In this document: positions 1-64,000 of the stretch, one piece after another | Layout of the letters: each line of letters starts with the position of its first letter | Numbering within the stretch: position 1 is the first letter of the stretch | NCBI GenBank assembly: GCA_964019415.1 | Contig: OZ025890.1 | Coordinates: forward strand, 693,458 to 757,457 | From: Ianthella basta | Taxonomy: Eukaryota > Porifera > Demospongiae > Verongiida > Ianthellidae | Reading direction: 5' to 3' | DNA: 64,000 nt | Translations under genes and position numbers: made by a program | Notes under the pieces: model-generated | Told to the model about the DNA's origin: nothing | The model's database searches: none | The model's input: only the letters and a program-made list of their open reading frames with translations

Positions 1-1245
1 AAATGGTGCAGAACATGGGGGGGGGGGGGGGGATGGGAGCCAACTGGATCGGAGCAAGGTCTGCTGCAGATCTAAGAGGTCACTGGCTCAGCCCAGTTAG
101 CTTCTATTTTCCCCTTCATCTAGCTTCATTTTTCACCATGCGTAGTGCTCTGCCTTCTTTCATTTTCATTGGCACACCAAGCTGAGCTGATGACTGACAC
201 ACATGACTGATACACATGCTATGTAATCTGAACCACCTCTGGAGAGCTTATTTGGTTATGGCCATAGATGCTCTAGCAAGCTAGACAACATTGCACTTCT
301 GAAACTATATGCATTTCATACTTGCAATTGTTATCTAAACAGGATCCCTTTAAGTTATCTAAACTACGCAACCGTTGTTTACTTAGTTTTAATGGCGGAG
401 CCTTGTGCAGAGTGCAGCAAGGTGCTCAAGGAAGCATAAATTATCGAGTGCGAGACAGGTTTGGGAAGCCGAAACAACTGGGGACAGTGATAGTGAAACT
501 GCTTGACAAGGCCCTGTGCGAGAACAGCTCACCTCAGCTTATGTGCTTGGTCTTGCATAAGAGCAAGCAAAGAACTTACTACCAGTACGCTCGGTCCTCC
601 AGCAACTGCTTTTCCAAGTCGCTCCAAGATAAAACTAGCACAGAAAGGCAGCATCCGGAAAATCAACAACTTTCCATATCCAGTCAGTACGCTCACGAAG
701 ACATCTCGTCCTTGGAGTGTTGCTTGCCCTGCCTGCACTTGGATTGTCTTCGCACGAGCATGTCCAAATGCCTGGAGAATGTATCAATAGCTGCTGAAAT
801 TGTCAATCGAAGGTTCTCTCTCTACCTCAGAAGCCCATGCACAGTGTGCACAGGGCCATCACACTCCCAGTATACATAACACCTCATGATTACGACATCG
901 AACTATGAATACTATTGCAATGTTTCCTACATGCACCCTCTTCCCTCCCCAGGTGCTATGCGCCTGGGGCGGAGAAGGTTTAGTGCGCTAGACTAGGATA
1001 GCCCTTACTTGTCAATAAATATTTTGGGTGCAAGGCCACACCCACTGTGTCAGCCACCCACTTTGTCAACAGCATTATACATAGCGGACTGAGCCAGCTG
1101 AGGGTATAGGCTGTGAAGCCTGTCAAACTGGTTGGCTTTAAGAAGTGCCATTGAAACTAAAAACCACATATTAATACTGTATATATTTCTCTTTCACATT
1201 ATACTAATAATCTATTTTCCTTTGCGTTTGCTTCTGTCCCTGTAG
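1..1245 (+). other. Intron 1 (3' part) of PH/glycine-rich gene copy 1
   Basis: This stretch is nearly identical to the intron of copy 3 from 36,480 onward, so the first exon of copy 1 must lie a few hundred bases left of the window. It begins with a run of about 14 G (copy 3 has a longer run at 36,498-36,520). It contains an antisense RecQ-like fragment and ends in a pyrimidine-rich acceptor with AG at 1,244-1,245. Relative to copies 2 and 3 it lacks a short hairpin segment near 270-285 (present at 9,035-9,105 and 36,770-36,835). Forward open frames here (for example 322-879) show no protein-like signal. Confidence 0.8.
500..811 (-). pseudogene. RecQ-like helicase fragment, antisense in intron of copy 1
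   Basis: The reverse strand reads LQGRDVFVSVLTGYGK, then LVVSSLLALMQDQ about 40 residues later. This is the order of the Walker A region (PTGxGKS) and motif Ia/II region (VVSPLxALMxDQ) of RecQ-family DNA helicases. Only the N-terminal part of the helicase core is present (about 90 residues), with no helicase C domain, so it cannot be functional. The consensus Pro of Walker A is Leu here. A reading-frame break lies upstream: copy 2 has one extra base at the matching position and reads through. The same fragment sits in the introns of copies 2 and 3, so it was inserted before the family duplicated. Confidence 0.7.
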
Positions 1246-4200
1246 GCCAGGACACTTGTGTGTTCTACAAACACACCAAATCACAGAAACCACTTCATAC
1301 TTTCCCAGCTGCTACACCTGACATTACTGTTGAACCCCTCACTGATGACCCAAGAGACAAGAACTTCCTCTGCTTTCGGCTACTCAACCATGACACTGGC
1401 TTGGAACTGGGCCGTTATCGTGCAGATGATATTGTTCAGATGCGGAAGTTCATGGCTTCACTGGGAAGGACTGGTCAGGGGCTCTTTACGAAGAAGACTG
1501 AAGAAGGTGTTGATGCGCCACCAGTGGAAGCTACACATGGCCTCTGGGATGTGATCCATCCCTCGGAAGATGAGCTCTCCCAGCGCCAACAAGTGTTTGA
1601 TAAGCAAGAGAGGATGACAGATAGTATGGCCCAGGGGCATACAGGCCCTGATGCCCTACCTTCATATGCAAATACAATCAGTCATCTAGCTATTGGTTTC
1701 TATTTTCCACAAAATGTGAAAGTGAAGCCTCCACCAGAGATGGGAGCAGTCTTGTCTTTCCCTGGCTCTGCAGTCCCACTCTACAACCCTAGTGCTGCAC
1801 TCCCCAAGTCCTACAGACGACCATACCACGACACCTTCCGTCCACCCTACGGGCCACCCGTGTTCTTCCCTGTGAGTATTGGCTATGGCAGTGAGGTGGG
1901 CCTGCAGCCAGGACAGCAGGCTCTGTGGGAACCAAACTGGAAGACCTACTTCTTTGTAGATCACATCAACCAGGTCACCTTCTACGATGATCCCCGGCCA
2001 CCAAAGGAGCTGCCCCCCATTGTGCCAAAGCAAAAATTGGCTCTGGGTGACCGTCATCGGGAGGGCAATATACCCGCTGATGTCTGCAAAAGTGTTGAAG
2101 TAGTCCATGACACTGCACAGCGTGCACTGTCCAAACCACATGGTTTTACTGTGCGTGCTCATGGAGTAAATGGACCACATGGAGCACATGGGAGTACTGG
2201 TAAAATAGGCTGTTTCGGAGCACCTGGTCACCCTGGCCTATGCTCAGGTGGCCATGGAGGAAGAGGAGGAGACGGTGGACCAGGGGGTAAGGGTGCAGAC
2301 GGTGCAAGGGGAGTGGATGCCACAGAAGCCAGCGATGTTTTGCTGAATATCTGGGGAGACGCCAATGAGCTACATGCCTCAGGGTCTTGCACTTTTACAG
2401 CTAACCTGGGAGGCACACGAGCAGAGGAAGTTGTATTTGTGAATTGCCGAGGTGGTGATGGGGGACATGGAGGGAGGGGAGGGGATGGTGGGCAAGGAGG
2501 AAGTGGAGGAATAGGGGGATCTGGAGCACAAGGCATGCATGGCATGAGCTCTGCTAGTGGCCCAGGTGGAAGTGGTGGCCCAGGAGGCAATGGAGGCAAT
2601 GGGGGCAATGGTGGACCTGGTGGACCAGGTGGGCGAGGGGGAGATGGAGGAAATGCTGGCTTTGGAGGATGTTGCATTGTCCAGTCAGTTGATCCAAAGT
2701 TGCTGATGCTAGTGGAGGCTGACTGTAGAGAAGGGATCCCTGGTACTGGAGGTGATGGCGGCAAGGGGGGTCAGGGTGGTTCTGGAGGATTAGGAGGAAT
2801 TGGGGGAGCAGGCGGTATTGGAGGAGCTGGAGGAAGTAGCACTAACTCCCAAGGCAACACCATGATCTACCCCAGTGGAGCATGTGGTTTACCAGGTAGA
2901 TGTGGTATCATTGGTTCCCCAGGCCCACGGGGTACGAATGGACCAAATGGTGAGAATGGAAGACAAGCACCCACTGGAGGCATCCTATGGGTAGTCCAAT
3001 CTGCAGAAGGCAGAGTACTGTTTCAAGCTGCCACTCGATATGATGCCCAAGTCACTGAGCTAAGTGTTGTGTCTGCCGTAGATGATGGTATCTTTGAACC
3101 CAATGAGATGATCATGGTGTCTGGAGTGCTGGCAGTGAACAGTGGTGGGCTGCCACTTCCTGCTGGATCCTCAGCTTTCATGCCATCCACCAAAACCATC
3201 AAATTCCAACCAACCACATTTGACATGCCGGAGCTGTTGCCTGGTCAATCGTTTGTTGTACCAGTGACTTACCATGGCAGGATCTTCGATCAACCCCCAC
3301 CTAATGTGCCTGGGCCATTTGTCTCCTCAGCCGAGTTTCATCCTCGTATTGAGCTCCTTGGCAGGCCCTTTGAAAAGTCCTTTCTGCACCAGAAGCTAAC
3401 AGTGCAGTACCCAGCGAAGTTGGCTTTCCTCAAATGCAATGAGAACCTGGGACGGGGAGAGGTCTCCATGTTGGAAATTGGTGTGCAGAACATCTCCAGT
3501 ATGCCCTATGGCGACTGCCCTGGCTCTGGAGGGAAGGTTGCCCTGCAAGTTCACATGGATGCCCGCATCATTCCAATTGGCTCTGCCAACATAGGCCTCA
3601 CAGCTGTGCCGTACACTGTCACGTATGACCCTGCTATCTGTGACAGCATGTACGTTCAGATGCATGCAATTGCACCAGGTGAGGTGGTAGTTGTGCAGAT
3701 AGTGGTTCAGATGGAAAGCCGAGCAGAGCTGTTTGATCGCTGCTTATGGCAGGCAGACCTCTACCTAAGGGACAAGCTGATTGAATACAACACGGAGACG
3801 ATCCGCGTGTCTCCCTTCTACACTCCTAGTGATCCTACTGCAGATGTGCTGATGGTGACCTGCAAGAGTATTACACGAAAAGAATTTGTCTTTTGGCAGC
3901 GAGTTTTGGAAGCTCTGAATGTCAAAGTGGATTTCTGGGATGTGGATCGCTACCATGGGTTGTCAACCGATAGCACCACCAATGCAAGACATCCTGTGAC
4001 ATGGCTTGGTCGATACCCTGGAAAGCTGATTCTCTACCCTTACTGCGACCTCCGTCTGATTCTAAGTGGTGACTTGGTGGCGCACTTCCACGGTTCTGAA
4101 TACGCCACTAAACAGCTGGAGGAGAAGGATTCCAGCATGGTGCTGCTTATGCATCCACATGCACCACATGCCCCTCAGGCCAGTAAGTTCTATGACAGAG

Positions 4201-5114
4201 GTGACAACAGCATCATCAAGCATCTGGCTGTTGCTCTGCCTCCTCTGGAAGTGCCAGAAAATGCATATTCTGGAATCCATCTTATGCAGCCGGGAACATG
4301 CATGACCTCCGCTGTACCATTCCTTTCATGGGAAAAGAAGTACCTAAAGAAATTGGAAGAAGAGGTCCCTTCACAGTCAGCCATTGTCATCAGCCGACAG
4401 CCTCAGATTCGTTAAGTGAGCTTTTTCCGCTATACGTATGGATCCGTTGACATCCGTCGCATTCCACTTCTCCGCTCCAGCAAGCTTCTTGTAGTGGACG
4501 GTGCAGGAGGGACAATGACCCAAATGAGCCTGGACGACATCAGCCTCTCACCAACAACCACTGAGCTGCCACTAGCTAGTCAGTTTGGTCAAGTGTTCCT
4601 CACCACACTGTATGGGCTCCCACTTGCCAAGAAGTTGGCGCTGGTGAAGACAGGGTCTGAGGAACCAAGCCAATTGCAGCTACGATTCTGCCTCCCCACT
4701 GGTGCCGCTCTAACCAAGGCAGAGCTATGCATGATATGTGCAGTAGCAGAGATTGCAGATGAGGTCCTCAACTGTACTGGAGAAGCCCTTCGCATGGGCA
4801 GGCTAGTGGAAGATGTGGTGGCCAATGTCGAGGCTTACCGAGCCAATGGGCAAGCTGTTCTTCAGTCCATGGATCTACTCAAGGAGGAGCTGAAGGCGAG
4901 GAAGAAGCGACTGAGCAACTCGCAGGTGTCCCAGGCAATGAGTGCTATCAAGGGCCAGGTTGGCCAAGTGGAACGGGCTCTGCAACAGGCAGGAGTGGAC
5001 AGCTACAACCTCGCACCTCTCCCCAGCTTCAGCATCCTGCGTGATAGCTACCGCGTGCACCACACCGCTCAGCACAAGGTCAAAGATGGACGCTGGAACC
5101 AGTTTGGGTGGTGA
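1246..5114 (+). pseudogene. PH/glycine-rich protein copy 1, exon 2, with a premature stop
   Basis: Exon 2 opens at 1,246 (after AG) with the second half of a PH domain (sequence around [12 protein letters not shown]). Three glycine-rich blocks (about 2,160-2,310, 2,450-2,660, 2,740-2,965), a beta-rich region and a putative alpha/beta domain (around 3,845-4,150) follow. An in-frame TAA at 4,413-4,415 replaces an AAA lysine codon of intact copy 3. The frame then stays open to the family's normal stop at 5,112-5,114. Translation ending at TAA would give about 1109 aa instead of 1342 and lose the C-terminal helical region. Apart from this stop the copy is very close to copy 3, so decay is recent; a truncated but functional protein cannot be excluded. 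Exon 1 lies outside the window. Confidence 0.8.
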
Positions 5115-7934
<2,820 letters not shown>

Positions 7935-8133
7935 TTACTATTTCGGAATGGCTGCTGCCACCGAAATATCGGTAGGTTAGGGTTCGAGTTAGGGTTAAGG
8001 TTAGGGTTAATCACACAGTCCGGTGGTTGGAGTAACCCTATGGCTTTTAAAGACACCGGCCGGTGGCAGGAGCAATTATGTGACACCAGTAACCACCGCA
8101 TTTTCGGTGGCAGTAGCAGCGGCCTTACTATTT
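7935..8133. mobile_element. MITE with telomere-like core, inserted upstream of copy 2
   Basis: The matching region upstream of copy 3 (35,842 onward) reads straight through AATTACTATTTTTG and serves as the empty site. Here that sequence is split: TTACTATTT appears at 7,935-7,943 and again at 8,125-8,133, a 9-base target duplication. The ends of the insert are imperfect inverted repeats sharing GCCACCGAAA (about 7,957-7,966 and 8,101-8,112). Nine-base duplications are typical of Mutator-like elements; assignment to that superfamily is inference. The interior carries several TTAGGG-type units (about 7,976-8,010). Confidence 0.7.
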
Positions 8134-8296
8134 TTGTAGAAAATATTTATATTTCTAGTATAATTGCGGTCTGGCTACACGGGTGCAACATCCGTCTAGC
8201 AGGATGGTGGCCATATAGGTCGGAACCCGCCAAGGAGTGTGGAACAACTTACCAGCCGAATCGATTGATTAATCAACCAGCCCTGGGAGGTGCGCG
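8134..8296 (+). promoter_or_regulatory. Promoter/5' region of copy 2
   Basis: About 160 bases almost identical to the segment directly upstream of the intact copy 3 start (35,848-36,019), so this is the proximal promoter and 5' UTR. Copy 3 has a TATA-like CCATATATAGG (about 35,932); copy 2 reads CCATATAGG (about 8,210), two bases shorter. That may weaken the core promoter. The upstream boundary is the MITE insertion. Confidence 0.55.
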
Positions 8297-11200
8297 ATGG
8301 CTGAAGCTCCGCCAGCTCCTCAATCGGTGCAGCAGCTCCCGAGCGAGCCCGCTCCCACTCTGCAAGAGGGATGTGTCCAAGGGTGCCAAGGATATTTGAA
8401 GAGGAGAACCAAGATTCTCAAACGCTGGAAGAAGCAGTGGTTTTCTATCGCTCCCGGTAAGTAAGCGGGCGGGGTAGCGAGGCAGGAATGGAACCATAGA
8501 TAGTAAAAACCATGATGGAACATTATGGAGGTGTATCTGTTGGCGCATACTCTCTGCTGCCTGAATCTGCGGGGCAATTCCAAGGCGTTAAGAGAAGAGA
8601 AATGCGCTGCCAGTGCTAGCCTGTACACTGGCATGGCTGTCTGGGTAACCGTTTAGCTCCTGGAGGAGATTTCATGTGTTGGTATTCGATTGTGTCGTTG
8701 CAGCCTGCTTCGCATATCGTGGGCTAGTGAATGAATGGCAGTGTAGAGCTACAGATATGATGCAGAATATGAGGGGAGGGGATGGCAGCCAACTGGATCA
8801 GAGCCAGTATCCTCCAGATCTATAGCTAGCTGAGGTCACTGGCCCGGCCCAGTTAGCTTCTATTTTCCCCTTCACCTAGCTTCATTATTCACCATGCATA
8901 GTCCTCTTTCTTCTTTCATTTTCATTGGCATACCAAACTGAGCTGATGACTGACACACATGACTGATACATATGCTATGTAATCTGAACCACCTCTGGAG
9001 AGCTTATTGGGTTTGGCCATAGATGCTCTAGCCCTAGTCTAGCAAGCTAGACCCCTTCCACTGGGAGGCACTTAGTTACCTTACGCAGCTAAGAGGGTCT
9101 AGACAACTTTGCACTTCCGGAACTTCCCACTATATATGCATTTTGCACTTGCATGCAATTGTTATCTAAACGGGATCCCTTTAAGGTATCTAAACTACGC
9201 AACCGTAGTTTACTTAGTTTTAATGGCGGAGCCTTGTACAGTGTGGAGCAAGGTGCTCAAAGAAGCATATCGAGTGCGAGACAGGTTTGGGAAGCCAACA
9301 CAGCTGGGGACAGTGATAGTGAAACTGCTTGACGAAGCTCTGTGCGAGAACAGCTCGCCTCAGCTTATGTGCTTGGTCTTGCATAAGAACAAGTAAAGAA
9401 CTTACTACCAGTACGCTCGGTACTCCAGCAGCCACTTTTCCAAGTCGCTCCAAGAAAAAATAGCGCAAAAAGGCAGCATCTGGAAAGTCAATGACTTTCT
9501 GTATCCAGTGGGCACACTCACGAAGACATCTCGTCCTTGGAGTGTTGCTTGCCCTGCCTGCACTTGGATTGTCTTCACACGAGCATGTCCAAATGCCTGG
9601 AGAATGTGATCAATAGCCGCTGAAATCGTCGATCGAAGGTTCTCTCTCTACCTCAGAAGCCCATGCACAGCGTGCACAGGGCCATCACACTCCCAGTATA
9701 CATAACACCTCATGATTACGACATTGAACTATGAATACTATTGCAATGTTTCCTACATGCACCCTCTTCCTTCCCCAGGTGCTATGCGCCTGGGGTGGAG
9801 AAGGTTTAGTGCGCTAGACTAGGCTAGCTCTTACTTGTCAATGAATTCTTTTGGGTGCAAGGCCACACCCACTGTGTCAGCCACCCACTTTGTCCACAGC
9901 ATTATACATGGCGGACTTAGCCAGCTGAGGGTATAGGCTGCCAAGCCTGTCAAACTGATTGGCTTTAAGAAGTGCCATTGAAACTGGAAACCACATATTA
10001 ATACTGTATACATTTCTCTTTCACATTATTATACTAATAATCTATTTTCCTTTGCGTTTACATCTGTCCCTGCAGGCCAGGACACTTGTGTGTTCTATAA
10101 ACACATCAAATCACAGAAACCACTTCATACTTTCCCAGCTGCTACACCTGGCATTACTGTTGAACCCCTCACTGATGACCCAAGAGACAAGAACTTCCTC
10201 TGCTTTCGGCTACTCAACCGTGACACTGGCTTGGAGCTGGGCCGTTATCGTGCAGATGATATTGTTCAGATGCGGAAGTTCATGGCTTCATTCGGAAGGA
10301 CTGGTCAGGGGCTCTTTACGAAGAAGACTGAAGAAGGTGTTGATGCTCCACCAGTGGAAGCTACACATGGCCTCTGGGATGTGATCCATCCCTCGGAAGA
10401 TGAGCTCTCCCAGCGCCAACAAGTGTTTGATAAGCAAGAGAGGATGACAGATAGTACGGCCCAGGGGCAGACAGGCCCTGATGCCCCACCTTCATATGCA
10501 AGTGCCAATAGTCACCTAGCTATTGGTTTCTATTTTCCACAAGATGTGGAAGTGACGCCTCCACCAGAGATGGGAGCATTTTTGTCTTTCCCTGGCTCTG
10601 CAGTCCCACTCTACAACCCTAGTGCTGCACTCCCCAAGTCCTACAGACGACCATACCACGACACCTTCCGTCCACCCTACGGGCCACCCGTGTTCTTCCC
10701 TGTGAGTATTGCCTATGGCAGTGAGGTAGGCCTGCAGCCAGGACAGCAGGCTCTGTGGGAACCAAACTGGAAGACCTACTTCTTTGTAGATCACGTGAAC
10801 CAAGTCACCTTCTACGATGATCCCCGACCACCAAAGGAGCTTCCCCCCATTGTGCCAAAGCAAGAATTTGCTCTGGGTGACCGTCATCGGGAGGGCAACG
10901 TACCCCCTGATGTCTGCAAAAGTGTTGAAGTAGTCCATGACACTGCACAGCGTGCACTGTCTAAACCACATGGTTTTACTGTGCGTGCTCATGGAGTAAA
11001 TGGACCACATGGAGCACATGGGAGTACTGGTGAAACAGGCTTTTTTGGAGCATCTGGTCACCATGGCTTTGGCTCAGGTGGCCACGGAGGAAGAGGAGGA
11101 GACGGTGGACCAGGAGGTAGGGGTACAGATGGTGCAAGGGGAGTGGATGCCACAGAAGCCAGCGATGTTTTGCTGAATATCTGGGGAGACGCCAATGAGC

Positions 11201-13944
11201 TACATGCCTCAGGGTCTTGCACTTTTACAGCTAACCTGGGAGGCACACGAGCAGAGGAAGTTGTATTTGTGAATTGCCGAGGTGGTGACGGGGGACATGG
11301 AGGGAGGGGAGGGGATGGTGGGCAAGGAGGAAGTGGAGGAAGAGGGGGATCTGGAGGGCAAGGCTCGCATGGCATGAGCTCTGCTAGTGGCCCAGGTGGA
11401 AGTGGTGGACCAGGAGGCAATGGAGGTAATGGGGGCAATGGTGGACCTGGTGGACCAGGCGGGCGAGGGGGAGATGCAGGAAATGCTGGCTTTGGAGGAT
11501 GTTGCATTGTCCAGTCAATTGATCCAAAGTTGCTGATGCTAGTGGAGGCTGACTGTAGAGAAGGGATCCCTGGTACTGCAGGTGATGGCGGCATGGGGGG
11601 TCAGGGTGGTTTTGGAGGATCAGGAGGACCTGGGGGAGCAGGTGGTCATGGAGGATCTGGAGGAAGTCGTACTGACTCCCAAGGCCACACCACCCGCTAC
11701 CCCAGTGGATCAAGTGGTCCATCAGGTAGTAGTGGTTTCATGGGTTCCCCAGGCCCACGGGGTATGAATGGACCAAATGGTGAGAATGGAAGATAAGCAC
11801 CCACTGGAGGCATCCTATGGGTAGTCCAATCTGCAGAAGGCAGAGTACTGTTTCAAGCTGCCACTCGATATGATGCCCAAGTCACTGAGCTGCGTGTCGT
11901 TTCTGCCATAGATGATGGTATCTTCGAACCCAATGAAATGATCATGGTGTCTGGAGTGCTGGCAGTGAACAGTGGTGGGCTGCCACTTCCTGCTGGATCC
12001 TCAACCTTCATGCCATCCACCAAAACCATCAAATTCCAGCCGACCACGTTTGACATGCCGGAGCTGTTGCCTGGTCAATCGTTTGTTGTACCAGTGACTT
12101 ACCACGGCAGGATCTTCGATCAACCCCCACCTAATGTGCCTGGGCCATTTGTCTCCTCAGCCGAGTTTCATCCTCGTATTGAGCTCCTTGGCAGGCCCTT
12201 TGAAAAGTCCTTTCTGCACCAGAAGCTAACAGTGCAGTACCCAGTGAAGCTGGCTTTTCTCAAATGCAATGAGAACCTGGGACGGGGAGAGGTCTCTACG
12301 TTGGAAATAGGGGTGCAGAACATCTCCAGTATGCCATATGGCGACTGCCCTGGCTCTGGAGGGAAGGTTGCCCTGCAAGTTCACATGGATGCCCGCATCA
12401 TTCCAATTGGCTCTGCCAACATAGGCCTCACAGCTGTGCCGTACACTGTCACGTATGACCCTGCTATCCGTGACAGCATGTACGTTCAGATGCATGCAAT
12501 TGCACCAGGTGAGGTGGTTGTTGTGCAGATAGCGGTTCAGATGGAAAGCCGAGCAGAGCTGTTTGATCGCTGCTTGTGGCAGGCTGACCTCTACCTAAGG
12601 GACAAGCTGATTGAATACAACACGGAGACGATCCACGTGTCTCCCTTCTACACTCCTAGTGATCCTACTGCAGACGTGCTGATGGTGACCTGCAAGAGTA
12701 TTACAAGAAAAGAATTTGTCTTTTGGCAGCGTGCTTTGGAAGCTCTGAACGTGACAGTGGATTTCTGGGATGTGGATCGCTACCATGGGTTGTCAACCGA
12801 TAGCACCACCAATGCAAGACATCCTGTGACATGGCTTGGCCGATACCCTGGAAAGCTGATTCTCTACCCTTACTGCGACCTCCGTCTGATTCTAAGTGGT
12901 GACTTGGTGGCACACTTCCACGGTTCTGAATACGCCACTGGACAGCTGGAGGAGAAGGATTCCAGCATGGTGCTGCTTATGCACCCACATGCACCACATG
13001 CCCCTCAGGCCAGTAAGTTCTATGACAGAGGTGACAACAGCATCATCAAGCATCTGGCTGTTGCTCTACCTCCTCTGGAAGTGCCAGAAAATGCATATTC
13101 TGGAATCCATCTTATGCAGCCGGGAACATGCATGACCTCCGCTGTACCATTCCTTTCATGGGAAAAGATGTACCTGAAGAAATTGGAAGAAGAGGTCCCT
13201 TCACAGTCAGCCATTGTCATCAGCCGACAGCCTCAGATTCGTTAAGTGAGCTTTTTCCGCTATACGTATGGATCCGTTGACATCCGTCGCATTCCACTTC
13301 TCCGCTCCAGCAAGCTTCTTGTAGTGGACGGTGCAGGAGGGACAATGACCCAGATGAGCCTGGATGACATCAGCCTCTCACCAACAACCACTGAGCTGCC
13401 ACTAGCTAGTCAGTTTGGTCAAGTGTTCCTCACCACACTGTATGGGCTCCCACTTGCCAAGAAGTTGGCGCTGGTGAAGACAGGGTCTGAGGAACCAAGC
13501 CAGTTGCAGCTACGATTCTGCCTCCCCACTGGTGCCGCTCTAACCAAGGCAGAGCTATGCATGATATGTGCAGTAGCAGAGATTGCAGATGAGGTCCTCA
13601 ACTGTACTGGAGAAGCCCTTCGCATGGGCAGGCTGGTGGAAGATGTGGCGGCCAATGTCGAGGCTTACCGAACCAATGGGCAAGCTGTTCTTCAGTCCAT
13701 GGATCTACTCAAGGAGGAGCTGAAGGCAAGGAAGAAGCGACTGAGCAACACACAGGTGTCCCAGGCAATGAGTGCTATCAAGGGCCAGGTTGGTCAAGTG
13801 GAACGGGCTCTGCAACAGGCAGGAGTGGACAGCTACAACCTCGCACCTCTCCCCAGCTTCAGCATCCTGCGTGATAGCTACCGCATGCACCACACAGCTC
13901 AGCACAAGGTCAAAGATGGACGCTGGAACCAGTTTGGGTGGTGA
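8297..13944 (+). pseudogene. PH/glycine-rich protein copy 2, two premature stops
   Basis: Exon 1 8,297-8,456 (160 nt, MAEAPPAPQ start) encodes the first half of the PH domain (GYLKRRTKILKRWKKQWF). The intron is 8,457-10,075 and exon 2 runs 10,076-13,944. The junction restores a Gly codon (G|GC), as in copies 3 and 4. There are two in-frame stops in exon 2. TAA at 11,794-11,796 near the end of the third glycine block is a CAA-to-TAA change relative to copy 1. TAA at 13,243-13,245 is the same AAA-to-TAA change seen in copy 1. The first stop leaves about 626 aa: the PH domain and glycine blocks only. The frame is otherwise intact to the normal TGA at 13,942-13,944. No frameshift seen. Confidence 0.85.
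9325..9640 (-). pseudogene. RecQ-like helicase fragment in intron of copy 2
   Basis: This is the best-preserved of the three fragments. The reverse strand reads AAIDHILQAFGHARVKTIQ, then GRDVFVSVPTGYRKSLTFQ, then LVVSSLLVLMQDQ. The SVPTG..KSL..Q pattern is the RecQ Walker A region, but the invariant second Gly of PTGxGKS is Arg. The additional N-terminal segment matches the helix preceding the RecQ Q motif. It is truncated at both ends and is not functional. Confidence 0.72.
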
Positions 13945-14671
13945 AAGGCAAGGGGAGTTAGGTAGGTAGCTATATAATCCTCGATTTTTCTAGCATGCAG
14001 ATGTGTTGCAAAATGTAAGAACTACCATATTACATGTATATAAATAGTGGTTAGCCATTGGCTATATACTGAATGGCTACTGCATTGTGACAGCGGATTA
14101 ACTGGAAACATTTTGTTCTGCAGGTTCATACTTGGAAGAACATAGTATATCTAGCAGTTAAGGAACAGACTGTAACTAGGATTCCTTGTATCATGGCAAC
14201 TTGTATCTTCTGTGTTATGGTAGTTCTGAAATGATATTTGTAGTGACATGTGTAGGATTGTAGCTAACTGGTTAGCTTCAAATTGTATGATTCTGTATAA
14301 CAATGTGGGAGTATCCTCCGGAAGTGGTTGCTGTACATAGCCTTATAAGCACGCACCCAGCAAATTAATTTTAGCGACAGTCATTCGCCTTGTCCTTCAA
14401 ATTTAGTTAAATTGTTTAGTAACGTAGTCGTGTGTTTGTTTGAAGTTGCGTACGTGGCCAAAGTTAGGCGTTCGTGCATTTCCCCGCCATTTTTAATTAC
14501 TCCGAGTTGGCTTTCTGCGTTTTTTTTTCGGTAGCTTAGCGTGGAACCCAGATGTTTAGCTAGCCGAAACTTCGAGCCCTACGGTTACAGAAATAGCTAC
14601 AGCTTAGCTAGTTACACACTATAAAAGTATACAGAAACTAGAAATAATAATAATTTTCTACAAAAATAGTA
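13945..14671. other. 3' flank of copy 2 with a relic promoter of a lost neighbour
   Basis: 13,945-14,280 matches the 3' flanks of copies 1 and 3. 14,280-14,378 matches the sequence upstream of copy 4 (41,985-42,066), including CCGGAAGTGGTTG and AATTAATTTTA. Homology then stops exactly where copy 4 has its TATA box and exon 1. No gene is seen from 14,379 to 14,671. This looks like the promoter edge of a former next copy whose body has been lost or displaced. Confidence 0.55.
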
Positions 14672-14876
14672 AGGATGTAGGGATGGCATAGCTAAAAAGT
14701 ACAGAAACAAGTAGCTAAAGGCTGTTACACGGTGGAGCATTAACAACGTCTCTATATTCAATGATGTAGGACTATAAGGTGCCACATTCTTGCATGTAGG
14801 GACCATGGGTAATGCTCCACTGCACGTGTAACAGCCTTTACTTGCTCCTGTGCTTTTTATACCATCCCTACATCCT
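14672..14876. mobile_element. MITE with ~70-bp terminal inverted repeats and TA duplication
   Basis: The left end AGGATGTAGGGATGG pairs with CCATCCCTACATCCT at the right end. Complementarity continues inward, with small gaps, through GGCTGTTACAC and GGAGCATTA. It is flanked on both sides by TA (14,670-14,671 and 14,877-14,878), as for Tc1/mariner-type elements. It is about 205 bp with no coding capacity. Related sequence lies downstream of copy 1 (5,431-5,490). Confidence 0.75.
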
Positions 14877-14883
14877 TATCTAT

Positions 14884-15632
14884 ATATATAAACCACCACC
14901 ACCACACAGTGCAAGTTACAATATTGCAGCCACCACCACCTGTGCCAGTAAAGTATCTGTGCTAGTTGGTCATAGAGAAAAAGACCACCAGTGCAAGTTA
15001 CAGTAGCCACCACCACATGTGCCAGTAGAGTATCTGCACTAGTTGGTCATAGAAAAAGACCACCAGTGCAAGTTACAGTGGCACCAGCACCATTCGCACC
15101 ACCACATGTGCCAGAAAGTAAATGCGCTCAATGGCTGAAGAGAAAGACCATCAGCGCAAGTTACAGCTGGTCAGAACCTGCACCGCCACCATTGGAGTGC
15201 ACGCTGCAGCAAGCAAATGTAAGCTTACCTAAGGGCATGCCATTGAATTGAGGGTGCGTGGGAAGAAATTCAATGGCATGCCCTTAGGCAAGTTACATTT
15301 GCTTGCTGCAGCGTGCACTCCAATGGTGGCGGTGCAGGTTCTGACCAGCTGTAACTTGCGCTGGTGGTCTTTCTCTTCAGCCATTGAGCGCATTTACTTT
15401 CTGGCACATGTGGTGGTGCGAATGGTGCTGGTGCCACTGTAACTTGCACTGGTGGTCTTTTTCTATGACCAACTAGTGCAGATACTCTACTGGCACATGT
15501 GGTGGTGGCTACTGTAACTTGCACTGGTGGTCTTTTTCTCTATGACCAACTAGCACAGATACTTTACTGGCACAGGTGGTGGTGGCTGCAATATTGTAAC
15601 TTGCACTGTGTGGTGGTGGTGGTGGTGTTTTT
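14884..15632. repeat. Palindrome 1 of the array, arms ~365 bp
   Basis: Left arm 14,884-15,249 and right arm 15,267-15,632 are inverted repeats around a 17-base spacer (15,250-15,266). The arms show a few differences, including one extra G in the left arm near the core (TAAGCTTACC against TAACTTGCC). Confidence 0.85.
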
Positions 15633-16624
15633 TCTAGAGCAATGGCACATATACTGAATGCATCCATTGTACTGGCACCATGTGGTGGTGGTGGTGGTCA
15701 TTTTCATTTAGGAATGCATGTGGTGGCCGTAATATTGTAACTTGCACTGTGTGGTGGTGGTAGTAGTAGTATATAGTAGCAGCGCCTGATGTGGTGGTCT
15801 GTTTTCTTGCAGCTCTAGCACATAATATTATACTGGTGTGCTCATTGCAACTTCCACTGTGGTGGTGGTGATGGCGGTTGTACTTATCTATGTGGTGGTG
15901 TAGTAGCTGGATATTGTGGCTGAATAGTTGTGAGCAAGTGTACATGTTGGTGCTGCTCTGCTCCAGCATAGCGGCAAATGCCTACAAATTGGTGTCAAAA
16001 TGTGATTGTTCAAAACATAGCCTCCATTTTGTGACTAATTAAGCAATACTGCTAATGACATGAGGAAATTGGTCATCTAACTTCATCCACTTAGTATCAT
16101 GACTTAGCAGGGCTGGGTCGGTAAGATATGCATTGAACCTCATTTTTTCGGCCATTTTGCCACTAATTAAGAAATCCTGCTAATGACATGAACAGTTGCA
16201 TTATCTGGCTAGGTCCATCAAGTGTCATGACTGAGCGGGCCGGGCTGGTTGAATACATCATACACATCACATATGTCGGCCATTTTGAGACTAATTAAGA
16301 AATCCCGCTAATAACATAGGAAGGTGGACCACTTGGATGTGTCCACCAAGTTTCACGTCTCAACGAGCCAAGTTGCATTCATATACAAGATACCACTATG
16401 CATCAATATAAATGCACCATACATTAAGTGTTATGCTATGCACATTTATATTAGGATTTGGCGGGCTGCTTGTAGAAGAACGAAGACCTAATTAAAAATT
16501 CTGCCTCATTTAAAAGTCTTAAAATCTCCCATACTTCAAAAGCACACCTATCACATGTTCGTGAGGGGTGCCTAACCCCCCGGGAATTATATTATATTAT
16601 ATTATATTATATTATATTATATTA

Positions 16625-17380
16625 GAAAAAACACCACCACCACCACCACACAGTGCAAGTTACAATATCGCAGCCACCACCACCTGTGCCAGTAGAGTAT
16701 CTGTGCTAGTTGGTCATAGAAAAAAAGCACCACCAGTGCAAGTTACAGTAGCCACCACCACATGTGTCAGTAGAGTATCTGCGCTAGTTGGTCATAGAAA
16801 AAGACCACCAGTGCAAGTTACAGTGGCACCAGCACCATTCGCACCACCACATGTGCCAGAAAGTATATGCGCTCAATGGCTGAAGAAAAAGACCACCAGC
16901 GCAAGTTACAGCCGGTCAGAACCTGCACCGCCGCCATTGGAGTGCACGCTGCAGCAAGCAAATGTAAGCTTGCCTAAGGGCATGCCATTGAATTGGGGTG
17001 CATGGGAAGAAATTCAATGGCATGCCCTTAGGCAAGTTACATTTGCTTGCTGCAGCGTGCACTCCAATGGCGGCGGTGCAGGTTCTGACCGGCTGTAACT
17101 TGCGCTGGTGGTCTTTTTCTTCAGCCATTGAGCGCATATACTTTCTGGCACATGTGGTGGTGCGAATGGTGCTGGTGCCACTGTAACTTGCACTGGTGGT
17201 CTTTTTCTATGACCAACTAGCGCAGATACTCTACTGACACATGTGGTGGTGGCTACTGTAACTTGCACTGGTGGTGCTTTTTTTCTATGACCAACTAGCA
17301 CAGATACTCTACTGGCACAGGTGGTGGTGGCTGCGATATTGTAACTTGCACTGTGTGGTGGTGGTGGTGGTGTTTTTTCT
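16625..17380. repeat. Palindrome 2 of the array, arms ~370 bp
   Basis: Arms 16,625-16,994 and 17,011-17,380 around a 16-base spacer. The left arm directly follows the ATTAT run that ends the preceding unit. The right arm continues as a full ~1.35 kb unit to about 18,385. Confidence 0.85.
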
Positions 17381-18385
17381 AGAGCAATGGCGCATATACT
17401 GAATGCATGCATTGTACTGGCACCATGTGGTGGTGGTGGTGGTGGTGGTCATTTTCATCTAGGAATGCATGTGGTGGCCGTAATATTGTAACTTGCACTG
17501 TGTGGTGGTGGTGGTAGTAGTATGTGGTAGCAGCACCTGATGTGGTGGTCTGTTTCCTTGCAGCTCTAGCGCATAATATTATACTGGTGTGCTCATTGCA
17601 ACTTCCACTGTGGTGGTGGTGATGGCGGTTGTATTTATCTATGTAGTGGTGTAGTAGCTGGATATTATGGCTGGATAGTTGTGAGCAAGTGTACATGTTG
17701 GTGCTGCTCTGCTCCAGCATAGCGGCAAATGCCTACAAATTGGTGTCAAAATGTGATTGTTCAAAACATAGCCTCCATTTTGTGACTAATTAAGCAATAC
17801 TGCTAATGACATGAGGAAATTGGTCATCTAACTACGTCCACTTAGTATCATGACTTAGCAGGGCTGGGTCAGTAAGATATGCAATGAACCTCATTTTCCT
17901 CGGCCATTTTGCAACAAATTAAGAAATCCTGCTAACGACATGAACAGTTGGATTATCTGGCTAGGTCCACCAAGTGTCATGACTGAGCGGGCCGGGCTGG
18001 TTGAATACATCATACACATCACATATGTCAGCCATTTTGAGACTAATTAAGAAATCCCGCTAATAACATAGGAAGGTGGACCACTTGGATGTGTCCACCA
18101 AGTTTCACGTCTCAACGAGCCAAGTTGCATTCATATACAAGATACCACTATGCATCAATATAAATGCACCATACATTAAGTGTTATGCTATGAACATTTA
18201 TATTAGAATTTTGCGGGCTGCTTGTAGAAGAACGAAGGCCTAATTAAAAATTCTGCCTCATTTAAAAGTCTTAAAATCTCCCATACTTCGAAGGCACACC
18301 TATCACATGTTCGTGAGGGGTGCCTAACCCCCCGGGAATTATATTATATTATATTATATTATATTATATTATATTATATTATATT

Positions 18386-19379
18386 ATGTCATTAGCAGGA
18401 TTTCTTAATTAGTCGCAAAATGGCCGAGAAAAATGAGGTTCATTGCATATCTTACCGACCCAGCCCTGCTAAGTCATGATACTAAGTGGATGTAGTTAGA
18501 TGACCAATTTCCTCATATCATTAGCAGTATTGCTTAATTAGTCACAAAATGGAGGCGATGTTTTGAACAATCACATTTTGACACCAATTTGTAGGCATTT
18601 GTCGCTATGCTGGAGCAGAGCAGCACCAACATATACACTTGCTCACAACTATCCAGCCACAATATCCGGCTACTATACCACCGCATAGATAAATACAACC
18701 ACCATCACCACCACCACAGTGGAAGTTGCAATGAGCACACAAGTATAATATTATGTGCTAGAGCTGCAAGAAAACAGACCACCACATCAGGCGCTGCTAC
18801 CACATACTACCACCACCACCACACAGTGCAAGTTACAATATTACGGCCACCACATGCATTCCTAGATGAAAATGACCGCCACCACCACCACACTGTGCAA
18901 GTTTCAATGCATGCATTCAGTATATGCGCCATTGCTCTAGAAAAAACACCACCACCACCACCACACAGTGCAAGTTACAATATCGCAGCCACCACCACCT
19001 GTGTCAGTAGAGTATCTGTGCTAGTTGGTCATAGAAAAAGACTACCACCAGTGCAAGTTACAGTGGCTACCACCACCTGTGCCAGTAGAGTATCTGTGCT
19101 AGTTGGTCATAGAAAAAGACCACCAGTGCAAGTTACAGTGGCCCCGGACCAGCACACGCACCATTCGCACCACCACATGTGCCTGAAAGTAAATGCGCTC
19201 AATGGCTGAAGAAAAAGACCACCAGCGCAAGTTACAGCCGGTCAGAACCTGCACCGCCGCCATTGGAGTGCACGCTGCAGCAAGCAAATGTAAGCTTGCC
19301 TAAGGGCATGCCATTGAATTGAGGGTGCATGGGAAGAAATTCAATGGCATGCCCTTAGGCAAGTTACAATTGCTTGCTG

Positions 19380-19410
<31 letters not shown>

Positions 19411-22400
19411 CCATTGTGTACTCCAAAGTTTGTATGCCATTTTCAAGTCGGAGCTGTCCATTATGTTATTTTGGCGAAGTGAAGATGTACAAGGAGTGAA
19501 GTGAAAATGTAACAGGGAAGATAACAATAATAGCTCCAGTAGGGCATCACCTGGTCAGCTCATTAGTGTAATGTATTACCAACCCACATATGAACATGTA
19601 CCGTATGAAGTTTAAAATTATTGAGCTAACAAGAACACCTATGTGCTACGTAGTTATGCAAGCATGTATACAGTGCAAGTTACAATATACACCACTAATC
19701 TAAAGTAAATAATATAATATAATATAATATAATATAATATAATATAATACAATTCCCGGGGGGTTAGGCACCCCTCACGAACATGTGATAGGTGTGCCTT
19801 TGAAGTATGGGAGATTTTAAGACTTTTAAATGAGGCAGAATTTTTAATTAGGTCTTCGTTCTTCTACAAGCAGCCCGCCAAATCCTAATATAAATGTGCA
19901 TAGCATAACACTTAATGTATGGTGCATTTATATTGATGCATAGTGGTATCTTGTATATGAATGCAACTTGGCTCGTTGAGACGTGAAACTTGGTGGACAC
20001 ATCCAAGTGGTCCACCTTCCTATGTTATTAGCGGGATTTCTTAGTTAGTCTCAAAATGGCCGACATATGTGATGTGTATGATGTATTCAACCAGCCCGGC
20101 CGCTCAGTCATGACACTTGATGGACCTAGCCAGATAATGCAACTGTTCATGTCATTAGCAGGATTTCTTAATTAGTGGCAAAATGGCCGAGAAAAATGAG
20201 GTTCAATGCATATCTTACCAACCCAGCCCTGCTAAGTCATGATACTAAGTGGATGAAGTTAGATGACCAATTTCCTCATGTCATTAGCAGTATTGCTTAA
20301 TTAGTCACAAAATGGAGGTGATGTTTTGAACAATCACATTTTGACACCAATTTGTAGGCATTTGCCGCTATGCTGGAGCAGAGCAGCACCAGCATGTACA
20401 CTTGCTCACAACTATCCAGCCATAATATCCAGCTACTACACCACTACATAGATAAATACAACTGCCATCACCACCACCACAGTGGAAGTTGCAATGAGCA
20501 CACCAGTATAATATTATGCGCTAGAGCTGCAAGGAAACAGACCACCACATCAGGCGCTGCTACCACATACTACTACCACCACCATCACACAGTGCAAGTT
20601 ACAATATTACGGCCACCACATGCATTCCTAGATGAAAATGACCACCACCACCACCACCACCACCACATGGTGCCAGTACAATGCATGCATTCAGTATATC
20701 CGCCATTGCTCTAGAAAAAACACCACCACCACCACCACACAGTGCAAGTTACAATATCGCAGCCACCACCACCTGTGCCAGTAGAGTATCTGTGCTAGTT
20801 GGTCATAGAAAAAAAGCACCACCAGTGCAAGTTACAGTAGCCACCACCACATGTGTCAGTAGAGTATCTGCGCTAGTTGGTCATAGAAAAAGACCACCAG
20901 TGCAAGTTACAGTGGCACCAGCACCATTCGCACCACCACATGTGCCAGAAAGTATATGCGCTCAATGGCTGAAGAAAAAGACCACCAGCGCAAGTTACAG
21001 CCGGTCAGAACCTGCACCGCCGCCATTGGAGTGCACGCTGCAGCAAGCAAATGTAAGCTTGCCTAAGGGCATGCCATTGAATTGAGGGTGCATGGGAAGA
21101 AATTCAATGGCATGCCCTTAGGCAAGTTACATTTGCTTGCTGCAGCGTGCACTCCAATGGCGGCGGTGCAGGTTCTGACCGGCTGTAACTTGCGCTGGTG
21201 GTCTTTTTCTTCAGCCATTGAGCGCATATACTTTCTGGCACATGTGGTGGTGCGAATGGTGCTGGTGCCACTGTAACTTGCACTGGTGGTCTTTTTCTAT
21301 GACCAACTAGCGCAGATACTCTACTGACACATGTGGTGGTGGCTACTGTAACTTGCACTGGTGGTGCTTTTTTTCTATGACCAACTAGCACAGATACTCT
21401 ACTGGCACAGGTGGTGGTGGCTGCGATATTGTAACTTGCACTGTGTGGTGGTGGTGGTGGTGTTTTTTCTAGAGCAATGGCGGATATACTGAATGCATGC
21501 ATTGTACTGGCACCATGTGGTGGTGGTGGTGGTGGTGGTGGTCATTTTCATCTAGGAATGCATGTGGTGGCCGTAATATTGTAACTTGCACTGTGTGATG
21601 GTGGTGGTAGTAGTATGTGGTAGCAGCGCCTGATGTGGTGGTCTGTTTCCTTGCAGCTCTAGCGCATAATATTATACTGGTGTGCTCATTGCAACTTCCA
21701 CTGTGGTGGTGGTGATGGCAGTTGTATTTATCTATGTAGTGGTGTAGTAGCTGGATATTATGGCTGGATAGTTGTGAGCAAGTGTACATGCTGGTGCTGC
21801 TCTGCTCCAGCATAGCGGCAAATGCCTACAAATTGGTGTCAAAATGTGATTGTTCAAAACATCACCTCCATTTTGTGACTAATTAAGCAATACTGCTAAT
21901 GACATGAGGAAATTGGTCATCTAACTTCATCCACTTAGTATCATGACTTAGCAGGGCTGGGTTGGTAAGATATGCATTGAACCTCATTTTTCTCGGCCAT
22001 TTTGCCACTAATTAAGAAATCCTGCTAATGACATGAACAGTTGCATTATCTGGCTAGGTCCATCAAGTGTCATGACTGAGCGGCCGGGCTGGTTGAATAC
22101 ATCATACACATCACATATGTCGGCCATTTTGAGACTAACTAAGAAATCCCGCTAATAACATAGGAAGGTGGACCACTTGGATGTGTCCACCAAGTTTCAC
22201 GTCTCAACGAGCCAAGTTGCATTCATATACAAGATACCACTATGCATCAATATAAATGCACCATACATTAAGTGTTATGCTATGCACATTTATATTAGGA
22301 TTTGGCGGGCTGCTTGTAGAAGAACGAAGACCTAATTAAAAATTCTGCCTCATTTAAAAGTCTTAAAATCTCCCATACTTCAAAGGCACACCTATCACAT

Positions 22401-22772
22401 GTTCGTGAGGGGTGCCTAACCCCCCGGGAATTGTATTATATTATATTATATTATATTATATTATATTATATTATTTACTTTAGATTAGTGGTGTATATTG
22501 TAACTTGCACTGTATACATGCTTGCATAACTACGTAGCACATAGGTGTTCTTGTTAGCTCAATAATTTTAAACTTCATACGGTACATGTTCATATGTGGG
22601 TTGGTAATACATTACACTAATGAGCTGACCAGGTGATGCCCTACTGGAGCTATTATTGTTATCTTCCCTGTTACATTTTCACTTCACTCCTTGTACATCT
22701 TCACTTCGCCAAAATAACATAATGGACAGCTCCGACTTGAAAATGGCATACAAACTTTGGAGTACACAATGG

Positions 22773-22803
<31 letters not shown>

Positions 22804-23797
22804 CAGCAAGCAATTGTAACTTGCCTAAGGGCATGCCATTGAATTTCTTCCCATGCACCCTCAATTCAATGGCATGCCCTTAGGCAAGCTTACATTTGCT
22901 TGCTGCAGCGTGCACTCCAATGGCGGCGGTGCAGGTTCTGACCGGCTGTAACTTGCGCTGGTGGTCTTTTTCTTCAGCCATTGAGCGCATTTACTTTCAG
23001 GCACATGTGGTGGTGCGAATGGTGCGTGTGCTGGTCCGGGGCCACTGTAACTTGCACTGGTGGTCTTTTTCTATGACCAACTAGCACAGATACTCTACTG
23101 GCACAGGTGGTGGTAGCCACTGTAACTTGCACTGGTGGTAGTCTTTTTCTATGACCAACTAGCACAGATACTCTACTGACACAGGTGGTGGTGGCTGCGA
23201 TATTGTAACTTGCACTGTGTGGTGGTGGTGGTGGTGTTTTTTCTAGAGCAATGGCGCATATACTGAATGCATGCATTGAAACTTGCACAGTGTGGTGGTG
23301 GTGGCGGTCATTTTCATCTAGGAATGCATGTGGTGGCCGTAATATTGTAACTTGCACTGTGTGGTGGTGGTGGTAGTATGTGGTAGCAGCGCCTGATGTG
23401 GTGGTCTGTTTTCTTGCAGCTCTAGCACATAATATTATACTTGTGTGCTCATTGCAACTTCCACTGTGGTGGTGGTGATGGTGGTTGTATTTATCTATGC
23501 GGTGGTATAGTAGCCGGATATTGTGGCTGGATAGTTGTGAGCAAGTGTATATGTTGGTGCTGCTCTGCTCCAGCATAGCGACAAATGCCTACAAATTGGT
23601 GTCAAAATGTGATTGTTCAAAACATCGCCTCCATTTTGTGACTAATTAAGCAATACTGCTAATGATATGAGGAAATTGGTCATCTAACTACATCCACTTA
23701 GTATCATGACTTAGCAGGGCTGGGTCGGTAAGATATGCAATGAACCTCATTTTTCTCGGCCATTTTGCGACTAATTAAGAAATCCTGCTAATGACAT
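18386..23797. repeat. Near-perfect 5.4 kb palindrome
   Basis: Base pairs whose coordinates sum to 42,183 are complementary from 18,386/23,797 inward; near the centre the sum becomes 42,184 because of one extra G in the left arm (TAAGCTTGCC against TAACTTGCC). The spacer is 21,084-21,100 (17 bases). Rare variants are shared by both arms: CTCATATC/GATATGAG, a missing G in GAGCGGCCGG, the CA/GT microsatellites at 19,384-19,410 and 22,773-22,799, and the ~270-base unique linker (19,411-19,680 and 22,503-22,772). This single indel is the only difference found in the segments compared by eye. Confidence 0.9.
22799..22909. repeat. Short palindrome core (mirror copy at 19,274-19,384)
   Basis: The unit core is present with arms of only about 46 bp, because the outer arm is replaced by a CA microsatellite. 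Its mirror image lies in the left arm of the 5.4 kb palindrome. It shows that the core itself recurs even where the long arms do not. Confidence 0.8.
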
Positions 23798-24231
23798 GAA
23801 CAGTTGGATTATCTGGCTAGGTCCATCAAATGTCATGACTGAGCGGGCCAGGCTGGTTGAATACATCATACACCTCACATATGTCGGCCATTTTGAGACT
23901 AATTAAAAAATCCCGCTAATAACATAGGAAGGTGGACCACTTGGATGTGTCCACCAAGTTTCACGTCTCAACGAGCCAAGTTGCATTCATATACAAGATA
24001 CCACTATGCATCAATATAAATGCACCATACATTAAGTGTTATGCTATGCACATTTATATTAAGATTTAGCGGGCTGTTTGTAGAAGAACGAAGGCCTAAT
24101 TAAAAATTCTGCCTCATTTAAAAGTCTTAAAATCTCCCATACTTCAAAAGCACACCTATCACATGTTCGTGAGGGGTGCCTAACCCCCCGGGAATTATAT
24201 TATATTATATTATATTATATTATATTATATT

Positions 24232-24951
24232 ACCACCACACAGTGCAAGTTACAATATCGCAGCCACCACCACCTGTGCCAGTAAAGTATCTGTGCTAGT
24301 TGGTCATAGAGAAAAAGACCACCAGTGCAAGTTACAGTAGCCACCACCACATGTGCCAGTAGAGTATCTGCACTGGTTGGTCATAGAAAAAGACCACCAG
24401 TGCAAGTTACAGTGGCACCAGCACCATTCGCACCACCACATGTGCCAGAAAGTGAATGCGCTCAATGGCTGAAGAAAAAGACCACCAGCGCAAGTTACAG
24501 CTGGTCAGAACCTGCACCGCCGCCATTGGAGTGCACGCTGCAGCAAGCAAATGTAAGCTTGCCTAAGGGCATGCCATTGAATTGGGGTGCATGGGAAGAA
24601 ATTCAATGGCATGCCCTTAGGCAAGTTACAATTGCTTGCTGCAGCGTGCACTCCAATGGCGGCGGTGCAGGTTCTGACCAGCTATAACTTGCGCTGATGG
24701 TCTTTTTCTTCAGCCATTGAGCGCATTCACTTTCTGGCACATGTGGTGGTGCGAATGGTGCTGGTGCCACTGTAACTTGCACTGGTGGTCTTTTTCTATG
24801 ACCAACCAGTGCAGATACTCTACTGGCACATGTGGTGGTGGCTACTGTAACTTGCACTGGTGGTCTTTTTCTCTATGACCAACTAGCACAGATACTTTAC
24901 TGGCACAGGTGGTGGTGGCTGCGATATTGTAACTTGCACTGTGTGGTGGTG
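24232..24951. repeat. Palindrome of the array, arms ~350 bp
   Basis: Left half-arm 24,232-24,583 and right arm 24,600-24,951 around a 16-base spacer. The left arm abuts the ATTAT run of the preceding unit. Confidence 0.85.
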
Positions 24952-25997
24952 GTGGCGGTGTTTTTTCTAGAGCAATGGCACATATACTGAATGCATCCAT
25001 TGTACTGGCACCATGTGGTGGTGGTGGTGGTCATTTTCATTTAGGAATGCATGTGGTGGCCGTAATATTGTAACTTGCACTGTGTGGTGGTGGTAGTAGT
25101 AGTATATAGTAGCAGCGCCTGATGTGGTGGTCTGTTTTCTTGCAGCTCTAGCACATAATATTATACTGGTGTGCTCATTGCAACTTCCACTGTGGTGGTG
25201 GTGATGGCGGTTGTATTTATCTATGTGGTGGTGTAGTAGCTGGATATTGTGGCTGGATAGTTGTGAGCAAGTGTACATGTTGGTGCTGCTCTGCTCCAGC
25301 ATAGCGGCAAATGCCTACAAATTGGTTTCAAAATGTGATTGTTCAAAACATCGCCTCCATTTTGTGACTAATTAAGCAATACTGCTAATGACATGAGGAA
25401 ATTGGTCATCTAACTTCATCCACTTAGTATCATGACTTAGCAGGGCTGGGTTGGTAAGATATGCAATGAACCTCATTTTTCTCGGCCATTTTGCGACTAA
25501 TTAAGAAATCCTGCTAATGACATGAACAGTTGCATTATCTGGCTAGGTCCATCAAGTGTCATGACTGAGCGGGCCGGGCTGGTTGAATACATCATACACA
25601 TCACATATGTCGGCCATTTTGAGACTAATTAAGAAATCCCGCTAATAACATAGGAAGGTGGACCACTTGGATGTGTCCACCAAGTTTCACGTCTCAACGA
25701 GCCAAGTTGCATTCATATACAAGATACCACTATGCATCAATATAAATGCACCATACATTAAGTGTTATGCTATGCACATTTATATTAGGATTTGGCGGGC
25801 TGCTTGTAGAAGAACGAAGACCTAATTAAAAATTCTGCCTCATTTAAAAGTCTTAAAATCTCCCATACTTCAAAGGCACACCTATCACATGTTTGTGAGG
25901 GGTGCCTAACCCCCCGGGAATTATATTATATTATATTATATTATATTATATTATTTACTTTCGATTAGTGGTGTATATTGTAACTTGCACTGTATAT

Positions 25998-26490
25998 ACC
26001 ACATGTGCCAGTAGAGTATCTGCACTAGTTGGTCATAGAAAAAGACCTCCAGTGCAAGTTACAGTGGCACCAGCACCATTCGCACCACCACATGTGCCAG
26101 AAAGTAAATGCGCTCAATGGCTGAAGAAAAAGACCACCAGCGCAAGTTACAGCTGGTCAGAACCTGCACCGCCACCATTGGAGTGCACGCTGCAGCAAGC
26201 AAATGTAAGCTTACCTAAGGGCATGCCATTGAATTGAGGGTGCGTGGGAAGAAATTCAATGGCATGCCCTTAGGCAAGTTACATTTGCTTGCTGCAGCGT
26301 GCACTCCAATGGTGGCGGTGCAGGTTCTGACCAGCTGTAACTTGCGCTGGTGGTCTTTTTCTTCAGCCATTGAGCGCATTTACTTTCTGGCACATGTGGT
26401 GGTGCGAATGGTGCTGGTGCCACTGTAACTTGCACTGGTGGTCTTTTTCTATGACCAACTAGTGCAGATACTCTACTGGCACATGTGGTG
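25998..26490. repeat. Palindrome of the array, arms ~238 bp
   Basis: Left half-arm 25,998-26,235 and right arm 26,253-26,490 around a 17-base spacer. The left arm is shorter than in the sister copies and is joined to linker sequence (TTAGTGGTGTATATTG). Confidence 0.8.
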
Positions 26491-27604
26491 GTGGCTACTG
26501 TAACTTGCACTGGTGGTCTTTTTCTCTATGACCAACTAGCACAGATACTTTACTGGCACAGGTGGTGGTGGCTGCGATATTGTAACTTGCACTGTGTGGT
26601 GGTGGTGGTGGTGTTTTTTCTAGAGCAATGGCACATATACTGAATGCATCCATTGTACTGGCACCATGTGGTGGTGGTGGTGGTCATTTTCATTTAGGAA
26701 TGCATGTGGTGGCCGTAATATTGTAACTTGCACTGTGTGGTGGTGGTAGTAGTAGTATGTAGTAGCAGCGCCTGATGTGGTGGTCTGTTTTCTTGCAGCT
26801 CTAGCACATAATATTATACTGGTGTGCTCATTGCAACTTCCACTGTGATGGTGGTGATGGCGGTTGTATTTATCTATGTGGTGGTGTAGTAGCTGGATAT
26901 TGTGGCTGGATAGTTGTGAGCAAGTGTACATGTTGGTGCTGCTCTGCTACAGCATAGCGGCAAATGCCTACAAATTGGTTTCAAAATGTGATTGTTCAAA
27001 ACATTGCCTCCATTTTGTGACTAATTAAGCAATACTGCTAATGACATGAGGAAATTGGTCATCTAACTTCATCCACTTAGTATCATGACTTAGCAGGGCT
27101 GGGTCGGTAAGATATGCAATGAACCTCATTTTTCTCGGCCATTTTGCCACTAATTAAGAAATCCTGCTAATGACATGAACAGTTGCATTATCTGGCTAGG
27201 TCCATCAAGTGTCATGACTGAGCGGGCCGGGCTGGTTGAATACATCATACACATCACATATGTCGGCCATTTTGAGACTAATTAAGAAATCCCGCTAATA
27301 ACATAGGAAGGTGGACCACTTGGATGTGTCCACTAAGTTTCACGTCTCAACGAGCTCAGTTGCATTCATATACAAGATACCACTATGCATCAATATAAAT
27401 GCACCATACATTAAGTGTTATGCTATGCACATTTATATTAGGATTTGGCGGGCTGCTTGTAGAAGAACGAAGACCTAATTAAAAATTCTGCCTCATTTAA
27501 AAGTCTTAAAATCTCCCATACTTCAAAGGCACACCTATCACATGTTCGTGAGGGGTGCCTAACCCCCCGGGAATTATATTATATTATATTATATTATATT
27601 ATAT

Positions 27605-27760
27605 TATTTACTTTAGATTAGTGGTGTATATTGTAACTTGCACTGTATTTACTTTAGATTAGTGGTGTATATTGTAACTTGCACTGTATATATTATATTA
27701 TATTATATTATATTATATTATTTACTTTAGATTAGTGGTGTATATTGTAACTTGCACTGT
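27605..27760. repeat. Tandem linker repeat closing the array
   Basis: Three near-identical copies of a ~45-base linker (TTTACTTTAGATTAGTGGTG through TTGTAACTTGCACTGTAT), the last two separated by another ATTAT run. Single copies occur at about 19,680-19,710, 22,475-22,514 and 25,956-25,998. Confidence 0.85.
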
Positions 27761-28868
27761 ATAGAGGTAATGAGCAGAACGGTTGTCCGCGAAGTGCTCC
27801 CGCGAGCGGCCACCAATTGAGACCAAACTTTCCCCGATTATGGACGCCACACCGGGACTCGATCTAAGGGGGGCGACGTGCGCGAAGAAGCTCCTGTCGA
27901 GGAGCGCGCCGCGAAAAACCTCTGAACCGTCGTGGATTTACGGAAGAAATATACGGTTTTCCGGGCACGCTCCTATGCTGCCAATACAAAAGAGGAGCCC
28001 CAACCGTTGTTCGCGAACTCCTCCCGCGAACCTTGACGAAACGCGCCCAAACGTTCCCAGCTGTCGCACGCTGTACCCCATCTCAACATAAAGTGGTAGA
28101 GGTGCTAAAATAAGCTGCTGCCGAGGAGCGCGCGGCGAAAACCCAGAATGAACCGACCGTCGGCCATCTTGGTGGAAGAAAGTATGCCGTATCCTTGGCG
28201 TTCGTGCAGGTGCGAGGATTACATGCAAGCTAGCGCGATGCCGAAGTGGAGAAAGAAGAAAGGGGGTTATCTCACACACAGGAATCATCAGCTTCTTACA
28301 ACTATCCGTTGTTTGTCTACGGTGATTTTCCATGTAAATTGCATAGCTTGCACACATGGTAGGTCAGTCACACTGACATCACCAGGCCAGCCTGGACTAT
28401 CCTTTGCCAGAGCATGCATGACCAGCCAGTGCATTACTAGCTGGGGCCTGAGTAGCAATTGCACTACCAGCCTGTGTCCGACCAGCTGGCATATGCCAAG
28501 CACACGGAGAGACCCGCCCTTATGCACCTGGTGGTAAGACCAGGAATGTTGTTTATAGAGAAGTACTATAGCTAAAGGGTGTGTAAAAATGTTTCCTTCA
28601 AAAACAAGGGCAGATGTAAGGATGGTGCAGTGCGTACCTGCAAGGTATGGCAAAACCACCTGGCGGAAAAACCGTAGTAACAAGGAGGAGGGCCGGTCCA
28701 TGCAAAGAAGGGGGGAAGACTATCCTTTGCCAGAGCATGCATGACCAGCCAGTGCATTACTAGCTGGGGCCTGAGTAGCAATGACATTACCAGCCTGCAC
28801 GTGTCCGACCACCTGGCATAAGCCGAGCACGCGGAGAGACCTGCCCGAAGGGCGGGTCTGTCCGCTAG
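27761..28868 (+). mobile_element. Helitron-like element A, non-autonomous
   Basis: It shares its 5' region (AGAGGTAATGAGCAGAACGG) with elements B and C. It ends in a GC-rich hairpin (CTGCCCGAAGGGCGG) followed by TCTGTCCG and CTAG at 28,865-28,868, the Helitron 3' signature (hairpin then CTRR before a host T). The 5' TC terminus is missing where it abuts the linker repeat. An internal partial duplication (about 28,715-28,800) repeats its own 3' region. It carries a 17-codon tail of the Helitron helicase (28,521-28,571, YAPGGKTRNVVYREVL then stop). Confidence 0.7.
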
Positions 28869-28892
28869 TCTATATATAGAACAGCCCTCGGG

Positions 28893-29378
28893 TGGACCCC
28901 ATTGACTGAGAGAAGGAGACTATCCAGGCTGGCTCTGGTACACAGATGTGTCCACAAGAAATGTCCAGAGTACATGAAAGACATGCTGGTGAGCAACGAA
29001 ACAGTTGGGTGTAGGATGACGAGAGGATTCAAGAAGCTGCACCTCTTTCGTGTGAACACATAGCTATTCAGAAGATCATTTACTTTTAGGGGATCCCAAG
29101 ATTGGAACTCCCTTCCAGAGAACATCAGGAATATTCACCCCGCTACTGTTTTCAAGAAAGCTACAAAACGATGGCTAGGAGAACAATTATTCTAATGTGG
29201 TTATTCGCAAGCATTCTGACACTTATGACAATCTCAATCATTCATTCATTCACTAGCTATTCATCATGACAATCTGCATCCATTTTTTATGTGTCACTTG
29301 TAACTGTATGTCTTGCAGGACCCCCAGGTAGACCAGCCAATTAGGCTGATGGGGCTTTCCTGTGTAAAGATCTATCTA
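28893..29378 (+). mobile_element. LINE 3' remnant (reverse-transcriptase C terminus plus tail)
   Basis: A single frame from 28,893 to the stop at 29,193-29,195 (101 codons, one internal TAG at 29,061-29,063) begins WTPLTERRRLSRLALVHRC. It ends with DWNSLPENIRN and FKKATKRWLGEQLF. This is the characteristic C-terminal end of Jockey/CR1-type LINE ORF2 proteins. A noncoding tail follows, ending in a short TCTA repeat at about 29,370-29,382. Strongly 5'-truncated, as is usual for LINE copies. Confidence 0.72.
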
Positions 29379-30344
29379 TCTATCATATATAAAGAGGTAA
29401 TGAGCAGAACGGTTGTTCGCGAAGTCCTCCCGCGAGCAACAACGCATCGACGCCAAACTTTCCCAGATTATGGACGCCACACCCGGTCCCAATCTAAGCG
29501 GGGCGACGTGCGCGAAGAAGCCCCTGCTGAGGAGTGCGCGGCGAAAAACCTCCAAACGACTTTCCGCCATATTGGATTTACGGACAAAATATACGGTTTT
29601 CCGCGCACGTTCCTATGCTGCCAATACAAAAGAAGAACTCCTCCCGCGAACGTCGACGAAACGTGCTTAAACGTTCCCAGCCGTGGCACGCTGTACCTCA
29701 CATCAATATAAGGTAATAGACGTGCTAAAATAAGCTGTTGCCGAGGAGCGCGCGGCGAAAACCCAGGATGAACCGACGGTCGGCCATCTTGGCTCTTGGA
29801 AGAAAGTATGCCGTATCCTAGGCGTTCGCGCAGGTGCGAGGATGACACCCAAGCTATATAGCGCGATGCCGAAGCGGAGAAAAAGGAAAGGGGGTTGTCT
29901 CACACACAGAAACCATCAGCTTCTTACAACTATCCGTTGTTTGTCTACGGTGATCTTCCATGTAAATTGCATGCACACATGGTAGGTCAGTCACACTGAT
30001 CACCAGGCCAGCCTGGGCTATCCTTTGCCAGAGCATACATGACCATCCAGTGCATGCGAACTTCTCCCGCGAACGTCGACGAAAAGCGCCCAAACGTTCC
30101 CAGCCGTCGTACGCTGTACCTCACATCAATATAAGGTGGTAGACGTGCTAAAATAAGCTGCCGCCAAGGAGCGCATGGTGAAAACCCAGGATGAACCGAC
30201 CGTGGGCCATCTTGGATCTGCGAAAAACGTACAAGACCCCTCTACAGGACGCACTAGGACCTCCTACAGGAAGCACTCGACCACCTTACAGTATACACTG
30301 GACCCTCCTACAGGGCTCGCCGAAGGCGGGGGCCTTGCAGCTAG
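29379..30344 (+). mobile_element. Helitron-like element B
   Basis: The 5' end TCTATCATATATAAAGAGG has the TC start and AT-rich head of Helitrons. The 3' end is a hairpin (CTCGCCGAAGGCGGG) then CTAG at 30,341-30,344, directly followed by the TC of element C. The interior is rearranged: at about 30,058 it jumps back to sequence also found at about 29,638. There is no transposase. Confidence 0.7.
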
Positions 30345-30850
30345 TCTATATATATAAAGAGGTAGTGAGCAGAACGGTTGTTCGCGAAGTGCTCCCGCGA
30401 GCAACGGCGCATGGACACCAAACTTTCCCAGATTACGGACGCCACATCCGGTCTCAATCTAAGGGGGGGGACGTGCGCGAAGAAGCCCCTGACGAGGAGT
30501 GCGCGGCGAAAAACCTCCAAACGACCGTCCGCCATCTTGGATTTACGGAGAAAATATACGGTTTTCCGCGCACGCTCCTATGCTGCCAATACAAAAGAAG
30601 AACCCCAACCGTTGTTCGCGAACTCCTCCCGCGAACATCGACGAAAAGCGCCCAAACATTCCCAGCCGTCGTACGCTGTACCTCACATCAATATAAGGTG
30701 GTAGACGTGCTAAAATAAGCTGCTGCCTCGGAGCGCGGGGCGAAAACCCAGAATGAACCGACCGTCGGCCATCTTGGAAGAAAGTATGCCGTATCCTAGG
30801 CGTTCGCGCATCCAAGCTAGCGCGATGCTGAAGCGGACAAAAAGGAAAGG

Positions 30851-33612
30851 CAGGGCCGGCGGAGTAGGTCCGGCAGACCCGGCGGCTGCCGGACCAATGT
30901 CTGCAGACCCTGTGATATTTTTTTAATGCACAAACCTTACAAATAGGCCTTCAGGGAATCTGGACCCACTATAATGCTCAGAATTGCCTTTTTATTCTTT
31001 CTTGGGATGTTAATCGACTCCACTGTTTTCGTCACACTGTGACAGTCGGAAAAATGGTAGTAAACACCAAAAACTTCAACCGTACCGACCGAACCGGACG
31101 CCATCTTGCATTCCAAGGTGAGAAGAAAATGGCGGCGTCATCGCGTTCTGATGATTGTGAGCTTCCAGAGAAGTTTCACCCAGGAAAGTCGTTCAACTTT
31201 CCCAAGCGCATGTTTGGCAAAAAGAATGAAGAGAGATCCTTCAGAGTAGAGTGGTGTGAAAAGTATCCGTGGCTGCACTACAACATCAAGAACGACTCAG
31301 CGTTATGCCACCTCTGCATGAAGGCTGACTACGAAGGCAAGTTTTTAGCGAGTACCAAGCGCGATGCAGCCTTCATCAGCAGAGGTTTCACCTTCTGGAA
31401 GGAAGCGACTACTGCCTTTGCCAAACATCAGGCAAGTGACTGTCACCGGGAGGCAAGTGAGGCTCTCATTCTGCTACCCAGGCAGATCCAGGGTGATGTT
31501 GGTGAGCTACTAAGCCAGGAGCATAAAGAGGAGAAGGCGACCAACAGGAAGATGTTTTTGAAGATTCTTCAAAACATCAGGTTTCTTTCCCGTCAAGGAC
31601 TGCCATTGAGGGGTGGCGATGCAGATGGTGACAGCAACTTCATCCAACTCTTGCACCTTCGTGGCATAGATTGCCCTGAGATAGAAGCGTGGATGAAGAA
31701 AAAAACCAACAAGTACACTTCCCATGATATCCAGAATGAGTGCCTACAAATCATGGCACTTCAGATCCTCCGGGAGGTGAGCCAGAGTGTTCGAGATAGT
31801 GGCTGTTATAGCATTATGGCTGACGAGTGCACTGACATCGCAAACAAAGAGCAATTTACGATCATCATCAGATGGGTGGGTGAGGATCTTCAGGATCACG
31901 AGGACTTCATTGGTCTATATGAAGTAGGAAGTATCACTGCAGACAGCCTAGTTCGCACCATCAAGGATGTTCTTATCCGGATGAAAGTGAAGCTGTCTGA
32001 CTGCCGTGGCCAATGCTATGACGGCGCTTCCAATATGAGTGGGAGCAGGAATGGCGTGGCTACACAGATCATGGCAGAAGAGAAGCGTGCTGTCTATACA
32101 CACTGTTATGGTCATGCACTGAATTTAGCTGTAGGAGATGCTATCAAGCAATCTAAAGTATGTCGTGATGCTTTAGAGACAGCATTTGAGATCAGCAAGC
32201 TCGTCAAATTCTCTCCCAAGAGGAATGCTGCCTTTGATCGAATTAAGGCAGATACACCGGAAGACGACTGTCACACTGGGGTTGGTATTAGATCATTCTG
32301 CCCTACCAGGTGGACCGTACGCGGTGACTCAATCAGCAGCATCCTCGACAACTACAATGTCTTGAAACAGCTCTGGGACGAATGTCTAGACACGACCTTA
32401 GTGCCAGAGGTAAAAGGAAGGATGCTTGGTGTCAGAGCACAGATGTCACAGTACAACCTGCTGTTTGGGTTAAAGCTGTGTGAGAGGGTCCTGAAGATCA
32501 CTGACAACCTGAGTAGGACTTTGCAGAAGCAATCCCTGTCTGCTGCAGAAGCACAGGACATTGCAACCCTCACTGTCAAGACACTGAAGGACATGAGGAC
32601 AGATGAAGCATTTGGGCTCTTTTTCGAGCGGGTGGAGCTACTTTGTAACTCCACAGACACAGAGGGGCCCTCACTTCCAAGAAAGAGGAAGGCACCAAAG
32701 GACCTTGAAGTTGGCCATGGAGATGCCTACCATAGCCCTACCATTCAGGAGCACTACCGCCGACAGTACTTTGAGGCCATAGACATGGCATATGCCAGGA
32801 TCCAAGTCCGCTTTGATCAGCCAGGGTATGCCATCTACCGCAATCTGGAATCACTTCTTCTGAAGGCAGCCAATCAAGAAAACTATTCTACTGAGCTTCA
32901 AGAAGTTATTGCTTTTTATGGAAATGACTTCAATGAGAGTGAACTTTCCACACAGCTGCAAATCTTCGGCACAAATTTTGCCAGGGAAGCCCAGCCTGGC
33001 AAAGTCACTCTACAGGAAGTTTTCACTTTTCTGCGGAGCCTGTCTGAGGGCCAACGGGCTTTCTTCAGGCAGGTGTGCTTTGTTGCACGTCTGATCCTTG
33101 TCATGCCTGCAACAAATGCATCAAGCGAACGGACCTTTTCTACAATGAGGAGGATCAAGAGCTACTTGCGAAGCAGCATGGCACAGGCAAGGTTGAACCA
33201 CCTAATGGTGCTCAGTATATACAAAGAGATGCTGGATAGGATTGACCTGCGCACTACTGCCAATAACTTTGTTCAAGGCAGTGAACATAGACTCTCTGTG
33301 TTTGGCAACTTCTAATAATTTCTTACTTAATAGCTATTACTGACAGTCTGTATTATTGGTATTTTGCTATAACCTGCAGTACTATATAGAGTTCATGATC
33401 TGATTTTTCTGCACTGTACATGTGAACTTGAAGGTACATTGAGTGAACCTGGAAGTAGTAAAAAGTGCTTCAAAAGCCCTGATAAACACCTATATTTGCA
33501 AAAATTTTCCCGGGGGGGCGACCCCCCTAGAGGATGTCCCCCCGGTCAAATACCCAGCATACGCCACTACCCATTTCGCCTGACCAAAGTAAAATTCCTT
33601 CCGCCAGCCCTG
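30851..33612 (+). mobile_element. Complete hAT transposon, 2,762 bp
   Basis: The left end CAGGGCCGGCGGA (30,851) and the right end TCCGCCAGCCCTG (to 33,612) are inverted repeats with one mismatch. AAAGG flanks both sides (30,846-30,850 and 33,613-33,617), while the unoccupied sister Helitron reads GGAAAGGGGG once, so the target duplication is 5 bases. Most hAT families duplicate 8 bases; a hAT subgroup with 5-base duplications is known. The transposase frame is uninterrupted, so this is potentially an autonomous and recent insertion. Confidence 0.82.
31129..33315 (+). CDS. hAT-superfamily transposase (ZMYM1-like)
   Basis: Transposase that would bind the terminal repeats and cut the element out of DNA. 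I chose the ATG at 31,129 (MAASSRSDDCELPEK, good context AAAATGG), giving 728 aa; an in-frame ATG at 31,039 would give 758. Order: TTF-type zinc finger (about 40-130, with CHLCMK and a later DCH), DUF4371-like and RNase H-like catalytic core (IMADECTDI, the first Asp; CYDGASNMSG, the second Asp), and a C-terminal hAT dimerisation region (NASSERTFSTMRRIKSYLRS). Single exon, intact to TAA. Close relatives have been domesticated as ZMYM-type host proteins, but here the terminal repeats and target duplication show an ordinary transposon gene. Confidence 0.9.
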   Translation: MAASSRSDDCELPEKFHPGKSFNFPKRMFGKKNEERSFRVEWCEKYPWLHYNIKNDSALCHLCMKADYEGKFLASTKRDAAFISRGFTFWKEATTAFAKHQASDCHREASEALILLPRQIQGDVGELLSQEHKEEKATNRKMFLKILQNIRFLSRQGLPLRGGDADGDSNFIQLLHLRGIDCPEIEAWMKKKTNKYTSHDIQNECLQIMALQILREVSQSVRDSGCYSIMADECTDIANKEQFTIIIRWVGEDLQDHEDFIGLYEVGSITADSLVRTIKDVLIRMKVKLSDCRGQCYDGASNMSGSRNGVATQIMAEEKRAVYTHCYGHALNLAVGDAIKQSKVCRDALETAFEISKLVKFSPKRNAAFDRIKADTPEDDCHTGVGIRSFCPTRWTVRGDSISSILDNYNVLKQLWDECLDTTLVPEVKGRMLGVRAQMSQYNLLFGLKLCERVLKITDNLSRTLQKQSLSAAEAQDIATLTVKTLKDMRTDEAFGLFFERVELLCNSTDTEGPSLPRKRKAPKDLEVGHGDAYHSPTIQEHYRRQYFEAIDMAYARIQVRFDQPGYAIYRNLESLLLKAANQENYSTELQEVIAFYGNDFNESELSTQLQIFGTNFAREAQPGKVTLQEVFTFLRSLSEGQRAFFRQVCFVARLILVMPATNASSERTFSTMRRIKSYLRSSMAQARLNHLMVLSIYKEMLDRIDLRTTANNFVQGSEHRLSVFGNF

Positions 33613-33880
33613 AAAGGGGGTTGTCTCACACACAGAAACCATCAGCTTCTTACAACTATCCATTGTTTGTCTACGGCGATCTTCCATGTAAATTGCATGT
33701 ACACATGGTAGGTCAGTCACACTGACATCACCAGGCCAGCCTGGACTATCATTTGCCAGAGCATGCATGACAATCCAGTGCATTACTAGCTGGGTCTGAG
33801 TAGCAATGGCATTACCAGCCTGTGTCCGACCAACTGGCATACGCCGAGTATGAGGAGAGACCCGCCCGAAGGTAGTGTAT

Positions 33881-33977
33881 ACGTACATATTTCTGGATCT
33901 ACATTCATGTGCTAATTGATAGGCAAAACCACTACCAGTGCAAGTTACAGCGGTTTGGGGCCACCAACATGTCCACA
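33881..33977. other. Junction segment containing a piece of the foldback-array repeat
   Basis: Between Helitron C and D lies a short segment with ACCACTACCAGTGCAAGTTA and GGCCACCAACATGTCCACA. It matches the ~70-base subrepeat of the array at 14,884-27,760 more than 6 kb away. It may have been carried by Helitron-type capture or may be a rearrangement product. Confidence 0.5.
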
Positions 33978-34159
33978 ATATAAGGTGGTAGACGTGCTAA
34001 AATAAGCTGCTGCCGAGGAGCGTGTGGTGATAACCCAGGATGAAACGACCGTCGGCCATCTTGGATCTGCAAATAACGTACAGGACCCCTCTACAGGATG
34101 CACTAGGGCCCCCTACAGGAAGCACTCGACCACTTTACAGTATACACTGTACCCTCCTA

Positions 34160-34684
34160 CACTGTTAAAATGGGGAGTGATGATCACACCCAAAATTGGT
34201 GTGAATTGGTTGCCACTGTGAGCACACCCATTTGCAGTGTGATGTTCACTCCAACCATGCAGTACACAACATACCATTTATGTGAACAGTTTGTAAGAGA
34301 CTAAGCACTTCATGGTACATTTCACTACAGATAGTACACAGCATACCACCTGGTGGGACTGTTTGTGGGTGATACAAAGTAGCTAATGGTACATTAAATT
34401 ACACACTTAGTTTGACGAGGTCCTCCCACTGTACACAACATACCATTAGGCTAAGCTGTATCCTGGGTAGCTATATATGTACTTAGTTAGCTCATAGGAT
34501 TCCAAGTAAAATCTCATCTTTGCGTGTAAATTACTTCAAAGTCTCTTAATCTATCAGAAAAGATTTGAACAACAGTGTGGATACTGGTGTCAGTGTGAAC
34601 GTCACACTAAAGTAATAGTGTGACTGATCACACCATTGGTGTGAGCACTGAGTGGTGTGACGGTCACACCATATTTTAACAGTG
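34160..34684. mobile_element. MITE, Tc1/mariner-type, 525 bp
   Basis: Ends CACTGTTAAAAT and ATTTTAACAGTG are perfect 12-base inverted repeats, with further imperfect matching inward (GTGTGA/TCACAC). TA flanks both sides (34,158-34,159; 34,685-34,686). The uninterrupted sequence CTCCTACAGG exists in element B (about 30,305), confirming the empty site. No open frame of note; the interior has several GTGTGA/TCACAC hairpin pairs. Confidence 0.85.
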
Positions 34685-34718
34685 TACAGGACTTGCTGAA
34701 CCCCTTGGAAGAAAAAGT

Positions 34719-34931
34719 ATGCCGTATCCTAGGCTTTCGCGTTGTTCTGCCATGTCGATCAACAAAGCCCAAGGCCAAAGTTTGATAGTCGCTGGGCTAC
34801 ACCTTGAACCACCCTGCTTTGATCATGGTCAATTTTACATGGGTTGCTCCAGAGTTGGCTGTCCTAACAACCTTTTCATTTATGCACCTGGTGGTGAGAC
34901 CAGGAATGTTGTTTGTAGAGAAGTACTATAG
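34719..34931 (+). pseudogene. Helitron RepHel helicase, C-terminal fragment
   Basis: The frame contains SINKAQGQSL and HGQFYMGCSRVG, matching motifs V and VI of the Pif1-type (SF1) helicase domain of Helitron transposases, then NLFIYAPGGETRNVV and a stop. About 60 residues remain of a protein normally well over 1000 aa; the Rep endonuclease domain and helicase motifs I-IV are absent. It identifies the surrounding repeats as Helitrons independently of their ends. Confidence 0.85.
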
Positions 34932-35841
34932 CTATAACCATCAGCATGTAGCTTCATACAGTAACATTCTTTGTACACATAGAGCTTTCCTTTGTACATA
35001 TAATTATAGCATCCTGTGTACATTATATACCTTTAAATGTCTATTGCAGAAAGTCTGCATATATACACACAGGAACCATCAGCTTCTTACAACTATCCAT
35101 TGTTTGTCTGTGGTGATCTTCCATATAAATTGCATGCACACATGGTAGGTCAGTCACACTGACATCACCAAGCCAGCCTGGACTATCCTTTGCCAGAGCA
35201 TGCATACCCAGCCAGTGCATTACTAGCTGGGGCCTGAGTAGCAATGGCATTACCAGCCTGTGTCCGACCAGCTGGCATACGCCGAGCACGCGGAGAGACC
35301 CACCCTTATGTACCTGGTGGTAAGACCAGGAATGTTGTTTATAGAGAAGTACTATAGCTAAAGGGTGTGTAAAAATGTTTCCTCCAAAAACAAGGGCAGA
35401 TGTAGGGATGGTGCAGTGCGTACCTGCAAGGTAGGGCAAAACTGCCTGGCGGAAAAACCGTAGTAACAAGGAGGAGGGCCAGTCCATGCAAAGAGAGGGG
35501 GCAGTTGGCCCATGCAACAAGGAGGAGGGCCGATCCATGCAAAACCCAGGTCATTAACATGCGCTGACTTTGAATATGTTTTCACCATCCCTACATCTGC
35601 CAACATTTTGTATTGTACATTATATAGCTTTATATTGCAGAAAGTCTGCATGGACATGGTAGGTCAGTCACACTGACATCACCAGGCCAGCCTGGACTAT
35701 CCTTTGCCAGAGCACGCATGACCAGCCAGTGCATTACTAGCTGGGGCCTGAGTAGCAATGGCATTACCAGCCTGTGTCCGACCAGCTGGTATACGCCGAG
35801 CACGCGGAGAGACCTGCCCGAAGGGCGGGTCTGTCCGCTAG

Positions 35842-36019
35842 TAATTACTATTTTTGTAGAAAAATTGTTAAATTTCTAGTATAATTGCGGTCTGGGTACA
35901 CGGGTGCAACATCCGTCTAGCAGGATGGTGGCCATATATAGGTCGGAACCCGCCAAGGAGTGTACAACAACTTACCTGCCGAATCGATTGATTAATCAAC
36001 CAGCCCTGGGAGGTGCGCG
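35842..36019 (+). promoter_or_regulatory. Promoter/5' UTR of copy 3
   Basis: This proximal region begins directly at the right edge of Helitron D and is shared with copy 2 (8,129-8,296). A TATA-like ATATATAGG lies at about 35,932-35,940, 80-90 bases before the ATG. Any regulatory DNA beyond about 180 bases upstream has been replaced by transposon sequence, so copy 3 may be driven by a Helitron-derived distal region. Confidence 0.5.
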
Positions 36020-39000
36020 ATGGCTGAAGCTCCGCCAGCTCCTCAACCGGTGCAGCAGCTCCCGAGCGAGCCCGCTCCCACTCTGCAAGAGGGATGTGTC
36101 CAAGGGTGCCAAGGATATTTGAAGAGGAGAACCAAGATTCTCAAACGCTGGAAGAAGCAGTGGTTTTCTATCGCTCCCGGTAAGCAAGCGGGCAGGGTAG
36201 CGGGGCCGGAATGGAACATTATGGAGGTGTATCTGTTGGCGCATACTCTCTGCTGCCTGAATCTGCGGGGCAATTCCAAGGCGTATAGGGATGAGAAATG
36301 CGCTGCCAGTGCTAGCCTGCACACTGGCATGGCTGTCTAGGTGACCGTTTAGCTACTGGAGAAGATTTGATTCGGCAGAGGCTCATAGCTTTCATGTGTT
36401 GGTATTCGATTGTGTTGTTTCAGCCTGCATAATTATACATTATGGCCATGTGAATGCATGAATGGCAGTGTAGAGCTATACAAATGGTGCAGAACATGGG
36501 GGGGGGGGGGGGGGGGGGGGATGGGAGCCAACTGGATCGGAGCAAGGTCTGCTGCAGATCTAAGAGGTCACTGGCCCAGCCCAGTTAGCTTCTATTTTCC
36601 CCTTCATCTAGCTTCATTTTTCACCATGCTTAGTGCTCTTCCTTCTTTCATTTTCATTGGCACACCAAGCTGAGCTGATGACTGATACACATGACTGATA
36701 CACATGCTATGTAGTCTGAACCACCTCTGGAGAGCTTATTCGGTTTTGGCCATAGATGTTCTAGCCCTAGTCTAGCAAGCTAGACCCCGTCCACTGGGAG
36801 GCACTTAGTTACCTTACGCAGCTAAGCGGGTCTAGACAACATTGCACTTCTGAAACTATATGCATTTCATACTTGCAATTGTTATCTAAACGGGATCCCT
36901 TTAAGTTATCTAAACTACGCAACCGTTGTTTACTTAGTTTTAATGGCGGAGCCTTGTGCAGAGTGCAGCAAGGTGCTCAAGGAAGCATAAATTATCGAGT
37001 GCAAGACAGGTTTGGGAAGCCGAAACAACTGGGGACAGTGATAGTGAAACTGCTTGACAAGGCCCTGTGCGAGAACAGCTCGCCTCGGCTTATGTGCTTG
37101 GTCTTGCATAAGAGCAAGCAAAGAACTTACTACCAGTACGCTTGGTCCTCCAGCAACTGCTTTTCCAAGTCGCTCCAAGATAAAACTAGCAGAGAAAGGC
37201 AGCATCCGGAAAATCAACAACTTTCCATATCCAGTCAGTACGCTCACGAAGACATCTCGTCCTTGGAGTGTTGCTTGCCCTGCCTGCACTTGGATTGTCT
37301 TCGCACGAGCATGTCCAAATGCCTGGAGAATGTATCAATAGCTGCTGAAATCGTTAATCGAAGGTTCTCTCTCTACCTCAGAAGCCCATGCACAGCGTGC
37401 ATAGGGCCATCCCACTCCCAGTATACATAACACCTCATGATTACGACATTGAACTATGAATACTATTGCAATGTTTTCTACATGCACCCTCTTCCCTCCC
37501 CAGGTGCTATGCGCCTGGGGTGGATAAGGTTTAGTGCGCTAGACTAGGCTAGCTCTTACTTGTCAATGAATTCTTTTGGGTGCAAGGCCACACCCACTGT
37601 GTCAGCCACCCACTTTGTCAACAGCATTATACATAGCAGACTGAGCCAGCTGAGGGTATAGGCTGCGAAGCCTGTCAAACTGGTTGGCTTAAAGAAGTGC
37701 CATTGAAACTAAAAACCACATATTAATACTGTATACATTTCTCTTTCACATTATACTAATAATCTATTTTCCTTTGCGTTTGCTTCTGTCCCTGTAGGCC
37801 AGGACACTTGTGTGTTCTACAAACACACCAAATCACAGAAACCACTTCATACTTTCCCAGCTGCTACACCTGGCATTACTGTTGAACCCCTCACTGATGA
37901 CCCAAGAGACAAGAACTTTCTCTGCTTTCGGCTACTCAACCGTGACACTGGCTTGGAACTGGGCCGTTATCGTGCAGATGATATTGTTCAGATGCGAAAG
38001 TTCATGGCTTCACTGGGAAGGACTGGTCAGGGGCTCTTTACGAAGAAGACTGAAGAAGGTGTTGATGCTCCACCAGTGGAAGCTACACATGGCCTCTGGG
38101 ATGTGATCCATCCCTCGAGAGATGAGCTCTCCCAGCGCCAACAAGTGTTTGATAAGCAAGAGAGGGTGACAGATAGTACGGTCCAGGGGCAGACAGGCCC
38201 TGATGCCCTACCTTCATATGCAAATACAATCAGTCATCTAGCTATTGGCTTCTATTTTCCACAAAATGTGAAAGTGAAGCCTCCACCAGAGATGGGAGCA
38301 GTCTTGTCTTTCCCTGGCTCTGCAGTCCCACTCTACAACCCTAGTGCTGCACTCCCCAAGTCCTACAGACGACCATACCACGACACCTTCCGTCCACCCT
38401 ACGGGCCACCTGTGTTCTTCCCTGTGAGTATTGGCTATGGCAGTGAGGTGGGCCTGCAGCCAGGACAGCAGGCTCTTTGGGAACCAAACTGGAAGACCTA
38501 CTTCTTTGTAGATCACGTGAACCAAGTCACCTTCTACGATGATCCCCGGCCACCAAAGGAGCTGCCCCCCATTGTGCCAAAGCAAAAATTGGCTCTGGGT
38601 GACCATCATCGGGAGGGCAACATACCCGCTGATGTCTGCAAAAGTGTTGAAGTAGTCCATGACACTGCACAGCGTGCACTGTCCAAACCACATGGTTTTA
38701 CTGTGCATGCTCATGGAGTAAATGGACCACATGGAGCACATGGGAGTACTGGTGAAACAGGCTTTTTCGGAGCATCTGGTCACCCTGGGCTATGCTCAGG
38801 TGTCCATGGAGGAAGAGGAGGAGACGGTGGACCAGGGGGTAGGGGTACAGATGGTGCAAAGGGAGTGGATGCCACAGAAGCCAGCGATGTTTTGCTGAAT
38901 ATCTGGGGAGACGCCAATGAGCTACATGCCTCAGGGTCTTGCACTTTTACAGCTAACCTGGGAGGCACACGAGCAGAGGAAGTTGTATTTGTGAATTGCC

Positions 39001-41666
39001 GAGGTGGCGATGGGGGACATGGAGGGAGGGGAGGGGATGGTGGGCAAGGAGGAACTGGAGGAATAGGGGGATCTGGAGGGCAAGGCATGCATGGCATGAG
39101 CTCTGCTAATGGCCCAGGTGGACGTGGTGGCCCAGGAGGCAATGGAGGTAATGGGGGCAATGGTGGACCTGGTGGACCAGGCGGGCGAGGGGGAGATGGA
39201 GGAAATGCTGGCTTTGGAGGATGTTGCATTGTCCAGTCAATTGATCCAAAGTTGCTGATGCTAGTGGAGGCTGACTGTAGAGAAGGGATCCCTGGTACTG
39301 GAGGTGATGGCGGCAAGGGGGGGCAGGGTGGTTCTGGAGGATTAGGAGGAATTGGGGGAGCAGGCGGTTTTGGAGGATCTGGAGGAAGTAGCACTAACTC
39401 CCAAGGCAACACCATGATCTACCCCAGTGGAGCATGTGGTTTACCAGGTAGTAGTGGTATCATTGGTTCCCCAGGCCCACGGGGTACGAATGGACCAAAG
39501 GGCAAGAATGGACAACAAGCACCTACTGGAGGCATCCTATGGGTAGTCCAATCTGCAGAAGGCAGAGTACTGTTTCAAGCTGCCACTCGATATGATGCCC
39601 AAGTCACTGAGCTAAGTGTTGTGTCTGCCATAGATGATGGTATCTTTGAACCCAATGAAATGATCATGGTGTCTGGAGTGCTGGCAGTGAACAGTGGTGG
39701 GCTGCCACTTCCTGCTGGATCCTCAGCTTTCATGCCATCCACCAAAACCATCAAATTCCAGCCAACCACATTTGACATGCCGGAGCTTTTGCCTGGTCAA
39801 TCGTTTGTTGTACCAGTGACTTACCACGGCAGGATCTTCGATCAACCCCCACCTAATGTGCCTGGGCCATTTGTCTCCTCAGCCGAGTTTCATCCTCGTA
39901 TTGAGCTCCTTGGCAGGCCCTTTGAGAAGTCTTTTCTGCACCAGAAGCTAACAGTGCAGTACCCAGTGAAGCTGGCTTTCCTCAAATGCAATGAGAACCT
40001 GGGACGAGGAGAGGTCTCCACGTTGGAAATTGGTGTGCAGAACATCTCCAGTATGCCCTATGGCGACTGCCCCGGCTCTGGAGGGAAGGTTGCCCTGCAA
40101 GTTCACATGGATGCCCGCATCATTCCAATTGGCTCTGCCAACATAGGCCTCACAGCTGTGCCGTACACTGTCACGTACGACCCTGCTATTCGTGACAGCA
40201 TGTACGTTCAGATGCATGCGATTGCACCAGGTGAGGTGGTTGTTGTGCAGATAGTGGTTCAGATGGAAAGCCGAGCAGAGCTATTTGATCGCTGCTTGTG
40301 GCAGGCAGACCTCTACCTGCGTGATAAGCTGATTGAATACAACACGGAGACGATCCGCGTGTCTCCCTTCTACACTCCTAGTGATCCTACTGCAGACGTG
40401 CTGATGGTGACCTGCAAGAGTATTACACGAAAAGAATTTGTCTTTTGGCAGCGTGTTTTGGAAGCTCTGAATGTCAAAGTGGATTTCTGGGATGTGAATC
40501 GCTACCATGGGTTGTCAACCGATAGCACCACCAATGCAAGACATCCTGTGACATGGCTGGGGCGATACCCTGGAAAGCTGATTCTCTACCCTTACTGCGA
40601 CCTCCGTCTGATTCTAAGTGGTGACTTGGTGGCGCACTTCCACGGTTCTGAATACGCCACTGGACAGCTGGAGGAGAAGGATTCCAGCATGGTGCTGCTT
40701 ATGCACCCACATGCACCACATGCCCCTCAGGCCAGTAAGTTCTATGACAGAGGTGACAACAGCATCATCAAGCATCTGGCTGTTGCTCTGCCTCCTCTGG
40801 AAGTGCCAGAAAATGCATATTCTGGAATCCATCTTATGCAGCCGGGAACATGCATGACCTCCGCTGTACCATTCCTTTCATGGGAAAAGAAGTACCTGAA
40901 GAAATTGGAAGAAGAGGTCCCTTCACAGTCAGCCATTGTCATCAGCCGACAGCCTCAGATTCGTAAAGTGAGCTTTTTCCGCTATACGTATGGATCCGTT
41001 GACATCCGTCGCATTCCACTTCTCCGCTCCAGCAAGCTTCTTGTAGTGGACGGTGCAGGAGGAACAATGACCCAGATGAGCCTGGACGACATCAGCCTCT
41101 CACCAACAACCACTGAGCTGCCACTAGCTAGTCAGTTTGGTCAAGTGTTCCTCACCACACTGTATGGACTCCCACTTGCCAAGAAGTTGGCACTGGTGAG
41201 GACAGGGTCTGAGGAACCAAGCCAGTTGCAGCTAAGATTCTGTCTCCCCACTGGTGCCACTCTAACCAAGGCAGAGCTATGCATGATATGTGCAGTAGCA
41301 GAGATTGCAGATGAGGTCCTCAACTGTACTGGAGAAGCCCTTCGCATGGGCAGGCTGGTGGAAGATGTGGTGGCCAATGTCGAGGCTTACCGAACCAATG
41401 GGCAAGCTGTTCTTCAGTCCATGGATCTACTCAAGGAGGAACTGAAGGTGAGGAAGAAGCAACTGAGCAACTCGCAGGTGTCCCAGGCAGTGAGTGCTAT
41501 CAAGGGCCAGGTTGGTCAAGTGGAACGGGCTCTGCAACAGGCAGGAGTGGACAGCTACAACCTCGCACCTCTCCCCAGCTTCAGCATCCTACGTGATAGC
41601 TACCGCGTGCACCACACAGCTCAGCACAAGGTCAAAGATGGACGCTGGAACCAGTTTGGGTGGTGA
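36020..41666 (+). CDS. PH domain, glycine-repeat protein, copy 3 (intact, 1342 aa)
   Basis: Exons 36,020-36,179 and 37,798-41,666; the intron splits a Gly codon (G|GC) inside the PH domain. I do not recognise a named family. Visible parts: a PH-like domain (about 32-128; GYLKRRTKILKRWKKQWF to [12 protein letters not shown]); an N-terminal linker; three glycine blocks (about 358-408, 455-525, 553-630) of GGX/GXY triplets, separated by two short beta-like inserts; a beta-sandwich-like region (about 645-900, [23 protein letters not shown]); a probable Rossmann-like domain (about 918-1045, [28 protein letters not shown]); and a helical/coiled-coil tail (about 1210-1310). No signal peptide or membrane helix, so it should be cytosolic and recruited to membranes by the PH domain. 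Lys replaces the stop of copies 1 and 2 at residue 1110. Function unknown. Confidence 0.88.
37050..37357 (-). pseudogene. RecQ-like helicase fragment in intron of copy 3
   Basis: Reverse-strand frame with GRDVFVSVLTGYGKLLIF and VLVVSSLLALMQDQ, nearly identical to the copy 1 fragment and more decayed in Walker A than copy 2. It lies wholly within intron 36,180-37,797 and opposite in strand to the host gene. A long minus-strand open frame (119 codons) results from conservation among copies, not from coding function. Confidence 0.7.
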
Positions 41667-42128
41667 AAGGCAAGAGGAGTTAGGTAGGTATGTTCCTCAA
41701 TTTTCCTAGCAAGCAAATGTGTTGCAAAATGTAAAAACTACCAAATTACATGTATACATGTAGTGGTTAGCCATTGGCTATATACTGGATGGCTACTGCA
41801 TTGTGACTGTGGAAACATTTTGTTCTGCAGGTTCATTCTTGGAAGAACATAGTAGCTATGTCTAGCAATTAAGGGACAGACTGTAACTAGGATTCCTTGT
41901 ATCATGGCAACTTGTATCTTTTGCGTTATGGTAGTTCTGAAATGATATTTGTAGTGATGTGTAGGATTGCAGCTAACTGGTCAGCGTCAAATTGTATGTT
42001 TCTGTGTAGTGTCCCCCGGAAGTGGTTGTTGTAACGTTGTAACCACGCCCCCAGTGAATTAATTTTATGTATAAATAGTCGCGCGCGGCTTGTCTCTAGA
42101 GTCTTTCCGTGCACTGCAATCGAGTGCT
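41667..42128 (+). promoter_or_regulatory. Intergenic spacer and TATA promoter of copy 4
   Basis: Only 462 bases separate the stop of copy 3 from the ATG of copy 4. The first ~280 bases match the 3' flanks of the other copies. TATAAATA at 42,070-42,077 is a clear TATA box. With initiation about 30 bases downstream, the 5' UTR would be roughly 25-30 bases before the ATG at 42,129. Confidence 0.75.
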
Positions 42129-45100
42129 ATGGCTGCAGCTGGATCACCACAGACCGTGCAGCAGCGAGCGAGCGAGCCCGCTCCCATTCTGCAAGAGGGA
42201 CGTGTCCAAGGGTGCCAAGGATACCTGACGAAGAGGTCTAAGGTCTTCAAACGTTGGAAGAACGAGCCGCAGTGGTTCACAATTACTCCAGGTAAGCGCT
42301 TCTGTTGCCGCTGCAGAATATAAGATGTCATAGATTACTTCGCGCACTCATTGCAGTTTATCAAAGCATGGTATGGAAGTGAACAGTTTATATATTTGCG
42401 TGTTCGAGAGAACTCACGTTCCATGCGGTATAATTATATAAAAGTTAGTTATGAGCATCACTAGAGCTTGCTTGTGCACACAGGTACCGCTTCGGATCAG
42501 CTAATCGATCTGCCAACTGGTCCCTGCAGACTTTGAGTACATGCATACATGCTTCAATCTGTACAGGTACAGGTATTGGCAGTTATAAATTTTCTGACTA
42601 CATCTGAATACTGGTGGTCCAGTAGCAGTCTGGATGCTATGCATGGCTTGATGCACATTTTATGTAGCAGTGTACAGGTGGCACATTTCACATTACTCCC
42701 TAACTATCTGTAATAGAATTCATTATTGTCTGGTGGGAGGAATAGATTATGCATAATAATGTTGATGGTGGTCCTGTGTACGGGTGGGCTGTGGTCCTCA
42801 GTTTACACAGGCTAAAATTCCTGGAAAAGGTTCTTGATATTCATAGGGCATATTGTCTACCTGTATGGCTCCTCCAAGGCTTTATACACTCCCCCCCTGC
42901 ATGTTTAACATCCTAACTGGATTATACAAATTAGATTAGGCAGTGCTGTTGTGTTTGGAGACTGTATAGAGAAGCGATAGTTGACAAACACTGTCCTTAA
43001 GATGTTACTATCAACTGAGTTTATTGGCATCACAAGTTATATCCTGCATTAATGTTATAATCTGCATGAGCAGGTGGTTCAAGCATTTACCTTGACATAT
43101 CTCATAACAGCTAGCTATATTGTACATAGCTACCACTACCACTACCACCACAGTGCAAGGTTGTAGCAAATAATATCAATTACTATGTATCCAAAACTGT
43201 GGTAGTGCTGCCAGGAAAATGGCTCCAGAGCAAATTATTAGCTCAATGGCTGGGTGTGATGGCCAATAAGGGTGCAAGTGGATTGCTTGCGATGCCGTAT
43301 CAACTTACGCATGGGCACAACCGCCAACCTTGTCACTTCTACCCTTTCCGTTTGCAAAGCAGGAATTCTCTAAATGTAGCTGTACTGCTGTTATACTTTG
43401 CTTGCTATAGCTATGTAGTCTGGCTGCAGTGTAATATTACATTTTTGTAGCAACCTTCACTTCTAGTGGCCATGCACCAACATGAATCGAAGTACAACCA
43501 TCCAAGAGTCTGACCCATAACCATGGCAACAGCATGCATATACTGTATGAAATTATACTAATATACATGATTAGCTACAATAATAAACCTTGCACTGCTC
43601 ACTCCCATATGTGCAGGTCAGGATGGTCATGTATTCCACAAACATGGCAAGTCACAAAAGGTGGTCCGTGCTCTCCCAGCTGCTGCACCAGGTGTCACTG
43701 TTGAACCCCTAAGCAATGTCCCAGGTGATGAAAACTTTCTTGGCTTTCGTCTGGTCAGTGCACGTGGCAAAGGCAAGGAAAAGTGCCGCTTTCGTGCTGA
43801 AGATATTGTTCAAATGCGTAGGTTCATGGCTTCGCTTGGTGGTACTTGCCCAGGACTTTTCACAAAGAGGAGAACAGAAGGTGTCGATGCTCCACCAGTC
43901 GGAGCCATGGAGGCCAAGTGGACTGTGATACAGTACTCAGCAGATGAGCTCTCTCAACGCCAGAAAAAGTTCAACGAGCAAAACCAAGGGAGCGTTTCAC
44001 AGGCTTTTCCTACATACACTGCTGCAATTAGCCAACTTGCCTATGGGTTCTACTTTCCACCAGATTTGGAAGTGAAGCCTCCACCAGAGATGGGAGCATC
44101 CCTGTCATTCCCTGACTCTGCACTTACAGTGTATGACCCTAGTGTTGCCCTACCCAAGGCTGACAGACGACCCCACCACGACACCTTCCGTCCACCCTAT
44201 GGGCCACCTGTTCTCTTCCCAGTGAGCATTGGTTACGGCAGTGAGGTGGGCTTGCAGCCAGGACAGCAGGCTCTGTGGGAACCAAATTTGAAGACCTACT
44301 TCTTCGTGGATCATACAAGCCAGACCATCTTATACAAAGACATCCGACCGCCAAAGGAGATGTACCCAGTTGTGAAGAAGGTGGAAATGCCTTTGAATGT
44401 CCAAGGAAGGATAGTGGTCCCTGAAGGCTGCAAGGAACCACAGGTCATTGAGGCCTCAGCAAAGCGAGCCCTATCTAAGCCCCGTGGTTTTGTGATCAAT
44501 GCATGTGGTGTCAATGGACAAAATGGAGCACTTGGTCCAGATGGGACAGCTGGTACCAAGGGTAAAGATGGCTCTAAGGGTAACAGTTTCCTTGTAACCA
44601 CGAAGGGAGGAAAAGGAGTGCATGGCAACCCTGGTCAACCCGGTACCATTGGAGGGAGGGGAGCAGATGGCACTCCAGGTAGCGATGTGCAGATTCACCT
44701 TGATGGAGATGCAAGTGCCCTTCAGGTCACAGGAACATGCAGCTTCACTGCTCATCTTGGAGGTTCTAAGGTGGAGGAGATTTTGCTAGTGAACTGTCGT
44801 GGTGGCAATGGGGGGAATGGAGGGAGGGGAGGGGATGGTGGACAAGGTGGGAATGGAGGAAATGGTGGAGATGGAGGTGAAGGTCATAATGGTGTTGTTG
44901 ATGGTGCAAGTGGTGGTGATGGAGCTGATGGAGGGCCTGGAGGCAATGGGGGGGCAGGTGGTGCTGGAGCAAAGGGAGGAGATGGAGGACATGCTGCATT
45001 TGGTGGTAGCTGTATCATCCGTACTTATGACCCAAAGTTGCTTGTGCTTGTTGAAGCAAACTGCCTAGAAGGGACTCCAGGAAGAGGAGGTGATGGTGGG

Positions 45101-47434
45101 ATAGGTGGTCGTGGGGGTGTAGGAGGGCAAGGAGGTTATGGAGGACTTGGAGGAAGTGGGGGGCCTGGATACATTCAGACAAGAGGAGGTGAGACTGTCC
45201 ATAAAGTATCACCAGGGAGACCTGGCAGTAATGGTAGAGATGGTGCTAATGGCCGTTCTGGACAACTGGGCAAGAATGGAGATCATGGCAATGATGGCAG
45301 GCCAGCAGCCAAAGGAGGGATACAGTGGGAGGTGTACTACAATGGAAAGGTATTGTATCAAGCTCCAACAAGATTTGATGCCGAAGTTGAAAAGCTTCGT
45401 ATAGCGTCTGCCGTTGATGATGGTATCTTTGAGCCAAACGAGATGATCATGGTATCTGAAGTGTTGGTGGTGAACAGTGGTGGGCTGCCACTTCCTGCTG
45501 GATCTTCAGCCTTCATACCTTCCACCAAAACCATCAAATTCCAACCAACAAAGTATGATGTGCCTGAAATCATGCCCAAGCATGTTGTCACCATCCCAGT
45601 GACATACCATGGCAGGATCTTCGATCAACCCCCACCTAATGTGCCTGGGCCGTTTGTGTCCTCAGCCGAGTTTCATCCTCGTATTGAGCTCCTTGGCAGG
45701 CCCTTTGAAAAGTCCTTTCTGCACAAGAAGCTAACAGTGCAGTACCCAGTGAAGCTATCCCACCTCAGGTGCAATGAAAACTTGGGACAGGGGGAGATCT
45801 CCACATTAGATATTGGTGTGCAGAACATCTCCAGTATGCCCTATGGCGACTGCCCTGGCTCTGGAGGGAAAGTCACTCTGCAGGTTCACATGGATGCCCG
45901 CATCATTCCGGTTGGCTGTGTCAGCACTGATGTGAAGTCAGGATTGTACACTGTCACTTTTGATTCACAAAAGCGTGACAGCATGTACATTCAAATCCAC
46001 AAGATCCCTCCAAAGAAGACCATCAGTGTACAAATAGTGATTCAAATGGAAAGCCGAGCAGAGCTGTTTGATCACTGTCTATGGCAGGCTGACCTCTACC
46101 TGCGGGACAAGCTGATCGAGTACAACTTCAGGGATATACGCGTTGCACCAATCTACGTTCCTGACAAGGATGATGCTGATGTACTCATGATAACCAACCA
46201 AACGATTACCAGAAAGGAGTTCATCCTTTGGCAGCGCCTTCTGGAAGTTTTGAATGTAAAGGCAAATTTTTGGGATGTGGATCGCTACCATGGGCTATCA
46301 GTGGACAACAGGACTAAAGCAAGGCATCCTGCATCTTGGCTCGGCCGATATCCTGGAAAGCTGATTCTCTATCCCCACTGCGACCTCCGTCTGCTATTTG
46401 CCAGTGATCTGGTGGCACACTTCCATGGCCCTGAGTATTTCAAGGAGAAACTGGAGGAGAAGGATTCTGGCATGGTGCTCATCATGCACCCACATGCACC
46501 ACACACTCACCGCACAGACCAGTTCTATGACAGAGGTGACAACAGCGTCATCCGGCACCTGGCCATTGCAGTACCACCTCTGGAAGTTTCGGAGAAGAGC
46601 TATTCCGGATATCACTTTTCAAAGCCTAAAGTTACTCCCTACCTCACATGGGAGGCGAAGCAGATGAAGAAGATGGAGGGGGAAGTACCTTCTCAGTCAG
46701 CTGTTGTGATTGCCCGACAATCTGAGCTTCGTAGCACAGGTATCTTCCATTACTCCTACGGCACAGTGGACATCCGACGCATTCCTCTTCTCCACTCCAG
46801 CAAGCTCCTTGTGCTGGACGGTGCTGGGAGCAATTTGGCCAATTTGAGTGCAGATGATGCCAACCTCTCGCCCGATGCAACTGAGTTTGCACTGGCAAGC
46901 CACTTTGGTCAAATTTTCCTTGCCACACTGTATGCTCTGCCACTTGCTAACAAGCTTTCCCTGGTGAAGATGGGATCTGATGAGCCCATTCAGATGCAGG
47001 TCCACTTCTGCCTTCCTTCTGGCTCTATGCTGAGCAAGGCAGAGTTAAGCATGATATGCGCAGTGGCCGAGATTGCAGATGAAGTCCTCAACTGTACTGG
47101 AGAAGCCCTTCGCATGACCAGGCTGGTTCAAGATGTGATGACCAATGTGGAGGCCTACCATGCCAATGGGCAAATAGTACTACGATCCATGGGTCTTTTA
47201 AAGGCAGAGCTGAAAGTGAGAAAGAAGCAGTTGAACAACTCACAAGTGTCCCGGACAGTGAGTGCCATCAAGGATGAAGCAATCCGTTTGGAACGGGTTC
47301 TACATAAGGCAGGAATTGACTGCAGCAGTCTTCCACCACTCCCCAGCTTCAGCATCCTGCGTGATAGCTACCGCATGCACCACACCGCTCAGCACAAGGT
47401 CAAAGATGGACGCTGGAACTTGCTTGGGCAGTGA
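42129..47434 (+). CDS. PH domain, glycine-repeat protein, copy 4 (divergent, 1326 aa)
   Basis: Exons 42,129-42,291 and 43,617-47,434 with the same split Gly codon (G|GT). The architecture matches copy 3: PH-like domain (about 33-135, GYLTKRSKVFKRWKNEPQWF to DIVQMRRFMASL), three glycine blocks (about 351-620), beta-rich region, putative alpha/beta domain ([37 protein letters not shown]) and C-terminal helices ending in SFSILRDSYRMHHTAQHK. The first glycine block here is true Gly-X-Y (GQN GAL GPD GTA GTK GKD), more collagen-like than in copies 1-3. Some stretches, such as [19 protein letters not shown], are identical to copy 3 even at most synonymous sites, while neighbouring regions differ strongly. 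Intron 42,292-43,616 lacks the RecQ fragment. Likely the outgroup of the array. Confidence 0.9.
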
Positions 47435-48048
47435 ACAGCAAGGTAGAACAGGTGTGAGCCCACTTTCTCTAGTGAACCGCATGAATGTGTATCATAGTAT
47501 GTGGTGTGTCTCTGCCATAGGATCAATGTTCACACCATCACACACCACCACAGTTTAGGGGATGGACATGTAGACTACTACAAGTTTACATTCACTACAC
47601 GGGCAGCAGCTGTTCTAAACCATTGTGAAACTTATTGCTTGGGCACTCAGAGGCTTACCGATGTACTGTTGTCCATTTTACTATTCTGCAGGTGTTCAAG
47701 TTTATCCAGTTTAATGATTAGTAACACTGCCAGATGTAGCTAGATAGATGTTAACTCTCTGACTGTTTTGTCTCAGATACGTAGCTACAGTAGCTCCTAG
47801 CTAGTGAGCTACCACAGTTTGTAGGAATTTGTAGCAGTTTTAGCTAGTTGTGTAGAAACTCACAGTGACTTTTGTAGACGTTTGGCATTACATTTAGTGT
47901 ACATGTTGTACAAGTATATAAGTATACTAATAAAAACTAAATAGTAATGTATGCAGTAATGATGAGCTCCAAGAGCCGTGAGCGTTTAAACTGTTACGGG
48001 ACGTCCCCGTTTGACCGCGTGTGCTTATATAAGCAAACGCCACACACC
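47435..48048 (+). promoter_or_regulatory. Copy 4 3' UTR and SLC12A9 promoter region
   Basis: AATAAA at 47,929-47,934 is a likely poly(A) signal for copy 4, about 495 bases after its stop. Two TATATAAG boxes (47,915-47,922 and 48,026-48,033) lie within 120 bases of it. They are candidate core promoters for the SLC12A9-like gene, so the end of one transcription unit and the start of the next overlap. The remainder is AT-rich DNA without a gene. Confidence 0.6.
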
Positions 48049-59825
<11,777 letters not shown>

Positions 59826-60311
59826 TGCAGCTTGAAATGAATGTACAATAGGCCATTAACTGCTTGTGTATACAAACACAATGTTCATTATTACTATTTG
59901 AGGGTATTTGGCAAAGTTGAATTTACACTGTATTGCACATCTTAACGCTAATTTAAACACAGGTTTGGCTTAAATTTGCTAATGTACAGAAATAATACAA
60001 TTATTTCTAAAACCTGTTGTCACACAACCACCCATCAAAATTTTGGTATTGTTTCGCGCATGTATTGCTTATTTCAAAGCACCATGCAGCTATAGGATAT
60101 ACCAGATTGCATATGGAGTTTGCAGCAATTAGGTATAACTTCAAATGTCATTATAGCAGCAATTAATTGTTCACTGTGATACTGATCTAAAATGAAAAAG
60201 CAGTTAATGTTGTACTATAAAAACTACTAATCAACTGTCAAGATTGCAATCTCATTTTGCACTAGTTAATGGTGTAAGCCGATGATCGAGCGTCCTTCTG
60301 CTGCTGAGTCT
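59826..60311. other. Convergent intergenic spacer
   Basis: AT-rich 486 bases between the stop codons of SLC12A9 (+) and the VOC gene (-). It holds both 3' UTRs. No canonical AATAAA was found on either strand; only weaker variants such as AATACA are visible. Confidence 0.6.
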
Positions 60312-60833
60312 TCACTCTTTCATCTTGGTTGCCTCCTCCCCGGCACACTTCCCATGGCCAGGTGCTTTGCTAGGGTCGTATTCCTTCAAGGTTGCAGCTA
60401 CGGCCCATTGAAACCCCATCGGATCCAGGAACGTCCCGTACTTATCCCCCCAGAACTGTAACTGGAGCTCTGAGCGAACGGTAGCGCCGTTTTCCAGTGC
60501 CTTCCGCCAGACGGCGTCCACAGCAGCTTCAGTGGGGTATTGCAGATGACAGAATACGGCTTTGGTTGTGCCGATAGGGACCGGCACATCTCCTTCCTTG
60601 GGTAGCTCACCCAATTCCAGCTTCTCGCTAATCTCGCAGGATCCGTCGGCGAGGTACAAGGGACCCCCGTTCACCTCCAGATGGCAGTGCATTATCTCCT
60701 TCTTCGACTCATCCGTGTGGTACATGTACTTCACCTCCGCGTCGAACACGGTCTTCAACCACTCCACGTGCCCAGTACAGTTTCCATCGGGAGAGATCAG
60801 GTACGGAACGGGACCTTTCGGATACTCAGACAT
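60312..60833 (-). CDS. VOC-superfamily (glyoxalase/PhnB-like) protein, 173 aa
   Basis: A single-exon gene. Two beta-alpha-beta-beta-beta modules are recognisable: PYLISPDGNCTGHVEWLKTV at the N terminus with HCHLEVNGGPLYLAD, then KAVFCHLQYP with WGDKYGTFLDPMGFQWAVA. The last motif is typical of PhnB/bleomycin-resistance-like VOC proteins. Candidate metal ligands are the His of CHLEV and the His of FCHL; the usual second-module Glu position is not obvious, so the enzymatic reaction cannot be assigned. Length fits a one-chain VOC protein (130-180 aa) with a short basic/acidic tail. It lies between two intron-rich genes, so a retrocopy or a bacterial origin is possible. Cytosolic; no signal peptide. 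Confidence 0.85.
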   Translation of the reverse strand: MSEYPKGPVPYLISPDGNCTGHVEWLKTVFDAEVKYMYHTDESKKEIMHCHLEVNGGPLYLADGSCEISEKLELGELPKEGDVPVPIGTTKAVFCHLQYPTEAAVDAVWRKALENGATVRSELQLQFWGDKYGTFLDPMGFQWAVAATLKEYDPSKAPGHGKCAGEEATKMKE

Positions 60834-60905
60834 TCCGGCCTTATTTCCTCTAACTACTCACCAAGTCTCCGAAAGAAGAACGCAGGCACGTACAACCGTG
60901 TGGCT

Positions 60906-60913
60906 TATATATA
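60906..60913 (-). promoter_or_regulatory. TATA box of the VOC gene
   Basis: TATATATA on the minus strand, 73-80 bases upstream of the ATG at 60,833. Initiation about 30 bases downstream would give a 5' UTR of roughly 45 bases. Confidence 0.65.
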
Positions 60914-61752
60914 GAGCACTAGATCACGTGCATGGGCGGGGTCAGTGGTAGGCAGCGAGGCAGGTTTCATTCTGCCCTACTTGGGCCCACCCATCCCTAC
61001 TTCTCACCACCAGCGTGTGACAGTAGGTATAGCAAAGGCAGGTAGACACTAGAACATTGTAAGAGGTAGAGCTATTGCAATAGCAACAAGCTAGTTGAAG
61101 AGCCACTACAAGTGCAGGGACTAGAATTTGCCAGCTAGCAGCCAATCAAGCAGCAAACTGTACACAGTGTCCCCAGTGACATCTACAGAAGGTCTTTAGT
61201 TCATACAGACTTGAAGCAACCCATCCCCTCCTCCTGGAACAGTAAGCAGGAACGTAGCTACCACATCCATCCTAAAGTATATACAACAACTTCCACATTT
61301 TGTGGAACTTATGTGTCAGCTTGTGTGTACTTGACAGCCTGCAGACAGTCTCCCAGATGTGTCTCTGGTAAGTGTAGGCAAACACATTCAATCTATCCAG
61401 TGAGAGGAGCTGTGAGTCTCCTCCCACAATGCAGCCATAGTACTCACATGCCGTCGGGCTACAATTGTAGGATATTAGAGCTTATGTATCATTGTCACTT
61501 GTTGCTCAAGTGCTTTATAGAACTCAGCATGCATGTTGTAAACATCTTAATTGAACCAATGCATTAATTTGAAGAGCATATGTCCAAAGAAGACACAATA
61601 TCTCCAATTGTCAAACCAATTATAATTCAGTGTGTTTGAGCTGAATTGCCATATTCACTTGACCATCACGACAGTTCACATTCCAAATTACTTTTATAAA
61701 TAATTGTGTTCTGTCTGATGCAATTAATATACATATTTGCAACTGCTAAGTC
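60914..61752. other. Intergenic, nothing recognised
   Basis: No gene, RNA or repeat of note. It separates the promoter of the VOC gene from the 3' end of the adhesion-GPCR gene, both on the minus strand. Confidence 0.5.
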
Positions 61753-62002
61753 TCATTGATCATCAGAGAAATTGACTTCAATTTCTTGAAACTCCATTGA
61801 CACTGCGTGAAACATACTTGGACTCTGCAGCATAAGACTGGTTTCTGCATTGCTATTCCCCTCCACTTCACACATGCTGTCTTGAGGGAAGAAGTAGAGA
61901 ATGTCATTGGTCTTGTAGTTAGAGAGAGGAGTGCCAGACTTGGGAAGCTCAAGTGTATCCATTTCTGAGGGATGAAAGTGTGTGTGTGTATCTCTATGTG
62001 TA

Positions 62003-62073
<71 letters not shown>

Positions 62074-64000
62074 GTGTGTGTGTGTGTGTCTAGCACAGTG
62101 GACTCACGGTTAGACGCTGTATTATTATTGGAGGACTTAGTCTCCTGTGTAGACAGATGGCAGAACTGCATGGTGTATCACATAATTAATCACAGATACG
62201 ACCCTCTCGTTGCTTGTTTATCACTCTAACAATACAAGCAACAGGACCTGCATGTGACCTGCATGTGACCTGCATGTGACCTGCATGTAACCTGCACGTG
62301 GCCTGCATGTGACCTGCATGTGATCTATACTGCATGTGACCTGCATGTGACTGCCACATCTGCTCACCCCAGATTTCCATTTTATTGTGGAGCACTTGCT
62401 GAAGCACTTGTCTTTCAGCCAACCCCACACCTTGTCACTCCTCACCACATGGAACCAGAAGATGAACACACCCTGCACATGCAACCAGGGCAAGCACATC
62501 ACTAATTCTATGGCTATGGAGTTAGCTGTAAATCAGTGAAGAAAAGCTGAGCCAGAAGGCGAACACACCCTGCACAGGTATAGCCAGCTAGAGCAATGCA
62601 GCAGACTTGCAGATATAGGTAGGTAACAGGTATACATACATACAGCTTACCACCTGGTAGTGTAACATGTAAACACACACACCACGTCACACACCGCACA
62701 TGCACGCACACACACACACACATACACACACACGCACACACACACACACCTGCAGTGTGTTCAGAATTAGAAAGAATGTGGACAAGATGACCTGACCAGG
62801 GTGAGGAATGGGAATTGCTGACAGAAGACCAAAGATCCACGTCAGACCCAGCAATGGAAGCAGGATGACAGTAGCCTTGATGAGCTTCCTGCAGTGAAAT
62901 AACAGTCAAACATAACACGCAACTTCCGCAGAGACACTGTGCTTCCACTCCAATTACTGTAACCCATCATCAGTGCTACCCCTGCTTGTACACTGCACTG
63001 CAGCTGTACAATGGTATACTGTTTATGTACGGCTTATACTACTCTCAAGTGAAGTACTGCATTAATTGGTGTAATATAATCATATGTATATAGTGTCTGC
63101 ATGCCACAGTGGAATGCCGTCGTGATCGTTCAGTGAGTGCAGTGTGTAGCGTGTTGCACCTCGCCAGTTTGAAAGAGTTGCTATGTGCTTTACTGTCAAT
63201 GTTCTGCACACTGGAGCCCAGGTCTGACTTCCATAGACTGCGAAGTGACAGTCCCAACAGGACACTATTGACCTGCACACAGACAGGGTATATACAGGTA
63301 GTACCTACAATGCCCCTCCCCATCCATGCATTGGCACACCCACCATGATTATGGCTAATATTGGCACCACAAATGCAAATATAACTCCAAATTCGCTTGA
63401 AAGCCAGCAACTGTTGGACACATGGTGTGAAGAAATGGGTCAAGGAACACATATGTAGGGAGGAAGGGAGGGAGTGGAAGGAAAGGAGAAAGAGGAACAG
63501 ACCTCCCTCACAGAATATGATCCTCACACCCCACACACTGCATGACTGCATGCATGCAAACAGTACTGTACAGTTATCAAGAAAATTTCTTCCATAACAC
63601 AATCAGCACCCCGTCCATACATCCAATGCAGCATGGGGTGACACATGCAGGAATAGTGCAAGAGTGTCAGTATGGAGGTCTACTTACGCTCGTGTGGTGC
63701 TGTACGCTGGGTCACTGACATCGAGGGAGCCCCTGATGTGGTAGTAGTTATATCGAATGCCAACCGAAAGGACCACTATTGGAATAGGGATGCCTGAGAG
63801 TTGGATGAATTGATGTGAATGTCATCGTATATACTCACCTGCTGAGTTATAACACAGCACACAAACTGTATAATATATGTACATATTATATAAGAACAAC
63901 AGTTTGCAGTACAAGAGATGACAATGTATCAACATCAAACACACAATCCAGACAGACATGAGCACTCTACACTGCAACTCAAGGTGCACAATTTATTCTC
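61753..64000 (-). CDS. Adhesion-type (class B2) GPCR, C-terminal part; continues off the right edge
   Basis: Exons in transcription order: 63839-63865 (tentative 27-nt exon), 63688-63793, 63344-63410, 63160-63272, 62750-62888, 62368-62472, 62108-62144, 61753-61964; all phases agree. TM4: GIPIPIVVLSVGIRYNY. Second extracellular loop and TM5: ACWLSSEFGVIFAFVVPI. Third intracellular loop: LRSLWKSD. TM6: KATVILLPLLGLTWIFGL. TM7: VILSTFFLILNTLQ, then GVFIFWFHVV. The C-W after TM4 and the LLPLLGLTWIFG motif are hallmarks of adhesion GPCRs. About 258 aa are visible; the cytoplasmic tail is short and acidic, ending EIEVNFSDDQ. TM1-3, the GAIN domain with its autoproteolysis site and the adhesive ectodomain are outside the window, so the subfamily cannot be named. 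Confidence 0.85.
62006..62089. repeat. (TG)n microsatellite in the adhesion-GPCR gene
   Basis: TG tract with one C interruption between the last two exons, starting about 40 bases beyond the final exon's acceptor. Confidence 0.95.
62243..62352. repeat. 11-bp tandem repeat in the adhesion-GPCR gene
   Basis: About nine copies of CCTGCATGTGA with point variants (GTAAC, CACGTGG), ending 16 bases from the splice donor at 62,367. Confidence 0.92.
62693..62749. repeat. (CA)n microsatellite at the splice donor of the TM6 exon
   Basis: The CA tract on the + strand reaches the exon boundary, so the splice donor on the minus strand is itself the first GT of a (GT)n run. Confidence 0.85.

Follow-up and report, generated by a model that had tools for sequence, protein, structure and literature searches.

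The sponge Ianthella basta carries a tandem family of large, predicted intracellular proteins in which a membrane-binding PH domain is joined to a glycine-rich core of bacterial type. From the patterns in these sequences we lean toward reading the family as intracellular, membrane-recruited scaffolds built on an old bacterial-type polyglycine-II core. Indirect support for the bundle comes from the lengths of three glycine-triplet strands (S3-S5), which vary in step among 18 members, in the manner expected of packed polyglycine-II helices.

Gene array and gene models

The window, meaning the whole 64,000-nucleotide stretch that was analysed, holds four copies of the gene in tandem; the genome total is five, all on a single contig, with the fifth copy just upstream of the window. 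Each of the five has its own exon 1, which encodes the N-terminal half of the PH domain and had been overlooked in an earlier sequence-only reading of this DNA. The bounds given in that reading coincide to the base with the copy 1 splice acceptor (1246) and the copy 4 stop (47434). The gene models are as follows.

about C23:692996-693157, just outside the window: copy 1 exon 1
1246..5114, + strand: copy 1 exon 2, with a single internal in-frame TAA at 4413-4415
8297..8456, + strand: copy 2 exon 1, N-terminal PH half, donor GTAAGT
10076..13944, + strand: copy 2 exon 2, with two internal in-frame TAA at 11794-11796 and 13243-13245
36020..36179, + strand: copy 3 exon 1, start Met and N-terminal PH half, donor GTAAGC
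37798..41666, + strand: copy 3 exon 2, intact, spliced product 1342 aa
42129..42291, + strand: copy 4 exon 1, peptide 69% identical to copy 3 exon 1
43617..47434, + strand: copy 4 exon 2, intact, spliced product 1326 aa
about 44507-45304, + strand: copy 4 glycine region
about 45380-45745, + strand: copy 4 DUF7932

The sequence-only reading had four copies each encoding a protein of ~1.3k residues. A tandem family of four is present in the window, but only copies 3 and 4 are intact there, with stop-to-stop open frames of 1317 and 1287 codons, respectively. The upstream fifth copy is also intact, as the one TAA counted there precedes its exon 2. An alternative genetic code for the in-frame TAA codons was set aside because TGA is the stop codon of every one of the five copies and, where copies 1 and 2 share a TAA, copy 3 and the upstream copy read AAA. 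Copies 3 and 4 are under purifying selection, with a dN/dS by our own Nei-Gojobori count of 0.26 overall and 0.20 in DUF7932. A hAT transposon lies inside the array.

N-terminal PH and WW-like domains

Residues are numbered from position 37713 for copy 3 and 43571 for copy 4. The domains of copy 3, all on the + strand, are laid out below.

37798..38015, + strand: C-terminal PH half (PF00169)
38427..38558, + strand: WW-like domain, weak, second Trp replaced by Tyr
38715..38870, + strand: S1 (9 triplets, GXY) and S2 (8 triplets, 4 of them GGX)
38871..39002, + strand: insert 1, 44 residues, beta-like
39003..39227, + strand: S3 and S4 (11 and 13 triplets, mostly GGX)
39228..39284, + strand: insert 2, 19 residues, LLMLV-type, beta-like, recognisable in bacteria
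39285..39518, + strand: S5 (12 triplets, mostly GGX) and S6 (10 triplets, GXY)
39597..39962, + strand: DUF7932 (PF25560), probably Ig-like by motif
39969..40382, + strand: second beta domain with a P-G-E / N-I-S pattern, probably Ig-like by motif
40383..40892, + strand: alpha/beta-patterned region with FWDV(D/N)RYHGL and GKLILYP
40893..41663, + strand: C-terminal region, one invariant Gly in 23 members

The PH-like domain proposed from sequence alone is borne out. It is in frame and split by the intron, and in spliced copy 3 it scores 33.9 bits against PF00169 (cut-off 25.1; spliced aa 30-126), passing the cut-off only when the upstream exon is spliced on; spliced copy 4 scores 21.8 bits, below the cut-off. 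A weak similarity to WW domains follows, which had gone unnoticed before. When this stretch was compared to the PDB, 38 of the 39 chains listed were from WW-domain proteins (best E 2.8e-4); its second signature Trp is a Tyr, and Pfam reported no WW domain in copies 2, 3 or 4. The predicted lack of a secretion signal also holds by Kyte-Doolittle hydropathy, as neither copy 3 nor copy 4 showed a hydrophobic segment within its N-terminal 70 residues (best 12-residue means 0.675 and 0.025, respectively).

Bacterial relatives and origin of the core

Starting at the glycine blocks, the core has bacterial relatives with the domains in the same order, encoded at 32 of the 35 bacterial loci read. Copy 3 residues 629-750 match DUF7932 over nearly the full profile (60.4 bits, E 3.1e-16, cut-off 27), as do copy 4 residues 604-725 (71.3 bits), and all eight bacterial relatives scanned with Pfam were above the DUF7932 cut-off, some over part of the profile. 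The description of the family as undescribed thus stands only in part, as one segment is a Pfam domain and the core is also a bacterial family. DUF7932 is one domain of the core only. In all 32 bacterial relatives the match leaves out the PH and WW-like front, and Pfam finds neither domain in the eight scanned. No literature match was found for DUF7932, and its Pfam entry states no function. Four short bacterial relatives (L090, L092, L093 and L094; 654-709 residues) are without the alpha/beta region, indicating that the domains are not inseparable. No common partner gene was seen by eye in 11 bacterial neighbourhoods.

Searches of NCBIfam and PADLOC gave no match, and no viral, phage or plasmid relatives were found. 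The motif pattern was matched in three viral contigs, but no frame carrying the motif proved to be related; another frame of L013 did match a glycine-type stretch (E 0.0064). Matches to PHROGs were weak and mostly in the glycine region, the best being to a family of unknown function (E 3.5e-5) and some to tail fibres.

Contamination is unlikely because of the spliced PH exon, the 6-Mb contig and the hAT transposon in the array. Lateral transfer from a bacterium, with later fusion to the PH and WW exons, would fit the occurrence of DUF7932 above cut-off in 20/240 genomes of Bdellovibrionota, 8/235 of Myxococcota and 4/199 of Planctomycetota, the relatives in Endozoicomonas records, and the single cluster in the I. 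basta genome. However, copies 3 and 4 sit on a very long branch (3.39 changes per column) joining an unresolved comb, so that no donor is indicated. Some fungal proteins may carry the same glycine and DGIFEPGE pattern, which would also speak against a transfer. We regard this origin as unlikely, though deserving of serious consideration.

The glycine region as a proposed polyglycine-II bundle

The three glycine blocks separated by two short inserts were described correctly before: in copy 3 the triplets span residues 335-602 (268 residues), with non-glycine inserts at 387-430 and 506-524. The longest run of Gly at every third residue is 13 triplets; when the 282 residues (36.9% Gly, 5.7% Pro) were shuffled 2000 times, the longest run averaged 4.1 triplets and never exceeded 12. 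The region is laid out as six triplet strands (S1-S6) in three pairs. GGX triplets make up 9/11, 11/13 and 10/12 of S3, S4 and S5 in copy 3 and 9/11, 7/10 and 10/11 in copy 4, while S1 and S6 have 0/9 and 0/10 in both copies.

In polyglycine-II bundles, several Gly-triplet strands of matched length are expected, and S3-S5 have this property. Within a protein, the spread of S3-S5 lengths was 0.69 versus 1.58 on permutation, with 0 of 20000 permutations as low (n = 18 members). In 17 independent contrasts the lengths remained correlated (S3-S4, r 0.77; S3-S5, 0.72; S4-S5, 0.68; p 0.0001-0.0008). S6 follows only S5 after correction for kinship (S5-S6, r 0.54, p 0.0098), with no co-variation with S3 or S4 (p 0.12 and 0.22). 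Both analyses used 18 members, namely copies 3 and 4 together with 16 bacterial proteins that we picked from the 29 parsed ones after seeing the listing; the strand parse was passed by 29 of 32 bacterial proteins, and L082, L083 and L104 failed with frames running off the stretch. Shared genomes among the bacterial proteins were L022 with L080 and L081 with L092. Correlations were weaker (rho 0.51-0.70) under a less strict parse, which took in 23 of 34 proteins; when this set was reduced to its 10 distinct length triples, significance was reached by only one of the three pairs. Exceptions in length are L089, with S3 and S4 of 5 and 3 triplets and S5 of 8, and L086, with an S4 of 4.

The glycine region could instead be a disordered or low-complexity linker between folded domains. 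The content of about 37% Gly in long simple triplets would suit a linker, as would the peak of dN between copies 3 and 4 in the glycine block (0.43); a profile of the glycine module matched 59 PDB sequences, linkers and collagens among them, apparently on composition. Against this, the S3-S5 lengths co-vary across the family, strands, loops and inserts keep their order from bacteria to I. basta, and the Gly register is maintained in copies 1-4 and visibly so in the upstream copy. We therefore find a linker improbable, and the glycine region looks like a packed polyglycine-helix bundle rather than collagen. Polyglycine-II is described as stabilised by main-chain hydrogen bonds (PMC8409303), and could thus form without passage through the secretory pathway and without hydroxylated prolines. 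Such bundles are reported to be fairly scarce among solved structures, their segments often being classed as coil or disorder (PMC13243192).

The sequence-only reading had the three blocks packed as one bundle with the inserts as caps. The length co-variation supports the bundle indirectly; by topology, the inserts would probably lie at one end as a base and not cap both ends.

Domains downstream of DUF7932

The alpha/beta character of 40383..40892 is our reading of its sequence pattern. Alignments A4, A5 and A6 comprised 23 of 25, 21 of 31 and 21 of 27 listed bacterial segments, respectively, each together with copies 3 and 4. Profile searches of the regions past DUF7932 gave nothing significant against PDB sequences (best E 0.89 for the alpha/beta and 0.18 for the C-terminal region, no match for the beta domain).

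A Rossmann-type enzyme or nucleotide-binding sensor had been proposed for the alpha/beta region. Its pattern of hydrophobic strands and helices and its dN/dS of 0.16, the lowest of seven regions, are in keeping with such a function, as are polar positions of moderate conservation among the 25 members (Asn and Thr 76%, Ser 72%, Asp 64%). However, the only residues conserved at 90% or more are two Trp (W27 and W41), no charged residue reaches 80%, and the region has no significant relative in the PDB. The absence of conserved catalytic or nucleotide-binding residues in this alignment weakens the case for an enzyme, to which we now give little credence, with a weak site possible at the Asn, Thr and Ser positions.

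Comparison with known systems

A collagen-like triple helix formed by trimerising triplets is very improbable: Gly at every third residue, the GXY strands S1 and S6, and Pfam Collagen scores just under the cut-off (16.9 and 24.6 versus 27.2 bits) recall collagen, but S3-S5 are GGX, Pro is scarce, two inserts (44 and 19 residues) interrupt the tract, and the hydrophobic N-terminal segment is absent, in agreement with the original judgement that this is not collagen.

Pro-poor, Gly-rich bundles have precedents, among them Obg and the snow-flea antifreeze protein with its six helices (PMC8409303, PMC10235112, PMC13243192). The Obg N-terminal domain is similar in mode, with six glycine-rich PPII helices in two layers, and Obg binds the ribosome and is hence intracellular (PMC8409303). 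Homology to Obg (GTP1_OBG) was not found; the hhalign score of 20.8 lies inside the range of 10 register-keeping shuffles (13.9-21.4), with an Obg profile of five sequences from 5 of 12 loci. The snow-flea (springtail) antifreeze protein is described as having at least six antiparallel Gly-rich PPII helices of G-X1-X2 triplets, with X1 often Gly and inward-facing Gly (PMC10235112, PMC8409303). In NMR, its Gly H-alpha shift is reported to be anomalous (PMC8409303). Unlike the I. basta proteins, it is small and without multidomain context, and it is absent from the 59 PDB sequences matched by the glycine module. Nothing observed in the I. basta family hints at ice binding. Gly-rich PPII bundles within larger proteins are likewise described for phage S16 gp38, the ALK/LTK glycine-rich domains and PE_PGRS proteins (PMC8409303, PMC13243192). 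None of these was among the PDB matches of the glycine-module profile. Their neighbouring domains differ from those of the I. basta family.

Proposed architecture and its meaning

In the scaffold reading that we favour, the six strands would form one packed polyglycine-II bundle of three helix hairpins (S1/S2, S3/S4 and S5/S6) rising from a base made of the flanking beta segments, with the GGX strands S3-S5 inside and the GXY strands S1, S2 and S6 outside. With less certainty, the PH domain may bind phosphoinositide membranes and the WW-like domain Pro-rich partners, the bundle together with the two Ig-like domains could serve as a stiff spacer or a surface for docking, and the alpha/beta region with its Trp residues might bind a ligand or partner without catalysis. 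Membrane recruitment through PH would offer a possible context for this core, as its Pfam domain comes with no known function.

We also put forward, more tentatively and with slightly less than even confidence, that the family represents an unrecognised polyglycine-II class whose conserved six-strand plan occurs in bacteria (notably Bdellovibrionota and Myxococcota) and in an animal, with bacterial forms both with and without an N-terminal hydrophobic segment and the form here adapted as a cytosolic PH/WW membrane scaffold. If the helix lengths were indeed tuned together in evolution, the family would provide a natural length series, of about 8, 9, 11 and 14 triplets, for studying bundle folding. 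Co-variation in length would then be an evolutionary, structure-free sign of packing, and intact full-length genes exist in which to test it.

Gene models and N-terminal domains

The family is real, multidomain and mostly uncharacterised. Its parts are known ones (a PH domain, DUF7932 [Pfam PF25560] and polyglycine-II-type triplets), and their combination was seen in none of the bacterial relatives. The tandem copies described by the sequence-only reading are upheld; the start it gave them is the acceptor of exon 2, and an upstream exon had been missed. This exon is present for all five copies and encodes the start methionine, a leader and the N-terminal half of the PH domain; it is closed by GTAAG in all three copies whose exon falls inside the window. 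Genes were predicted from the reading frame, the splice-site letters and the PH match. Residue numbers used here count from window positions 37713 (copy 3) and 43571 (copy 4), in the frame without the spliced exon 1.

Predicted genes of copies 3 and 4 (window positions)
36020-36179 + 37798-41666: copy 3, in-frame splice, 1342 aa
42129-42291 + 43617-47434: copy 4, in-frame splice, 1326 aa

The Pfam PH model scored 33.9 bits on the spliced copy 3 protein, above the cut-off of 25.1, and 21.8 bits on that of copy 4, below it. Among the PDB chains listed for a WW-like stretch at residues ~239-282, the best E-value was 2.8e-4, and 38 of the 39 listed chains are WW-domain proteins. A WW domain was absent from the Pfam output for copies 2, 3 and 4, and the second signature tryptophan is a tyrosine. 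WW domains bind PPxY ligands. Each copy has a short motif before the WW-like domain: PPSY (copy 2 and the upstream copy), LPSY (copies 1 and 3) or FPTY (copy 4); such near-PPxY motifs might possibly mediate self-interaction with the WW-like domain.

Bacterial relatives of the core

Proteins matching a profile of copies 3 and 4 were found in 32 of the 35 bacterial loci read, and 10 of these 32 matched without a break over >550 profile positions (start at about residue 344-379, end at 944-968). In all 32 the match leaves out the PH and WW parts, and Pfam found neither in the eight relatives scanned. The multiple alignment with bacteria extends into the C-terminal region at only 11-18% identity, and this region is the weakest part of the relationship. 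Short relatives of 654-709 residues (loci L090, L092, L093 and L094) lack the alpha/beta region. The core is bacterial in type.

The DUF7932 profile covers residues 629-750 of copy 3. It scored above its cut-off in 20/240 genomes of Bdellovibrionota (phylum of locus L022; seed genome counted), 8/235 of Myxococcota (phylum of L021), 4/199 of Planctomycetota (phylum of L041; profile survey only) and 1/369 in the class of the Endozoicomonas genome, the one being that genome itself; the phyla are named here after the titles of the seed records. The counts of 0/244 for cyanobacteria (phylum of L019) and 0/199 for Acidobacteria (phylum of L036) come from surveys that returned no match at all, so these zeros do not equal absence. 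A scan for DGIFEPGE, the variant slightly favoured by the DUF7932 profile among those tested, covered one genome per bacterial or archaeal species and gave 32 stretches. Profile comparison identified four of these as relatives (two Bdellovibrionales/Bdellovibrionaceae and two Endozoicomonas records), and several non-relatives with the motif resemble subtilase-type proteins.

At least 9 of 20 testable Bdellovibrionota proteins have a hydrophobic segment before their first Gly strand. This is a lower bound, since the crude measure takes the initial Gly run as its starting point and overlooks cases such as the visible leader of L023. By the same measure none was found in seven Myxococcota proteins, two Endozoicomonas proteins or copies 3 and 4.

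The patterns D-G-x-x-E-P-x-E...N-x-G-x-x-x-P and G-E...N-I-S, which are typical of Ig-like bacterial domains, occur in DUF7932 and the next domain. In the alpha/beta region, with the pattern LLVxN..W..L..LG....WD.S.YG.LD...GKT..LN, near-invariance is limited to two tryptophans; this speaks against a conserved active site and weakens the enzyme or sensor role proposed earlier. PDB profile searches with the alpha/beta, beta and C-terminal regions gave nothing significant. In the open-licence papers searched we found no mention of DUF7932 and nothing apt on Bdellovibrio or Myxococcus proteins with Gly triplets. A scaffold role would be the most economical reading.

The glycine module

Six Gly-triplet strands are present in copy 3, and the same plan is visible in bacterial relatives.

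Glycine module of copy 3 (residues)
335-361: strand S1
363-386: strand S2
Between S2 and S3: insert 1
431-463: strand S3
467-505: strand S4
Between S4 and S5: insert 2
525-560: strand S5
573-602: strand S6

GGX triplets are found mostly in S3-S5 and GXY in S1 and S6, S2 being mixed. The lengths of S3-S4-S5, in triplets, fall in sets. Nine of the 18 proteins measured have 8-9-8, three Bdellovibrionota (L022, L023, L091) have 14-14-13, copy 3 has 11-13-12 and copy 4 has 11-12-11; L089 and L086 are exceptions to the matching. In 20000 permutations of lengths among the 18 proteins, the within-protein spread was never as small. Independent contrasts on a quick tree kept the S3-S4, S3-S5 and S4-S5 correlations (r 0.68-0.77), and S6 length tracked that of S5 only; a cruder strand parse weakened the correlations. 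We read the co-variation of S3-S5 as selection for what would be equal-length helices in one bundle. Because each pair of strands is flanked on both sides by beta-like segments, the simplest arrangement would be three helix hairpins that share a single beta base.

Six-helix polyglycine-II bundles have been described in Obg and the snow-flea antifreeze protein, and further bundles in acetophenone carboxylase, phage S16 gp38 and ALK/LTK (PMC8409303, PMC10235112, PMC13243192). Gly triplets that work inside the cell and need no hydroxylation thus have precedent, and the puzzle of collagen chemistry in a predicted cytosolic protein dissolves. A test for homology to Obg was negative.

Genomic copies and their evolution

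Within the 209-Mb genome, a whole-genome search with copy 3 recovered five copies on one 6.0-Mb contig (C23), four in the window and one upstream at C23:687953-691882; the DUF7932 profile, with E up to 1, found the same five genes only. The reading frame is intact in copies 3 and 4 and in the upstream copy; in-frame TAA codons number one in copy 1 and two in copy 2. Copies 3 and 4 stand head to tail, with ~460 bases from stop to start codon (window 41666-42129). A profile of COLFI, the fibrillar-collagen C-propeptide, had 88 matches in the genome (best 69.6 bits), and its best match points to an animal as the likely source; the many weaker ones may be related fibrinogen-type domains.

Between copies 3 and 4, dN is 0.25 and dS 0.98 (ratio 0.26). 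Among seven regions, the ratio is lowest in the alpha/beta region (0.16) and dN highest in the glycine block (0.43). Copies 1, 2, 3 and the upstream copy have mutual dS of 0.06-0.08 and are recent duplicates of one another. The same AAA-to-TAA change is present in copies 1 and 2 (window 4413-4415 and 13243-13245), although over the rest of the gene copy 1 is closest to copy 3 and copy 2 to the upstream copy; this suggests exchange between tandem copies.

Other features of the window (positions)
8198-8259: 62-base fragment matching eukaryotic large-subunit rRNA, just upstream of the copy 2 start codon
14892-27650: direct and inverted repeats in the stretch separating copies 2 and 3, many of 1.0-1.9 kb and >91% identical, including near-palindromic arrangements
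30916-33315: open hAT-type transposase frame inside the array (DUF4371 and hAT dimerisation domains)
49536-62749: stretch dense in micro- and minisatellites, among them a 33-bp unit x 12.7 at 97% match (53491-53908)
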